This document shows, in pieces, positions 1-64,000 of a stretch of 64,000 nt of DNA. A program made the translations under genes and the position numbers. The DNA comes from Subtercola boreus. Its GTDB lineage: Bacteria > Actinomycetota > Actinomycetes > Actinomycetales > Microbacteriaceae. The stretch spans positions 124,001 to 188,000 of the forward strand of contig NZ_NBXA01000021.1 in NCBI RefSeq assembly GCF_003399625.1. The letters run 5' to 3'. Numbering within the stretch: the first letter of the stretch is position 1; every line of letters starts with the position of its first letter. The notes below the pieces were generated by a model, which was not told the origin of the DNA, searched no databases, and was given only the letters and a program-made list of their open reading frames with translations.

Positions 1-208
1 CGAAGCGCGGTGCCTCGGTGAGGATCGACGGCCGACCGGTGTAGCTCCGGTGGAGCTCCGTGAGCTCGGCGGCGAAGGCCGGGTCGTTCTTGGCTTCGTC
101 GTAGGCGGCGGCGATCTCGTCGAGGGCGGCGATCAGCGACTCGGGCATGAACCTCCCGCCGAACTCGCCGAAGAACGGCCCCTGCTCGTCGCGGAGGTGC
201 GTGGTCAT
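1..208 (-). CDS. trpB: Tryptophan synthase beta subunit, N-terminal part (cut by window edge)
   Basis: The first 69 codons of TrpB are present; the rest lies beyond the window start. TrpB is the PLP enzyme that joins indole and serine to make tryptophan, in complex with TrpA. The translated start contains [12 protein letters not shown], a hallmark of TrpB N-termini. The ATG overlaps the TGA of trpC by 4 nt (ATGA), so translation is probably coupled. This is the last trp gene visible; trpA is expected next, outside the window. The PLP lysine cannot be seen. Confidence 0.95.
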
Positions 209-978
209 GAGACTCCCAGGAATTCTTCGAGCGTGCGTGCGGGATCGCCGGTGACGAGTGCTTCGCCCACGAGGACCACGTCAGCACCGCTCGCGCGGTA
301 GTGGCTGACATCCGCAGCCGTTTTGACAGCGGATTCAGCCACACGGATGATGCCGGCCGGAATGCGGTCGGCGAGCGTGCCGAACAGGTCGGGGTCGAGT
401 TCGAATGTCGACAGGTTGCGGGCATTCACCCCGATGAGGGATGCGCCCACATCGAGCGCCCGCTCCACCTCGTCGGCGGAGTGCGTCTCGACGAGGGCCG
501 TCATGCCGAGGGATTGGATGAGCTCCTGAAGGTGCTCGAGCTGTCCCTGGTCGAGCGCGGCGACGATCAGCAGCACCAGGTCGGCGCCGGCGGCACGCGC
601 CTCGTAGACCTGGTAGTCGAGGGTGATGAAGTCCTTCCGGAGAACCGGGATCGAGATCGCCTCTCGCACGAGTTCAAGGTCTTCGAGCGTTCCCTTGAAC
701 TTGCGACCCTCCGTGAGCACGCTGACGGTGCTGGCACCCGCCGACTGGTAGGTGGAGGCCAGGGCTGCGGGATCGGTGATGGCGGCGAGGGCACCCCGGG
801 AAGGGCTCGAACGCTTCACTTCGGCGATGATCTTGACACGTTCGGCCGGGGCGAGGAAGGCCAGGGCGTCGAGCGCGGCCGGGGCAGCGTGAGCCCGGCG
901 CTCGACCTCATCGAAGGGGACGAGTTCGAGCCGCGCTGCTGCATCTTCGGCAGCCCCGGCGGTGAGGGAGGAGAGCAC
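205..978 (-). CDS. trpC: Indole-3-glycerol phosphate synthase
   Basis: A 257-aa single-domain (beta/alpha)8 enzyme that closes the indole ring from carboxyphenylamino-deoxyribulose phosphate, the step before tryptophan synthase. The length is normal for the family. Visible motifs are [13 protein letters not shown] near residue 50 (catalytic Lys, phosphate site), VLRKDFI near 110 (catalytic Lys) and the C-terminal phosphate loop [12 protein letters not shown]. The start is GTG. The gene lies 6 nt after the HGxxPAAW gene and overlaps trpB by 4 nt. trpD and trpG are not between trpE and trpC here, so they must be elsewhere. Confidence 0.96.
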
Positions 979-984
979 GGGAGG

Positions 985-1215
985 TCAGTGCCCCCTGGCA
1001 GCAGATTTGATGCCGCCGACACCGTAACCGGCCCGGGCGAGGCCGTAGCCCACCAGGAGACCCACGATGACGAGCGCTGCCGATGCCCAGACGAGCCACA
1101 CGATGCTGAAGAAGAAGGCGGTCGTGCCGATGGCGAAGGCCACCAGCATGATGACGACTGCAGTCCACGATGCCGTCGAACTGCCGTGGCCCGGTTCTTC
1201 TGACTCGATGCTCAT
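985..1215 (-). CDS. HGxxPAAW-type small membrane protein of the trp operon (DUF6704-like)
   Basis: A 76-aa protein with a short hydrophilic N-terminus carrying HGSSTASW, a variant of the HGxxPAAW motif, followed by two hydrophobic segments (about residues 18-40 and 43-62) and a Gly-rich basic tail. The family sits in actinobacterial trp operons and has no established function. The ATG at 1215 is chosen because a double aaggagc Shine-Dalgarno-like sequence lies just upstream; a longer upstream reading has no such site. It lies between the Trp-associated membrane protein and trpC. A role in tryptophan synthesis or transport is only suggested by position. Confidence 0.8.
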   Translation of the reverse strand: MSIESEEPGHGSSTASWTAVVIMLVAFAIGTTAFFFSIVWLVWASAALVIVGLLVGYGLARAGYGVGGIKSAARGH

Positions 1216-1345
1216 CTTGCTCCTTGCTCCTTGTAATTCGTGTTCGCGGGTCGGCATCCAGTGTATCCGGTGCCGGTCGGTGCGGCTGGTGCCGGGTGGT
1301 GGCTTGACGGACGGGCGCATGTCGCTCGGGTGCCGCCGTTTCAGG

Positions 1346-2074
1346 TCAGTCCGTCGGGTCCTGGCCGCGCGTCAGGCTGTCCCAGCTGTCGACTGCGGCG
1401 GTGCGCGTCGTGTTGACGTCTCTGGCGACCGGCTTCACCGGCTCGGCGGGGCTCTCGACGACCAGGTCGACGGGATTGCCCGACGTCCGCCCGTCGGCGG
1501 CAGCGAACGTCACCGGCTGGTACTTGCGGCCGGAGGCCGGCCAGCGCCGCATCGACACCACGATGAGGATGCCCGTCAGGGCCATCAGCACACCGCTGAC
1601 CACGGCCAGGAAGGGCCACAGCTCCGTTCCGGCAGAGGTGGCGATCTGGCCGATGGAGGAGGTTCCGGCAACGCCCGTGGCCGTCGTGATGGCCGACTGG
1701 CCCGACTGAACCGGATCCACCAGCGCGGAGACCGACGACACGGTGATCGAGGCTCCGAGCACGAACTCCAGCACGCCGAGCACCACACGGATCACCCGGC
1801 CGGCGATGGCGAGGGCGGCCGACAGCGCCAGCCCCGCGAGGGCGAGGGCGGAGAGCGCGGGAGCCGCGACGGCGCCCTGCACGGTGACCGTCACGGTGTC
1901 GCCTGCGCGCCCTTGGGCGTGCAGGCTGAACCACGGCTGCGACCAGGCCAGGAAGACGAGCCCGCTCCAGAGGATGACGGCCAGGATGGTGTACGACTTC
2001 AGCCGGCGGGCCCTGGCTGCCGTGAGTTCTGTCGCGCTCGGCACCGGCTCCGGCGCAGCTGTTCCGCCGGTCAT
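1346..2074 (-). CDS. Trp biosynthesis-associated membrane protein
   Basis: A 242-aa protein with about four predicted membrane segments: residues 27-45 (containing AWSQPWFSL), 70-90, 95-120 and 155-180, then a polar C-terminal tail. It matches the actinobacterial Trp-operon membrane protein family, whose signature is a WxxPW element after the first helix. Its biochemical role is unknown. The ATG overlaps the trpE stop by 4 nt. A 130-nt spacer separates it from the next gene; no clear terminator was seen there. Confidence 0.85.
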   Translation of the reverse strand: MTGGTAAPEPVPSATELTAARARRLKSYTILAVILWSGLVFLAWSQPWFSLHAQGRAGDTVTVTVQGAVAAPALSALALAGLALSAALAIAGRVIRVVLGVLEFVLGASITVSSVSALVDPVQSGQSAITTATGVAGTSSIGQIATSAGTELWPFLAVVSGVLMALTGILIVVSMRRWPASGRKYQPVTFAAADGRTSGNPVDLVVESPAEPVKPVARDVNTTRTAAVDSWDSLTRGQDPTD

Positions 2075-3720
2075 CCGACCCTCGTCATCGCGTTCGCGAT
2101 CGCCACAGCTCGCAGGGGTGCGGCCGCTTTGTTCTGCGACTCGGCGAACTCCGAGTCCGGGTCGGAGTCTGCGACGAGACCGCCGCCGGCCTGTACGCGC
2201 GCGACCCCATCGGAGATGACCGCCGTGCGGATGGCGATGGCGAGGTCGGCGTCTCCGGCGAAGTCGAAGTACCCCACCACTCCCCCGTAGACCCCCCGCT
2301 GGGCGGGCTCGAGGTCGTCGATGATCTGCAGGGCCCGCGGCTTCGGAGCGCCGGAGAGGGTGCCGGCGGGGAACGTCGCCCGGAACACATCGATCGCCGT
2401 GACATCGTCGGCCAACGTGCCCTCGACAGACGACACGATGTGCATGATGTGGCTGAACCGCTCGATGCGCATGAACTCGGTGACCTCGACGGATCCGGCC
2501 TCGCAGACCTTCAGAAGGTCGTTCCGCGCCAGGTCGACGAGCATCAGGTGCTCTGCGCGCTCCTTCGGATCGGCCAGCAGGTCGGTCTCGAGTTCGAGAT
2601 CGGCCTCGACCGTTCGGCCGCGTGGCCGGGAGCCGGCGATCGGGTGGGTGAACGCCGTTCCACCGGCCACCTTCACGAGCGCCTCGGGGCTCGAGCCCAC
2701 GATCGCGTAGGGCTCGCGGGCCGGCGACTCGAGGTTCAGCAGGTAGAGGTACGGGCTCGGGTTCAGGGTGCGGAGCACCCGGTAGACGTCGATCGGTTCG
2801 GCCACGCATTCGAGGTCGAACCGCTGCGCGATCACGACCTGGAACACGTCACCGTCGCGGATGTGCTGCTTGGCGATGTCGATCGATGCCAGGAATTCGT
2901 CGCGCGTGGTTCGGGCATCCGGAGCCGCGGCCAGGCCGAAGTCGGCCTCGGCGAGCCAGGCCTCCGCCGGTTTGGCGAGCCGGCGCTGCATCGAGTCGAG
3001 GCGGGTCTGGGCGTCTCGCCACAGCTCGTCGGCGCTGAGTCTCTCCGCCTCGGCCGCCTGGCGCCGGCGGGAACCGGAACCCGAGCCGGCCGGGGCGAAA
3101 CCGTCGGCGAGCACGGTCGAGACGAGGGTGACCGTGCCGAGGAGGTGATCGACGGCGATCAGGTCGGAGACGAACGAGAGGGCCTGGCTCGGCATGCTGA
3201 AGTCAGCGGGCGGCCGGTTCGGCAGATGCTCGATCTGGCGGATCGTCTCCCAGCCGATGAAGCCGACGAGTCCGCCGGTGAGGGGCGGGTGCCCGGGGAT
3301 GACCGGGGTCTTCCATTCCTCGTAGAGCTCGGCGAGGGCCTCGAGGGGGCCGGCGGGCATGCCCTGGGGGAACGCGCGCGCGGCGCTCAGGCCCGACCCC
3401 ATCCAGACCGCGCGGTCGCCGTCGGCGCTCAGCACGCCGTAGCTCGACACACCGATGAAGGAGAAGCGCGACCAGACACCGCCCTGGGCCGCCGACTCGA
3501 GCAGGAACGTGCCCGGCCGGTTGTCGCTGAGCTTCCGGTAGATGCCCACCGGGGTCTCGCCGTCGGCGAAGAGGGTGCGGATGACCGGCAGCACGCGGTG
3601 CGTCGGGAGCAGTGTGTCGAACTCTGCCCGTGTGGTGGAGGTCGCCGTTGTGGAGGCGGCCGTGGTGGACGTCGGCGTCGTGGACGTCGGCACACTCGAC
3701 ACCGTGGGAGTCTCAGCCAT
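2071..3720 (-). CDS. trpE: Anthranilate synthase component I
   Basis: TrpE converts chorismate and ammonia to anthranilate, the first committed step of tryptophan synthesis. The protein is about 549 aa with the chorismate-binding domain in the C-terminal half: DVFQVVIAQRF, GSSPEALVKV, HPIAGSRPRG, ERAEHLMLVDLARND and the end GGGLVADSDPDSEF. The LLES motif near residue 70 is the tryptophan feedback-inhibition site of the family. A Thr/Ser-rich low-complexity stretch precedes the domain. I place the start at ATG 3720, 9 nt after gaggg; ATGs at 3729 and 3726 are possible, and 3729 would give a 4-nt overlap with hisI. It overlaps the next gene by 4 nt. Confidence 0.96.
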   Translation of the reverse strand: MAETPTVSSVPTSTTPTSTTAASTTATSTTRAEFDTLLPTHRVLPVIRTLFADGETPVGIYRKLSDNRPGTFLLESAAQGGVWSRFSFIGVSSYGVLSADGDRAVWMGSGLSAARAFPQGMPAGPLEALAELYEEWKTPVIPGHPPLTGGLVGFIGWETIRQIEHLPNRPPADFSMPSQALSFVSDLIAVDHLLGTVTLVSTVLADGFAPAGSGSGSRRRQAAEAERLSADELWRDAQTRLDSMQRRLAKPAEAWLAEADFGLAAAPDARTTRDEFLASIDIAKQHIRDGDVFQVVIAQRFDLECVAEPIDVYRVLRTLNPSPYLYLLNLESPAREPYAIVGSSPEALVKVAGGTAFTHPIAGSRPRGRTVEADLELETDLLADPKERAEHLMLVDLARNDLLKVCEAGSVEVTEFMRIERFSHIMHIVSSVEGTLADDVTAIDVFRATFPAGTLSGAPKPRALQIIDDLEPAQRGVYGGVVGYFDFAGDADLAIAIRTAVISDGVARVQAGGGLVADSDPDSEFAESQNKAAAPLRAVAIANAMTRVG

Positions 3721-3725
3721 CACCA

Positions 3726-4136
3726 TCATCCCTCGGTAGCGTGCGGTGCACCCTGCACCGGAGCGAGCGGGTCGCCGTCGAAACACGTGCGGGTGCCGGT
3801 GTGGCACGCGACGCCGATCTGGTCGACCGTCACCAGAATCGTATCCCCATCGCAGTCGAGCGCGGCGCTCCGCACGTACTGGGCGTGGCCGGAGGTGTCG
3901 CCCTTTCGCCAGTACTCCTGGCGGGACCGCGACCAGAAGCTCACGCGGCCGCTGGTGTACGTGCGGCGGAGGGCTTCGGCATCCATGTACCCGAGCATGA
4001 GCACTTCGAGAGTGTCGAACTGCTGGATGACGGCCGGCAGGAGTCCCTGCGCGTCGAACCTCGCTCGGGCGATCACCGCCTCCACGTCGACAGGCAGCTC
4101 CTGGATGCTGTCGTTCCGCTGGGTGTTCTCGCTCAT
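3726..4136 (-). CDS. hisI: Phosphoribosyl-AMP cyclohydrolase
   Basis: A 136-aa monofunctional HisI that opens the adenine ring of PR-AMP, histidine step 3. Conserved elements are [14 protein letters not shown] in the middle and the metal-binding Cys residues in [16 protein letters not shown] near the C-terminus. HisE is a separate gene here, as in other actinobacteria. The ATG overlaps the hisF stop by 4 nt, and its TGA abuts the trpE start region, so the his and trp blocks are likely one transcript. Confidence 0.96.
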
Positions 4137-4894
4137 CGGACGGTCACTCCGCTCTCGGCCAGCGCCTCTTTGACGTCGCCGATGGTCAGTTCACGGTTGT
4201 GGAACACGGATGCCGCGAGCACCGCATCGGCGCCCGCTCCGACCGCCTCGGGGAAGTCGCCGAGCTTGCCTGCGCCTCCCGAGGCGATGACCGGCACGCT
4301 GCTCATGGACTTCATCAGACGGATCAGCTCGAGGTCGTAGCCGTCTTTCGTGCCGTCGGCGTCGATGGAGTTGACGAGCAGTTCGCCCGCACCGAGTTCG
4401 ATGGCGCGCGCGGCCCAGGCCAGGGCATCCAGTTCGGTCTCGCGGCGGCCGCCGTGTGTCGTGACGACGAAACCCGAGTCTGTTCTGGAGGAGCGTTTGA
4501 CGTCGAGCGAGAGAACGAGCACCTGTGCGCCGAAGCGGTCGGCGATCTCGCCGAGCAGCTCGGGCCGGGCGATCGCGGCGCTGTTCACGCCCACCTTGTC
4601 GGCTCCGCTCGCGAGCAGCCGGGCGACGTCTTCGGCGCTCCGCACTCCCCCGCCGACGGTCAGCGGGATGAAGACCTGCTCGGCGGTCTGGCGCACGATG
4701 TCGTAGGTCGTCTCGCGTTCGTCGACCGTCGCGGTCACGTCGAGAAAGGTGATCTCATCCGCTCCCTGCGCGCTGTAGAGGCGCGCGAGTTCGACGGGAT
4801 CGCCCGCGTCGCGGAGGTTCTCGAAGTTGACACCCTTGACGACCCGGCCGGCGGCAACGTCGAGGCACGGGATGACGCGCACGGCGAGCGTCAT
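4133..4894 (-). CDS. hisF: Imidazole glycerol phosphate synthase cyclase subunit
   Basis: A 253-aa TIM barrel that, with the HisH glutaminase, forms imidazole glycerol phosphate and AICAR. Visible: [17 protein letters not shown] (catalytic Asp after PCL), the second catalytic Asp in [13 protein letters not shown], phosphate loops VGGGVRS and [11 protein letters not shown]. HisH and HisA are not in the window, so the his genes are split. Its ATG lies within the stop of a 20-codon repeat-derived mini-ORF (4891-4953). Confidence 0.97.
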
Positions 4895-4953
4895 GATCGA
4901 GCCTCGCGGCGTGTGAGCGACATGGTCAGAGCCTCGCGGCGTGTGAGCGACAC
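4891..4953 (-). CDS. Possible 20-codon coupling ORF between hisG and hisF
   Basis: An open frame starts with GTG two bases after the hisG stop and ends in a TGA that overlaps the hisF ATG. Its translation is a near-exact repeat, [10 protein letters not shown] followed by [10 protein letters not shown], because the DNA is a 30-bp tandem repeat. No independent Shine-Dalgarno was seen. It may only relay ribosomes from hisG to hisF, or be an accident of the repeat; nothing shows that the peptide has a function. Confidence 0.3.
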
Positions 4954-4972
4954 GGTCAGAGCCTCGCGGCGT
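4899..4972. repeat. 30-bp tandem repeat, about 2.5 copies, over the hisG 3' end
   Basis: Units begin at 4899, 4929 and 4959, each opening gagcctcgcggcgtgtgagc. The first two copies differ at one base; the third is a partial copy that forms the last codons of hisG. The hisG-hisF spacer therefore looks like a tandem duplication of the hisG terminus. Confidence 0.9.
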
Positions 4973-5795
4973 GGATCGGGCTCACCAGGATGGCGCGGGC
5001 ACCGACCTCCCAGAGGGAGTCCATCACCAGGTTCATCTCCGTTCGCGGAACCATCGCGCGAACAGCGACCCAGTCGGGGTCGGCGAGCGGGGAGATGGTC
5101 GGCGACTCGATGCCGGGGGTGACCGCCGTGGCGGCGTCGAGGTGCACGCGGGGCACGTCGTAGTCCATCAGCACGTACTGGCGAGCGACGAGAACACCCT
5201 GCAGGCGCCGGAGCAGCGTGTCGGCGCCGGGGTTCTCCACCCCGGAGGAGATGAGCACGGCCGTCGACTGCAGGATGACCGGGCCGAAGATCTCGAGCCC
5301 GGCCTTCCGGAGCGTGCTGCCGGTCGAGACGACGTCGGCGACAGCATCCGCGACGCCGAGGCGCACCGCCGATTCGACGGCGCCGTCGAGCTTGACGAGG
5401 GTCGCCGTGACGTTCGTCTTCGCGAGGAAGGCACCGACGAGGCCCGGGTAGCTGGTGGCGACGCGGCGGCCCTGCAGCTGGTCGAGACTGTCGAACTGAC
5501 CGCCGGGTGCGGCGAAGCGGAAGGTCGACTCGCCGAAGTTCAGCTCGGCGACCTCTGCGGCCGGCGATTCGGAGTCGAGCAGCAGGTCGCGACCCGTGAT
5601 GCCGACGTCGAGCGCGCCCGAGCCGACGTAGGTAGCGATGTCCCGCGGGCGGAGGTAGAAGAACTCGACGTTGTTGCGTGGATCCTGGGTGACCAGCTCA
5701 CGGGGGTCGCGGCGGCCGTGGTAGCCGGCCTCTGCGAGCATCTGGGCAGCGGTCTCCGACAGCGAACCCTTGTTGGGTACCGCGATTTTCAGCAT
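4956..5795 (-). CDS. hisG: ATP phosphoribosyltransferase (long form)
   Basis: A 279-aa HisG of the long class, which condenses ATP and PRPP in the first step of histidine synthesis. Domains I and II span about residues 1-205: [12 protein letters not shown] at the start, VGITGRDLL, and [15 protein letters not shown] as the PRPP-binding loop. Residues 206-279 form the regulatory ACT-like domain that binds histidine in this class. It starts 36 nt after hisE. The last codons lie in a 30-bp tandem repeat that extends downstream. Confidence 0.97.
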
Positions 5796-5831
5796 GGTGA
5801 TCTTTCGTGGAAAGTGGGGGGTGTGGTGCTC

Positions 5832-6095
5832 TTACAGGTGCTTGTACACGTCGGCGGGGCTGAGGCCCTTCGCCAGCATCATCACCTGCAGATGGTAGAG
5901 CAGCTGTGAGATCTCCTCGGCCGTCTCGTCGAGGCTCTGGAATTCGGCTGCCATCCACACCTCTGCGGCCTCTTCGACGATCTTCTTGCCGATGGCATGC
6001 ACGCCGGCGTCGAGCTCGCGCACGGTGCCGGAGCCCTCGGGGCGGAGCTGCTGCTTCTGCTGCAGCTCCTCGAACAGGGAGTCGAAGGTCTTCAC
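5832..6095 (-). CDS. hisE: Phosphoribosyl-ATP pyrophosphatase
   Basis: An 87-aa all-alpha NTP-PPase that hydrolyses PR-ATP to PR-AMP, histidine step 2. Metal-binding acidic residues lie in [16 protein letters not shown] and [14 protein letters not shown]. The length is typical of stand-alone HisE. The start is GTG with little Shine-Dalgarno match; the upstream spacer is filled with an 18-bp repeat. Next in the operon is hisG. Confidence 0.95.
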
Positions 6096-6104
6096 GTGTT
6101 CTAG

Positions 6105-6158
6105 GTTACCGGGTGGTTCAGGGTTACCGGGTGCGTCACGGTTGCCGCGTGCGTCAGT
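6105..6158. repeat. 18-bp imperfect tandem repeat between rpe and hisE
   Basis: Three units start at about 6105 (gttaccgggtggttcagg), 6123 (gttaccgggtgcgtcacg) and 6141 (gttgccgcgtgcgtcag). The third covers the rpe stop codon at 6154-6156, so the spacer again looks like a duplication of a gene end. Confidence 0.8.
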
Positions 6159-6810
6159 GCGAGTGCCTCACGGCCAGCTCACGCAACAGCCCGATCTGGG
6201 CCGCCGCGTTCTCGGCACCGAAGACGCTGGAACCGGCGACGAACGTGTCGGCACCGGCCGCCGCGGCGATCTCGATGGTCGTCTCGCTGATACCCCCGTC
6301 GACCTGGAGCCACACGTCGAGGCCGGTCTTCGCCACGGCCTCGCGAGCGGCGGCGAGCTTCGGCATCGTGTCGGCCATGAAGGACTGTCCGCCGAAGCCG
6401 GGCTCGACCGTCATGATGAGCAGCATGTCGAATTCGGCCAGCAACTCGAGGTAGGGCGCGATGCTCGTGCCCGGCTTCACGGCGAGACCGGCTCGGGCGC
6501 CGATCTGCCGGAGACGCCGGGCGGTGGCCACGGCATCCACCGCAGCCTCGGCGTGGAACGTGACCGAGAACACACCGGTCTCGGCATAGACGGGTGCCCA
6601 GTGGTCGGCATCCGTGATCATGAGATGCAGGTCGAGAGGCAGCGGCGAGACCTTCTGCAGGCTCTCGACGACCGGAAGGCCGAGGGTGAGGTTCGGCACG
6701 AAATGGTTGTCCATCACGTCGACGTGGATCATGTCGGCAGTGGAGACGCGGTCGATCTCGGCCTGCAGGTTGGCGAAGTCGGCGGCAAGGATACTGGGGT
6801 CGATTCTCAC
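6154..6810 (-). CDS. rpe: Ribulose-phosphate 3-epimerase
   Basis: About 218 aa, a TIM barrel that interconverts ribulose-5-P and xylulose-5-P in the pentose phosphate pathway. Motifs: [13 protein letters not shown] at the start, [14 protein letters not shown] (catalytic Asp, metal ligands), [17 protein letters not shown] and the second catalytic Asp in VDGGI. GTG 6810 is preferred because gggagg lies 7 nt upstream; GTG 6825 would add five residues. It sits upstream of hisE, feeding pentose metabolism next to the PRPP-consuming histidine pathway. Confidence 0.95.
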
Positions 6811-6826
6811 GGGCACGCCTCCCACC

Positions 6827-7339
6827 CTAGTTGACCGGCACCGCCCGATCAGGCATCGGGGCGGGGGCTTCGCGGAGTGCTCCGGACGAGCCGCGCAGCC
6901 ACCCCACGTGACCCTGGTCGACGAAGCCGAGCGAGTCCACCCGCCAGGTGCCGCTCTTCATGATAGCCACGAGCGAATCTGCAGCCGGCTCGGGGAACCC
7001 CCACTTGTACGGTGACGACCTCTTCTGCTGCACGAAGTACGAACCCGGCGGGAGGATCCTGAGGCGGAGGGGTGCGTAGGGCGACCCATCGGCGTCGACG
7101 AAGGAGACGACGACGTCGGTGACGGGCGCGCCTGACGTGTTCAGGAGATGGATGCCGACCGTTCCGCGACCGTCGGCGGTGTGTTGGGAGGCCCACGCGG
7201 AGACGGCGACTGCTTGCGCCCGACGGTCCCGCTGCTGCTCGATCCGGGCGACGCGCCAAGCCGCCACACCGGCGAAGACCGCCGCGACGAGCGCGCCGAC
7301 GGAGGTCAGGGCGGCCAGCCACACCGGCACGTCATTCAT
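6827..7339 (-). CDS. Unrecognised membrane-anchored protein
   Basis: About 170 aa from ATG 7339. There is one N-terminal hydrophobic segment (residues 5-25, [20 protein letters not shown]), a short charged stretch rich in Arg and Gln, then a predicted beta-rich domain with [20 protein letters not shown] and later [19 protein letters not shown]. This resembles extracytoplasmic or membrane-proximal beta-sandwich proteins of actinobacteria, but I recognise no named family. It is wedged between rsmB and rpe, which are usually close together, so it may be a lineage-specific insertion. A longer start at 7429 is possible. Confidence 0.7.
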
Positions 7340-7447
7340 CGTGCCCACCAGGCAGGTACAGCCCATCGGGCCCGCACAGCCCACCGTGAGTTCATGAGCT
7401 TCTGTCGTGTCTTCATGGGACCCGACCATACCGCAGGACCGAACCGG

Positions 7448-9097
7448 TCAGAGCTTTCGGAACAGGGCGATGAACATCGCATCGGTGCCGTGCACGTGCG
7501 GCCAGAGTTGAGCCTGCGTCTCGTCGGAGCCGAGCGCCAGCGGCGTGTCTGCGAACGACTGGAGCGTGGCCTGGGTGCCGAGGGGCTCCAGTGCTCCGCT
7601 GTGGCGCTTCAGGGCATCCGTCGCCTGCCCGCGCGTCTCGGCGACATGCGGCGAGCAGGTGACGTAGGCGAGGATGCCGCCGGGCTTCAGGGCTGCGACG
7701 GCCGAGTCGATGAGCTTCGACTGCAGAACGACGAGTTCGGCGACGTCTTTCGGGGTTTTGCGCCAGCGTGCCTCCGGCCGACGCCGGAGGGCCCCGAGGC
7801 CGGTGCAGGGGGCGTCGACGAGGATGCGGTCGAACTCACCGGGGTTCGATGCGCCGACGATGGTGCCGTCGAGTTCCCAGACGACCGGCGGGTCGGGGAA
7901 GGCCGCAAGGGCGTTCCGCACGAGTTCGGCCCGGGCGGGCACGGGTTCGTTCGCGGTGAGGACCGCGCCGCCCTCCCGCGCCTCTGCCGCCAGCACGGCG
8001 GACTTGCCGCCGGGGCCGGCACAGAGGTCGAGCCACCGTTCGCCTGTCGCGATCGGCCGTGCCCGGGTGAGGGCGAGCGCAGCGAGCTGTGATCCCTCGT
8101 CCTGCACGCGGACGGTGCCTGCCGTGACTTCGGGGATGTCCCGCGGATCGCCCGAGTCGGTGATGAAGCCGAACGGCGAGTAGGGCGCAGGATGCCCGTC
8201 GACGGCGATCTGGTCGCGGTTCGCCAGCCCCGGCAGGGCGACCAGGCCGAGCCGTGCGGGTTCGTTGTCGGCTTCGAGGAGGGCGACAAGGTCGACTTCT
8301 GCCTCGTCGGCGTTTGCACCGTCGGTCAGAAGAGCCCGGCGGAAGGCACGGACGATCCAGGACGGATGCGAGTACAACACCTCGAGGCGACCGTCTTCAC
8401 CCTGGGCGCTCGCCAGCACCCTGTCCTGCCACTGTTCGGGCGTCGAACGGGTGATCGTACGGAGCACGCCGTTGACGAAACCGGTCGAGGACCGGGACGC
8501 CACGACACGGGCGAGTTCCACGGCCTCGTTGACGGCGGCGTGACTCGCGACGCGGAGCGACAGCAGCTGGTGCGCGGCGAGTTCGAGCACATCGACGAGC
8601 GGGCCGTCGATCTCGTCGATCCGGCGGTTGGCCGCAAGCTCGATGACACGGTCGTAGTACCCGCGGAGGCGGAGCGTTCCGTAGGTCAGTTCTGTGGCCA
8701 GACCGGCATCGGCGGTGCTGAGTTTCGCGCGGGCGAGCTTGGTGGGCAGCAGCAGGTTGGCGTAGGCGTCGTCCTCCCGCACCGCCCGGATCACCTCGAA
8801 GGCGATCCGCCGGGCCGGCTGCACGGCGGTGGCGCTCTGCGTGCGTTCGCGGGGGCCTGGAGCGGTGCCGGAGCGGTCGCGCCCGGCCCCGTGGCCGCGG
8901 CCGCGATCGCGGCTGGGTGTGTCGCGGCCGGCGCTGTCGCTGCCAGTACTGTCTCGACCCGAGCTGCCCCGGCCCGGACTGGAACTCCGCCCCTGGTTGG
9001 CGCCCCGGCGGCCGTGCTTCGGCCGGTCGCCCGGGGTCTCGCCCGTACCACCGGTGCCGCCGGTGCCGCCTGTGCCGCCGTCATTCGTGCCGCTCAT
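7448..9097 (-). CDS. rsmB: 16S rRNA (cytosine-C5)-methyltransferase RsmB
   Basis: A 549-aa SAM-dependent methyltransferase predicted to modify C967 of 16S rRNA. After about 110 low-complexity residues (Gly, Arg, Ser, Asp-rich) comes a NusB-like RNA-binding domain (about 115-250), then the Rossmann methyltransferase: LDLCAGPGGKSAVLA is the SAM loop, VDAPCTGLGALRRRPEARWR holds one catalytic Cys and YVTCSPHVAE the other. The E. coli enzyme is about 430 aa, so the N-terminal tail is the main difference. ATG 9097 overlaps the fmt stop by 4 nt. Confidence 0.93.
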   Translation of the reverse strand: MSGTNDGGTGGTGGTGGTGETPGDRPKHGRRGANQGRSSSPGRGSSGRDSTGSDSAGRDTPSRDRGRGHGAGRDRSGTAPGPRERTQSATAVQPARRIAFEVIRAVREDDAYANLLLPTKLARAKLSTADAGLATELTYGTLRLRGYYDRVIELAANRRIDEIDGPLVDVLELAAHQLLSLRVASHAAVNEAVELARVVASRSSTGFVNGVLRTITRSTPEQWQDRVLASAQGEDGRLEVLYSHPSWIVRAFRRALLTDGANADEAEVDLVALLEADNEPARLGLVALPGLANRDQIAVDGHPAPYSPFGFITDSGDPRDIPEVTAGTVRVQDEGSQLAALALTRARPIATGERWLDLCAGPGGKSAVLAAEAREGGAVLTANEPVPARAELVRNALAAFPDPPVVWELDGTIVGASNPGEFDRILVDAPCTGLGALRRRPEARWRKTPKDVAELVVLQSKLIDSAVAALKPGGILAYVTCSPHVAETRGQATDALKRHSGALEPLGTQATLQSFADTPLALGSDETQAQLWPHVHGTDAMFIALFRKL

Positions 9098-10074
9098 TCC
9101 GCCACCATCTCGATCGTCGATCCTGCTGCGTTGCTGGCCTGCCCGCCGCCAGCCTGCCCGCCGCCAGCCTGCCCGCCACCGGCCTGCGCACCGCGCCACC
9201 AGTCCGCGGCCGCCATCGGCTTCTTCCCCGATGGTTGCACACGCACCAGGCGGAGCGGCGTGTCGGCCGTGCCGATGACCGGTGTGCGCCCGTCGAGCCG
9301 GATGCGCCCGGGCGGCAGTTGAGGTGCATCCCGCGCGGGTTCCGCCTCCAGGATCTTGAAGCGCTCACCCGCGACCGTCGTGAAGGCTCCGGGCTCTGGC
9401 GTGACACCGCGGAGGCGCTGGTAGATCTCGGCGGAACCCAGCGTCCAGTCGAGCCGGGCATCCTCGATACCGAGTTTCGGAGCCAGGGTCGGCTCGCCCT
9501 GTTGCTCCGCTGAGACCGCGGTGCCGTCGACGAGTCCGCGCACGACCTCGGAGACGAGCCCGGCGCCATCGTCGGCCAGCGAACCGAGCAGGCTGCCGGC
9601 GCTCTGGTGGGCGCCGATCGGCGTGCGGAGTGTCTGGAACACGGGGCCTGCATCCATTCCCGGCACGAGCTGGAACACGGATGCCCCGGTGACGGCGTCG
9701 CCCGCGATGATGGCGTGCTGCACAGGCGCCGCCCCGCGCCAGCGAGGCAGGAGGGAGAAGTGCAGGTTGATCCAGCCGAGGCGGGGTGTGCTGAGCAGGG
9801 GTTCCCGCACGAAGCCGCCGTAGGCGACGATCACTCCGAGTTCGGCGTCGAGCGCCTCAACGCGAGTGGTCACCTCGTCGTCGAGCCGGTTCGCCTTGAT
9901 GACAGGGATGCCGAGCTCCTCGGCCACGGCGGCCACGGGTGACGGGGTGAGCACGCGCTTCCGGCCCTGCGGGGCATCCAGCCGGGTGATGACGGCGACG
10001 ACCTCGTGTTCGGCGGCCAGCCGGCGGAGGGTGGGGTTGGCAACCTCAGGGGTTCCGGCGAAGACAAGTCTCAA
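9094..10074 (-). CDS. fmt: Methionyl-tRNA formyltransferase
   Basis: A 326-aa enzyme that formylates initiator Met-tRNA using 10-formyl-THF. The formyltransferase domain spans residues 1-200: FAGTPEVANP, NLHFSLLPRWRGAAPVQHAI (Asn-His active site, SLLP loop), GDAVTGASVFQL. The C-terminal OB-like domain spans 205-295. The tail carries three AGGGQ repeats from a 15-bp tandem repeat. The start is TTG, overlapping the priA TGA (TTGA), with ggag about 8 nt upstream. Confidence 0.95.
   Translation of the reverse strand: MRLVFAGTPEVANPTLRRLAAEHEVVAVITRLDAPQGRKRVLTPSPVAAVAEELGIPVIKANRLDDEVTTRVEALDAELGVIVAYGGFVREPLLSTPRLGWINLHFSLLPRWRGAAPVQHAIIAGDAVTGASVFQLVPGMDAGPVFQTLRTPIGAHQSAGSLLGSLADDGAGLVSEVVRGLVDGTAVSAEQQGEPTLAPKLGIEDARLDWTLGSAEIYQRLRGVTPEPGAFTTVAGERFKILEAEPARDAPQLPPGRIRLDGRTPVIGTADTPLRLVRVQPSGKKPMAAADWWRGAQAGGGQAGGGQAGGGQASNAAGSTIEMVAE
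9137..9186. repeat. 15-bp tandem repeat in the fmt 3' end
   Basis: Three copies of a 15-bp unit (cctgcccgccgccag and variants) encode repeated AGGGQ near the Fmt C-terminus. Phase is preserved, so the repeat only lengthens a flexible tail. Confidence 0.8.
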
Positions 10075-12212
10075 TCGAGGATCTCCAGGTCGTCGAACCG
10101 CACCCGCAGGGTGGGCGGGGGGCGGTAGTTGGCGGGTTTGCCGGGGATCTTCCGCCGGCTGGTGGCGTTCTTGATGACAGCGGCCCTGAGCGTGGAGGCG
10201 ACGTTCGCCCCCACCGCATAGTCGAACCGCACGATGGACCGCACGAAGTCGTCGGTCTCGTCGGGAACCGGTCCGAGCACATCTATCTTCGCGCTGTCTT
10301 CGCCCTGGACCGAATCGTGGAGCTCCTGAACAGCCTTAGCGACGGCCTCCGGGGTTCCGCGCACGGTGGCGATCCGCACCGCCGGGGGGAAACGCAGTCG
10401 CCTCCGGTCGGCGAGTTCTGCACTGGCGAAGCGCGCATGCTGCCAGGTGACCAACGTTCGGGCGAGGTCTCCTCCGACGCCCACGATGATGGCCGGGGCG
10501 CGGGGCGCGGCGAGGGCGATGGCGTTCGACCACCATCGGAGGCAGTCCTCCCCCACTGTGAGCGACTCGCGTGCGAGCATCCGTTCTCCGTCGAGCAGCA
10601 GCACGGCGTGGTACCCACCGGCGGCCACGGGTTCTGCGCCGCGGGTCGCGATCACGAGGGCTGGGGCCGACCCCACATCGCCGAGCGATCGGGATCCGTC
10701 GGAGACGATGATCCGAGTTGCGGGGAAGGCGCGGCCGAGCTCTTCGGCGGTGCGGGTGCTGCCCTGGCCGACGAGACGAAAGGTTGTGCCCTCGCAGTGT
10801 CTGCACTGCCACTGGGCGGCAATGGCGCCGCACCAGGCACAGGAGGGCGGAGAGCTGCGGGAGGCCTGGCGGAGCGGGCCCTCGCAGACGAGGCAGTGCG
10901 CGGGGTTGGTGCAGCTCGCGCAGGCGAGCACGGGAGCGTAGCCGGGGCGGGCGACCTGCACGAGCACGGGCCCGGTCTCGAGGGCCTTCCGCACAGCATT
11001 CCAGGCGCTCGAGGGAATGCGGGCGGACTGGGCGAGCCTGTCGTTCGACGATTGAGCGGAGGTCGGGACCACGTTCGGCAGGAACCGGGGGCTCTGCGCC
11101 ACGTCGCGGAGGAACCCGAGTTCGACCAGCCGTTCGACCTCCGAACTGCGCGAGTGGGAGACGAAGGCCAGGGCCGCGCCGCTCAACTCCTGGCGGACGA
11201 GCGCCGTGTCGCGGGAGGAGACGTAGGGGCTGAGCGGTTCGTCGTGCAGCGGATCGGCTTCGTCCCAGAGGGCGATCAGGCCGAGATCGTGAGCGGGGGC
11301 ATAGATCGCCGAGCGGGTGCCGATGATGACGCGCGGAACGGCTTCCAGGCACTCGAGGAAGTGCCCGTAGCGCTCGGGATTGGTCTGGTGGGCGTCGAGC
11401 GGCGAGACCAGATCGACCGGCACACCTGCACCGCGGAGGGCGGTGGCGAGCTGTTCCTGGTCGCGGTAGTCGGGTACCACCAGGATGGATGACCGGCCGA
11501 GCCCGAGCGTGAATGCGGCCATGGCGGCCATCGTCTCGGCCCAGGCGCCCACCCACTCCCCGCCGGGAGTCTGCCGAACGGTGGGCACCGCCGTGATGGC
11601 GAGGCGCGCCCGCGCGCGGAGCGCGCCCTCGACGACACCGTCGCCGTATCCGGCGATGGCCGGGGTCACCCCTGCCGGTGCGGCTGCATCATTGGCTGCT
11701 GCTGCTGACGCTGCGGCCGCCACGGGGGCCGCAGCTGCGCCCGCCGTCGTTGCGGCTGCTGCCGCCTGCTTCGCCGCCCACGCCTTCTCGACGCGCACGG
11801 TTCGCGGCGGCACGGCGATCCGCACGACGTCGCTCGCATTTCCCGCGGCGCGTGTGGCCACCCGCCGGGCGAGCTGCCACACATCGGGGGTGAGCACGGC
11901 GACCGGCGACACGACCTCCTCGATGTCGCTGAGGGTGCCCACGTAGTCGGCGTGGTTCGTCACCTCGACGATGTAGGCGCGCGACACCCGCCCGGCCGAG
12001 CGGAGCGGCACCTTCACCCGCACGCCCGGCTGGGCATCCGACAGCAGGGCCTCGGGGATGCGGTAGTCGAACAATCGGTCGAGTTGCGGAAGCGGGGACT
12101 CCAGCATCACCCGGGCGACCCAGGTGGGAGCGCGGGCGGAGCCGTGCACGTCTGCGACGCCTTGCCCTGCGGCACCCTCCTCAGCGGCGGGAGCGTCGCC
12201 GTCAGGGCTCAC
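10071..12212 (-). CDS. priA: PriA-like primosomal protein N', helicase-degenerate
   Basis: A 713-aa PriA homologue, the protein that reloads replication forks. The N-terminal DNA-binding domain starts with [19 protein letters not shown]. An Ala-rich insertion lies at about residues 145-190. The expected Walker A GxxGSGKT is replaced by [16 protein letters not shown], while a Walker-B-like WDEADP remains. Paired Cys motifs CASC, CLVC, CAWC and CRHC would bind zinc. Loss of the P-loop is known in actinobacterial PriA, so ATPase activity is doubtful. GTG 12212 overlaps the metK TGA by 4 nt. Confidence 0.9.
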
Positions 12213-13420
12213 AAGCCTGCTGCGGCCTGCAGATCGCCCACGCGGTCGAGGCGCTCCCAGGTGAAGTCGGGGAGCTCCCGGCCGAAGTGGCCGTAGGTGG
12301 CCGTCTGGGCGTAGATCGGGCGAAGGAGGTCGAGGTCGCGGATGATCGCGGCCGGCCGCAGGTCGAAGACCTGCCTGATGGCGTCGATGATGCGCTCGTC
12401 GGGAATGTGGTTCGTGCCGAACGTCTCGACGTAGAGACCCACCGGTGCCGCCTTGCCGATCGCGTAGGCGATCTGCACCTCGAGCTTGTCGGCGAACCCG
12501 GCCGAGACCGCGTTCTTCGCGACCCAGCGCATGGCGTACGCGGCGGAACGGTCGACCTTCGACGGGTCTTTGCCGCTGAAGGCACCGCCGCCGTGACGGC
12601 TCGCTCCGCCGTAGGTGTCGACGATGATCTTCCGCCCGGTGACACCGGCATCGCCCTGCGGCCCGCCGATCTCGAACCGGCCGGTGGGGTTGATCAGCAG
12701 GGCCGCCGCCTGGGAGTCGAGCGGTGCGTCGGCGAGAACGGGACGGATGACCAGCTCCTCCACGTCGTGTGCGAGCTGTTCGCTCGTCACACTCGGCGTG
12801 TGCTGGGTGGAGAGCACGACGGTCTCGACCGTGCGCGGAGTGAGGCCGTCGTAGCCGATGGTCACCTGGGTCTTGCCGTCGGGCCGGAGGTAGTCGAGCT
12901 GCCCGGTCTTCCGTACCTCGGCGAGCCGCTCGGAGAGCCGGTGGGCGAGCCAGATCGGAAGCGGCATGAGCTGCGGGGTCTCGGTGGTCGCGAAGCCGAA
13001 CATGATGCCCTGGTCGCCTGCGCCCTGCCGGTCGAACGGGTCGTCGTCGTGACCCCCTGAGACGCTCGCAGCCTGGCGGGTCTCCCACGCGTTGTTGACG
13101 CCCTGCGCGATGTCGGGCGACTGCGCACCGATCGACACGGAGACGCCGCAGCTGTTGCCGTCGAACCCGATGTCGGAGGAGGTGTAGCCGATGGCGTTCA
13201 CCCGCTCCCGGATGATCGTGGGGATGTCGACGTAGCCCTCGGTCGTGACCTCGCCCGCGACGTGCACGAGCCCGGTGGTCACCAGCGTCTCGACGGCGAC
13301 GCGGCTCTTCGGGTCGACGGTGAGGAGAGCATCGAGGATGCTGTCGGAGATCTGGTCGCAGATCTTGTCGGGGTGGCCCTCGGTGACCGACTCTGACGTG
13401 AACAGGCGAAGACTAGTCAT
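12209..13420 (-). CDS. metK: S-adenosylmethionine synthetase
   Basis: A 403-aa enzyme making SAM from methionine and ATP. Signatures: [19 protein letters not shown] at the start, [12 protein letters not shown] (methionine/ATP loop), [19 protein letters not shown] (P-loop-like) and the C-terminal HFGREL. ATG 13420 follows aggag closely. It overlaps the coaBC end by 8 nt and priA by 4 nt. It supplies SAM for methyltransferases such as rsmB downstream. No SAM riboswitch was seen upstream, as expected inside an operon. Confidence 0.97.
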
Positions 13421-14669
13421 TGTGCTCCTGGTGGTTCGAACGGCCGGCTTCTGCCAGCACATTCAGAATGCTGTGTGCCACTGACAACTTCGAGCCGGTG
13501 GCCTCGATCACTATATGCCCGGCCCCGTCGAGCACCACGACGGTGTTGCCGTCTGTGGCAAAACCCTCTGTCCAACCCACCCTGTTGACGACAAGATAGT
13601 CCGCGCGCTTGCGGGCGGCCTTCGTGCGGCCGAGTTCGAGGAGTTCGTCGCGGCTGGCAGCGGTCTCGGCGGCGAAGCCGACGACGAGCTGCCCGGGTGC
13701 GCGGCTCGCTGCCAGCTCAGCAAGGATGTCGGGATTCTTCACGAGCTCCAGGGTGAGGACGTCGCCCACGGTGTCCTTCTTGATCTTGCCCTCCGCCACC
13801 TCGCGAGGGCGGTAGTCGGCGACGGCTGCAGCCATGATCACGATGTCGGCCCCGCCGAGCAGGGCGTTCATCTCCGTGCGCAACTGCTCTGCCGTCTCGA
13901 CGGCATGGCTCTCGACTCCGGCAGGCACCGGTACCTCCAGGTGAGCGGCGACGAGAGTGACGGAGGCGCCCCGGCCGAGCGCGGCTTCGGCAAGGGCCAC
14001 ACCCTGCTTGCCACTCGAGCGGTTGCCGAGGAAGCGCACGGGATCGAGCGGCTCGCGTGTTCCGCCGGCGGAGATGAGGATGCGGAGGCCCGTGAGGTCT
14101 GCCTCGCCCGGGGCTGGCGCTGCGGCATCCGGAGCCTGCGCGCCCGAGGGCAGCAGCGCCAGGCCCGCGGCGACGATCTCGTCGGGCTCCGGCATCCGCC
14201 CGGGCCCCGAGTCGGTGCCGGTCAGCTGACCCACCGCTGGCCCGATGAACCGGTACCCGCGAGAGCGGAGCAGTGCCGTGTTGGCGACGGTCGCAGCGTT
14301 CTGCCACATCTCGGTGTGCATGGCAGGAGCCAGGAGCACAGGCGCAGTCGATGCGAGCACCGTGTTGCCGAGCAGGTCGTCCGCGAGCCCGGCCGCGAGC
14401 TTCGCAAGGGTGTTGGCCGTGGTGGGGGCGATCACGATGAGATCAGCGGCCTGCCCGAGCGCCACGTGGCGCACTTCGGCGACACCCTCGTAGAGGTCGG
14501 TGTGCACGGTGTTGCGGGAGATCGCCTCGAGCGTCGGCTTGCCGACGAAGCGCAGGGCGTGCTCCGTGGCGATGACCTGCACGCTGTGGCCCGCGAGAAC
14601 GAAGCCGCGGACGACCCCGACCGCCTTGTAGGCGGCGATTCCCCCGGTGATTCCGACGACGATGTTCAT
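13413..14669 (-). CDS. coaBC: Bifunctional phosphopantothenoylcysteine decarboxylase / phosphopantothenate-cysteine ligase
   Basis: A 418-aa bifunctional CoA-biosynthesis flavoprotein. The CoaC (decarboxylase) half, residues 1-180, has [10 protein letters not shown] (FMN), [20 protein letters not shown] and APAMHTEMW. The CoaB (ligase) half, from about 195, has [26 protein letters not shown] and the later VVGFAAET and KRADYLVVN. It lies just after the rpoZ terminator, so it needs its own promoter or read-through; only about 30 bp separates the terminator from the ATG. Confidence 0.96.
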
Positions 14670-14702
14670 GGCTCTACTCTGGCAGGTCGAAAGCGGGCGA
14701 GG

Positions 14703-14741
14703 GAAAAAGAAAGGCCCGCAGTCGAGGTGACAGCGAGCCTT
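14703..14741 (-). terminator. Rho-independent terminator after rpoZ
   Basis: On the minus strand AAGGCTCGC and GCGGGCCTT form a 9-bp stem (one G-U pair), followed by TCTTTTTC. It lies about 50 nt after the rpoZ stop and ends the pyr-gmk-rpoZ transcript. Confidence 0.85.
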
Positions 14742-14757
14742 CCGTGACGAAACAGGA

Positions 14758-14812
14758 TTACTCCGGGACCGGAGCGTTCCTCGTCCGATCCCTATTCAGG
14801 GATCGGAGCATT
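14758..14812. repeat. Duplicated rpoZ gene end with hairpins
   Basis: The last codons of rpoZ (NAPIPE then stop, 14792-14812) are echoed at 14758-14778 as codons for NAPVPE then stop, 34 bp downstream and in a different frame. Each copy holds an inverted repeat: CCGATCCCT/AGGGATCGG (14785-14806) across the true stop codon, and CTCCGG/CCGGAG (14761-14774) in the copy. Confidence 0.75.
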
Positions 14813-15058
14813 GGCTTTGACGGTGAGCTTGTCCTCGTTGATCTCGTGCAGGGCGATCGAGAGCGGCTTGTCGTCGATGCCGGAGTCGACCAGCGGGCCG
14901 ACGTTGTCGAAGAGGCTGCCTTCGTGCAGGTCGGCGTAGTAGTCGTTGATCTGGCGCGCACGCTTGGAGGCGAAGATCACGAGGGCGTACTTGGAGTCGA
15001 CCTTCGAGAGCAGCTCGTCGATGGGCGGGTCGATGATGCCGAGGGGCTTGGCTGGCAT
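14792..15058 (-). CDS. rpoZ: DNA-directed RNA polymerase omega subunit
   Basis: An 88-aa omega subunit that helps beta' folding and RNA polymerase assembly. [31 protein letters not shown] is split here as [16 protein letters not shown] and [10 protein letters not shown], the family core. ATG 15058 has aaggag 8 nt upstream; an upstream start is only extra reading frame. It follows gmk by about 60 nt, the usual actinobacterial order gmk-rpoZ-coaBC-metK. A strong terminator follows. Confidence 0.96.
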
Positions 15059-15120
15059 GGGGGTACTCCTTGATTCGAAGGGGAAGGCCGAGGTCGTGAA
15101 AGGGGCCTTCAGAACGTGCA

Positions 15121-16047
15121 TCAGGCCGTGGCAGGCCGTGCGGAAATATTCATCAAGTCTACGACCTCGCGGGCCGCATCTTCGACCTTGTTGTTCACGA
15201 CACGGAAATCGAACTCGTTCTGGGCTCGCAGCTCGACCTTCGCAGTAGCCAGACGGCGGGCCTGTTCCTCGCTCGATTCGGTTCCTCGACCGATCAGCCG
15301 GCGCACGAGTTCATCCCAGGTGGGCGGGAGCAGGAACACCAGTACCGCCTCCGGTGCGGATGCCCGAACCTGCCGTGCACCCTGGATGTCGATCTCCAGC
15401 AGAACGCTGCGACCGGCGTCGAGCGCCTCCTGCACAGGGCCCCGGGGGGTGCCGTAGCGCGACGAGTTGTGCACGGTCGCCCACTCGAGGAACTCGCCCT
15501 CGGCGACCATCCGGTCGAACTCCGCGTCGGTGACGAAGAAGTAGCTGATCCCGTCGATCTCACCGGGGCGGGGCGCGCGGGTCGTGGCCGACACCGAGAG
15601 CTTCACCTCGGGGTAGTTCTCGCGGATGTACGTGGAGACCGTTCCCTTGCCGACCGCTGTGGGACCGGCGAGCACGACCAGCTGGGACCCGTCGCCTGGG
15701 CCGCCGCCCGGGCGCGCCGTCGCCGAGCCGCCAGCACGCGCACTGAGGGAGTCGAGCAGCCGCTCCTGCTGGTGCCGGCCGAGGCCGCCCACCCGCTTCG
15801 ACGGCGAGATCGCCAGCTTCTCGAGCATCCGGTCGCTGCGTACCGGCCCGAGACCCGGGATGCTCAGCAGCAGGTCGCGCACCCGCAGGCTGCCTTCGGC
15901 TCCCGCCGGCTCGGCGAGGCCGGCCCGCACGACGTCTTCGGGACTCCGCACGCCGATCACGACGTTCTTCTTCACGTCGGCCCGTGCGCGCCGGGCCGCG
16001 ACAGCTGCCCGGGAGGCGGCGACCCTGTCGACCTCGGGGGGCCTCAT
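15121..16047 (-). CDS. gmk: Integration host factor (mIHF-type) domain fused to guanylate kinase
   Basis: A 308-aa fusion. Residues 1-100 resemble actinobacterial integration host factor m[16 protein letters not shown], then [20 protein letters not shown] (a helix-hairpin-helix-like turn) and [19 protein letters not shown] Gly/Ala/Ser linker (101-118) leads to guanylate kinase: [16 protein letters not shown] is the P-loop, [16 protein letters not shown] binds GMP, and [13 protein letters not shown] is Walker-B-like. In mycobacteria mihF and gmk are separate neighbours. The ATG overlaps the pyrF stop by 4 nt; no frame break separates the domains. Confidence 0.93.
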
Positions 16048-16955
16048 CGCGTGGCCGCCAGAGCGTCGTTGAGCTCGATCGCCTGGTTCTGGATGCTCGA
16101 GGCGAGCCCAGACGCTCCGGCAGCGAGCACGGAGCGTGAGACCGCGACCACCGTCGTCGCCGTGAGCGCGCCGAAGACGGGACGCACGTCTCCGAAGGTC
16201 GCCCCCTGGAAGCCGAATCCGGGCGCGAGCACCGGCGTCGCGGGACCCTCCGCGAGGGCATCGCGGTCGATTCCGTAGTCGGTCAGGTTCTTTGTCGCTC
16301 CAAGCACGAGTCCGATGTTACCGACAGCGGCACGCACGCCGCCGGGCCCGGGCGTCGCCGAACGGTTGAAGGTGGAGACTTCGCCCGCAACGAGCCCTGA
16401 GAGCGAGAGGTCCTCTCCTCCCCAGCTGGCGCGCGCGGTCTGCAGCGCGAACGACTCGGGGTTGGATGTCGCGCTCAGCACGAACGCGCCCTTGCCGGCC
16501 TGCTCGGCCAACTCGAAGACCGGCAGCAGCGACCCGACACCGGCGTAGGCCGTGAGCGTCACCGCATCGGCCTCGAGCGGTGATCCCGGCTCGAGCCAGG
16601 CACGACCGTACGCCGCCGCACTGGTGCCGATGTCACCCCGCTTGGCGTCGGCGATCACCAGCAGTCCGGCCGCGCGGGCGGCAGCGAGCACGTCTTCGAG
16701 GGCGCTGAAGCCGGCCGATCCGTAGAGCTCGAAGAAGGCCACCTGCGGCTTCAGGATGCCCACCCGGCCGGCCGCGGCATCCACCACTCGGAGTCCGAAC
16801 TCGCGCACACCCGATGCCGAACGCGGAAGCCCCCACGCATCGAGCAGATAGTCGTGCGGGTCGATACCCACCGAGAGCTGACCGAACGTCTCGAAGACGC
16901 CGGCCAGCCGCTCGCCGAACGGCGCTCGGCCGCTCGGCACCACGCCCTCCGTCAC
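16044..16955 (-). CDS. pyrF: Orotidine 5'-phosphate decarboxylase (long type)
   Basis: A 303-aa enzyme making UMP from OMP. The active-site DAKRGDIG appears near residue 105, [11 protein letters not shown] holds the first substrate-binding Asp and [10 protein letters not shown] the phosphate loop. The length fits the long bacterial PyrF class found in actinobacteria. GTG 16955 overlaps the carB TGA by 4 nt, and its stop overlaps the gmk ATG, so pyrimidine and GMP kinase genes are coupled. Confidence 0.95.
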
Positions 16956-19900
16956 AGCGCCGCGTTCGCCAGGGCGAGCACCTCGGCCCGTTCGAGGGCC
17001 TCGGCGCGCTCCCACGCGTACTCCTGCAGGCTCGTCACCGTGAAGCCGTCCTTCATCCCGTCGAACGATGCCACCGCGGCACCGAGCTGCGCGATCGTAG
17101 TGAACAGCGGCTTGTCGGCCGCCACCGCCGCCGCCCGGATCTCGTACCCGTCGGCCCGCGCCGACCGCCCCGAGGGCGTGTTGATCACGATGTCGACCTC
17201 GTTGCGGTTGATCAGATCGACGATGGTCGGCTCCGACGTCGACGCGTCTGCGCCCTGCGAATACTTCCGAACGATACGCGCCTTGATGCCGTTGCGGTTC
17301 AGTACCTCCGCGGTTCCGGCCGTGGCGAGGATCTCGAATCCGAGCTGCTGCAACCGCAGCACCGGCAGCACGATCGCGCGCTTGTCCCGGTCACTGACCG
17401 ACACGAACACTGATCCCGAGAGCGGCAGCCCGCCGTACGCGGCCTCCTGGCTCTTCGCGAACGCCCGCGGGAAGTCGCGGTCGATGCCCATGACCTCGCC
17501 TGTCGAGCGCATCTCCGGCCCGAGCACCGAGTCGACGACCAGGCCCTCCTTGGTGCGGAACCGCTTGAACGGCAGCACGGCCTCCTTCACCGAGACCGGA
17601 GCATCGAACGGCACGATCGACCCGTCGATGACCGGCAGCATTCCCTCGGCCTTCAGCTGGGCGATCGAGTCGCCGACCATGATGCGCGACGCCGCCTTGG
17701 CGAGGGGGATGCCGAGCGCCTTCGACACGAACGGGACGGTTCTGGATGCCCGGGGGTTCGCCTCGAGCACGTAGAGGATGCCCGCGCCCACCGCGAACTG
17801 CACGTTGAGCAGTCCGCGCACGCCGATGCCCGACGCGATGCCCAGTGTGGCGATCTTGACCCGGGCGATGACGTCCTGGCCGAGGGTGACCGGCGGCAGG
17901 GTGCACGACGAGTCGCCGGAGTGGATGCCGGCCTCCTCGATATGCTCCATGATGCCGCCGATGTAGAGCTCGTCGCCGTCGTAGAGCGCGTCGACGTCGA
18001 TCTCGATCGCATCGTCGAGGAAGCGGTCGACGAGCAGCGGATGCGACGGGCCGACGATTCCCTGGCCGGCGACCCGCTCGAAGTAGTCCTCGAGCGAGGG
18101 GCTGTCGTAGACGATCTCCATGCCCCGGCCGCCGAGCACGTACGACGGACGCACCAGCACCGGGTAGCCGATCTCCTCGGCCACGGTGACGGCCGAGTCG
18201 TAGTCGTAGGCGGTGCCGTTCTTTGGAGCAAGAAGGCCCGCGGCATCCAGAATCCCGGCGAAGAGCCCACGCTCCTCGGCGAGGTCGATCGCCTCGGGAG
18301 TGGTGCCGACGATCGGAACGCCTGCGGCCTTCAGACCCTTCGCGAGCCCGAGGGCGGTCTGGCCGCCGAGCTGCACCACAACGCCGACGAGTTCGCCGCT
18401 CTGCTGCTCGGCGTGGATGACCTCCAGCACGTCTTCGAGCGTCAGCGGCTCGAAGTAGAGCCGGTCGCTGGTGTCGTAGTCGGTCGACACGGTCTCCGGG
18501 TTGCAGTTGATCATGATCGTCTCGTAGCCGGCATCCGAGAGAGCGAACGACGCGTGCACGCAGGAGTAGTCGAACTCGACACCCTGCCCGATGCGGTTCG
18601 GGCCGGAGCCCAGGATGACGACCTTGCGGCGATCCGATGGCGTGACCTCGGTCTCGGAATCGTACGACGAGTAGTGGTACGGCGTGAGGGCGGGGAACTC
18701 CCCCGCACAGGTGTCGACCGTCTTGTAGACCGGGCGCACACCGAGGCCGTAGCGGATGCCCTGGATCTCCTCCTCGGAGACTCCCCGGAGGGCCGAGATC
18801 TGCACATCGGAGAAGCCGTGGTCCTTCGCGAGCCGCAGTGTCGCCTCATCCGCCAGGGGCGCAGCGGCGATGGTGTCGGCCACCTCGTTGATCAGCACGA
18901 TCTGGTCGATGAACCACGGGTCGATCTTGGTGGCCTCGAAGACCTCCTCGAGGGTCGCGCCCGCGCGAAGCGCCTGCTGCACGGTCACGATGCGGCCGTC
19001 GGTCGGAACCGCAGCGATCGCCAGCAGCTCCTCCTTCGATGGCAGCGCCGAGACGGGTCCGTCCCAGTGGAACGACGAGCCGCGCTTCTCGAGCGACCGG
19101 AGCGCCTTCTGCAGGGCGGTGGAGTAGTTGCGACCGATGGCCATCGCCTCGCCGACCGACTTCATGGTGGTCGTCAGCGTGGCGTCTGCTGCCGGGAACT
19201 TCTCGAAGGCGAAGCGCGGCACCTTCACGACGACATAGTCGAGCGTCGGCTCGAACGAGGCCGGCGTGACCTTGGTGATGTCGTTCGGGATCTCGTCGAG
19301 CCGGTAGCCGATCGCGAGCTTGGCCGCGATCTTCGCGATCGGGAAGCCGGTGGCCTTCGAGGCCAGCGCCGACGACCGCGACACGCGCGGGTTCATCTCG
19401 ATGACGATCACGCGCCCGTTGGCCGGGTCGATGGCGAACTGGATGTTGCAGCCACCCGTGTCCACCCCGACGGCGCGGATGATGTCGATGCCGATGTTCC
19501 GGAGGTTCTGGTACTCGCGGTCGGTCAGCGTGAGGGCGGGCGCGACGGTGATCGAGTCGCCGGTGTGCACCCCGACCGGATCCACGTTCTCGATCGAACA
19601 CACGACCACGGTGTTGTCGGCCGTGTCGCGCATCAGTTCGAGCTCGTACTCCTTCCAGCCGAGGATCGACTCCTCGAGCAGTACCTCGGTGGTCGGGCTC
19701 TGGTGGAGGCCGTCACCGACGATGCGACGGAGCTCTGCCTCTGTGTACGCAAAACCCGATCCGAGTCCGCCCATCGTGAACGAGGGGCGCACCACCAGCG
19801 GGTAGCCGAGGTCGAGTGCGTACTCGACGGCCTCCTCGACGGTGTGCGCGATGAACGAGCGTGCGACATCCGCGCCGCACTCGAGCACCAGTTCCTTGAA

Positions 19901-20293
19901 GATCTGGCGATCCTCGCCCTTGTTGATCGCCTCGAAGTTCGCGCCGATCAGCTCGACGTCGTACTTCTCGAGGATGCCGTGCTTGTGCAGGTCGATCGCC
20001 GCATTCAGGGCCGTCTGGCCGCCGAGGGTCGGCAGGATGGCGTCGGGCTTCTCCTTCTTGATGATGCTCTCGATGACCTGCCAGGTGATCGGCTCGACGT
20101 AGGTCGCATCGGCGAAATCGGGGTCGGTCATGATCGTGGCGGGGTTCGAGTTCACCAGGATGACGCGCACGCCCTCCTCGCGGAGCACCCGGCAGGCCTG
20201 CGTGCCCGAGTAGTCGAACTCGCACGCCTGGCCGATGACGATGGGTCCCGATCCGATGACCAGGACGCTCGTGATGTCTTCTCTCTTGGGCAT
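16952..20293 (-). CDS. carB: Carbamoyl-phosphate synthase large subunit
   Basis: An 1113-aa subunit with two homologous ATP-grasp halves. The N-half makes carboxyphosphate and carbamate ([58 protein letters not shown]); the C-half phosphorylates carbamate ([56 protein letters not shown]). The C-terminal MGS-like allosteric domain starts near residue 950 ([17 protein letters not shown]). The ATG shares one base with the carA stop (TGATG). It serves both pyrimidine and arginine synthesis. Confidence 0.98.
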
Positions 20294-21456
20294 CAGTTGC
20301 CTTCCTTCGTGATCTCGGCGGTGTCGAGGGAGCCTGTGAGCACCATCTCTCTGAACCGGTCGAACAGGTACATCGAATCGTGCGGCCCCGCCGCCGCCTC
20401 CGGGTGGTACTGCACGCTGAACGCCTTGATGTCGAGGCACCGGATGCCCTCCACCACGTCATCGTTCAGGCTGATGTGGCTCACCTCGACCCGGCCGAAG
20501 CCCTCGGGGCTCTGGGTGACGCCCTCCCTCGGTGCATCGACCGCGAAGCCGTGGTTCTGGCTCGTGATCTCGACGCGACCGGTGGTGCGGTCGAGCACCG
20601 GCTGGTTGATCCCGCGGTGGCCGAACGGCAGCTTGTAGGTGCCGAAGCCGAGGGCCCGGCCGAGCAGCTGGTTGCCGAAGCAGATTCCGAAGTACGGCAC
20701 ACCGGCGCGCAGCACGTCGCGGAGCACCTCGACATGACCCTCGGATGCCTCGGGGTCACCGGGCCCGTTCGAGTAGAACAGCGCGCTGGGCGAAAGCGCC
20801 AGCACTTCGGCCGACGAGATCGACTCGGGCAGCACCTCCACGTCGAAACCGCGGTCGGCGAGGTAGTTCAGCGTCGACTTCTTGACGCCGAGGTCGAGCA
20901 CGGCGACAGACCCGATCCGTTCGCCCACCGCGGGAACCGTGTAACGCTCGGCGGTCGAGACACGCTTCGAGAGGTTCTGGCCCGCCATCTCGGCGCCCTC
21001 CCGCACGAGCTTCAGCTGGGCATCCGGTGACAGCTCGAAGTCGGGCCCCGAGAAGATGCCGGCGCGCATGGCCCCGGCCGAACGGATGTGGCGGGTGACG
21101 GCTCGCGTGTCGATACCGCTGATGCCCACGACCTCATCGCGCACGAGGTCGTCGTCGAGCGCCCTTGTCGCGCGGAAGTTCGACACGATGCGGGAGGGGT
21201 CCCGCACGACGAAGCCGGAGACCCAGATGCGGGCGGACTCGAGGTCTTCGTCGTTGGTGCCGGTGTTGCCGATGTGCGGGGCCGTCATCATGACGATCTG
21301 GCCGGCGTACGACGGGTCGGTCAGGGTCTCCTGGTAGCCGGTCATGCCGGTGGCGAAGACGGCCTCACCGAAGGTACGCCCGCGGGCGCCGTAGGCCCGT
21401 CCGGTGTAGCGGTTGCCGTCTTCGAGAACGAATACTGCCGGTTCGGTGACGATCAC
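20293..21456 (-). CDS. carA: Carbamoyl-phosphate synthase small subunit (glutaminase)
   Basis: A 387-aa glutamine amidotransferase that supplies ammonia to CarB. The N-terminal CarA-specific domain ([35 protein letters not shown]) precedes a class I GATase with catalytic Cys in [16 protein letters not shown] and His/Glu in [11 protein letters not shown]. The start is GTG with a 4-nt overlap with the upstream membrane-protein gene. Confidence 0.97.
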
Positions 21457-22103
21457 GCGACCTGGCCTTCCTGTTTCGGGGTGTCTGTGGTGTCTGTGTC
21501 TGTGCTGCTGGTGAAGGTGAGGCGCGACTGAACGGTGTCGAGAACACGCACGCTGTCGACCTGGTCGAGGATGCGCACGTACGACTCGATGTCGGCGTTC
21601 GAGGGGCGGTCACCGGCCGCGGCTCTGGCGAGGATGTCCTTCTTCTCTGTGCTCGTCGCGCCGGCGGTCGCGGCGGCGGTGCGGGCCTTCTCATCGCCGA
21701 CCAGAGGGGTCGTCCAGTCGAGGCGAACGAGGCCGCCCGTCTCGACGACGCGGTCGATCGTGAAGGTCGAGGTTCCAATGGAACGGATATTGCCATACGG
21801 CACGTAGATGTCGCGCTCACCGTCGATGGAGAGGGTGACGCCCTTCTCCCAGACGATGAACGTGCCGCGGCCGCGGAAGGCGAGCCCCGGCAGCACGAGC
21901 CGTTCGAGTGGCTTGGCCGCGGGGGTCGTCGCTACGTAGAGCATTGCGGCCTCGAACAGGAGGGCGCCGGAATCCTCCGGAGTCGTGGCCGCAGCCGCGA
22001 AGCCCGCCTGCCGGCGCTTGCGGGCACGCCAGCCGAGTGCCATGGCGAGGTAGAGAACGACGAGGAGGGCGATCACCGGAATGGCGAGAACGAGGGTGTT
22101 CAC
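21453..22103 (-). CDS. Membrane-anchored protein of the pyr operon (Rv1382-like)
   Basis: A 216-aa protein with one N-terminal membrane helix (residues 2-22, [19 protein letters not shown]), a basic stop-transfer RARKRRQ, then a soluble domain with beta-rich segments ([38 protein letters not shown]) that resemble a PH-like fold. The position between pyrC and carA matches Rv1382 of mycobacteria, a predicted membrane protein of unknown role. GTG 22103 overlaps the pyrC stop by 4 nt. A Thr/Asp-rich tail precedes the stop. Confidence 0.8.
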
Positions 22104-23466
22104 AGTGCTGGACCTGCTTTCTGGGTCGCTGCGGATGCCGCGACGATGTCGCTCTCGAGCACCCGGGTGCCCTGCACCGTCGGATACCCGTGGTGGAAGG
22201 TGTGCTGCACCCGGCCCGAGAGGGTGCGCCCGAGGAACGGAGAGTTGTGGCTCTTGCCCGCCAGGCGGGACAGGTCGAAGACGCTTGTTGACGTCGGGTC
22301 GTGCAGGGTGAAGTTGGCGGGAGCGCCGTTCTCGAAGTCGTGGCTGTGGTCTGTCAGCCGGCCGATCCCGGCCGGCGTGCGGGAGAGCACCCGGGCGATG
22401 TCGTCCCAGCCCAGGAGGCCGGTGTCGACGAGCGCCGTCTGCGAGACGCTCAGCGCGGACTCGAGGCCGACCATGCCGAAGCTCGCGGCATCCCACTCCG
22501 CCTCCTTCGACTCCGTCGGGTGCGGGGCGTGGTCGGTGGCGATGATGTCGATCGTGCCGTCGGCCAGCCCGGCCCGGAGAGCGAGCACGTCTTCGTCGCG
22601 GCGGAGCGGCGGGTTCACCTTGTACCGGGCGTCGTAGCTCCGGATCAGGTCTTCGGTCAGCAGGAGGTGGTGCGGTGTCGCCTCGGCGGTCACGACGATG
22701 CCCCGCTCCTTGGCCCAGCGGATGACGTCGACCGACCCGGCCGTCGACACGTGGCAGACGTGCAGGCGTGCACCGACATGCTCAGCGAGCAGCACATCCC
22801 GGGCGATGATCGACTCCTCGGCGACGGCCGGCCAGCCCTTCAGCCCGAGCTCGCTGGAGAGGGCGCCCTCGTTCATCTGCGCGTTCTCGGTGAGCCGCGG
22901 ATCCTGCGCATGCTGGGCGACGACGCCATCGAATGTCTTCACGTATTCGAGCGCGCGACGCATCAGCAGGGAGTCGTGTACACATTTGCCGTCGTCGGAG
23001 AAGACCCGCACCCGGGCCTTCGAGTGGGCCATGGCGCCGATCTCACTCAGTCGTTCGCCGGCAAGCCCCACCGTCACGGCGCCGATCGGGCGCACCGTGG
23101 CGTACCCCGCGTCGTCGCCCAGGGTCATGACCTGCTCGACGACGCCAGCGGTGTCGGAGACGGGGAGGGTGTTCGCCATCGGGAACACGGCGGTGAATCC
23201 GCCGGCCGCCGCGGCGCGCGTTCCGGTGAGAACCGTTTCGCTCTGTTCGAAGCCGGGCTCCCGGAGGTGCGTGTGCAGGTCGACGAGGCCCGGAAGAGCG
23301 ACGAGGCCGTCGGCGTCGATCCGGATCGCGTCTCGCGTCGAGGCGTCATCGGTGCCCGGGCCGACACGGAAGAGCCGGCCATCCCGCACCAGCAGGTCGG
23401 TTCGCTCTCCAGACGGAAGGGTGGCTCCGACGATGAGGTGACTCGGGTTGCCCACGTGTGTGCCTT

Positions 23467-23470
<4 letters not shown>
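22100..23470 (-). CDS. pyrC: Dihydroorotase (class I)
   Basis: A 456-aa zinc amidohydrolase that closes the dihydroorotate ring. Metal site [13 protein letters not shown] near residue 65, further ligand His in the CHVSTAGSV segment, and the catalytic ATDHAPHP near 315. The length and the LREPG motif mark the class I (long) type. ATG 23470 overlaps the pyrB stop by 4 nt. Confidence 0.96.
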
Positions 23471-25220
<1,750 letters not shown>

Positions 25221-25485
25221 CTAGAATACAGCCCCGCGTCACCGGGGAACGACGTATTCGCCGCCGTAGTTCATGTCACGAGGATGACGGCGTCGCTGAA
25301 ACGGGTGCCGGTCATCGAGAAGCTACATTCACCCGCGACCCACGGTACGGAAATTGGTCTGCACCCGGTGCCGGTCGAGCAGGTCCCCCGCCTCCGGGCG
25401 TCCAGCCCCTGTGGATCGGCGGAACCGCCATCTCGGCGCGGGCAGCTGTTGCATCGCCAGCGACGAACACAAGAATATGCGGATG

Positions 25486-25522
25486 AAAAAAACCGAGCGT
25501 TCTCAGCGGAAAGCGAGCTCGG
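25486..25522 (-). terminator. Rho-independent terminator after nusB
   Basis: On the minus strand CCGAGC and GCTCGG enclose an extra inner pairing, followed by seven T residues (aaaaaaa at 25486-25492 on the plus strand). It is about 160 nt after the nusB stop and would end the rpsD-proximal or aro-efp-nusB transcript. Confidence 0.85.
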
Positions 25523-25543
25523 CGAGCAGATCCATCACGCAAC

Positions 25544-25606
25544 TACGGAATGCCCGAGGTCAAACCTCGGCGATATACGGCGAGGATGGGCTGTGGGCAT
25601 TCCGTA
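25544..25606. repeat. 12-bp perfect inverted repeat with nested alternative hairpins
   Basis: tacggaatgccc (25544-25555) is the exact reverse complement of 25595-25606. Inside, ccgaggt/acctcgg (25554-25570) and cctcg/cgagg (25565-25585) are two hairpins that share bases, so only one can form at a time. It lies 78 nt after nusB and before its terminator. Function unknown. Confidence 0.8.
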
Positions 25607-25683
25607 ATGTCGGGCTGCCGTCGGGGCCGGGTCGAAATCGGGATTGCCGACGGCCACGGTCGTCAGTCATACTGCCGTGAAGG

Positions 25684-26106
25684 CTAGTGGGCGACGCCCT
25701 TGGTCTGGGCGATCTTCGCCAGGATGCCGTTGATGAAGCCGGCCGAGTCGTCGGTCGACATCGACTGGGCCGCCTCGACCGCCTCGGCGATGGCCACGGC
25801 ATCCGGAACGCCATCGTTGTAGAGGATCTCCCAGATGCCGATGCGGAGGAGTGCGCGGTCGATGTGCGGCATGCGGCCGAGGGTCCAGCCGACGGCGTAG
25901 GTCTCGATCAGCTCGTCGATCTCGTAGCCGTGCGACACGAAACCGTCGACGATCTCACGCGCATACTCCCACGAGGCCTCCCGCGCGGGTTCGGTCAGCG
26001 CGCGCGCAGCCTCTGCCGCGAGCGACTCGTTGATGGAGATCTGGCGGACATCCGCCGCGTACAGGATGTCGAGCGCCCGCTTACGGGCCTTCGTGCGCGC
26101 ACTCAC
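25684..26106 (-). CDS. nusB: Transcription antitermination factor NusB
   Basis: A 140-aa all-alpha RNA-binding protein that acts with NusE in rRNA antitermination. The N-terminal RKRALDILYAADVR and later RMPHIDRALLRIGIWEILYN are typical NusB elements (arginine-rich RNA contact and core helix). The start is GTG, 12 nt after efp. It ends the operon. Confidence 0.95.
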   Translation of the reverse strand: MSARTKARKRALDILYAADVRQISINESLAAEAARALTEPAREASWEYAREIVDGFVSHGYEIDELIETYAVGWTLGRMPHIDRALLRIGIWEILYNDGVPDAVAIAEAVEAAQSMSTDDSAGFINGILAKIAQTKGVAH

Positions 26107-26118
26107 AGAACAGCAGCC

Positions 26119-26682
26119 CTAGTCGCTGACGCGGCCGAGGTAGTCGCCCGTGCGGGTGTCGACCTTGACCTTGGTGCCCTGCTCGAGGAACAGCGGAACC
26201 TGGATCTCGTGCCCGGTCTCGACGGTCGCGGGCTTCGTGCCGCCGGTCGAGCGGTCGCCCTGGAGGCCCGGCTCGGTGTAGGTGATCTCGAGGATCACGG
26301 ATGCCGGCAGCTCGACGTAGAGCGGCGCGTCTTCATGCAGCGCGATGGTCACCGGCTGGTTCTCGAGCATGTAGTTCTTCGCATCGCCGACGACCTTGTC
26401 GGTCACGCTGAGCTGCTCGTAGGTGTCGTTGTCCATGAACACGAAGTCCTGGCCGTCGTTGTAGGAGTAGGTGTAGTCGCGGCGGTCCACGTTGGCCGTC
26501 TCGATCTTGGCACCCGCGTTGAAGGTGCGGTCGACGACCTTGCCCGAGAGCACGTTCTTGATCTTGGTGCGCACGAACGCGCCACCCTTGCCGGGCTTGA
26601 CGTGCTGGAACTCGATGACAGCCCAGAGCTGGCCGTCGATCTTCATCACTACGCCGTTACGGATGTCGCTTGTCGAAGCCAT
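26119..26682 (-). CDS. efp: Elongation factor P
   Basis: A 187-aa three-domain EF-P that relieves ribosome stalling at polyproline. The domain I loop [11 protein letters not shown] places a Lys at the tip, the position modified in some bacteria; no modification enzyme is seen in the window. Domains II and III follow, ending [13 protein letters not shown]. Start ATG 26682; the Shine-Dalgarno is weak. It precedes nusB, a common actinobacterial pair. Confidence 0.97.
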
Positions 26683-26751
26683 GGGAGAGGTGGATCCATT
26701 CGGTTGGGAAGTTGCGGGTGGAACACTGAAGCGGGCCCGTCCGGCCCGACA

Positions 26752-27198
26752 TCACAGTGTAGTCGAGATGCGGGAGAGCTGTTCGAGGGCCAGCCGGTAG
26801 CCGTCGAAGCCGAATCCCGCGATGACACCGGTCGCCACAGCGGAGATGACGCTGGTGTGCCGGAACGTCTCACGCGCGTGCGGGTTCGAGATGTGCACCT
26901 CGATCAGCGCCAGGCCCGCTCGGGTCACGAGTGCGGCCGCGTCCCGGAGCCCGTAGGAGTAGTGCGTGAAGGCGGCGGGGTTCAGGATGACGGGGGTGCG
27001 CTCATCCACCGCAGAGTGCAGCCAGCCGATCAGCTCCGATTCGTCGTCGGTCTGGCGCACCTCGACGTCGTACCCCTCGGGGGCGTTGGTCAGGAGCAAC
27101 TGCCGGAGGGCATCCAGATCCTGGTGGCCGTAGACGTCGGGCTCGCGGCTGCCGAGCCTGCCGAGGTTTGGACCGTTCAGCACGAGCACCCGGGTCAT
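26752..27198 (-). CDS. aroQ: 3-dehydroquinate dehydratase, type II
   Basis: A 148-aa dodecameric dehydratase of the shikimate pathway. LNGPNLGRLGSREPDVYG gives the catalytic Arg and Tyr of the lid, ILNPAAFTHYS the substrate Asn and HISNPHARE the catalytic His. The length is typical of type II. ATG 27198 overlaps the aroB stop by 4 nt. A PepQ-like gene often found before efp in relatives is absent. Confidence 0.97.
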   Translation of the reverse strand: MTRVLVLNGPNLGRLGSREPDVYGHQDLDALRQLLLTNAPEGYDVEVRQTDDESELIGWLHSAVDERTPVILNPAAFTHYSYGLRDAAALVTRAGLALIEVHISNPHARETFRHTSVISAVATGVIAGFGFDGYRLALEQLSRISTTL

Positions 27199-28310
27199 GA
27201 CCCGATCTCCTGGTACGCGGCGAACAGCAGCGCCGTCTCCGGACCCTGCAACACGGTCGGTTTCGCGATGTCGTCGAGCACGATGAACCGCAGCATGCTG
27301 CCGCGCGCCTTCTTGTCGCGCTGCATCGCCGCGAGCAGGGTGTTCCAGCGGCCGACCGGGTAACTGGTCGGCAGCGTCAGCAGTTCGAGCACGCGGCGGT
27401 GACGGTCGACCGCCTCGTCGGAGAGCGAGCCGGTGAGCCGCCCGAGCTCGGCGGCGAAGACCATGCCGACGGCGACTGCGGCCCCGTGCCGCCACTGGTA
27501 GCGCTCGGTGTGCTCGATCGCGTGACCGAGGGTGTGGCCGTAGTTGAGGATCTCGCGGAGGCCCGACTCCCTGAAGTCTTCGCCGACGACCCTGGCCTTC
27601 AGTCCGATGGCGAGCTCGACGAGCCGGCGGAATTCGGGCGAGGCCGGGTCGGTGGCGACATCCACATCGCGTTCGATGATGTCGAGGATCTCCGGCTCGG
27701 CGATGAAGCCGGCCTTGGCGACCTCGGCGAATCCGGCGAGCAGATCGTTCCGCGGCAGGCTGGCCAGCGTGTCGAGATCGGCGAGCACGGCTGTCGGAGC
27801 GTAGAAGGCGCCGACGAGGTTCTTGCCCTCAGCGGTGTTGATGCCGGTCTTGCCGCCGAGGGCCGCATCGACCATTCCGAGGAGGGTCGTGGGAGCCTGG
27901 ATGAGCTGCACTCCGCGCAGCCACGTCGCGGCGACGAAGCCCGCGAGGTCGGTGGTCGCTCCCCCACCGAAGCCCACGATGGCGTCGGAGCGCGTGAAGT
28001 CGGCCTGCCCGAGGATCTGCCAGAGGAACGACGCGACCTCGACCCGTTTGGCGCCCTCGCCGTCGGGAATCTCGGCGAGCAGCACCTCGAAGTCGGTCTT
28101 CAGCCCATCGCGAAGCACCCCGGCCCAGTCCGCCAGTTGCGGTGCATGCACGATGAGGATCTTCCGCACACCGGGCGCGAGCGACGCTCCGAGCCCTGCG
28201 AGAACCCCGCGCCCGACGATCACGTCGTAGGGCTGGTCGCCCGGAACGGTGATGGTGGTGGGGGCGTCTCTGTCTGTGTTGTCTCTGTCTGTGTTGGTCT
28301 CGGTGCTCAT
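27195..28310 (-). CDS. aroB: 3-dehydroquinate synthase
   Basis: A 371-aa NAD- and metal-dependent cyclase converting DAHP to dehydroquinate. Motifs: GFGGGATTDLAGFVAATWLRG (NAD), the metal-binding NYGHTLGHAIEH and the later RHGAAVAVGM. The first 20 residues are a Thr/Asp/Asn repeat (TNTDRDNTDRD) from a 16-bp DNA duplication, so the true fold begins near residue 20. The ATG overlaps the aroK stop by 4 nt. Confidence 0.96.
   Translation of the reverse strand: MSTETNTDRDNTDRDAPTTITVPGDQPYDVIVGRGVLAGLGASLAPGVRKILIVHAPQLADWAGVLRDGLKTDFEVLLAEIPDGEGAKRVEVASFLWQILGQADFTRSDAIVGFGGGATTDLAGFVAATWLRGVQLIQAPTTLLGMVDAALGGKTGINTAEGKNLVGAFYAPTAVLADLDTLASLPRNDLLAGFAEVAKAGFIAEPEILDIIERDVDVATDPASPEFRRLVELAIGLKARVVGEDFRESGLREILNYGHTLGHAIEHTERYQWRHGAAVAVGMVFAAELGRLTGSLSDEAVDRHRRVLELLTLPTSYPVGRWNTLLAAMQRDKKARGSMLRFIVLDDIAKPTVLQGPETALLFAAYQEIGS
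28264..28297. repeat. 16-bp direct repeat in the aroB 5' end
   Basis: The sequence gtctctgtctgtgtt occurs twice in tandem (about 28265 and 28281), giving the repeated NTDRD residues at the AroB N-terminus. Phase is nearly kept. Confidence 0.7.
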
Positions 28311-28807
28311 ACGTGCTCTCCCAGTCGGGTGCGGATCCAGGCGGCGACGTCTTCGGCGATGTCGTCGGCCCGGTGGTGCGAGGTGTCGACGGTGAAGTCG
28401 GCGAGTTCGTCGTAGAGCTCCCGCCGGGCATCCACCACCTTCTGCCAGGCTGCCACGTCGGGAACGAGGGGGCGCTTGGAGTTGCCGAGCCGCGCTTCGA
28501 CGGCCTCGGCGGTGCAGGTGAAGAGTACAACGAGGCAGCCGTCGAGATCGTGCTGGGTGGCAGGGTTCAGCACGGCTCCGCCACCGAACGAGACGATGCC
28601 GCCGCCTTTCAGCGCCTGCACGACCTCCGCCCGTTCGATCTCGCGGAACCGCGGCTCGCCCTCGGTCTCGAAGATCGCTGCGATCGGCCCGTGCTGGGCC
28701 TGGATCTGCTTGTCGGTGTCGGTGAACGTCATCTCGAGCAGCTTTGCGACACGGCGGCCGATGCGGGTCTTCCCGGCGGCCGGCGGGCCGATGATGACGA
28801 CGGTCAC
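28307..28807 (-). CDS. aroK: Shikimate kinase
   Basis: A 166-aa P-loop kinase phosphorylating shikimate. Walker [13 protein letters not shown] at the N-terminus, the DTDKQIQ shikimate-binding Asp, FREIERAEV and the GGGAVLNP loop are visible. Start GTG, in a GTGA overlap with the aroC stop. The gene feeds AroA (EPSP synthase), which is not in the window. Confidence 0.96.
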
Positions 28808-30150
28808 CGGATGCCCGCTGGGCCGTCGTGCGTGGGGCCTTCGGGCGCGGGCTCTTTGGCTGGCAGGCCCACATCGAATCCGTCCCGCACCGGCGCTCTG
28901 CTCGTGCCGTCGTTTCGCACCGCGGGGGTCTCATCGCTTCGCACCGGCGCCTCGACCGCCTCGTGCCCGCTTCGGAGCGCCGCGGGGATCGCCGCGAGGT
29001 AGCCATCCAGGTTCCGCTTCGTCTCCCGCACCGAATCGCCGCCGAACTTCTCCTGAACCGCATTCGCGAGCACGAGCGCGACCATCGCCTCCGCCACGAC
29101 ACCGGCCGCCGGAACCGCACACACGTCGGAGCGCTGGTGGTTCGCCGCTGCCGCTTCGCCGGTGGCGACATCCACCGTGCGGAGGGAGTGCGGCACGGTC
29201 GCGATGGGCTTCATACCGGCGCGCACGCGCAACACGGTACCGGTGCTCATACCGCCCTCTGTGCCGCCGGCCCTGTCGCTGGAGCGGCCGATCTCGCCGT
29301 CGACCTCGAAGAGTTCGTCGTGCGCCTGGGAGCCGCGGCGGGTCGTCGTGAGGAACCCGTCACCCACCTCGACACCCTTGATGGCCTGGATGCCCATCAG
29401 CGCAGCGGCGAGCTGCGAGTCGAGCCGCCTGTCCCAGTGCACGTGGGAGCCGAGCCCGGGCGGCAGTCCGTAGGCCAGAACCTCGACGACACCGCCGAGG
29501 GTGTCGCCCTCCTTGTGGGCGTCGTCGACCTCGGCCACCATCAGGGCGGAGGTGTCCGGGTCGAAGCAGCGGAGTGGATCGGCGTCGAGCGTGTCGACAT
29601 CGCTCGGCCGTGGCAGGCGCGAGCCTTCGGGCACCCGCACCGGCCCGATCGAGAGGGTGTGGCTGACCAGGGTGATCCCCAGCTCGGCGAGGAAGCTGCG
29701 GGCCACGGCACCGAGGGCTACCCGGGCGGCGGTCTCGCGGGCGCTTGCGCGCTCGAGGATCGGGCGGGCCTCCTCGAACCCGTACTTCTGCATGCCGACG
29801 AGGTCGGCGTGGCCGGGCCGGGGGCGGGTGAGCGGGGCTCCGCGGCCCGTCGACTTCGCCTCGCCGTCGAGGGGTGCTGCTCCCATCACCTCTGTCCACT
29901 TCGGCCACTCGGTGTTGCCGACCCGGATGGCGACGGGGCTGCCGAGGGTGAATCCGTGCACGATGCCGCCCGAGAGCGACACCTCGTCCTGTTCGAACTT
30001 CATGCGCGCACCCCGGCCGTAGCCGAGTTTCCGGCGCGCCAGATCGGTTTGGATGTTTTCGACGGAAACGGGGATTCCAGACGGCAGACCCTCAAGGATG
30101 GCGATGAGTTCGGGGCCGTGGGATTCTCCGGCTGTGAGCCAACGGAGCAT
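28804..30150 (-). CDS. aroC: Chorismate synthase
   Basis: A 448-aa FMN-dependent enzyme producing chorismate, the precursor used by TrpE. Signatures: [17 protein letters not shown] at the start, [35 protein letters not shown] and GGMSTG. The last 55 residues (rich in Glu, Pro, Arg and Gly after AALRSGHEA) form a low-complexity tail not seen in typical AroC of about 390 aa. ATG 30150 follows gggagg by 8 nt. Confidence 0.96.
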
Positions 30151-30190
30151 GCTGAAATCCTCCCACAGGATTTCGGTCGCCGCGTCGCGG

Positions 30191-31051
30191 TCAGGCGGGC
30201 AGGCCCACAGCCTCGAACATCGCGGCGAGTACGGCCGGCTCGTTCTCGAGTACAAGCTCGGGGTCGCCTCCGACGAAGACGCGCACCTGCGCGAGGGCCT
30301 GGTGCACCAGCATCCGGAGACCGGAGACGACCTCGCCGCCGCCGGCCGCCCACTGCCGGCCGAGGAGGCTGGGCCAGGGCGCGTAGGCGACATCGAGCAG
30401 CACCGACCCTGCTTCGGGCATCACGCGGGCGACGTCGACCGAGGTCAGCGCGCCTCCGGGCAGAGTGCTGATGGCGACTGCAGCGCTTGTTCGGGCGAGC
30501 CCCTCGGAGAGCGGGATGATCGTGGTGGCCACCCCGGATTCGTGGGCCGTCTGCACGACGGACTCGGCGCGGGCGGCGTTCCGCACGGCGACGGTGATGT
30601 GCTGGGCGCCGAGGCTCGCGGCAGCGACGACGGCGGAGCGAGCCGTGGCTCCGGCCCCCAGTAACAGCACGTCCCGGGCGTCGCGCACTCCCCCGTCGGC
30701 CAAGGCGTTGACGATGCCGGCGACATCCGTATTGAACCCGTCGATCCTCCGGCTGCCGGCGTGATCGGTGAACAGCACGGTGTTGGTCGCCTGCGCCAGC
30801 GTGGTCAGTCTGTCTGCCGAGTCGAGCAGCGGGAGCACCTCCTCCTTGAGCGGCATCGTCAGCGAGAGCCCGCGCCAGACGGGCGAAAGGCTGTCGACGA
30901 AGGCTCGGAGCCCCCCCGATTCCACTTCGGCAGATCCGTATTCCGCGTCGAAACCGAGCACCCGGTAGGCCGCCGCGTGCAGGGCCGGCGACTGGGAGTG
31001 CGCGATGGGCGAACCGAGAACGGCGAGGCGGGGTCGCCCCTGCCCGGTCAT
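30191..31051 (-). CDS. aroE: Shikimate dehydrogenase
   Basis: A 286-aa NADPH-dependent dehydrogenase. [17 protein letters not shown] holds the substrate Ser residues, TMPLKEEVL the catalytic Lys, FNTDVAGI the catalytic Asp and [13 protein letters not shown] the Rossmann loop. ATG 31051 overlaps the mltG stop by 4 nt. It is separated from aroC by 40 nt. Confidence 0.95.
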
Positions 31052-32253
31052 CCCCCCGCGCCGGGGTTGGCTGCCGACCAGGCCTGGTACTGGGCGACGG
31101 CCTTCAGGTGATCGTCGTAGGAGGTGGAGAACACGGTCTCACCGGTGTCGAGATTGATGGTGACGAAGTAGAGCCACGTGCCGTCGGCGGGGTGCATGGC
31201 CGCGTCGATGGCGGTGTCCCCGGGATTCGAGATGGGGCCGACCGGGAGCCCGGTGTGCACGTAGGTGTTGTACGGGTTCGACTCGTCGTTCCGTTCGGCA
31301 TCCGTCGTGTCCACACGCTTCTCGCCGGTGCCGTAGGCCACCGTCGCGTCCGACTGGAGTGGCATGTCGTCGGCGATGCGGTTCGTGAACACCCGCGAGA
31401 CCTTGTAGAAGTCCGGCTCCAGCCGGGCCTCCTTCTGGATGACCGAGGCCAGCGTCAGCACCTTCTCCCGGTCGGCCACCGGCACACCGGCGGTATCGAG
31501 GGACTGGAAGGTGCGATCGACCATCGTCTTCAGCAGATCCTTCGCGGACGTGTTCGGCTCGAACGTGTACGTCGCCGGGAAGAGGTACCCCTCGATGTTC
31601 GGCGCCGACGCGTCGATGCCGAACTGGGTGAAGTTGGCGGCCTCCGCCTGAAGATCGGTGAGCGGCACTCCCGTGTCGGTGGAGAGGGTCGTGAGCACCT
31701 CGGCCGCGAGCGTGCCCTCAGGGATGACCACCTGGTTGGTCACGTGGTTCGCCGGGTCTTCGAGCGCCGTCAGCGCGGACTGCGCGCTCATCTGTTTCGA
31801 GAGCGTGTAGGTGCCGGGCTGGAAGACCACGTCGGGCTGGGTGAGGAGGAGCTTGTAGAAGATCGCCGATGACCCGACGATTCCCTGGGCAGCCAGATTG
31901 TCGCCGATCATCGAGCCGTCATCGCCGGAGTTGATGACGAAGTCGACCTTCTCCCCTGTTCCCGTGCCGGTGAAGTCGGCTGCAGTACTCGAACCGCCGA
32001 AGATCTTCTGGATTCCCGGAACCAGCGGCGGGATGACCGCGCTGGCCGCAGCGGCCAGGCCGCCCACCAGCACCAGCGTGACGACGACAGTGACGATCAC
32101 GCGGGCAGGACGCCGTCGGCGAGGCCCGCCGGGGCGACTCGCCCTACTGGTCTGCTGGTGTTCCCGTCGCGCCCCCCGCCGACTGTCGCTCGGAGGCGAC
32201 TCTCGAAAGAATTCGGCGAAGGGGTGGTTCTCGGGTGGCTGGGGGTCAGTCAC
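31048..32253 (-). CDS. mltG: Endolytic transglycosylase MltG
   Basis: A 401-aa YceG-family lytic transglycosylase that cuts nascent peptidoglycan glycan. Residues 1-50 are a polar, Arg-rich cytoplasmic tail, one membrane segment lies at about 53-75, a LysM-like region follows and the YceG domain carries the catalytic Glu in LASVIQKEARLEPDFYKVSR. GTG 32253 has aagga about 8 nt upstream and overlaps the ruvX end by 8 nt. Confidence 0.92.
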   Translation of the reverse strand: MTDPQPPENHPFAEFFRESPPSDSRRGARREHQQTSRASRPGGPRRRRPARVIVTVVVTLVLVGGLAAAASAVIPPLVPGIQKIFGGSSTAADFTGTGTGEKVDFVINSGDDGSMIGDNLAAQGIVGSSAIFYKLLLTQPDVVFQPGTYTLSKQMSAQSALTALEDPANHVTNQVVIPEGTLAAEVLTTLSTDTGVPLTDLQAEAANFTQFGIDASAPNIEGYLFPATYTFEPNTSAKDLLKTMVDRTFQSLDTAGVPVADREKVLTLASVIQKEARLEPDFYKVSRVFTNRIADDMPLQSDATVAYGTGEKRVDTTDAERNDESNPYNTYVHTGLPVGPISNPGDTAIDAAMHPADGTWLYFVTINLDTGETVFSTSYDDHLKAVAQYQAWSAANPGAGG

Positions 32254-32725
32254 TGTGTGGTCCTTGGTTCGGGTCGACCGGGAGCCCTGGGAGGTTACCC
32301 GTGGAGCGCTCGACGTCGAGGGCATGTTGCAGAAGTATAACGGCGGCTACTTGATCGATCACTGGGCGTGAGTTCTTCGTGTTCTTGCCCGAGCGGTGAA
32401 GAGCAGCTTGGGCTGAAACAGTCGTCAGGCGTTCGTCGATCATCCGAACCGGATGTGAGGCCGCCCGGGCGAGCTCCAGTGCAAACGCGGAGGCATCATC
32501 GGTGGACGGCGTACGGCCACCCGACATCGAGAGCGGTAACCCCACGATGAACTCGGTGGCGTCGATCTCCGTGGCGATGGCGAGGATCCGCTCGATGTCC
32601 GCTCTGCCGGAACTCGAACGTGCCACCGTCTCGACCGGGGTCGCGAGGATGCCGTGCAGGTCGGATCGCGCAACGCCGACCCTGGCCTTGCCGACGTCGA
32701 TGCCGACTCGTACTCCCTGCCTCAC
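32246..32725 (-). CDS. ruvX: RuvX/YqgF pre-16S rRNA nuclease, Holliday-junction-resolvase fold
   Basis: A 159-aa RNase H-like protein of the YqgF family, linked to 16S rRNA 5' maturation. GIDVGKARVGVARSD provides the first metal Asp, FIVGLPLSMSGGR the next conserved patch and RMIDERLTTVSAQAALH the acidic pair. Start GTG. It lies between alaS and mltG as in other actinobacteria. Confidence 0.94.
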   Translation of the reverse strand: MRQGVRVGIDVGKARVGVARSDLHGILATPVETVARSSSGRADIERILAIATEIDATEFIVGLPLSMSGGRTPSTDDASAFALELARAASHPVRMIDERLTTVSAQAALHRSGKNTKNSRPVIDQVAAVILLQHALDVERSTGNLPGLPVDPNQGPHSD

Positions 32726-32792
32726 GAGAGACCCCCGGGCGACGGCAGGAACGCCGCCGCCCGCACCCGCTGGAGCCGGCCCACGGGAGGAG

Positions 32793-35459
32793 TCACGCTC
32801 GCCCGTCGACCACGGCGGAACGAATCGCAGTCAGGGCATCGTCGATGGCCGAGACATTCGTTCCACCGCCCTGCGCGAGGTCGTCCTTGCCGCCGCCTCC
32901 GCCGCCGAGCACGCCTGCGGCGAGCTTGGCCAGGGCGCCGGCACGAAGAGAGACGGCGCGTGCAGCATCGTTCGTCGCGGCGATGACCACCGGCTTCTCA
33001 GCGACGCTGGCGGCCAGTGCGACCACGCCGGGCGCGCTGCCGAGCCGTTCGCGAACAGCCGTGACGAGCATCCGCAGGTCGTCGCTCGAACGGAGCTCCC
33101 CGACGTTCGCACTGACGAGGGAGACGGTACCGAGCCGTTCGGCGGAGTCCACCAGGGCGGGCACCCGTGACGACAGTGCGCTCGTCTCGTAGGCGGCGAT
33201 CTTCTTCTCGGCCGACTTGAGGTTGGCCACGAGATCGGCGATGCGGTTCGTGAGCTCGTCGCGGGGTGCCTTCAGCGACGACGTCAACTGCGACACGATC
33301 GCCCGCTCGGTGGCGAACTCCCGGAACGCGTCGGCACCGACGAGGGATTCCACCCGGCGGTTCGTCGAGCCGATGGACGATTCGCCCAGCAGGTTGATGA
33401 GCCCGATCTCCGAGGTGTGCACGACGTGGGTGCCGCCGCAGAGTTCTCTCGACCACGGGCCGCCGATCTCGACCATCCGCACGACGTCACCGTACTTCTC
33501 ACCGAACAGGGCCATGGCGCCGAGCGCCTTTGCGTCGTCGACGGCCATCTCGCGGGTGACCACGCCGAAATCCGCCCGGACGGCCGTGTTCGAGATCTCC
33601 TCGATCTCCGACTTCGTCGCGGCCGAGAGCGGCTGGCTCCAGGTGAAGTCGAGGCGGAGATACCCGGCCTTGTTGTACGACCCTGACTGGTGAGCGGTCG
33701 ATCCGAGGATCTCCCGCAGTGCCGCATGCACGATGTGGGTGGCCGAGTGCGCCTGCGTCGCACCCTTCCGCCAGTCGCTGTCGACCACGCTGCGTGCAAT
33801 GTCGCCCACGGCGACCTGCCCACTCACGACCCGGGAACGGTGGCTGATGAGGCCCTTCACGGGCTTCTGCACATCCAGCACCTCGAGAACGAAGCCGTCG
33901 CCGACGATGGTTCCGGAGTCTGCTTCCTGGCCGCCCGATTCGGCGTAGAGGCTCGTCTCGGCCAGGATGACCTCGACGAGCTCTCCCGACACCGCGGTGT
34001 TCACCGACTGGGCGTCGATGATCAGGCCGAGCACCCGCGACTCGGTCTCCAGCTCGGTGTAGCCGGTGAAGACGGTCTCACCCTGTGCCCGGAAGGCAGC
34101 GAAGGCGCTGAGGTCGGCGTTGCCGAGCTTCTTAGACTTCGCGTCGGCCTTCGCCCGCTGCTTCTGCTCGGTCATCAGGCGTTCGAAGGCCGTGCGATCG
34201 ACAGAGAGGCCGGCCTCCTCAGCGATCTCCACCGTCAGGTCGATGGGGAAACCGTAGGTGTCGTGCAGCTGGAAGGCCGTGTCGCCGGCGAGAGCCGGGG
34301 CGCCCTTCTCCTTCGTCTTCAGAACAGCGAGATCGAGGATGGTCATGCCGCCGGTGAGCGTGCGGAGGAAGGCCTCCTCTTCTGCGTAGGCCGTGCGGGA
34401 GATGCGCTCGTAGTCCGCCGAGACCTCCGGATAGGCGGTCGACATCGCGTCGCGCGAGGCGGGGAAGAGCTCGGGGAACGTCGACCGGTCGACGCCCAGC
34501 AGACGCATGCTGCGAACGGTGCGCCGGAGCAGGCGCCGGAGCACGTAGCCACGCCCCTCGTTCGACGGGGTCACGCCGTCTGACATCAGCATCAGCGCCG
34601 AGCGCACGTGGTCTGCAACGACCCGCATGCGCACGTCGTCTTCGTGGTCGGCGCCGTAGCGGCGACCGGAGAGTTCGGCGGCCCGGTCGAGCACCGGCCT
34701 CACCTGGTCGATCTCGTAGAGGTTCTCGACGTTCTGCTTGATGAACGCCACTCGCTCGAGGCCCATCCCCGTGTCGATGTTCTTGCGGGGCAATTCGCCC
34801 AGGATGTCGAAGTCGACCTTGGACTTCACGTTCCCGATGAGGTACTGCATGAACACGAGGTTCCAGATCTCGATGTAGCGGTTCTCATCGGCGATCGGCC
34901 CACCCTCTGCGCCATAGGCGGGCCCTCGGTCGAAGTAGATCTCCGAGCAGGGTCCGGCCGGCCCCGGCTGGCCTGTGGACCAGTAGTTGTCTTCTTTGCC
35001 GAGGCGCTGGATGCGATGGTCGGGAAGGCCGGCCGTCTTCTTCCACATGCCGATCGCCTCATCGTCGTCTTCGTAGACGGTGACCCAGAGGTCCTTCTCG
35101 GCGAACCCGAGCCCGCCGTCGGCCTCGCTCGAGGTCAGCAGCTCCCAGGCGTATTCGATGGCGGTCTCCTTGAAGTAGTCGCCGAACGAGAAGTTGCCGT
35201 TCATCTGGAAGAACGTGCCGTGCCGGGTCGTCTTGCCGACCTCTTCGATGTCGAGGGTACGGATGCACTTCTGCACACTCGTCGCGCGCGGGAACGGCGC
35301 CGGCACGAGCCCCGACATGTACGGGATGAACGGAACCATCCCCGCGACGGTGAACAGGAGAGTGGGATCGTCGCTCACCAGGGACGCGGAGGGAACGACG
35401 GTGTGGCCGCGGTCGCCGAAGAACTCGAGCCAGCGACGGCGGATGTCTGCGGTCTGCAC
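32793..35459 (-). CDS. alaS: Alanyl-tRNA synthetase
   Basis: An 888-aa class II synthetase. The catalytic domain (1-240) has GHTVVPSASLV and RHGTFFQMNGNFSFGDYFKE. The recognition domain follows, then editing (Zn ligands HSATHIVHAAL and CGGTHVVHTS) and a C-terminal oligomerisation/DHHA1 region rich in Gly near GGGGGKDDLAQGG. GTG 35459 overlaps the previous TAG by one base (TAGTG). Confidence 0.98.
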   Translation of the reverse strand: MQTADIRRRWLEFFGDRGHTVVPSASLVSDDPTLLFTVAGMVPFIPYMSGLVPAPFPRATSVQKCIRTLDIEEVGKTTRHGTFFQMNGNFSFGDYFKETAIEYAWELLTSSEADGGLGFAEKDLWVTVYEDDDEAIGMWKKTAGLPDHRIQRLGKEDNYWSTGQPGPAGPCSEIYFDRGPAYGAEGGPIADENRYIEIWNLVFMQYLIGNVKSKVDFDILGELPRKNIDTGMGLERVAFIKQNVENLYEIDQVRPVLDRAAELSGRRYGADHEDDVRMRVVADHVRSALMLMSDGVTPSNEGRGYVLRRLLRRTVRSMRLLGVDRSTFPELFPASRDAMSTAYPEVSADYERISRTAYAEEEAFLRTLTGGMTILDLAVLKTKEKGAPALAGDTAFQLHDTYGFPIDLTVEIAEEAGLSVDRTAFERLMTEQKQRAKADAKSKKLGNADLSAFAAFRAQGETVFTGYTELETESRVLGLIIDAQSVNTAVSGELVEVILAETSLYAESGGQEADSGTIVGDGFVLEVLDVQKPVKGLISHRSRVVSGQVAVGDIARSVVDSDWRKGATQAHSATHIVHAALREILGSTAHQSGSYNKAGYLRLDFTWSQPLSAATKSEIEEISNTAVRADFGVVTREMAVDDAKALGAMALFGEKYGDVVRMVEIGGPWSRELCGGTHVVHTSEIGLINLLGESSIGSTNRRVESLVGADAFREFATERAIVSQLTSSLKAPRDELTNRIADLVANLKSAEKKIAAYETSALSSRVPALVDSAERLGTVSLVSANVGELRSSDDLRMLVTAVRERLGSAPGVVALAASVAEKPVVIAATNDAARAVSLRAGALAKLAAGVLGGGGGGKDDLAQGGGTNVSAIDDALTAIRSAVVDGRA

Positions 35460-35680
35460 TACTTCTGTGCAGCCTTCTTCACGGCGTCGCCCGCGTCACC
35501 GATGGCGGAACGCAGTTCGTTCTCACGCTCGTGGTAACCGTCGGCCAGCGCCTCGGAGAAGTCCTTGATCTTGGCGTCCAGCTCGGCGAAGAACCTCTTG
35601 CCCTGGGCCGTCTGGTTGAGCTGGTGGGCTGCCACGACACCGACGGTGATTCCGGCTGCAAACCACAGGACTTTCTTCAA
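35459..35680 (-). CDS. Small membrane-anchored conserved protein (YtxH-like)
   Basis: 73 aa with one hydrophobic N-terminal segment (KVLWFAAGITVGVVAAH) and an amphipathic charged helix (FFAELDAKIKDFSEALADGYHE, EN). Such proteins accompany alaS in Microbacteriaceae-like genomes, with no known function. It is coupled to alaS through a one-base stop/start overlap and follows DUF948. Confidence 0.75.
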   Translation of the reverse strand: MKKVLWFAAGITVGVVAAHQLNQTAQGKRFFAELDAKIKDFSEALADGYHERENELRSAIGDAGDAVKKAAQK

Positions 35681-35733
35681 GGCGGGCTCCTTCTTGGGGG
35701 TTGGTTTTCGAACTCCGGCCAGTTTAGTGGCTC

Positions 35734-36162
35734 TCAGTAGTCCGATTTACGGGCGCGGCGACCGGTGGATTTCTTCTTCGACTTCGCCTGTGTGGACGAG
35801 GAGTCATCCGCAAGCTCGCGGCCGCCCCGGATGGCCGCACGCACCGCGGCGCTGAATCCGGCGATCTTGATGAGGGGGCCTCCGACGGAGGCGGCGAAGA
35901 GCGCGACCAGCGAGTTCACGTTGCCGGTCACCTCTGCGACGTTCGATGTGATCGAGTCGACCCGTGCCAGCTGCTTGTTCGCTTCCTGCACCGTGACCGT
36001 CGTCTCCTCGAGGATCGGCGTGATCCCCTTGCTGACATCCCTGATCGCCAGAGTGGTCTCGTCGAACACCTTGCCGAGCTTGATGAGCGGAAGAGCGAGG
36101 AACACGACCAGCACCGCAAAAACTCCCGCGGCGATCAGCCCGGCGATGTCTCCACCAGACAT
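35734..36162 (-). CDS. DUF948-family membrane protein
   Basis: A 142-aa protein with an N-terminal membrane helix (IAGLIAAGVFAVLVVFLALP), a long amphipathic helix with Val/Thr/Ile heptads (LAIRDVSKGITPILEETTVTV), a second hydrophobic stretch near 85-105 and a lysine/arginine-rich tail. This layout is that of DUF948. Its role is unknown; similar proteins are associated with the alaS operon. Confidence 0.85.
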   Translation of the reverse strand: MSGGDIAGLIAAGVFAVLVVFLALPLIKLGKVFDETTLAIRDVSKGITPILEETTVTVQEANKQLARVDSITSNVAEVTGNVNSLVALFAASVGGPLIKIAGFSAAVRAAIRGGRELADDSSSTQAKSKKKSTGRRARKSDY

Positions 36163-36216
36163 GTGGACACTCCTTACAACTCGGTGTGCACCAGCAGGTC
36201 AGCTGGGCAGGATACG

Positions 36217-36247
36217 AAAAAGGCGGCCCACCCTGAGGTGGACCGCC
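36217..36247 (-). terminator. Rho-independent terminator after rpsD
   Basis: On the minus strand GGCGGTCCACC pairs with GGTGGGCCGCC across a short loop, followed by TTTTTC. It starts about 30 nt after the rpsD stop. Confidence 0.9.
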
Positions 36248-36275
36248 CTAAGCGTATCTGTAACGAACGAGGGAA

Positions 36276-36905
36276 CTAGCGAGCCGCGTAGTACTCGACG
36301 ACCAGCTGCACTTCACAGGTCACGGGAACCTCGGCGCGACGCGGGCGACGCTCGAGACGGGCCTGGAGCTTGTCGATCTCGACCGACAGGTAGCCCGGAA
36401 CCTTGGGCAGAACGTCGACGTGGCCACCGGCAGCTGCGACCTGGAACGGAGGCAGGGCCTCTGAACGGGCGTGCACGTGGATCATCTGTCCCGGCTTGAC
36501 GCGGAACGACGGGCGGTCAACCCGGGCGCCGTCGACGAGGATGTGGCGGTGCACGATCAGCTGGCGGGCCTGTGCGGTCGTGCGGGCGAAACCGGCACGG
36601 AGTACGAGAGCGTCGAGACGCATCTCGAGCAGCTCGACCAGGTTCTCACCGGTCAGGCCGCTGCCGCGACGGGCCTCCTGGAAGGCGATCTTGAGCTGGG
36701 CCTCGCGGATGCCGTACTGGGCACGCAGGCGCTGCTTCTCGCGGAGGCGCACCGCGTAGTCGGAGTCGGTCTTGCGCTTGGTGCGGCCGTGCTCACCCGG
36801 AGCGTAGGGACGCTTCTCCAGGTACTTGGCGGCCTTCGGGGTCAGCGGAATGCCGAGGGCCCGGGAAAGGCGGGTCTTGCTGCGGGTACGTGACTTGGTA
36901 GACAC
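36276..36905 (-). CDS. rpsD: 30S ribosomal protein S4
   Basis: A 209-aa S4, a primary 16S rRNA binder and assembly initiator. The N-terminal part has STKSRTRSKTRLSRALGIP and the S4 domain LRLDALVLRAGFARTTAQARQL is visible in the middle (here LDALVLRAGFARTTAQ). GTG 36905 gives the usual STKSRTRSK start with aagga 5 nt upstream; ATG 36911 would add two residues. It stands apart from other ribosomal protein genes. Confidence 0.97.
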   Translation of the reverse strand: MSTKSRTRSKTRLSRALGIPLTPKAAKYLEKRPYAPGEHGRTKRKTDSDYAVRLREKQRLRAQYGIREAQLKIAFQEARRGSGLTGENLVELLEMRLDALVLRAGFARTTAQARQLIVHRHILVDGARVDRPSFRVKPGQMIHVHARSEALPPFQVAAAGGHVDVLPKVPGYLSVEIDKLQARLERRPRRAEVPVTCEVQLVVEYYAAR

Positions 36906-36940
36906 AAACATCCTTCAAATAAAGTGGTGAAAGGTATGAC

Positions 36941-36964
36941 CCGTGAATACATGGGTACTCACGG
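36941..36964 (-). promoter_or_regulatory. Hairpin in the rpsD leader
   Basis: On the minus strand CCGTGAGTA and TATTCACGG form an 8-bp stem, about 35 nt upstream of the rpsD start. A leader hairpin could serve S4 autoregulation, but no pseudoknot was traced. A possible -10 TAATCT lies at 37070-37065. Confidence 0.35.
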
Positions 36965-37095
36965 AAATCGAGGGATGGGCCGGATGATTCGGCTACAGAA
37001 TTCATCGTTCCTGATCGGGGTCTCTCGCAGCCGCGCTAAAGACACCCAAAAGTAGGCCTCGAGAAGATTACCACAGGAGACACCCGAACCACGGC

Positions 37096-38427
37096 TCAAC
37101 CCCGCGTGATCCTGCGGATCTTCTCCAGCCGTGCTGCGACGTCCCGCTCGTTACCGTGCTCGGTCGGCCGGTAGTACTCCGTGCTCTTCAGTTCATCGGG
37201 CAGGTACTGCTGCGCCACCACGCCGAGATCGCTGTCGTGCGGGTATGCGTAGCCCTTGCCGTGACCGAGCCGTTTCGCACCCGGATAGTGCGCATCCCGG
37301 AGCGGCTTCGGAACACGCCCGATCTTTCCGGCGCGCACGTCGGCTATCGCCTTGTCGATGGCGAGGTACGACGCGTTCGACTTGGGCGCCGTCGCCAGGT
37401 ACACGACCGCCTCGGCCAGCGGGATGCGCCCCTCCGGCATGCCGATGAACTGCACGGCATCGGCGGCTGCGGTCGCGATGACGAGCGCCTGCGGATCGGC
37501 CATACCGATGTCTTCGGCCGCGGAGATGATGATGCGGCGGGCAATGAATCGCGGATCCTCACCCGCCTCGATCATGCGCGCCAGGTAGTGGATCGCCGCA
37601 TCGACATCCGACCCTCGCACCGACTTGATGAACGCACTGATCACGTCGTAGTGCTCATCGCCGTTGCGGTCGTACCGAAGGAGCGCGCGGTCCACGGCCT
37701 GGGCCACGGTCTCGTCGGTGATCTGGGGAACCGGGTCGGCATCGCCACCGGCCAGCGCACTGGTGCCCGCGGCCTCCAGCGCCGTCAGTGCCCGCCGGGC
37801 GTCTCCCGACGCGAGGCGGATGATCGTGGCCCGGCCCTCGGGCGTCAGCGTGACGCGCCCGGCCAGGCCCCGGGCATCCACCACCGCACGGTCGACCAGC
37901 AGGCCGAGGTCGTCGTCGCTCAGCGGCTCGAGGGTGAGCAGGAGGGAGCGGGAGAGCAGGGGTGAGATGACAGAGAACGACGGGTTCTCGGTCGTTGCGG
38001 CCACCAGGATGACCCAGCCGTTCTCGACTCCGGGAAGCAGAGCATCCTGCTGGGCCTTGGTGAAACGGTGGATCTCGTCGAGGAAGAGCACGGTCGACAC
38101 TCCGTAGAGGTCGCGGCTGGTGAAGGCCTCCTCCATCACCTGGCGCACGTCCCGCACCCCAGCCGTCACCGCCGACAACTCGACGAACTTGCGGTTGGAA
38201 CTGTGCGCGATGGCCTGCGCCAGGGTGGTCTTGCCCGTGCCGGGCGGCCCCCAGAGGATGATCGACACCGATCCCTGGGCACCGCCGGAGTCGGAGGCGA
38301 GGTTCACCAGCGGCGAACCCGGGCGGAGGAGGTGCTTCTGGCCGGCCACTTCGTCGAGGCTTCGCGGGCGCATTCGCACCGCGAGAGGGACGGCTCCCGA
38401 ATGGAGCCCCTGCTGTGTCGAGACCAT
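37096..38427 (-). CDS. rarA: Replication-associated recombination protein A (RarA/MgsA)
   Basis: A 443-aa AAA+ ATPase linked to stalled forks. LRPGSPLVN and the start [17 protein letters not shown] match RarA; Walker A is [14 protein letters not shown], Walker B FLDEIHR and sensor/arginine finger segments follow. The C-terminal tetramerisation domain includes [12 protein letters not shown] and [21 protein letters not shown] 38427 is chosen over 38478, which only adds a low-complexity stretch. Confidence 0.95.
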
Positions 38428-38582
38428 GGCTTCAGGGTAGCCCGACCCACCGACAGGGCTGCTGCGCAGGGACTGCACGGGCTGCTCCGCAGGGAGCTTT
38501 TGAGCTGAGGGCCGGATTCACCGTAAAGTTCTCGGGGGGTCCGTCGCTTGTCAGCGCCGGAACAGTCGTTGACGGAGGATTC

Positions 38583-39386
38583 GTGGCACCGAGCAATTCT
38601 GATCGTGAAGCACGCGAGTCCAAGCAGCGACTCCGCAACTACCAGGCACGACAGAGGGTGCACGCGTCGCAGGTGACCCGTCGGAAGCGTGACAACCTCG
38701 TCTCGGTGATCGTCGTGCTCGTCGTGGTCATCGTCGCCATCGTCGTGCAGGTCTTCTACTTCTCCGGTGGCCCGGGTACACCCCAGCCGTCGCCGTCCGC
38801 ATCCGCCACTGCCGAACCGACAGCCTCACCCTCGGCGACGCCGAGTTCCACCGAGAACACCGGCGATGTGCCGCCGAAATCCGTGGCCGAGGGCCGGGAC
38901 TGGACAGGCACCCTCACGATCAACGACATCCCCCTGGCCATCGGCCTGGACGGTGTGGCAGCCCCCCAGGCCGTCTCGTCGTTCATCTCCCTGGTCCAGG
39001 CCGGGTTCTACACCGGGCTCACCTGCCATCGTCTGACGACGACGGGCATCTTCGTGTTGCAGTGCGGTGACCCGAAGGGCGACGGAACGGGTGGTCCCGG
39101 CTACTCGTACGGCCCGGTGGAGAATGCTCCGGCCGACAACGTCTACCCGGCAGGCACGCTCGCCATGGCGCGACAGGGCGACAACGGCTACAGCAACGGC
39201 AGCCAGTTCTTCATCGTCTATGCCGACTCCACCATCCCCTCCGACACCGCGGGCGGCTACACCGTGCTCGGCCAGGTCACCAGCGGACTCGACCAGCTCC
39301 AGAGCGGAGTCATCGCCGCCGGCGTCACGAGCGGCACGGAGACCCCCGCTGTTCCTGCCACCATCACGAACGTCACCGTGCAGTAG
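38583..39386 (+). CDS. Membrane-anchored cyclophilin-type peptidyl-prolyl isomerase
   Basis: A 267-aa protein on the plus strand. A short cytoplasmic basic region (KQRLRNYQARQRVHASQVTRRKR) is followed by one membrane helix at about residues 40-60 (LVSVIVVLVVVIVAIVVQVF), a Ser/Pro/Thr linker and a cyclophilin domain with GFYTGLTCHRL, MARQGDNGYSNGSQFFIVY and the terminal TPAVPATITNV. It probably acts outside the membrane. GTG 38583 has ggagg 4 nt upstream. The gene is divergent from rarA. Confidence 0.9.
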   Translation: MAPSNSDREARESKQRLRNYQARQRVHASQVTRRKRDNLVSVIVVLVVVIVAIVVQVFYFSGGPGTPQPSPSASATAEPTASPSATPSSTENTGDVPPKSVAEGRDWTGTLTINDIPLAIGLDGVAAPQAVSSFISLVQAGFYTGLTCHRLTTTGIFVLQCGDPKGDGTGGPGYSYGPVENAPADNVYPAGTLAMARQGDNGYSNGSQFFIVYADSTIPSDTAGGYTVLGQVTSGLDQLQSGVIAAGVTSGTETPAVPATITNVTVQ

Positions 39387-39399
39387 GGTGAATTTCGTG

Positions 39400-40626
39400 A
39401 TGAGTAGTGACCAACAGCCCTGGGGCCGTGTCGATGAAACCGGAACGGTCTACCTTCGCGAGCCTGAAGGAGAACGGGTCGTCGGCCAGTTTCCCGACGG
39501 TTCGCCCGAGGAGGCGCTCGCCTATTTCGAGCGCAAGTACACCGATCTCGCCGGCCAGGTGACGCTGCTCGAGCAGCGGGTCAAACGCGGAGCGTCGGCC
39601 TCCGACGTCAGCAAGGCTGTCTCGTCACTGTCGAAGGCCATCGAGACCGCGAACGCGATCGGTGACCTCGCGTCGCTGAAGCGCCGGGTGGATGCCCTCA
39701 CCGAGGTCGTGTCGTCGCTCACCGAGAAGCAGAACGAAGAGTCGAAGGCCCAGCTCACCGACGCGATCGCCGAGCGAACCGCCATCGTCGAAGAGGTCGA
39801 GGCACTCGCGGCCGAAGACCCCGCGAAGGCACAGTGGAAGCAGGTCACGGCCCGCCTCGACGACATGTTCGCGCGCTGGCAGAAGCACCAGCAGGACGGA
39901 CCGCGTCTGCCCCGCACCGAAGCGGGCGAGCTGTGGAAGCGATTCCGGGATGCCCGCACCATCGTCGAGGGCCACCGCAAGGCGTTCTTCGCAGAGCTCG
40001 ACAGCACCCACCGTGATGCCCGTGCGAAGAAGCAACAGCTGGTCGAGCGCGCTGAGGCGCTCATTCCCCAGGGCGCCGACGGCGTGAACGCCTATCGCGA
40101 CCTCCTCACGGAATGGAAGAACGCGGGGCGTGCGGGCAAGCGCGTCGACGACACCCTCTGGGAGAAGTTCAAGGCGGCCGGTGACCTCATCTACGCTGCC
40201 CGCACCGAGATCGTTGCAAAAGACGACGAGGAGTTCGCCGGCAACCTCACGCTGAAACTCGAACTGCTGACGGAGGCCGAACCTCTGCTCACCGAGACCG
40301 ACCGGGCCGTTGCGCGTGAGCGCCTCACCTCGATCCAGCGCCGGTGGGACGAGATCGGCAAGGTTCCCCGCGATTCGGTCAAGGCCGTCGACGAACGCCT
40401 CCGCAAGGTCGAGGCTGCCGTTCGCAAGCTCGATGACGACTTCTGGCAGAAGAACAACCCTGAGAAGAAGGCCCGTGCCGAGGGTCTGGCCGGCCAGCTG
40501 ACCGACGCGATCGCCAAGCTGCAGGCCGAGATAGATGCGGCGAAGGCTGCCGGCAACGCCGCGAAGGTGGCCGAGCTGCAAGAGGCTCTGGATGCCCGGA
40601 AGGTCTGGCTCGACGCCCTGGGCTGA
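39400..40626 (+). CDS. DUF349 protein with long coiled-coil
   Basis: A 408-aa charged alpha-helical protein with DUF349 repeats. Each repeat has a tryptophan-containing segment, for example AQWKQVTARLDDMFARWQKH, AGELWKRFRDARTI, LWEKFKAAGDLIY and RRWDEIGKVPRD. No membrane segment or catalytic motif. ATG 39400 follows the cyclophilin stop by 13 nt. Function of DUF349 proteins is not established, though they are widespread in actinobacteria. Confidence 0.9.
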   Translation: MSSDQQPWGRVDETGTVYLREPEGERVVGQFPDGSPEEALAYFERKYTDLAGQVTLLEQRVKRGASASDVSKAVSSLSKAIETANAIGDLASLKRRVDALTEVVSSLTEKQNEESKAQLTDAIAERTAIVEEVEALAAEDPAKAQWKQVTARLDDMFARWQKHQQDGPRLPRTEAGELWKRFRDARTIVEGHRKAFFAELDSTHRDARAKKQQLVERAEALIPQGADGVNAYRDLLTEWKNAGRAGKRVDDTLWEKFKAAGDLIYAARTEIVAKDDEEFAGNLTLKLELLTEAEPLLTETDRAVARERLTSIQRRWDEIGKVPRDSVKAVDERLRKVEAAVRKLDDDFWQKNNPEKKARAEGLAGQLTDAIAKLQAEIDAAKAAGNAAKVAELQEALDARKVWLDALG

Positions 40627-40636
40627 TCCACCGGCT

Positions 40637-40707
40637 GGTCCTCCACAGCTCAGTCCTCCGTCGCCCGGTCCTCCACAGCTCAGTCCTCCGACGCCGGTCC
40701 TCCACAG
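40637..40707. repeat. 30-bp tandem repeat after the DUF349 gene
   Basis: Units start at 40637, 40667 and 40696; each opens ggtcctccacagctcagtcc (the third after 12 bases diverges). The first spacer is 30 bp and the second 29 bp. The repeat begins 10 nt after the stop codon. Confidence 0.85.
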
Positions 40708-40784
40708 TCCTGTCGGTCACGGGGTTCTCCACAGATCCGTGTTCTGGAACCGGAGCCGGCGCCCGGGAGGGGCACCATGGAGAC

Positions 40785-41354
40785 ATGCCCCGACTCCTTC
40801 CCGACCTCCTGTTCCCCACCGCTACGTTCGGCCTCGCTGAACTCAGCGCGGCTCGTCTCGACGGCGAGCTGACACCCGTCGATTCCGGCTTCGCGCCGCT
40901 GGACTGCCCGGGAACGGTCGCCCTCCGGCTCCGGGCACTGGTACCCCTCCTGCCGAAGACGGCCATCGTCGAACGACAGAGTGCCCTCTGGGTCTACGGG
41001 TTCCGGCCGTTCCCGCCGGCGCGTCATCAGGCGTGCGTGCGCGCGGGGGTCGGCCGACGGGCTCCGGGTTCGGTGCGGCTGCAGGTGCGCGAGGTCGTCC
41101 TCGAGCCGGATGATGTCGTGATGGTCGCAGGCATCGCCCTGACGTCCATGATCCGAACGGCCATCGACCTGGCACGGGCCCAGGCCACGGTCGACGACGT
41201 CCAGGGTGGTCGGCTCAGGTTGCTCCTCGAAGCATCGGGCGCCACCCTCGACGAGTGCCTCGAACGCCTGGAACGATGCCGCAACATGCCGAACAAGACT
41301 CGTGCAAGCGTTCGGCTCCATGAGGCCTTCGGTGCTGTGCTCAGCCCCCGCTGA
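40785..41354 (+). CDS. Hypothetical protein resembling AbiEi-type antitoxins
   Basis: A 189-aa protein with an Ala/Leu-rich N-terminal half and a central segment [33 protein letters not shown] and [13 protein letters not shown]. The last resembles the AbiEi/DUF559-linked proteins, but I see no HTH that I can name and no toxin partner. It ends 14 nt inside the 3' end of relA, so the two transcripts are convergent and overlap. A competing ATG at 40777 opens another frame that ends early. Confidence 0.55.
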
Positions 41355-43593
41355 CCCGGTAGACGTCATAGACGGCGTCGATCCGACGAACGGCGTTCAG
41401 AACCCGATCGAGATGGGTGGTGTCTCCCATCTCGAACACGAACCTACTGATAGCGAGGCGGTCTCTCGACGTGCTCACCGTGGCCGAGAGGATGTTGACG
41501 TGGTGTTCGGAGAGCACGCGGGTGACGTCCGACAGCAGGCCCGAACGGTCGAGCGCCTCGACTTGGATCTGCACGAGGAACACGCTCTTCGACGATGGGG
41601 CCCAGTCGACCTCTATCATCCGCTCCGGCTCCATCAGCAACGACTTCACGTTGTGGCAGTCGGACTGGTGCACAGACACGCCCGCGCCGCGGGTCACGAA
41701 GCCGACGATCTCATCGCCCGGCACCGGGGTGCAGCACTTCGCGAGTTTGACGAGGATGTCGGGAGCGCCTCGAACCAGCACGCCGGACTCGCTGTGGGTC
41801 GACCGCGGTCGCCTCCCCACTCCGACGTCGATCTCACTGTCATCACTCTCGACCTCGGTCTGGAGCGACTGCAGCACCTTCTCGATCACCGACTGGGTGG
41901 AGACGTGTCCCTCGCCGATCGCGGCGTACAGCGCCTCGACGTTGTTGTAGCTGAGCTGCGATGCGACCTCGGAGAACGAGTCCTGGCTCATCAGCTTCTG
42001 CAGTGGGAGATTCTGCTTGCGCATGGCGCGGGCGATCGAGTCCCGGCCCTGCTCGACGGCCTCGTCGCGGCGTTCCTTTGTGAACCACTGGCGGATCTTG
42101 TTGCGGGCGCGGGGGCTCTGCACGAACGAGAGCCAGTCCTGGCTCGGACCCGAGTCCGGATTCTTCGATGTGAACACCTCGACCACGTCACCCGTGGTGA
42201 GCGTGCTCTCGAGGGGCACCAGCCGCCCGTTGACCTTGGCGCCCATCGTGCGGTGGCCCACCTCTGTGTGCACCGCGTAGGCGAAGTCGACCGGTGTCGC
42301 TCCGGCCGGAAGACCGATGACACGACCCTTCGGCGTGAAGACGTAGACCTCCTTGGCGCCGATCTCGAAGCGCAGCGAGTCGAGGAATTCCCCCGGGTCG
42401 ACCGTCTCGGCCTGCCAGTCGGAGATGCGGGCGAGCCACGCCATGTCGGTGTCGCCCCGGTCCTCGGCGGTTCCGGCACGGCCGGCGTTCATCCGCTCTT
42501 TGTACTTCCAGTGCGCGGCGACACCGAACTCTGCCCGTTGGTGCATCTCGTTGGTGCGGATCTGGATCTCGACAGCCCTGCCGCCCGGGCCCACCACTGT
42601 GGTGTGGAGCGACTGGTAGAGGTTGAACTTCGGTGTGGCGATGTAGTCCTTGAAACGGCCCGGCATCGGGGTCCAGCGGGCATGGATCGATCCGAGCACC
42701 GCGTAGCAGTCCCGAACCGAGTTCACCAGGACCCGGATGCCCACCAGGTCGTAGATCTCGTCGAACTCGCGGCCGCGAACGATCATCTTCTGGTAGATCG
42801 AGTAGTACTGCTTGGGTCGCCCGGCCACCTTGCCGCGGATCTTCGACGTCTTGAGGTCGTCGCTGACCATGTCGATGACCTGCTGCACGTACTCCTCGCG
42901 CTGCGGCGTGCGCTGCCTCACGAGGTTCTCGATCTCCACGTAGAGCTTCGGCGAGAGCACCGCGAACGAGAGGTCTTCGAGCTCCCACTTGATCGCCTGG
43001 ATACCCAGCCGATGTGCGAGGGGGGCGTAGATCTCCAGGGTCTCCTGCGCCTTCCGCGTCGAGGACTCCGGGGACACGAAACCCCAGGTGCGCGCGTTGT
43101 GGAGGCGATCGGCGAGCTTGATGATCAGCACGCGGATGTCCTTCGACATCGCGACGATCATCTTCCGCACCGTCTCGGCCTGGGCGCTCTCGCCGTACGT
43201 GACCTTGTCGAGCTTCGTCACACCGTCGACGAGCATGGCCACTTCGTCACCGAACTCGGCTCGCAACTCGTCGAGCGAGTACTCGGTGTCTTCGACGGTG
43301 TCATGCAGGAGCGCCGCTGCGATGGTCTTCGTGCCGATGCCGAGCTCTGCCAGGATCTGCGCCACGGCGACCGGGTGAGTGATGTACGGTTCGCCGCTTC
43401 GGCGCTTCTGCCCGTCGTGGGCCCGCTCGGCAACCGTGTAGGCCCGCTCGATGATGCTGAGGTCGGCCTTCGGATGATTCGCCCGAACCGTGCGGATCAG
43501 TGTGTCGACCGCACCCGCGGGCTGGGCGCGGGAGAACAGGCGCGGAACGAGCCGCCGCAGCGACGCGTTTGTCGGTGCAGTGGTTTCGGTCAT
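41341..43593 (-). CDS. relA: Bifunctional (p)ppGpp synthetase/hydrolase
   Basis: A 750-aa Rel. The HD hydrolase domain has [16 protein letters not shown] and [12 protein letters not shown]; the synthetase domain has [13 protein letters not shown] and [18 protein letters not shown] starts near [20 protein letters not shown] and the C-terminal ACT-like domain near [18 protein letters not shown] conserved Cys/His patch, [13 protein letters not shown], is present. The apt gene usually beside relA is absent here. It is preceded closely by secF. Confidence 0.97.
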
Positions 43594-43620
43594 GAGAGGG
43601 CCTCCACGACCATTATCCCA

Positions 43621-44646
43621 CTAAGCCTTGAGCTGCTCCGCCGAAGCCCGGGTCTCGGCCGGCTTCTCACGGTTGGCTCGCTGGGAGAGCACCCGTTGGT
43701 CGATCTTCTTCACCTTGGGTTCGTTCTGCCGCAGCTGGGCGTAGAGCGGCGACGCGATGAAGATCGTCGAGTAGGTTCCGACGAAGATCCCGATCAGGAG
43801 CGCGAGCGAGATGTCCCGGAGGGTTCCGGCGCCCAGCACGAAGGCTCCGATGACCAGGATGGAGGCGACAGGCAGCATCGCAACGACGGACGTGTTGATC
43901 GAGCGCACCAGGGTCTGGTTCACCGCAAGGTTCACCGTCTCACCGAAGGTGCGCGTCGCCTTGTCGCCCCATTCGACCGTGTTCTCCCGGATCTTGTCGA
44001 ACACCACCACGGTGTCGTAGAGCGAGTATCCGAGGATGGTCAGGAAGCCGATCACGGCCGCAGGAGTGATCTCGAACCCGGTGATGCCGTAGATGCCTGC
44101 AGTGATCACGAGGTCGTGGAGCAGCGCCACCATCGCCGAGACGGCGATCTTCCAGGTTCGGAAGTAGATCGCCATGAAGACGGCGGCGAGCACGATGAAG
44201 ATCAGCAGGCCCCGAATTGCCTGGCCGGTGATGTCGGCGCCCCAGGTCGGGCCGATGAAGTTGATCGTCACGTCGGAGGGCTGCACGTTGTACGCCGCGG
44301 CGAGGGCGTCGCGCACCTGGTTGCTCTCGGCGTCGTCGAGCTGGTCGGTCTGGATGCGGATACCACTCTGGCCGAGGGTGGAGACCAGCGGTACGACGGC
44401 GGGGTCGACGGACTTCACCGCATCGATACCGGCCTGCTGCGAGGCGTTCGACACCTGCGAGATCGAGAACTGCGAACCGCCGCTGAACTCGATCCCGAAG
44501 ACGAACCCACCACGGAGGAAGGGCCCGACCACAGAGACGAGGATGAGAAGACCGGCGATCGCATACCAGAGCTTGCGTCGACCGACAATGTTGAACGAAC
44601 GCTTGCCGGTGTACAGATCGTTTCCGAGATCACTGAACGAGGCCAT
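43621..44646 (-). CDS. secF: Protein-export membrane protein SecF
   Basis: A 341-aa subunit of the SecDF complex that uses proton motive force to aid Sec export. Six predicted membrane segments; the D1-like motif GIEFSGGSQF is near residue 55 and the D4 region SLYDTVVVFDKIREN near 200. The last 25 residues are polar and Ala/Arg-rich. ATG 44646 shares a base with the secD TGA. Confidence 0.96.
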   Translation of the reverse strand: MASFSDLGNDLYTGKRSFNIVGRRKLWYAIAGLLILVSVVGPFLRGGFVFGIEFSGGSQFSISQVSNASQQAGIDAVKSVDPAVVPLVSTLGQSGIRIQTDQLDDAESNQVRDALAAAYNVQPSDVTINFIGPTWGADITGQAIRGLLIFIVLAAVFMAIYFRTWKIAVSAMVALLHDLVITAGIYGITGFEITPAAVIGFLTILGYSLYDTVVVFDKIRENTVEWGDKATRTFGETVNLAVNQTLVRSINTSVVAMLPVASILVIGAFVLGAGTLRDISLALLIGIFVGTYSTIFIASPLYAQLRQNEPKVKKIDQRVLSQRANREKPAETRASAEQLKA

Positions 44647-46358
44647 CAGCTGTCTTTTCCCTTGCTTCGGGTGGGCGTTTCTGTCTCGGCGGGTGGATCG
44701 ATAACGAGAGTCGATGCCCCCGCGGCGCGGCGTTCGGCGATGGTCTGGCGCCGTGCGGCCTCGCGGCCGGCCGACTCCTGCTTCGAGCGCGGAACGGCTG
44801 CCGTGGGCGTCTTGAACTGTGCGCGGCCCCGGTAGACGGCTCCGAGCTGACGCGGATCGAGTCCGCTCGTCTTGTGGCCGTCGCGGAAGTACGGCAGCTC
44901 CGCCAGGAGCGTCATCACCGGGTGAGTGAACATCATCACCACCACGATGTCGATGATCGTCGTGAGGCCGAGCGTGAGGGCGAAGCCCTTCACACTGCCC
45001 ACGGCAACGATGTAGAGCACGACGGCCGCCATGAGGTTGATGAGGTCGGAGGCGAAGATCGTGCGGATGGCGCGCTTCCAGCCGGCCTGCACGGAGGATT
45101 CGAGACCTCTGCCATCACGCAGTTCGTCACGTATTCGTTCGAAGTAGACGATGAAGGAGTCCGCAGTGATACCGATGGCCACGATGAGACCCGCGACGCC
45201 CGCGAGTGAGAGGCGGTATCCGGCGCGCCAGGAGAGCAGGTCGACGACCAGGTAGGTCGCTGCCGCAGCGACGACGAGCGATGCGATCGTCACGGCACCG
45301 AGCACGCGGTACTGGGCGATCGAGTAGAGCACCACGAGGATGAGGCCGATCAGACCCGCGATCAGGCCGCTGATGAGCTGGGTGGATCCGAGGGTCGCCG
45401 AGATCGTGTTCTGGCTCTGCACGACGAAGCTGATGGGCAATGCGCCGAACTTCAGCTGGTCGGCCAGCGTCTTCGACGACGCGGCGTCGAAGTTGCCGGA
45501 GATCTGCGGCTGGCCGTTGGTGATCACCGCGAGGGTACGGGGGGCTGAGATGACCTTGCCGTCGAGAACGATGGCGAACTGGTTCTGGGCGCCGGTGAGG
45601 CCCGAGAGCCGCGTGGTCACCGACGCGAATTCACTCGTGCCCTGCTCGTTGAAGAAGATGTTGACGACGTACTGGCCGGTGGAGGCTCCGGAGCTGGTCT
45701 GGGCGACTCCGCTCGTCGCGTTGGAGATCGTGTCTCCGGCCACCTCGACCGGGCCGAGGATGTACTTCGCGCCGTCTTCGCCACAGGCGACGAGGGGCTG
45801 GTCGGCTGGAGCCTGACCGGCATCCGTCGCGGCAGTCGAGGTGCAGTCGATGTTGAGGAACTGGTCCTCGAGGGCCGGCGTGATGTAGTTCAGGTCACTG
45901 GCGTTGGTCGGAGCAACGGTGGGCGTGGCATCCAGACCCGGTGTCGGGGTGGTCGTCGGCACGTCGGCGGTCGTCGAGACGAGAACTGCGCGGAAGTCGA
46001 GCTTCGCCGAGGCCTCGATGCGAGCGAGAGTGGCGTCGTCGGGCGTGCCGGGGATCGACACGACGATGTTCTGGCCGCCCTGGGTGGAGATCTGGGCCTC
46101 GGACACACCACTTGCATCGACACGCTGCCGTATGATCGCCACGGCCTGCGAGACCTGCTCGTCGGAGACGGCCGCGCCGCCGGTCTTCGGGGCGAGGATG
46201 ATCTCGGTTCCGCCCTCGAGGTCGAGTGCGAGCTTCGGAGTGAATGTTCCACCGCCCCAGATGGCACCAGCGGTGTTGACGCCGGCAAGGGCGATGAAGA
46301 TGACAAGGAGCCACACCAGTGTGCGTCTGGCCCTCTTGACGGCAGTTGATTTTGCCAC
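44646..46358 (-). CDS. secD: Protein-export membrane protein SecD
   Basis: A 570-aa SecD. D1 motif LALDLEGGTEIILA, a periplasmic P1-type domain with two low-complexity Thr/Pro stretches, then the membrane region with VAIGITADSFIVYFERI (D4) and DIVVVMMFTHPVM. The N-terminus is a membrane helix. Start GTG 46358. The C-terminal tail is cytoplasmic and Arg/Ala-rich. Confidence 0.96.
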   Translation of the reverse strand: MAKSTAVKRARRTLVWLLVIFIALAGVNTAGAIWGGGTFTPKLALDLEGGTEIILAPKTGGAAVSDEQVSQAVAIIRQRVDASGVSEAQISTQGGQNIVVSIPGTPDDATLARIEASAKLDFRAVLVSTTADVPTTTPTPGLDATPTVAPTNASDLNYITPALEDQFLNIDCTSTAATDAGQAPADQPLVACGEDGAKYILGPVEVAGDTISNATSGVAQTSSGASTGQYVVNIFFNEQGTSEFASVTTRLSGLTGAQNQFAIVLDGKVISAPRTLAVITNGQPQISGNFDAASSKTLADQLKFGALPISFVVQSQNTISATLGSTQLISGLIAGLIGLILVVLYSIAQYRVLGAVTIASLVVAAAATYLVVDLLSWRAGYRLSLAGVAGLIVAIGITADSFIVYFERIRDELRDGRGLESSVQAGWKRAIRTIFASDLINLMAAVVLYIVAVGSVKGFALTLGLTTIIDIVVVMMFTHPVMTLLAELPYFRDGHKTSGLDPRQLGAVYRGRAQFKTPTAAVPRSKQESAGREAARRQTIAERRAAGASTLVIDPPAETETPTRSKGKDS

Positions 46359-46488
46359 CTGCGAAACTCAGCTTTCTATAACGCCCCCGCGGCAGAGTGC
46401 TGCCGACGCTAGAGCCTACGGCATGCGCGCCGCAAAGACCTGTCGCCCGCGCAGACCGCTGCCGCGAACTCGTGAACGGTTGGGGTTG

Positions 46489-46914
46489 TTACTCAGCCGA
46501 CTTACGCGGGTTGCCGTGCTCGTCGAAAGGAACACCGTTCAGGATCGTACCCTCATCGGTGGTCGTCTTCTCGAGCGATGGAGCGACACGCTCGCCGAAC
46601 TCGGGCTCGCCCTGTTCGCCTGAGGTCTCGACATCGTCGATCGCAACAGCATCTTCGGTGGGAACGACGCGGGTGACGGTCTGGCGGTGCACCTTCAGCA
46701 CGGTGCCGGGCGTGGACTCGAGGAAGATCTGGTTGTTCTCCGCGTCGATCGAGAGGATCGTGCCGTAGACGCCGAAGTTGGTCATCACGTAGGCGCCCTC
46801 GGTGATCTTCTGCGCCAGCTCTTCGGTCTCACGCTTGCGCTTGCGACTGTTTCGCACCATGAAGATGATGAGAACGGCCAGAACGGCCAGGATGACCAGA
46901 TTCAACGGATCCAT
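46489..46914 (-). CDS. yajC: Preprotein translocase subunit YajC
   Basis: A 141-aa YajC of the SecDF-YajC complex. One membrane helix (LNLVILAVLAVLIIFMV), then RNSRKRKRETEELAQKI and the conserved GAYVMTNFGVYGTILSID. The C-terminus is longer than usual (about 40 extra acidic residues). ATG 46914 is preferred, though TTG 46935 is an alternative with closer Shine-Dalgarno-like sequence. Confidence 0.94.
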   Translation of the reverse strand: MDPLNLVILAVLAVLIIFMVRNSRKRKRETEELAQKITEGAYVMTNFGVYGTILSIDAENNQIFLESTPGTVLKVHRQTVTRVVPTEDAVAIDDVETSGEQGEPEFGERVAPSLEKTTTDEGTILNGVPFDEHGNPRKSAE

Positions 46915-46991
46915 GTAGAGGGGAGAGCCTTCCAAGAAGTGGGGGGATTGACGTCCCCAGTGTACTGATCGGGGCTGAACGCCAGCTTGAA

Positions 46992-48071
46992 TTATAGTTC
47001 ATCCCCGAACAGCGGCTGGGCGCGGGCCCCGGGGGTGCTGTTCTGCTGGCCGGGAACGGCCTGGGGTTCGAGCCCGAAGTGCTGCCATCCCTCGCGCGTC
47101 GCCATTCGTCCGCGGGGCGTCCGCACGATGAGTCCGATCCGCACCAGGAACGGTTCGACGACCGATTCGATGGTCTCCGACTCCTCACCCACGCTCACTG
47201 CGAGCGTGTTGAGGCCCACCGGGCCACCGTTGAACCGGGTGAGGAGGATCATCATCACGGCACGGTCGAGTCGGTCGAGCCCCCGCTCGTCGACGTCGTA
47301 CAGTTCGAGCGCCGAGCGCACGACGGCACGAGTAGCCTCTCCCCCGTGAACGAGCGCGTAGTCCCGCACCCGGCGGAGCAGCCGGTTCGCGATCCGGGGT
47401 GTTCCCCGTGACCGGCCGGCGATCTCGATCAGCGCGGACTCCTCGATCGAGAGTTCGAGCATCACCGCGGCACGGCGGAGCACGTGCACCAGTTCCTCGG
47501 GGTCGTAGAACTCGAGGTGTGCGGTGAATCCGAACCGGTCGCGGAGCGGGTTCGGCAGCAGTCCCGAACGCGTCGTCGCCCCCACGAGGGTGAACGGTGC
47601 GAGATCGAGGGGGATGGATGTCGCCCCCGCCCCTTTGCCCACCATGATGTCGATGCGGAAGTCCTCCATCGCGAGGTAGAGCAGCTCCTCAGCCGAGCGC
47701 GCCATGCGGTGGATCTCGTCGACGAAGAGCACCTCACCCGGCACGAGCGACGACAGCACCGCGGCGAGATCGCCCGCGTGCTGGATGGCAGGTCCGCTCG
47801 ACATGCGGAGGGGGCGCCCGCTCTCGTGGGCGACGATCATCGCGAGTGTCGTCTTGCCGAGGCCGGGCGGCCCGGCCAGCAGGATGTGGTCAGGGGTGCG
47901 GTTCTGGATGGTCGCGGCATCCAGCAGCAACTGGAGCTGCCCGCGCACCCGCTGTTGCCCCACGAATTCGGCCAGGCTCTTCGGGCGGAGCGCACCCTCG
48001 AAGGCCACCTCCGCCTCGGAACCCAGTTCGGGCTGCAACACCTCGCCGGCTGCCATTCCCTCGGCGCTCAT
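46992..48071 (-). CDS. ruvB: Holliday junction helicase RuvB
   Basis: A 359-aa AAA+ motor of Holliday-junction branch migration. Walker [14 protein letters not shown], Walker [11 protein letters not shown], sensor GATTRSGLL and the winged-helix end [21 protein letters not shown] are present. ATG 48071 overlaps the ruvA stop by 4 nt. The extra N-terminal 20 residues are acidic. Confidence 0.97.
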
Positions 48072-48703
48072 CGGGGACCGGCCGAGCCCTGGCGGGGCCC
48101 GAGTTCGGTGAGGGCGAGTCGCAGGAGCGACTGCACGCTCATGGTGTCGACGTCGTCGTTCGCCACGGAGACCACCCTGTCGAGGGCCTCGGAGGCATTG
48201 CGTTCATTCCAGCCCAACCCGACGAGCGCGACCAGCACGTCGTCGTGGATCGAGGTGGTGCCGACGAAGGTCGGAGCCTGTCCGGCAGCCGGAACAGCGC
48301 CGAGACCGGCGACCTTGCCGGTGAGCGAGACGACGATGAGTTTCGCCGTCTTTGGACCGATGCCGGACACGCGTCGGAAGACCGCATCGTCGTCGTGGGT
48401 CACCGCTCGCACGATCTCGGAGGCGGTCAGAGCAGCGAGCACGCCGAGAGCGGATTTCGGGCCGACACCGGTCACCCCGACCAGGAGCGAGAAGATCTCC
48501 AGCGACTCAGCATCGGCGAAACCGAAGAGCGAGAGTGAGTCCTCCCGCACGATCAGGGTGGTGAGAACGAGAGCCTCCTGACCGGACCGCAGGGTGAGGG
48601 CATGGCTGGGCGTCACCTGCACGGCGAAGCCGACCCCGCCGACCTCGATCACGAGAGAGGAGCCGACCGCCTGGAGCACGGTGCCACGAAGACTGGATAT
48701 CAC
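48068..48703 (-). CDS. ruvA: Holliday junction DNA helicase subunit RuvA
   Basis: A 211-aa RuvA. The OB domain starts with [19 protein letters not shown], followed by two HhH motifs ([17 protein letters not shown] and [16 protein letters not shown], the DNA-backbone-contacting loops) and a C-terminal three-helix domain with [22 protein letters not shown] start. It sits between ruvC and ruvB. Confidence 0.95.
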
Positions 48704-48735
48704 GACGCCAGCCTATTACTCGTACACACCTTCGA

Positions 48736-48785
48736 ACGTGCGACACTCGGGAATGCGACACTCGCGAGTGCGACGCTCGAGAGTA
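48736..48785. repeat. 15-bp tandem repeat between ruvC and ruvA
   Basis: Units at 48736, 48751 and 48766 (acgtgcgacactcgg, gaatgcgacactcgc, gagtgcgacgctcga) and a partial fourth. The repeat begins about 5 nt after the ruvC stop. Confidence 0.85.
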
Positions 48786-48790
48786 GGCGC

Positions 48791-49441
48791 TCAGCGGCGG
48801 AGGCCGCGCCTCTCGGGGCTGGCGGCCTTCGCGGCCTGTTCGGCGGCGAACCAGGCCGCCTGCGCGCCGGTGAGCGCACGCACTCCCCCGGTGCCGGCAG
48901 CCGAGCGTGGCGAGGCGCCGCCGTGCAGGTCACCGGCGGCGGGGGCTGCGCCGGCAGCCAGGGCTCCGAGGGGGGAGCGCCACGCGTGGCAGATGGCGAG
49001 GGCGAGGGCGTCCGCAGCATCCGCTGGCTTCGGCACGGCTTCGAGTCGCAGGATCTTCGCGACCATCGTGCCGACCTGCTTCTTGTCGGCCTGGCCGTAG
49101 CCCGTGACCGCCGCCTTCACCTCGGTCGGAGTGTGCATGCCGACGGGTAGCCCGCGGCGGGCAGCGGCTACCATGGCGATGCCGCTCACCTGCGCCGTGC
49201 CCATGACCGTGCTGACGTTGGTGTCGGCGAAGACCCGCTCGAGAGCCACCCTGGCGGGCCGGTATTCGTCGAGCAGTTCGTCGAGTACGGTACTGATCGA
49301 CAACAGCCGGCTCTCGTGGAGGGTGCCGGGTGCCGTGCGGATGACCGTGACGTGCACGAGCGTCGCACGCCGGCTCTCGGACACATCGACAATCCCCACA
49401 CCGCAACGGGTCAGGCCGGGGTCGATCCCGAGGATCCGCAC
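48791..49441 (-). CDS. ruvC: Crossover junction endodeoxyribonuclease RuvC
   Basis: A 216-aa Holliday-junction resolvase. Catalytic acidic residues: Asp in [12 protein letters not shown], Glu in [15 protein letters not shown], and the Asp pair in [16 protein letters not shown]. coli RuvC has 173 aa; the extra 40 residues here are an Ala/Gly/Pro-rich C-terminal tail. GTG start. It lies after YebC by 12 nt in the usual order. Confidence 0.95.
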
Positions 49442-49453
49442 GGCCGTCGGCCG

Positions 49454-50212
49454 CTAGTCGTTCTCGAGCTCGGCACGAACCTCGCTGGTCAGGTCGAAGT
49501 TGCTGTAGACGTTCTGCACGTCATCATTGTCTTCCAGCGCGTCGATGAGGCGGAACACCTTTCGTGCCGTGTCGGCATCGACCTCGATCTTCAGGCTGGG
49601 CACGAACTCCACATCAGCGGATTCGTAGTCGATGCCGGCCTCCTGCAGGGCGGTGCGGTTCGCAACCAGGTCGGAGGCCTCGGTGAGCACCTCGTAGGAC
49701 TGCCCGTGGTCGGTGACCTCTTCGGCGCCGGCATCCATCACGGCGACGAGCACGTCGTCTTCGCTCAGCCCGTCGGTGTGGGCCACGGTGATGACGCCCT
49801 TGCGGTGGAAGTTGTAGGCCACGCTGCCCGGGTCGCCCATCGTGCCGCCGTTCCGGGACATCACCGTGCGCACATCTGCGGCCGCCCGGTTCTTGTTCTC
49901 GGTGAGGCACTCGATGAGCATGGCGACGCCGTTGGGGCCGTAGCCCTCGTAGATGATCGTCTGGTAGTCGACGGCCTCGCTGCCGATGCCCGCGCCGCGC
50001 TTGACGGCCCGGTCGATGAGATCCTTCGGCACAGAAGTCTTCTTCGCCTTCTGGATGGCGTCGACGAGGGTGGGGTTACCCGAGAGGTCTGCGCCGCCGA
50101 GCTTCGCAGCGACCTCGATGTTCTTGATCAGCTTCGCGAACGACTTGGCCCGACGCGAGTCGGTGATCGCCTTCTGGTGCTTGGTGGTCGCCCACTTGGA
50201 ATGTCCTGACAC
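49454..50212 (-). CDS. yebC: YebC/PmpR-family transcriptional or translational regulator
   Basis: A 252-aa YebC family protein. [20 protein letters not shown] is the invariant start, [22 protein letters not shown] and [18 protein letters not shown] are conserved. The family has been described both as DNA-binding regulators and as polyproline-stalling factors. GTG start. It precedes ruvC. Confidence 0.95.
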
Positions 50213-50241
50213 AGTGTTCTCCTAAAAAATTCTCACCCAGT

Positions 50242-50841
50242 CTAAACGAACCGCGTCGCGAGCACTCGGTCGTAGAAACGGCGATGGAAACGATAGTCGT
50301 CCGTCATCTCGGGATGGAACGAGGTGCCGAGCAGGTTTCCCTGTTCGACGGCGATCACCCGTCCGTCGGCGAGGGCACCGAGAACGGACACCTTCTCCCC
50401 CACCTCTTCGACGACGGGGGCCCGGATGAAGACGGCGTGCACCGGCGTTTCGCCGAGCTCGGGAACGGCGACCTCCGCCTCGAACGACTCCCGCTGGCGC
50501 CCGAAGGCATTCCGGCGAACAGTGATGTCGAGGCCGCCGAGACTCTCTTGCCCGGCGATCTTGTCGGTGATGCGATCGGCGAGCATGATCAGTCCGGCGC
50601 AGGTGCCGTAGACCGGAAGCCCGGCTGCGATCGCCTGCTTGAGGGGATCGGCGAGGCCGAACATCCTCGACAGTTTGTCCATCACACTCGATTCGCCGCC
50701 CGGAATCACCAGGCCCGCGACGCGGCCGAGTTCCTCGGGGCGGCGAACCGTGATGACCTCCGCCCCGAAGGACTCCAGCACTCCGACGTGCTCCCGGTAG
50801 TCGCCCTGAAGGGCGAGGACTCCGACCGGGCTACCAGCCAC
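50242..50841 (-). CDS. pdxT: Pyridoxal 5'-phosphate synthase glutaminase subunit
   Basis: A 199-aa glutaminase that hands ammonia to PdxS. The triad Cys is in [13 protein letters not shown], His and Glu in [10 protein letters not shown], and the oxyanion loop is [15 protein letters not shown] 50841 lies 10 nt inside the pdxS end. The start differs from a longer upstream reading that lacks homology. Confidence 0.95.
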
Positions 50842-51730
50842 GGTCCGCGAGGCGATGGGGCGCGGGGATGTCCGACACATTGATGCCGACCATGGCCTCG
50901 CCGAGGCCGCGGGAGGCATCGAGGATGACCTGGGGGTCGTCATAGAACGTCGTCGCCTTGACGATCGCGGCGGCACGCTTCGCCGGGTCCCCGGACTTAA
51001 AGACGCCGGAGCCGACGAACACACCGTCGGCACCGAGCTGCATCATCATGGCCGCATCCGCAGGTGTGGCGACTCCGCCGGCCGTGAACAGCACGACCGG
51101 CAGCTTGCCCGTCGACGCGATCTCCGCAACGAGGGCGTAGGGCGCCTGCAGTTCCTTCGCGGCAACGTAGAGCTCGTCGGGAGCGAGCGCAGTGAGCGCG
51201 CGGACCTCGCCGAGGATCTTGCGGATGTGCTTGGTGGCCTCCGACACGTCGCCCGTGCCGGCCTCACCCTTCGACCGGATCATGGCCGCACCCTCGTTGA
51301 TGCGGCGGAGCGCCTCGCCGAGGTTGGTCGCGCCGCAGACGAACGGGATCGTGAAGTTCCACTTGTCGATGTGGTTCACGTAGTCGGCGGGCGAGAGCAC
51401 CTCGGACTCGTCGATGTAGTCGACGTCGAGCGCCTGCAGCATCTGCGCCTCGACGAAGTGGCCGATCCGGGCCTTTGCCATCACCGGGATCGACACAGCC
51501 TTCTGGATGCCCTCGATGAGGTCGGGGTCGCTGGTGCGTGCGACACCACCCTGCGAACGGATGTCGGCGGGCACTCGCTCGAGCGCCATCACGGCCACGG
51601 CACCGGCATCTTCAGCGATGCGGGCCTGGTCGGCGTTCACGACGTCCATGATGACGCCGCCTTTCAGCATCTCTGCGAGCCCGCGCTTGACGCGATCGCT
51701 GCCGACGGAGGACGAGGGTGTGTCTGTCAT
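50831..51730 (-). CDS. pdxS: Pyridoxal 5'-phosphate synthase subunit PdxS
   Basis: A 299-aa TIM-barrel synthase that builds PLP from ribose-5-P, glyceraldehyde-3-P and ammonia. [20 protein letters not shown] (split as [24 protein letters not shown]) holds the first catalytic Asp and Lys regions; [15 protein letters not shown] is the phosphate loop. No PdxB/PdxA route is needed. It is followed by pdxT with a short overlap, so the two are made together. Confidence 0.97.
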
Positions 51731-51753
51731 AGTGGATCTATTCTATTCGGGCG

Positions 51754-51803
51754 CGAACGCTTCGTTCGGCGGGTGTCACTCGAGTTCTACGCAGAGTAGA
51801 ATT
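51754..51803 (-). promoter_or_regulatory. Two inverted repeats upstream of pdxS
   Basis: cgaacgcttcgttcg (51754-51768) is a perfect 6-bp inverted repeat, and agttctac/gtagaatt (51783-51803) is a near-perfect 8-bp one. They lie between the HIT stop and pdxS, where a pdxS promoter would be. No PdxR regulator gene is in the window, so the roles are open. Confidence 0.35.
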
Positions 51804-51813
51804 GGGAAGTTGT

Positions 51814-52386
51814 TCAGGCGACAGGCCACGCGGCAGCGACTGCTGCGCGCACCTCACCGAGAAGCTGGGGAAGTGCCTTGGTCTTGGCGATGATGGGGAA
51901 GAAGTTCGCGTCGGTTGCCCAACGCGGAACGATGTGCTGGTGCAGGTGGTCTGCGATGCCCGCTCCCGCGATCCGGCCCTGGTTCATGCCGAGGTTGTAG
52001 CCATCGCACCGCGAGACCGTGCGGAGCACCCGCATGGCGGTCTGGGTGAGGCTCGCGATCTCGGCTGTCTCTTCGGGGGTCGCCTCGTCGTAGAGCGGGA
52101 TGTGGCGGTACGGGCAGACGAGCAGATGACCACTGTTGTAGGGGAACAGGTTCAGCAGCACGTAGGCATGGACACCCCTGGCGACGATCAGGGACTGTTC
52201 GTCGTCCAGAGTCGGAGCGATGCAGAACGGGCACTCCGCCTCTCCCGGCTGGGTGCCGTTCTGGATGTAAACCATGCGGTGCGGGGTCCAGAGCCGCTGG
52301 AATTCGTCAGGCACTCCAGCCATGGTGCTCGAATCGGTGATCTCCACACCGTCGAAATCGACGGGCATGTCGTCGCCGCCCGGCAT
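51814..52386 (-). CDS. HIT-family nucleotide hydrolase
   Basis: A 190-aa histidine-triad protein. The triad HLHQHIVPRW sits near residue 140, with GHLLVCPYRHI and the CPFCIA zinc-like motif near 52. Homologues between pgsA/pdx and thrS in actinobacteria are AP4A-phosphorylase-like. ATG 52386 overlaps the thrS stop; GTG 52389 is an alternative. Confidence 0.9.
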   Translation of the reverse strand: MPGGDDMPVDFDGVEITDSSTMAGVPDEFQRLWTPHRMVYIQNGTQPGEAECPFCIAPTLDDEQSLIVARGVHAYVLLNLFPYNSGHLLVCPYRHIPLYDEATPEETAEIASLTQTAMRVLRTVSRCDGYNLGMNQGRIAGAGIADHLHQHIVPRWATDANFFPIIAKTKALPQLLGEVRAAVAAAWPVA

Positions 52387-54380
52387 CACGCCTCCCCCGC
52401 TGTGCTGACCTGCACCTTGTTCTCGATCGCGGCCACGATGCGGTCGACCGCATCGGCGATCGGCACAGCGTTCTCCTGGCTGCCATCGCGGAAGCGGAAG
52501 CTCACGGTGCCGCCCGCCCGGTCATCCTCACCGACGATCAGGAGGAAGGGCACCTTCTCCTTCGTGTGTGTGCGGATCTTCTTCTGCATGCGGTCGTCCG
52601 AACGGTCGAGTTCCGCCCGCACACCCTTCAGCTTCAGCTGCTGGATGACCTCGCCCAGGTACTCCTCGTACTGCTCGGCGATCGGGATGCCCACCACCTG
52701 CACCGGCGAGAGCCAGACCGGGAACGCCCCGGCGTAGTGCTCGGTGAGGATTGCGAAGAAGCGCTCGATCGAACCGAACAGGGCGCGGTGGATCATGATC
52801 GGCTGCTGGCGGGTTCCGTCGCTCGCCGTGTATTCGAGTTCGAACCGCTCGGGCTGGTTGAAGTCGAGCTGGATCGTCGACATCTGCCAGGTGCGGCCGA
52901 TCGCGTCACGCGCCTGCACCGAGATCTTCGGGCCGTAGAACGCTGCCCCACCCGGGTCGGGCACCAGCTCGAGGCCGGACTCGACCGCGACCTCGCGGAG
53001 GGTCTCCGTCGCGCTCTCCCAGAGGTCGTCCGCCCCGATGAACTTCGGGTTGGTGGCGTCGCGGGTCGACAGCTCGAGGTAGAAGTCATCGAGCCCGTAG
53101 TCCTTCAGCAGGTCGAGCACGAACTGCAGGGTGGTTGTCAGTTCGGTCTTCACCAGCTCGGGGGTCACATAGATGTGTGCGTCATCCTGCGTCATGCCGC
53201 GCACACGGGTGAGCCCCTGCAGGGTTCCGCTTTTCTCGTAGCGGTACACCGAACCGAACTCGAACATGCGGAGCGGGAGCTCCCGGTAGCTCCGACCCCG
53301 CGCCCGGAAGATGAGGTTGTGGTAGGGGCAGTTCATCGGCTTCAGGTAGTAGTCCTGGCCCTGCCGGGTGATGTTGCCCTCTGCGTCGCGCTCCTCATCG
53401 AGGTGCATGGGCGGGAACATGCCGTCGGCGTACCACTGCAGGTGGCCGCTGGTCATAAACAGGTTCGCCTTGGTGATGTGCGGGGTGTTGACGAAGTCGT
53501 ACCCGGCCGCGATGTGGCGCTGCCGGGAGTAGTTCTCGAGCTCCTGGCGGATGATGCCGCCCTTCGGGTGGAACACCGCGAGACCCGATCCGATCTCCTC
53601 GGGGAAGGAGAAGAGGTCGAGTTCGGCACCGATACGGCGGTGGTCGCGCTTCGCAGCCTCCTCGAGCCGGGCCTGGTGGGCACGCAGCTCGTCTTTGGAG
53701 GGCCACGCGGTGCCGTAGATGCGCTGCAGCTGCGGGTTCTTCTCCGAACCGCGCCAGTAGGCGGCGGCCAGGCGGGTGAGCGCGAATCCGTTGCCGATCA
53801 TGCGGGTGTTCGGCAGGTGCGGGCCGCGGCAGAGGTCGCTCCAGATCGTTTCGCCGGTCTTCGGGTCGACATTGTCGTAGATGGTCAGCTCGGCGCCGCC
53901 CACCTCGACCGACTCGTCTTCGGCGGCGGAACCGCCCTTGATGCCGATCAGTTCGAGCTTGTACGGTTCATTCGCCAGCTCCGCACGAGCCTCTTCTTCG
54001 GTGACGACCCGGCGCATGAAGCGCTGGCCCTGGCGGATGATGCGTTCCATCGCCTTTTCGAGGGTCTTCAGGTCGTCGGGCGTGAACGCCGTCGCCACGT
54101 CGAAGTCGTAGTAGAAACCGTCGGTGACGGGCGGCCCGATGCCGAGCTTCGCCTCGGGATTCACCGACTGCACGGCCTGTGCCATCACGTGGGTGGCGGA
54201 GTGCCGCAGGATGTTCAGGCCGTCGGGCGACGAGATCTCCACTCCTTCGACGTAGTCGCCGGGCGCTGCAGTCGCCGCAAGGTCACGCAGTTCGCCGTTC
54301 ACCTTCATGGCCACGATCGTTCGCTCGGTGAACAGTTCGAAGCCGGTGCTGGTGTTCTCGACCTGGATGATGTCACTCAC
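52386..54380 (-). CDS. thrS: Threonyl-tRNA synthetase
   Basis: A 664-aa class II synthetase. A TGS-like N-terminus (about 1-60), the editing domain with [11 protein letters not shown], then the catalytic core with [14 protein letters not shown] (zinc Cys/His), [12 protein letters not shown] and [13 protein letters not shown]. The anticodon domain starts near [15 protein letters not shown] 54380 has aggag about 9 nt upstream. No T-box was seen. Confidence 0.97.
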
Positions 54381-54468
54381 GTACTGGGGCTCCTCGGGTG
54401 TGGCGGTGGTACTCGTGTCCTGGCGTGAACGGGCGTGACCTCAACTTTAGTGCTGCGAAGATAAAGCC

Positions 54469-55368
54469 ATGACCGCTCCCTCGGGCCTCTGCCTGCCGCC
54501 CATCACTGAGCCGGTGAGGATGATCGGCAGCCGCCGCTTCGACTTCTCGAGGCAGATCGCGGTCATGGCCATTGTCAACCGCACACCTGACTCGTTCTAC
54601 GACCAGGGGCGTACGTTTGCGCTCGACCAGGCGGTGGCAGCGGCGATGCGCGCCGCGGCCGAGGGCGCCGACTGGGTCGACATCGGGGGCGTGCCTTTCG
54701 CGCCCGGCCCCGAACTGCCGGCGGCAGAGGAGGCCGCACGGGTGATCCCCGTCATCGATGCGCTCGCCGCTTCGTCAGACGTGGTGATCTCCGTCGACAC
54801 CTTCCGCCCGGAGGTCGCGGTGGCGGCGATCGCGGCGGGGGCATCCGTGATCAACGACACGACGGGCATCCACGACCCCCGGCTGGCCGATGTGGTGGCA
54901 GACAGCGAAGCGACCCTCGTCATCACGCATTCGCGCGCCGAGCCGCGGAAGCCGTTCCCGACGCCGCAGTATGCCGACGTGGCGGGTGAGGTCCGGGACT
55001 TTCTGCTGTCACGGGTGGAACTGGCGCTCTCTCGCGGCGTGCCGTCGTCCCGCATCATCGTCGACCCGGGTCACGACCTCAACAAGAACACCTTCCACAC
55101 CCTCGAGCTGACGCGCCGCCTGCCCGAGATCGCCGCCCTCGGCTATCCGGTACTGGCCGCGGTCTCGAACAAGGACTTCATCGGCGAGACGCTCGACCTG
55201 CCGAAACCGGAACGTCTCGCAGGGTCGCTCGCCGCCGCCTCGGCCAGCGTGCTGCTCGGCGCCCGCATCGTGCGGATGCACGACGTGCGTGCGTCGGTCG
55301 AGGCGATGCGGATGCTCGAAGCCATCCTCGGCTGGCGACAGCCCCTCGCTCCCCGCCACAACCTCTGA
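54469..55368 (+). CDS. Dihydropteroate-synthase-like protein (FolP2 type)
   Basis: A 299-aa protein on the plus strand, divergent from thrS. AVMAIVNRTPDSFYDQGRTF is the DHPS start, DIGGVPFAPG takes the place of the usual DIGGESTRPG, and SVDTFRPEVA and NDTTG are kept. The pterin loop is altered, as in FolP2-type paralogues, and ITHSRAEPR replaces the usual MH. Whether it makes dihydropteroate is uncertain; a canonical folP is expected elsewhere. Confidence 0.85.
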   Translation: MTAPSGLCLPPITEPVRMIGSRRFDFSRQIAVMAIVNRTPDSFYDQGRTFALDQAVAAAMRAAAEGADWVDIGGVPFAPGPELPAAEEAARVIPVIDALAASSDVVISVDTFRPEVAVAAIAAGASVINDTTGIHDPRLADVVADSEATLVITHSRAEPRKPFPTPQYADVAGEVRDFLLSRVELALSRGVPSSRIIVDPGHDLNKNTFHTLELTRRLPEIAALGYPVLAAVSNKDFIGETLDLPKPERLAGSLAAASASVLLGARIVRMHDVRASVEAMRMLEAILGWRQPLAPRHNL

Positions 55369-55392
55369 CCCGGCACACCAGGAAGGCGACCG

Positions 55393-56151
55393 ATGACCGA
55401 CGACATCCTGCAGCTGTACCCCACCGGCGCCTCACCTGCGGCCCTGACCGACGACCAGCTGCTGACCCTGTATGCGCCAGCGTCGCGGGGAGAGCGGCTC
55501 GTGCGGGCGAATTTCGTCTCGAGCATCGACGGCTCGGCAACCGCCTCGGGGCTCTCGGGAGGGCTTGGCGGCCCGGCTGACAAGCGCGTCTTCGACCTGC
55601 TGCGGCGGCTCGCCGACGTGGTGCTGGTGGGTGCCGGCACGGTGCGCTCCGAGGGCTACGGCGCGATGCGCCTGGCACCGGATGCCGCGGCCTGGCGTGT
55701 AGCGAACGGCCACCCCGAGCATCCGGTGTTCGCCCTCGTGTCGGGGCGCCTCGACCTCGACCCCGCCAGCGACGTCTTTGCGAAGGCGCCCGTGCGGCCC
55801 CTCGTGCTGACGGTCTCTTCGGCGCCTGCTGCCGCGCGCGCCTCCCTCGCCGCCGTTGCGGACGTCGTCGACTGCGGCTCGTCAACGCTCGACATCCCCA
55901 CGATGCTCGACACGCTCACCTCTCGGGGGCTGCGGCAGATCCACTGCGAGGGTGGCCCTTCACTGCTCGGTTCCCTCCTCGCGGCCGACGCCCTCGACAG
56001 TCTCTGCCTCACCACCTCGCCCGCCCTCGAGGGTGGTGCCGGCCCGCGTATCACGCACGCCGGCGGCGCGCTCCCCCTCCGCCCCATGCGGCTCGACCAC
56101 CTGCTCCTCTCCGGCAGCATGCTGCTGTCGCAGTACTCCCGGGCGCATTGA
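55393..56151 (+). CDS. Pyrimidine reductase family protein (RibD C-terminal-like)
   Basis: A 252-aa protein of the dihydrofolate-reductase/RibD-C superfamily. [40 protein letters not shown] and IHCEGGPSLLGSLLAADALD are family motifs for NADPH and substrate binding. It begins 24 nt after the FolP2-like gene, so a small pterin/pyrimidine operon is possible. Substrate not determined. Confidence 0.85.
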   Translation: MTDDILQLYPTGASPAALTDDQLLTLYAPASRGERLVRANFVSSIDGSATASGLSGGLGGPADKRVFDLLRRLADVVLVGAGTVRSEGYGAMRLAPDAAAWRVANGHPEHPVFALVSGRLDLDPASDVFAKAPVRPLVLTVSSAPAAARASLAAVADVVDCGSSTLDIPTMLDTLTSRGLRQIHCEGGPSLLGSLLAADALDSLCLTTSPALEGGAGPRITHAGGALPLRPMRLDHLLLSGSMLLSQYSRAH

Positions 56152-56229
56152 CGCAGGACCTCCCCTCGGCGGGGCACATCTTCCAGTCGCGCGGCTGGCT
56201 CATCGTGCGGTAACGAGGGCCGGCCGGAT

Positions 56230-56520
56230 TCAGGCGGAAATGAGCGGGTTGATGTCCGGGGCCTCTGCGAGGTGCTCCCCCGCGGTGCCGAGCGCCTCCG
56301 CGATGTGCGGGGTCTTCATGTGCCCGTCGAGGTCGTTCTGGGAACGCCACTTCTCGATGGTGATGAAGGTGGTGGGGCTCGCCGCCGAGACGAACAGTTC
56401 GTAACTGAGACAGCCTTCCTCTGCGCGGGTCGGTTCGACCAGACCGCGGAGAGCGTCTCCGACGATCTGTTCGGAGCCCGGCTTCGCCTTCAGAATGGCA
56501 ACGACGTTCAGGTCTGGCAT
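56230..56520 (-). CDS. YgiN/ABM-type small monooxygenase or quinol oxygenase
   Basis: A 96-aa dimeric alpha/beta-barrel of the ABM family. NVVAILKAKPGSEQIVGDAL, EEGCLSYELFVSA and HMKTPHIAEA match YgiN-like proteins, which often act on quinols, though the substrate is unclear. ATG 56520; convergent with the plus-strand gene. Confidence 0.8.
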   Translation of the reverse strand: MPDLNVVAILKAKPGSEQIVGDALRGLVEPTRAEEGCLSYELFVSAASPTTFITIEKWRSQNDLDGHMKTPHIAEALGTAGEHLAEAPDINPLISA

Positions 56521-56615
56521 GGTCTCTCGCTTCCGTGGCCGGCGGCGCTGCCGGATCCAGCGACGCTAACACGCCGACCGCCGGTCCGCACAGGTCGACG
56601 ACCGATGCAGGACAG

Positions 56616-56645
56616 AGGTGCGGGAAACACAGGTGCGGGAAACAG
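56616..56645. repeat. 15-bp direct duplication near the tRNA terminator
   Basis: aggtgcgggaaacac at 56616-56630 is followed by aggtgcgggaaacag, two adjacent copies. Confidence 0.75.
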
Positions 56646-56647
56646 AA

Positions 56648-56673
56648 ATGGCCCCGAACGAATTCGGGGCCAT
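56648..56673 (-). terminator. Rho-independent terminator after the tRNA cluster
   Basis: An 11-bp perfect stem atggccccgaa/ttcggggccat with a TTCG loop, followed on the minus strand by TTCTGTTT. It lies 8 nt after tRNA-Val(GAC). Confidence 0.9.
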
Positions 56674-56680
56674 TCTTCTG

Positions 56681-56752
56681 TGGGCGGTACTGGGATCGAA
56701 CCAGCGACCTCTTCCGTGTCAGGGAAGCGCGCTACCGCTGCGCCAACCGCCC
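56681..56752 (-). tRNA. tRNA-Val (GAC)
   Basis: A 72-nt cloverleaf: acceptor GGGCGGT/ACCGCCC, T arm CTGGTTCGATCCCAG, anticodon loop CTGACAC with anticodon GAC. No encoded CCA. It is last in a minus-strand Gly-Cys-Val array and is followed by a TTCG-loop terminator. Confidence 0.95.
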
Positions 56753-56820
56753 AATTTACTTTCCTCGCGACTTCGTGCTGCATGTTTCCGACGGCGAGGA
56801 CATCGAAGACAATTTGAGCG

Positions 56821-56891
56821 AGGTGGCGACGGGATTTGAACCCGTGTGGACGGCTTTGCAGGCCGCTGCCTCGCCTCTCGGCCACGCCACC
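56821..56891 (-). tRNA. tRNA-Cys (GCA)
   Basis: A 71-nt cloverleaf: acceptor GGTGGCG/CGCCACC, discriminator T as expected for Cys, T arm with GGGTTCAAATCCC, anticodon loop CTGCAAA with anticodon GCA. It is the middle gene of the Gly-Cys-Val array. Confidence 0.95.
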
Positions 56892-56927
56892 ATGTGGAGG
56901 GTTTCCCCAACGGTACATCTACACTCG

Positions 56928-56999
56928 AGCGGATGACGAGATTCGAACTCGCGACCCCAACCTTGGCAAGGTTGTGCGCTACCACTGCGCCACATCCGC
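56928..56999 (-). tRNA. tRNA-Gly (GCC)
   Basis: A 72-nt cloverleaf: acceptor GCGGATG/CATCCGC, anticodon loop TTGCCAA with anticodon GCC, T arm CGAGTTCGAATCTCG. It is the first gene of the minus-strand tRNA array, with a candidate promoter at 57054-57082. Confidence 0.95.
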
Positions 57000-57053
57000 A
57001 TTTCTACGACTGCTCGGTTTGTTGCTTTGCCTGCATTACTGCGTGCTCGGAAG

Positions 57054-57082
57054 ACTCTACCGGAAGCCCCGGCACAAAACAA
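57054..57082 (-). promoter_or_regulatory. Candidate promoter of the tRNA array
   Basis: On the minus strand TTGTTT (57082-57077) and TAGAGT (57059-57054) are spaced by 17 nt, with a start about 50 nt upstream of tRNA-Gly. Confidence 0.45.
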
Positions 57083-57194
57083 AACCGGCCGGAGCGCGTG
57101 TCGTCACACTCGCTCGATGTGCGTTCGGAGCCCGTCGTCGGCTAAGATCGACGAGCACGAGATGGGGAGACCACGGTCACCCTGGGCAGTTCTC

Positions 57195-57267
57195 GGGCGA
57201 TTGGCGCAGTTGGTAGCGCGCTTCGTTCACACCGAAGAGGTCATCGGTTCGAGTCCGGTATCGCCCA
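57195..57267 (+). tRNA. tRNA-Val (CAC)
   Basis: A 73-nt cloverleaf: acceptor GGGCGAT/ATCGCCC, anticodon loop TTCACAC with anticodon CAC, T arm TCGGTTCGAGTCCGG. CCA is encoded at 57268-57270. It points away from the minus-strand array; a -10-like TAAGAT is at 57143-57148. Confidence 0.95.
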
Positions 57268-57272
57268 CCACC

Positions 57273-57315
57273 ACACCCCCGACATTCCGCCGCCCGGCGC
57301 GAGTGTCGGGGGTGT
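57273..57315 (+). terminator. Terminator after tRNA-Val (CAC)
   Basis: A perfect 12-bp stem acacccccgaca/tgtcgggggtgt with a 19-nt loop, followed by TGTTCGTTC. It starts 3 nt after the encoded CCA. The T-rich tail is weak. Confidence 0.75.
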
Positions 57316-57351
57316 TGTTCGTTCATGCCGAGAGCTCCGGGAGACACCCTG

Positions 57352-58569
57352 ATGACCGTCGATGATCTGCCCCGCATGGTGCTGCACGAAGCCGCCATCG
57401 AGCACAATCTCGCTCTGATGAGTGCCTTCTGCGAACAGGCCGGCATGCTCCTCGCCCCACACGCCAAGACGCATCTCTCGAAGGATCTCTGCGACCGCCA
57501 GCTTGCTGCAGGCGCCTGGGGGCTCACTGCCGCCACGACGTCGCAGGTGCGAACCCTCGTTGCTTTCGGCTCGCCGCGCATCCTGCACGCGAACGTGCTG
57601 GTGGATGCTCGCGCCATCGAGTTCGTCGCGTCGACGTTCCTCGCTGCTGATTCCGCCACCGAGTACCTCTGCTACGTGGACAGCCTGGCCGGCCTCGACT
57701 TACTGGAACACGCTCTGGAAATGCTCTCCCCCGCGAAGAAGCTCCGGGTGCTGGTCGAGCTGGGGTATCAGGGCGGCCGCACAGGTGCCCGGAGCGAATC
57801 GGATGCGCGCCACATCGGCCACAGGGTAGCGGCGTCGACCCGGCTGGAGCTCGCGGGCGTCGCGGGCTACGAGGGGCTGATGCCTCGGGGCGAGAACGTG
57901 TTCCCGGATGCAGCGCCCGCACTGCTGGCGGGCATCCGGCGCCTCGCCACGTACTTTCACGGCGAGGGGCTCTTCGCCGGCACGCCGGTGGTCACGGCGG
58001 GCGGGAGTTCGTACTTCGACCTCGTGGCGGCCGAGCTCGGGCCGCAGAACTTCGACTTCGAGATTCTGCCGGTGCTCCGGAGCGGCTGCTACCTGACGCA
58101 CGACCACGGCGTGTACGCGCGCACATCGCCGCTGGGTGACAGCCCGCGGGAGGTTGCACGGCCGGCAGGGACGGCCGGATCGCCCGAAACTGATGCCGCC
58201 GCCGTCACGCCCGTCGCCGCGTTCGAGCCCGCCTTCGAGCTGCTGGCGAGTGTTCTGTCAGCGCCCGAGCCGGGGCTCGTGATCGTCGGCTTCGGCCGCC
58301 GCGAGGCGCCCACCGACGACACTCTGCCGGTGGTGCTGGGAGTAGCGGACCCGGAGGGGGGCGTTCCGCTCAACACCGCAGGATGGACGGTGACGGCGGT
58401 GAACGACCACCACGCCTACCTGCGCGTACCGGCGGAGTCCACCGTGCCCATGGGCACGGTGCTGCGGTTCGGCATCAGTCACCCCTGCGGCGCCTTCGAC
58501 CGCTGGCGGAGCATCCCGCTCGTCGATGCGCACTACGGCATGCTCGGCGAGATCACGCCCGAGCTCTGA
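57352..58569 (+). CDS. D-threonine aldolase / D-serine dehydratase-like protein
   Basis: A 405-aa fold-type III PLP enzyme. The PLP Lys is in LLAPHAKTHLSKDL, and the C-terminal domain carries the metal-type His and Cys in NDHHAYL and SHPCGAFDRW. It is therefore like D-threonine aldolase or D-serine dehydratase, with the substrate not determined. ATG 57352 has ggga about 8 nt upstream; ATG 57325 would lie in the tRNA terminator. Confidence 0.85.
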   Translation: MTVDDLPRMVLHEAAIEHNLALMSAFCEQAGMLLAPHAKTHLSKDLCDRQLAAGAWGLTAATTSQVRTLVAFGSPRILHANVLVDARAIEFVASTFLAADSATEYLCYVDSLAGLDLLEHALEMLSPAKKLRVLVELGYQGGRTGARSESDARHIGHRVAASTRLELAGVAGYEGLMPRGENVFPDAAPALLAGIRRLATYFHGEGLFAGTPVVTAGGSSYFDLVAAELGPQNFDFEILPVLRSGCYLTHDHGVYARTSPLGDSPREVARPAGTAGSPETDAAAVTPVAAFEPAFELLASVLSAPEPGLVIVGFGRREAPTDDTLPVVLGVADPEGGVPLNTAGWTVTAVNDHHAYLRVPAESTVPMGTVLRFGISHPCGAFDRWRSIPLVDAHYGMLGEITPEL

Positions 58570-58605
58570 CCTCTACGGGGACGGCGCGGCGCGCGCGGGG
58601 GCGGG

Positions 58606-59160
58606 TCAGAAGCGGTAGCGCTGCTGGAGGGCCTTCGCAACGCGGGCATAGGCCGGGGCATCCAGGGCCGCGCCCTCCCGGCGCATGCCGGCATCGGTGA
58701 CCCGGAACAGCCGGTCGAGGCGCACCCAGGATGCCCGGCCCGAAGGGTCCCAGGGGCCGGGGCCGAGCTCCAGAGCCCCCCGGTCGTCGGGGTGCGCCTT
58801 GCTGGTGAGTTGGATGCCCAGCACCGTCGTCGCACTCAGCCGCGCAAGAACCAGCACGGGGCGATCCTTGCCGCGGCCGTCGTTCTCCTCGTACGGCACC
58901 CAGGTCCAGACGACCTCGCCCGGGTCGGGCCGCGCATCGGGGTGCGGGGCGTAGGCGAGCCTCTGGTGACCCAGGGTGCGGGAGTCGATCTCGACCGTGC
59001 GAGTGGCATCAGAAGACGATGGTGCGGGCCGAGAGGCTGTGCCGCGCGGGCTCGTGCCGCGCGGCACGAGCCCGCGCGGCGAGGACTTCTGCGGAGCCAG
59101 CCCGGAGGCGATCGACCGCAGAACCGTTCCGAGGAAGTGGGTGAAGGAGGGCACGGACAC
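58606..59160 (-). CDS. PemK/MazF-family protein with N-terminal extension
   Basis: About 184 aa. The C-terminal half is PemK/MazF-like: GEVVWTWVPYEENDGRGKDR, PVLVLARLSATTVLGIQLTS. Family members are often ribosome-independent mRNA interferases, and here it may act as toxin or as a regulator. The first 75 residues add a hydrophobic/amphipathic segment (SFTHFLGTVLRSIASGL) and a Pro/Arg/Gly-rich stretch with a 40-bp palindrome. GTG 59160 is my start; TTG 59163 or GTG 59154 are alternatives, and a shorter start near the MazF domain cannot be ruled out. A ggagg site lies near 59180. Confidence 0.75.
   Translation of the reverse strand: MSVPSFTHFLGTVLRSIASGLAPQKSSPRGLVPRGTSPRGTASRPAPSSSDATRTVEIDSRTLGHQRLAYAPHPDARPDPGEVVWTWVPYEENDGRGKDRPVLVLARLSATTVLGIQLTSKAHPDDRGALELGPGPWDPSGRASWVRLDRLFRVTDAGMRREGAALDAPAYARVAKALQQRYRF
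59041..59080. repeat. Perfect 40-bp palindrome
   Basis: gccgcgcgggctcgtgccgc (59041-59060) is followed directly by its exact reverse complement. It lies in the N-terminal coding part of the MazF-like gene. No bases are left unpaired at the centre. Confidence 0.97.
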
Positions 59161-59190
59161 CAATCTACGTGAGCGTGCCCTCCCGACGGG

Positions 59191-59502
59191 TCAGGCCTGC
59201 CCGCGGCCCGTCTCCTGCTGCAACCGGTCGATCTGCTCGGAGGCTTCGGCCTTGGTGAGGTCGGCAGAGAGCGTCTCGCCCGCCTCGTGCGCCAGGGTGT
59301 CGAGGTAGCTCCGCTGCGGACCGGTCATTGGCTCGTCGCCGGTGACCCAGTCGCTCGGGTCTTTGCTGGCGCTCGTGCTGGGATCGGGGCGGTCGCCGCC
59401 GAGCGTGTCGCCGGTCGGCTCAGTCCGCTCAGTCTGCCCAGTCGCCTCGGTCGATTCGGTCACGGGTTCGGTGTTGTCGTCTGTGCTGTTCGTGTCGCTC
59501 AT
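59191..59502 (-). CDS. DUF3072-family small acidic protein
   Basis: A 103-aa protein. Residues 1-50 are Thr/Glu/Asp-rich and disordered; the conserved DUF3072 segment DPSDWVTGDEPMTGPQRSYL, then TLAHEAGETLSADLTKAEAS follows. Function is unknown. It lies on the same strand upstream of the MazF-like gene with about 30 nt between. Confidence 0.85.
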   Translation of the reverse strand: MSDTNSTDDNTEPVTESTEATGQTERTEPTGDTLGGDRPDPSTSASKDPSDWVTGDEPMTGPQRSYLDTLAHEAGETLSADLTKAEASEQIDRLQQETGRGQA

Positions 59503-59608
59503 GTACGCCAGAGTAAATCAGCCCACCGACACCGGCCCAGTAACGGCGAGGGCCTTGACACCGCACGAAAGTGCAGCGCCAGGGCCCGGGATCCGCGAGT
59601 CGCAGGGA

Positions 59609-59803
59609 TCAGTCGCGCAGGTTCTCTTTGAAGTCGTTCTTCGCCTCGGTGGCATCGCGGTTCTGCTCCGCCTTCTTCACCTCGGCGTCTGCCTTGGCCT
59701 CGTCGACCTTGTCGGAGACACGGCCCTTGGTGTCCTCGAATGTGCGGCTCAGCTTCTCGCCTGCTGCTTCTGCTGCCTCTTTGGCGTTGTCAAGAAGTCC
59801 CAT
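59609..59803 (-). CDS. Small charged CsbD-like protein
   Basis: A 64-aa protein with repeated Ala/Lys/Glu/Asp helices (GLLDNAKEAAEAAGEKLSR, KVDEAKADAEVKKAEQN), like CsbD or late-embryogenesis-type stress proteins. ATG 59803 has gga-rich sequence about 8 nt upstream. A 7-bp inverted repeat (59828-59847) lies in the leader. It is first in a three-gene minus-strand cassette. Confidence 0.6.
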   Translation of the reverse strand: MGLLDNAKEAAEAAGEKLSRTFEDTKGRVSDKVDEAKADAEVKKAEQNRDATEAKNDFKENLRD

Positions 59804-59902
59804 GTCTTCTGCTCCGTCTCTCATTCGGTGCCGGTTCTCTCCGGCACTCCGTGAGCAGAGCTTATTGACCTCTCCGAAGGTCGGTAAAGGTCTTGGCGGT
59901 GA

Positions 59903-59930
59903 TTCACGGGTCGTGCTAAGGCAACATAAT
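59903..59930 (+). promoter_or_regulatory. Candidate promoter of the acyl-CoA ligase gene
   Basis: TTCACG (59903-59908) and CATAAT (59925-59930), spaced by 16 nt. An upstream ATG at 59929 lies inside the -10, so it cannot be the start; the leader to ATG 59968 is about 30 nt. Confidence 0.5.
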
Positions 59931-59967
59931 GAGGGAGGCGACGAGGCCGAGGAAAGGCAGCACGACG

Positions 59968-61659
59968 ATGACGAGTGACACCGCCAGGCCCTGGCTGAGC
60001 AGCTACGCAGAGGGTGTTCCGCACGAGATCGATCTGCCGACGGGTTCGCTCGTCGATCTCATCGAGGCGTCGGTGAAACGGTTTGCGAAGAAGCCGGCCC
60101 TGGTGTTCTTCGGGGCAGAGACCTCCTACCGTGAGCTCGGCAACCAGATCGACCGGGCGGCCGAGGGCCTTCGCCGGCTCGGTGTCGGGAAGGGCGACCG
60201 GGTGGCGCTCGTGCTGCCGAACTGCCCCCAGCACATCGCCGCGTTCTACGCCGTGCTGCGGCTCGGCGCCATCGTGATCGAGCACAATCCGCTCTACACC
60301 CCGCGGGAGCTCCGCCACCAGTTCGAGGATCACGGCGCGACCGTCGTCATCGCCTGGGACAAGGTGGTGGACACCATCCAGAAGATGCCCGACGACGTGG
60401 CGTTCGAGCACATCGTCTCGGTCGACCTGACCCACGCGATGCCCCTGCACACGCGGATCGCCCTGCGGCTGCCTCTGAAGAAGGCTCGGGATGCCCGGAG
60501 TGCCCTGCACGCGAAGGTGCGCCGCACCATCGACTGGGAGTCCCTGCTCGAGAGCCGGCGCATCCGGAAGTCCCACCCGCGCCCCGGCGTCGACGACATC
60601 GCCCTCCTGCAGTACACCAGCGGCACCACGGGAACACCGAAGGGTGCGATGCTGACCCACTTCAACCTGCACGCGAACGCCCTGCAGGGCCGAGCCTGGC
60701 TGCCGGGGCTCGAGGAGGGCCGCGAGGTCGTCTACGGGGTGCTGCCGATGTTCCACGCCTACGGGCTGACGCTCTGCCTCACGTTCGCGATGAGCGCCGG
60801 GGCGCGGCTCGTACTGCTCCCCCGCTTCGACGTCGACCTGGTGCTCGACGCGGCGAAAAAGCATCCACCGACCTTCCTGCCCGCCGTGCCTCCGATCTAC
60901 AAACGGCTCGCCGAGGCGGCCGAGATGCGCGGAACCGATCTGTCGGGCATCAGGTTCGCCATCTCGGGGGCCATGAACCTGCCCACGCCGACGGTCGAGC
61001 TCTGGGAGCGCGTGACGGGTGGGCTCCTCGTGGAGGGCTACGGACTCACCGAGACCTCCCCCGTGGCGCTCGGCAACCCCGTGGGGCCGAGCAGGCGAGC
61101 CGGAACCATCGGTGTGCCGTTCCCGAGTACCGACGTGAAGGTCGTCGACCCCGACGATGTGACGAGCGAACGGCCGACCGGCGAGCCCGGGGAGTTGCTC
61201 ATCCGGGGTCCGCAGGTGTTCCAGGGCTACTGGCAGAAGCCCGACCAGACGCGTGAGGTGTTGTTGGATGATGGCTGGTTCCGCACCGGCGACATCGTCT
61301 CGATCGACGCCGACGGCTTCGTGACCGTGGTCGACCGCATCAAGGAACTCATCATCACGGGCGGCTTCAACGTCTCCCCGAGCGAGGTCGAGGATGCGCT
61401 CCGCCAGCACCGGAGCGTGAAGGATGCCGCCGTGGTCGGCCTGCCCGGCGCGAACGGCGGCGAGGATGTGGTCGCCGCCGTCGTGCTGAACCCGGGTGCG
61501 ACTCTCGACGAGAAGGCGATCCGCGATTTCTGCCGTGAGGCGCTGACCGCCTACAAGGTGCCGAGGCGCGTCGTGGTGGTGGATGAGCTGCCGACCTCGC
61601 TCATCGGCAAGGTGCTCCGCAAGAAGGTGCGCGACGACCTGCTGAAGAGCGCGGCCTGA
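59968..61659 (+). CDS. Long-chain fatty-acid-CoA ligase (AMP-forming)
   Basis: A 563-aa member of the adenylate-forming superfamily that activates fatty acids to acyl-CoA. P-loop LLQYTSGTTGTPKGAMLTH, later GYGLTETSPVALGNP, GWFRTGDIVSIDADG and the C-terminal KVLRKKVRDDL. The chain-length preference cannot be read. No CoA-transfer partner is nearby. The likely start is ATG 59968, just downstream of a candidate promoter. Confidence 0.92.
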   Translation: MTSDTARPWLSSYAEGVPHEIDLPTGSLVDLIEASVKRFAKKPALVFFGAETSYRELGNQIDRAAEGLRRLGVGKGDRVALVLPNCPQHIAAFYAVLRLGAIVIEHNPLYTPRELRHQFEDHGATVVIAWDKVVDTIQKMPDDVAFEHIVSVDLTHAMPLHTRIALRLPLKKARDARSALHAKVRRTIDWESLLESRRIRKSHPRPGVDDIALLQYTSGTTGTPKGAMLTHFNLHANALQGRAWLPGLEEGREVVYGVLPMFHAYGLTLCLTFAMSAGARLVLLPRFDVDLVLDAAKKHPPTFLPAVPPIYKRLAEAAEMRGTDLSGIRFAISGAMNLPTPTVELWERVTGGLLVEGYGLTETSPVALGNPVGPSRRAGTIGVPFPSTDVKVVDPDDVTSERPTGEPGELLIRGPQVFQGYWQKPDQTREVLLDDGWFRTGDIVSIDADGFVTVVDRIKELIITGGFNVSPSEVEDALRQHRSVKDAAVVGLPGANGGEDVVAAVVLNPGATLDEKAIRDFCREALTAYKVPRRVVVVDELPTSLIGKVLRKKVRDDLLKSAA

Positions 61660-61668
61660 GACGCAGAA

Positions 61669-61702
61669 GCCGGGCGCCCCTCCCGAAGGAGTGACGCCCG
61701 GC
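61669..61702. terminator. Hairpin between convergent acyl-CoA ligase and amt
   Basis: gccgggcg (61669-61676) pairs with cgcccggc (61695-61702), with an inner ctcc/ggag. It lacks a strong T-tract on either strand, so it is a moderate bidirectional terminator. Confidence 0.5.
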
Positions 61703-61734
61703 CGGTGTGCAGAGCCTGTGGTGCAGGCGGCGGA

Positions 61735-63042
61735 TCAGGCGGGATCGAGCGCGTAGCTCTCTTCGCCGTGAACGACCGTGTCGACGCCGGCGACTTCGTC
61801 TTCCGTGCTGATGCGGAAGCCGATGGTCTTCTGGATCGCCGTTCCGAGGAGCCAGGCGATGACGAACGAGAAGACAAGCACAGCGCCGGCACCGAGTGCC
61901 TGGGCGCCCAGCTGGCTGAGCGGCATGGCGTCGCCGTTGGCGATCCGGTCGATCAGGCCGATGCCGGTACCGAAGATGCCGATGTAGAGCGTTCCGATGA
62001 TGCCGCCGACGAGGTGGATGCCCACGACGTCGAGCGAGTCGTCGAAGCCGAGCTTGAACTTCAGCTCGATGGCCAGGCAGCAGACCGCACCGGTGATGAG
62101 ACCGAGCACCATGCCCCAGCCGGGCGTCAGGATGTTGCAGGCCGGGGTGATGGCGACGAGGCCCGAGACGGCACCGGATGCCGCACCGATCGAGGTCGGC
62201 TTGCCGTCCTTGATCTTCTCGACGATCAGCCAGCCGAGAATGGCGGCGGCGGGAGCGGCGAGGGTGTTGATCCAGGCCAGGGCGGCCGTTCCGTCGACAC
62301 CGGCTTCTGAACCGGCGTTGAAGCCGAACCAGCCGAACCACAGCAGCGCGGCGCCGAGGAGCGTCAGAGGCACGTTGTGAGGCTTCTGGATGCCCTTCTG
62401 GAACCCGATGCGCTTGCCGAGAACGAGAGCGAGAGCGAGACCTGCGGCACCGGCATTGATGTGCACCGCCGTACCACCGGCGAAGTCGTTCACGCCGAGG
62501 CCGAAGACGATCCAGCCGCCGTCGGACGTCTTGCCGTCGGTGAGGGTGAAGTTGAAGACCCAGTGCGCGACCGGGAAGTAGACGATGGTCACCCAGAGGA
62601 AGGCGAACAGCATCCAGGAGCCGAACTTTGCACGGTCGGCGATGGCGCCCGAGATCAGGGCGACGGTGATGATGGCGAAGGTCGCCTGGAAGCCCGCGAA
62701 GGCCAGGCCGTAGAGGTTCGGGCCCGATCCGTCGGGTGCGGAGACCAGGTCGCCGAGCAGGAACTGGCCGCTCGGGTTGCCGAGAACGCCCTTGATGAGG
62801 TCGTTCGAGGTGTCGCCCACCGAGGTGCCGAAGGCGAAGCCGTAGCCGTAGAGCACCCAGAGCACACCGACGAGGCCCATGGCCCCGAAGCTCATCATCA
62901 TCATGCTGACAACGCTCTTGGCCTTGACCATGCCGCCGTAGAAGAATGCTACGCCGGGAGTCATGATCAGAACGAGCGCTGCTGCTACAAGTAGCCAGAG
63001 CGCGTTGACCGTGGTGGTCAGGTCTCCAATTGTGGGATCCAT
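61735..63042 (-). CDS. amt: Ammonium transporter
   Basis: A 435-aa Amt with eleven predicted membrane helices. Signatures: MTPGVAFFYGGMVKAKSVVS (Amt/MEP), the twin-His pore elements (NDFAGGTAVHINAGAAGL and DVVGIHLVGG), and PAAAILGWLIVEKIKDG. A partner glnK gene is not in the window. The upstream region has a tandem GlnR-type operator, so nitrogen control is likely. Confidence 0.95.
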   Translation of the reverse strand: MDPTIGDLTTTVNALWLLVAAALVLIMTPGVAFFYGGMVKAKSVVSMMMMSFGAMGLVGVLWVLYGYGFAFGTSVGDTSNDLIKGVLGNPSGQFLLGDLVSAPDGSGPNLYGLAFAGFQATFAIITVALISGAIADRAKFGSWMLFAFLWVTIVYFPVAHWVFNFTLTDGKTSDGGWIVFGLGVNDFAGGTAVHINAGAAGLALALVLGKRIGFQKGIQKPHNVPLTLLGAALLWFGWFGFNAGSEAGVDGTAALAWINTLAAPAAAILGWLIVEKIKDGKPTSIGAASGAVSGLVAITPACNILTPGWGMVLGLITGAVCCLAIELKFKLGFDDSLDVVGIHLVGGIIGTLYIGIFGTGIGLIDRIANGDAMPLSQLGAQALGAGAVLVFSFVIAWLLGTAIQKTIGFRISTEDEVAGVDTVVHGEESYALDPA

Positions 63043-63147
63043 CGAAAAGTTACCTCTCTCGAACCGAGTTGTTGCACCGGTGCACAGATGCCCCCACTGT
63101 CGGGTCTGCGATTGCCTCGGCTACGCCCAACAGCATCGCGGGTGGAC

Positions 63148-63185
63148 GTTTCGGCTGAGGTGAAACTATGTTTCGCGGACGTAAC
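63148..63185 (-). promoter_or_regulatory. Tandem GlnR-type operator upstream of amt
   Basis: On the minus strand: GTTAC (63185-63181), 6 nt, GAAAC (63174-63170), 6 nt, TCACC (63163-63159), 6 nt, GAAAC (63152-63148). This matches the a-b-a-b order and 6-nt spacing known for actinobacterial GlnR boxes (gTnAC/GaAAC); the third element is degenerate. A further pair GAAAC/GTTAC lies at 63201-63216. Confidence 0.75.
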
Positions 63186-63276
63186 GCGCTTCTGCCCTTT
63201 GTAACAACTGTGTTTCGCGGAGCCGAAAGTTCGATTGAGGTCTGTGGCCCCCGTTTGGGGGCTCGCCCGAAAGGTG

Positions 63277-64000
63277 TTAGCGCTGGGTCGAGGCGATCAG
63301 CCGGGACACGGATCGCAGATACTTCTTGCGGTATCCCCCGTTCATCATGTCTCCCGCGAAGACACTGTCGAGCGGCACCCCGGACGCCAGGATGGGCAGC
63401 TGCGCGTCGTACACCCGGTCGATGAACGCCACGAAGCGGAGGGCGTCGGTCTGGTTCGTGAGCTCCACGACGTCGGTCAGCACCAGCGCATCGAGTGAAT
63501 CGAGCAGCTTGACGTACTTCGACGGGTGCAGCGACCCGAGGAACTGGATCACCTCCCGGAAGCTGTCGGCGGTGAACGTCTCACCGGCGGCGGCCAGGCG
63601 GTCGATCTCGGCCTCCAGCTGTTCGGCGGTGTACGTCTTCGCGTGCCCCTCGATGTCGCGGCGGCGGTAGTCGGTGCCGTCGATGCGGATGATCTCGAAC
63701 CGGTCGGCGAGGGCCTGGATCTCGCGGAGGAAGTCCTGGGCCGCGAACCGGCCCTCCCCCAGCGCGTTCGGCGGCGTGTTGGATGTCGCGGCGATCTTCG
63801 TACCCGTGGCGACGAGGTCGCCCAGCAACCGTGTCATCATCATCGTGTCGCCCGGGTCGTCGAGCTCGAACTCGTCGATGGCGATGAGTTTGGCGCCCTT
63901 CAACAGGTTCACGGTCTCGAGGTAGCCGAGCGCGCCCACGAGCGCGGTGAACTCGATGAACGTGCCGAAGTACTTCGGCCCCGGGGCTGCATGCCAGAGG
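63277..64000 (-). CDS. zapE: Cell division protein ZapE-like AAA ATPase, C-terminal part (cut by window edge)
   Basis: 241 codons of an AFG1/ZapE family ATPase; the N-terminus is beyond the window. Walker B is LIAIDEFELDDPGD, followed by the conserved TRLLGDLVATGTKIAATSNT (sensor) and later IRIDGTDYRRRDIEG. ZapE works with the Z-ring in gamma-proteobacteria; in actinobacteria its role is less clear. The stop is TAA at 63277. Confidence 0.9.
   Translation of the reverse strand, partial: LWHAAPGPKYFGTFIEFTALVGALGYLETVNLLKGAKLIAIDEFELDDPGDTMMMTRLLGDLVATGTKIAATSNTPPNALGEGRFAAQDFLREIQALADRFEIIRIDGTDYRRRDIEGHAKTYTAEQLEAEIDRLAAAGETFTADSFREVIQFLGSLHPSKYVKLLDSLDALVLTDVVELTNQTDALRFVAFIDRVYDAQLPILASGVPLDSVFAGDMMNGGYRKKYLRSVSRLIASTQR

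Follow-up and report, generated by a model that had tools for sequence, protein, structure and literature searches.

Short tandem duplications at gene ends in Subtercola, and possible relay reading frames at operon junctions

Short tandem repeats between bacterial genes include minisatellites (VNTR), which are built of head-to-tail units of about 10 to 100 bp. In mycobacteria, MIRUs carry a short ORF that overlaps the following gene by 4 nt and is thereby coupled to it (PMC12548453), and the senX3-regX3 MIRU units are 77 and 53 bp long (PMC4213456). In reporter assays, translational coupling is almost lost when genes are some 20 nt apart (PMC10666635), so an insert that left coupled genes uncoupled would come at a cost.

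The window analyzed here, a stretch of 64,000 nucleotides from Subtercola boreus, holds five repeats that the initial annotation had placed near stop codons. All five were present at those places, four by Tandem Repeats Finder (TRF; array threshold, score of at least 50) and the one at rpoZ by BLAST. On the minus strand, the hisG-hisF array (positions 4886 to 4973) spans the end of hisG, its stop codon and the start of hisF, and consists of 30-bp units in 3.0 copies by TRF, not 2.5 as first counted. It is traversed by a 20-codon mini-ORF (4891 to 4953, minus strand) that opens just past the hisG stop and whose TGA overlaps the hisF ATG (ATGA). The rpe-hisE array (18 bp × 2.9, 6104 to 6156, minus strand) begins at the stop of rpe and extends to the start of hisE, and the ruvC-ruvA array (15 bp × 3.1, 48738 to 48784, minus strand) lies 6 nt past the ruvC stop. 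The DUF349-gene array (40637 to 40707, plus strand), which starts 10 nt past the stop of that gene, can be described as 30 bp × 2.4 or alternatively as 15 bp × 4.7. At the 3' end of rpoZ, two direct copies at a 34-bp spacing (14758 to 14813, minus strand) fall under the TRF threshold yet are plain by BLAST against the relative G003, where the block ends 14758-14779 and 14792-14813 of the window both map to 14285-14306. The hisG and rpe arrays overlap the stop. Units take in part of the gene end at hisG and rpoZ, as had been proposed; at rpe the array holds the stop codon only. Genes were called by an in-house script rather than a standard annotator, and stops are surer than starts; the labels of the genes at the five loci agreed with Pfam. 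An Rfam scan returned four tRNAs and no match touching the repeats. In a plasmid search, one Microbacterium record spanned most of the his region.

Arrays of this kind are abundant. In 780 spacers of 20 to 600 nt (104 kb) from parts of four Subtercola genomes, we observed 84 arrays, compared with a mean of 2.5 (sd 1.5, maximum 7) in 50 dinucleotide shuffles of the same spacers, an excess of about 34-fold; the no-excess outcome named in the initial annotation did not occur. Similar arrays are present at Streptomyces loci.

We consider it probable, though well short of assured, that a combination of slippage duplication, selective tolerance and operon relay accounts for these arrays as a whole. 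Tandem duplications of about 10 to 35 bp would form genome-wide, mostly where identical bases flank the future unit, and slippage-like template misalignment at this microhomology would be their source. Among exact two-copy spacer duplications, microhomology averages 5.6 nt against about 0.8 nt expected, with at least 4 nt in 32 of 52. Another 12 of the 52 have 0 to 1 nt, and Ku was found in all 12 genomes of the genus; given both, end joining may make some of the duplications. Selection would then set where duplications persist, and in genes almost only units of 3n would survive. Units are multiples of three in 82 of 84 exact coding duplications and in 50 of 138 spacer arrays detected by TRF. 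For exact spacer duplications the figure is 35 of 64, low-complexity units included, which is above a third and perhaps reflects uncalled genes. Units of 15 and 30 bp, once thought to recur, are not special: the 138 spacer arrays include 17 of 15 bp, 16 of 16 bp, 12 of 18 bp and 6 of 30 bp.

At operon junctions, reading frame appears to matter as well, an effect between coupled genes that the initial annotation overlooked. Where an array lies over an overlapping stop and start and its unit is 14, 17 or 20 bp (2 mod 3), each copy is an ORF of 5 to 7 codons, and the TGA of each mini-ORF overlaps the next start. With 3n+2 units at ATGA or GTGA junctions, a terminating ribosome would re-initiate copy by copy until it reached the real gene. 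Such chains comprise three 17-bp steps in G000 C1, five 17-bp steps in G004 and, at Cryobacterium locus L048, three 17-bp steps plus a longer last one. At hisG-hisF a single mini-ORF would instead carry the ribosome through all copies to terminate at the hisF ATG; judged by its sequence arrangement, it is a relative of the relay arrays, with counterparts of 20 codons in G001 (22 from an overlapping GTG) and 10 codons in G003. We give an even chance to the proposal that operon junctions generate their own relay ORFs, in which 3n+2 duplications of ATGA/GTGA widen the gap while ribosomes are passed along 5-7-codon ORFs, making an independent, locally produced counterpart of MIRUs and a source of many unannotated mini-peptides.

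A register test compared 3n+2 with 3n+1 units across the family, with at most 30 loci read per period. Distinct arrays kept, of those read, were 21/30 (14 bp), 29/30 (17 bp) and 23/24 (20 bp) against 19/21 (13 bp), 24/30 (16 bp) and 20/21 (19 bp). Among the matches listed, 13 of 73 arrays with 14-, 17- or 20-bp units had both neighboring genes in register, compared with 2 of 63 with 13-, 16- or 19-bp units (Fisher P 0.011), under a similarity filter chosen after earlier looks at the data and as one of nine context measures tried. The two exceptions are the 16-bp arrays L285 and L293. These modest numbers, the late filter and the nine measures leave room for the reading that retention of junction arrays is indifferent to frame and the chains are coincidental, as does the unfiltered test on periods 16, 17, 19 and 20, which gave 9/53 versus 2/48 (P 0.055) among the matches listed. 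We nevertheless think that indifference to frame is a doubtful explanation. When periods 16 and 17 were set aside, the replicate periods 14 and 20 versus 13 and 19 gave 7/44 versus 0/39 (P 0.013) among the matches listed. Of the 13 in-register arrays, 12 pass a scripted chain test that ignored the last codon of the unit, and 11 are unbroken in translations that cover that codon. Antisense and convergent contexts, which served as controls, showed no significant difference between 3n+2 and 3n+1 among the matches listed.

The sense co-directional context alone gave 15/44 versus 8/39 (P 0.22) among the matches listed, with no replication. Matches occurred in 37, 21 and 60 of 299 genomes for 17, 20 and 14 bp and in 30, 20 and 20 for 16, 19 and 13 bp, so that 3n+2 is not clearly favored; a control with the pattern backwards also yielded many matches, and RTGA arrays counted by period with context ignored did not separate 3n+2 from 3n+1. 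In the genus, 34 of 40 chain spacers are without an array, and 4 of those 34 have at least two steps, as do 10 of 39 array-free chain spacers outside it. Mini-ORF links are thus common without arrays, and single relay examples prove little. In the sequence analyzed, ten co-directional spacers are filled by an array, with six 3n, three 3n+2 and one 3n+1 units.

The placement of arrays argues for selective tolerance. A duplication over a stop would keep the first stop, hence the same protein, and be nearly neutral, while the region ahead of starts, with its promoter, leader and ribosome-binding site, would tolerate few. Arrays would therefore gather at gene ends, chiefly between convergent genes. 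Convergent spacers hold 164 arrays per 100 kb, co-directional spacers 76 and divergent spacers 42, and of 138 spacer arrays, 43 overlap a stop and 4 a start. A one-parameter model that excludes arrays from the 80 nt upstream of starts predicted 43.6/27.6/12.9 arrays (co-directional/convergent/divergent) against 45/27/12 observed. On parts of two previously unused genomes, G004 and G005, with zone length retested and density refitted, it predicted 26.6/18.1/9.2 against 29/17/8; the best zone was again 80 nt, although fits to single genomes were best at 60 nt for G004 and, for G005 with its 11 arrays, at 155 nt, the limit of the range. In the accompanying placement test, 17 of the 138 arrays did not fit outside the zone and were kept in place, which favors agreement. 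Measured against starts, the link to stop codons noted in the initial annotation is real, but a special link is not supported in the form given there: avoidance of the sequence before starts explains most of the nearness to stops.

Gene ends could alternatively be mutational hotspots, where hairpins at terminators, stalling of RNA polymerase or clashes between replication and transcription raise the duplication rate. This is unlikely in our view, since start exclusion alone predicts the class counts and replicates. Within co-directional spacers, array positions agree with a softer zone of some 30 nt, whereas the 80-nt zone over-predicts stop proximity, a point against the 80-nt model. With about 30 nt ahead of the start excluded, these spacers show no significant residual at stops (9 of 75 arrays could not be fitted in). 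Arrays in coding sequence (n = 263) cluster toward either end of the gene: 42 are within 60 nt of the stop and 33 within 60 nt of the start, with 16.6 expected each. What speaks for a hotspot is a modest excess in convergent spacers, where 29 of 44 arrays fall within 10 nt of a stop compared with 21.3 expected (P 0.003); the null used here corrects for the lengthening of the spacer by the duplication itself, which our first placement null ignored. Convergent spacers have no start to protect, and the excess counts modestly against start exclusion as the whole story. It may or may not be caused by a terminator zone. Folding of 40-nt segments is slightly stronger 20 to 40 nt past the stop (-12.1 to -12.7 kcal/mol) than elsewhere downstream (-10.9 to -12.1 kcal/mol). 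The idea that C-rich arrays after stops are Rho sites was dropped: among arrays no more than 10 nt from a stop, C exceeds G in 15 of 29 in convergent and 19 of 28 in co-directional spacers, a weak skew common to the surrounding sequence.

Under selective tolerance, gene-end arrays would turn over fast, and copy number does differ between species of the genus, each comparison being between species, with one strain of S. boreus. We compared 12 genomes of the genus, with copy numbers across G000/G003/G001/G002. The hisG-hisF unit has 3/2/3/1 copies in these four, and across the genus one copy in 9 of 12 genomes, two in G003 and three in G000 and G001; rpoZ has 2/1/3/3. At the rpe stop, G003 has three copies, and other units are duplicated there in G004 and G010. 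The DUF349 spacer contains a different 15-bp array in G003 and, among the matches listed, no array of score 50 in G001 and G002; the ruvC-ruvA spacer has no score-50 array in G003, G001 or G002. The outcome of repeats unchanged among relatives did not occur. This turnover weighs against the view that the repeats serve as terminators, regulator sites or similar functional elements whose sequence selection preserves. Of orthologous spacers bearing an array in either genome, 2/12 were common to G000 and G003, 1/15 to G000 and G001 and 0/8 to G000 and G002 at score 50, weaker arrays being scored as absent, and unit sequences vary from locus to locus. A functional role finds some support at two loci. 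The 34-bp rpoZ unit contains a palindrome (14785 to 14806, minus strand) whose loop holds the stop codon of rpoZ and in which G002 differs from G000/G001 by one compensatory pair change, and the rpoZ 3' region folds with a z of -4.5, in a stretch that also includes an apparent ordinary terminator; the DUF349 units have CTCCACAG in common with a conserved downstream site. As a general explanation we nonetheless regard function as very improbable. A dispersed mobile repeat family, as MIRUs are in mycobacteria (PMC12548453), is hardly credible here, since the hisG-hisF array, the one searched genome-wide, has a single place, the listed units vary by locus, many containing the local gene end, and no support for such a family was found in these data. 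The initial view of independent events of one process, with no single dispersed element, is thus borne out by units that differ by locus, copy numbers that differ by species and microhomology above chance.

The operon part, 3n+2 junction arrays as putative relay ORFs, is new here. If it holds, coupled genes can move apart yet stay translationally coupled, under a simple length rule, 3n+2, that reporters can test. Short ORFs at operon junctions may then be relay frames rather than genes, which calls for caution in annotation. If selective tolerance holds, the location of minisatellites at gene ends would be mostly explained without a special hotspot.

Among described systems, the TAACTGA repeats of Beggiatoaceae are also direct repeats by gene junctions, some over the upstream stop, but they are a single fixed heptamer found mostly right before starts (PMC4679880). 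The tandem repeats of archaeal Borgs are likewise independent and fast-evolving, with 3n units in ORFs and only 14-38% 3n in spacers; they are perfect, A-enriched and virtually absent from host genomes, whereas the arrays here are often imperfect, GC-rich and chromosomal. Enterobacterial REP/PU are palindromic intergenic units of 30-37 bp (PMC2884548), and the 34-bp rpoZ unit, the one of our five that was folded, is palindromic too but is built from a gene end. MIRUs have a short ORF and overlap with an apparent parallel in the sequence at hisG-hisF and the relay arrays; by our arithmetic, the senX3-regX3 unit lengths are 3n+2 as well. MIRUs, however, form a single family that is dispersed and apparently mobile, with one related sequence at many loci, while the arrays here are short, local and sequence-diverse (hisG-hisF by genome-wide search, the others as listed). 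Like minisatellites, they are head-to-tail arrays in spacers with units of tens of bp, they vary in copy number, and inside genes their units preserve the frame; they differ in that their link to gene ends is quantified here and that the unit often derives from the gene end itself.

All five stop-adjacent repeats claimed for the window in the initial annotation are present: a 30-bp unit between hisG and hisF, an 18-bp unit between rpe and hisE, a 34-bp unit at rpoZ, a 15/30-bp unit at the DUF349 gene and a 15-bp unit between ruvC and ruvA. Pfam confirmed HisG, HisF, the PRA-PH (HisE-type) protein, Rpe, RpoZ (Rpb6 family), DUF349, RuvC and RuvA, and the best named HisF matches, from Rathayibacter, Frondihabitans and other Microbacteriaceae, put this actinobacterial genome near that family. 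We searched 12 genomes of the genus, including the source genome (4.12 Mb, 95 contigs). Over aligned blocks of at least 500 bp, DNA identity to the window was ~90-94% for the relative G003, ~78-91% for G001 and ~75-88% for G002, with the blocks of all three collinear with it.

Copy number varied among these genomes. The hisG-hisF unit occurs three times in the source genome and G001 and twice in G003, and nine of the 12 genomes have a single junction. At rpoZ there are three copies in G001 and G002, two in the source genome and one in G003. The rpe-hisE repeat has three copies in the source genome and G003 and is absent in G001, G002 and G007, a comparison that leaves out G005 and G008 (motif matched elsewhere) and G011 (motif failed); in G004 and G010, and less clearly in G006 and G009, different repeats are built on the rpe gene end. 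The ruvC-ruvA array was found in the source genome alone among four compared. A three-gene tree places the source genome and G003 as sisters, with G001 next (support 1.0 and 0.998), and the copy patterns placed on it require several gains or losses. Tandem Repeats Finder (TRF) arrays in orthologous spacers were rarely shared: against G003 (n = 90), two were in both, six in the source genome alone and four in G003 alone; against G001 (n = 94), one, seven and seven; and against G002 (n = 47), zero, six and two. These counts treat arrays below score 50 as absent, including the two-copy hisG-hisF array of G003 and the two-copy rpoZ array of the source genome, so true sharing is somewhat higher.

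In the rpoZ unit the copied gene end precedes a near-inverse of itself, so the stop codon falls within a hairpin loop (window 14785-14806). All eight stem pairs form in four of the five copies compared and 7/8 in the fifth, and in G002 one C-G pair has become T-A through changes in both stem arms, which concerted change among copies could yield as well as selection. G001 and G002 carry tandem duplicates of this stop-in-loop hairpin. Elsewhere in the window, GTTCTCCACAG (40724-40734), which we take to resemble a DnaA box, lies ~50 nt upstream of an ORF (40785-41354) with no match in Pfam; G001 and G002 retain this sequence, and G003 has GTTGTCCACAG. A cluster of four tRNA genes occupies 56681-57267.

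In exact two-copy spacer duplications, identity runs past the unit by 5.6 nt on average, against ~0.8 expected. Microhomology was at least 4 nt in 32 of 52 and 0-1 nt in 12; the extent of identity may be inflated by later copy changes and by low-complexity units, which were left in. Ku is encoded in all 12 genomes, making end joining a possible minor source. Inside genes, 82/84 exact duplications had units that were a multiple of three, as expected from selection on frame; the corresponding spacer counts were 35/64 exact duplications and 50/138 TRF arrays.

Using script-called genes and starts, we ran TRF over 1.47 Mb of the source genome, G003, G001 and G002. Spacer repeats exceeded those of shuffled sequence, with 84 arrays (score 50 or more) in 780 spacers of 20-600 nt against 2.5 on average over 50 dinucleotide shuffles. 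Density per 100 kb was 164 in convergent, 76 in co-directional and 42 in divergent spacers, and ~14 in coding sequence. The identical method gave 31 arrays (58 per 100 kb of spacer) at 39 Streptomyces and Streptacidiphilus loci, six (34) at 24 Microbacteriaceae loci, among which we placed the more broadly named MAG record L039, and five (43) at 17 other actinobacterial loci; all these loci lie around hisF and do not form a random sample. Spacer arrays are therefore a general phenomenon, perhaps stronger in this genus. Within the genus, G004 and G005 differed about fourfold, with 43 and 11 spacer arrays in 400 kb each (L230-L249 and L210-L229).

The initial annotation also proposed testing for enrichment near stop codons, and an excess is observed: 34 of 45 arrays in co-directional spacers were closer to the stop (p = 0.0008), and 46 stop edges lay within 20 nt of arrays against 35.4 expected. 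Most of it, however, reflects avoidance of starts. A model with a single shape parameter P, the nucleotides upstream of a start that are free of arrays, was fitted to the three spacer classes and had its optimum at P = 80 (support 50-110), and 0.8 Mb of fresh sequence from G004 and G005 again gave 80 (support 40-130); fitted separately, G004 gave 60, and the 11 arrays of G005 gave 155, at the limit of the range. With an 80-nt zone and midpoint placement on all data, the stop excess was gone (75 observed within 20 nt against 75.1 expected), although 17 of 138 arrays could not be fitted outside the zone and kept their positions. Start avoidance is nevertheless not the whole explanation. In convergent spacers, where no start constrains placement, array edges peaked between -10 and +10 nt of stops across the eight sequence sets, and 29/44 arrays lay within 10 nt of a stop, against 21.3 expected under a null allowing spacer growth (p = 0.003) and 23.3 under a simpler null (p = 0.028). 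Under the spacer-growth null, co-directional spacers fit a ~30-nt zone, and 80 over-predicts.

Between hisG and hisF, a 20-codon ORF begins 2 nt past the hisG stop and closes with a TGA that overlaps the hisF ATG. Equivalents have 20 codons in G001 and 10 in G003, the mini-ORF being common to all three genomes because the last start interval is 29 nt (3n+2) and the inner ones 30. Given their common ancestry, the arrangement is probably one retained event, not three. Chains of mini-ORFs whose TGA overlaps the next start occur in 40/646 co-directional spacers of 12-200 nt; six of these 40 contain an array, and among the 34 without one, four have at least two steps. Within arrays, regular chains of several steps lie in the source genome (C1 near 37,803; 17 bp, three steps), G004 (17 bp, five steps) and Cryobacterium cheniae (L048, four steps).

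We searched 299 family genomes for RTGA, the ATGA/GTGA stop/start overlap, repeated four times; matches were found in 37 (period 17), 30 (16), 21 (20), 20 (19), 60 (14) and 20 (13). Up to 30 loci per period were read, periods 17 and 16 forming the discovery pair, with the prediction that the upstream stop and downstream start would share the array's register more often at 3n+2 periods (14, 17, 20) than at 3n+1 periods (13, 16, 19). Both were in register in 13/73 against 2/63 loci (p = 0.011), the start in 20 against 4 (p = 0.0014) and the stop in 22 against 12, not significant (p = 0.17). Sense co-directional context was also commoner (27 against 11, p = 0.013), with no significant difference in antisense (9 against 14) or convergent context (17 against 22). 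For periods 14 and 20 against 13 and 19, both were in register in 7/44 and 0/39 (p = 0.013), and sense co-directional context was not significantly different (15/44 and 8/39, p = 0.22). Twelve of the 13 in-register arrays pass the script's chain test, and 11 are unbroken on translation, the exceptions being L269 (early stop) and L340 (first copy hits TGA one codon early). Some mini-ORFs (L340, L255, L265) echo N-terminal residues of the downstream protein, such as VNGAPV twice and VNGAPG before VNGAPV..., or three MSTDVAA copies ahead of MSTDVKD... in a hemB-hemL-like pair (named by reading alone). The relay is a sequence arrangement with a supporting register bias, along which ribosome hand-over is putative.

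Published work in Haloferax and E. coli (PMC10666635) makes the 3n+2 rule sensible. The best-ranked literature matches, from a search with subscription journals mostly outside it, contained no description of such local relay arrays. In a MIRU, coupling is maintained by an ORF of the element itself that overlaps by 4 nt (PMC12548453); the unit lengths published for it, 77 and 53 bp (PMC4213456), are both 3n+2 by our arithmetic. The junction arrays described here would reach this kind of arrangement locally, without mobility.
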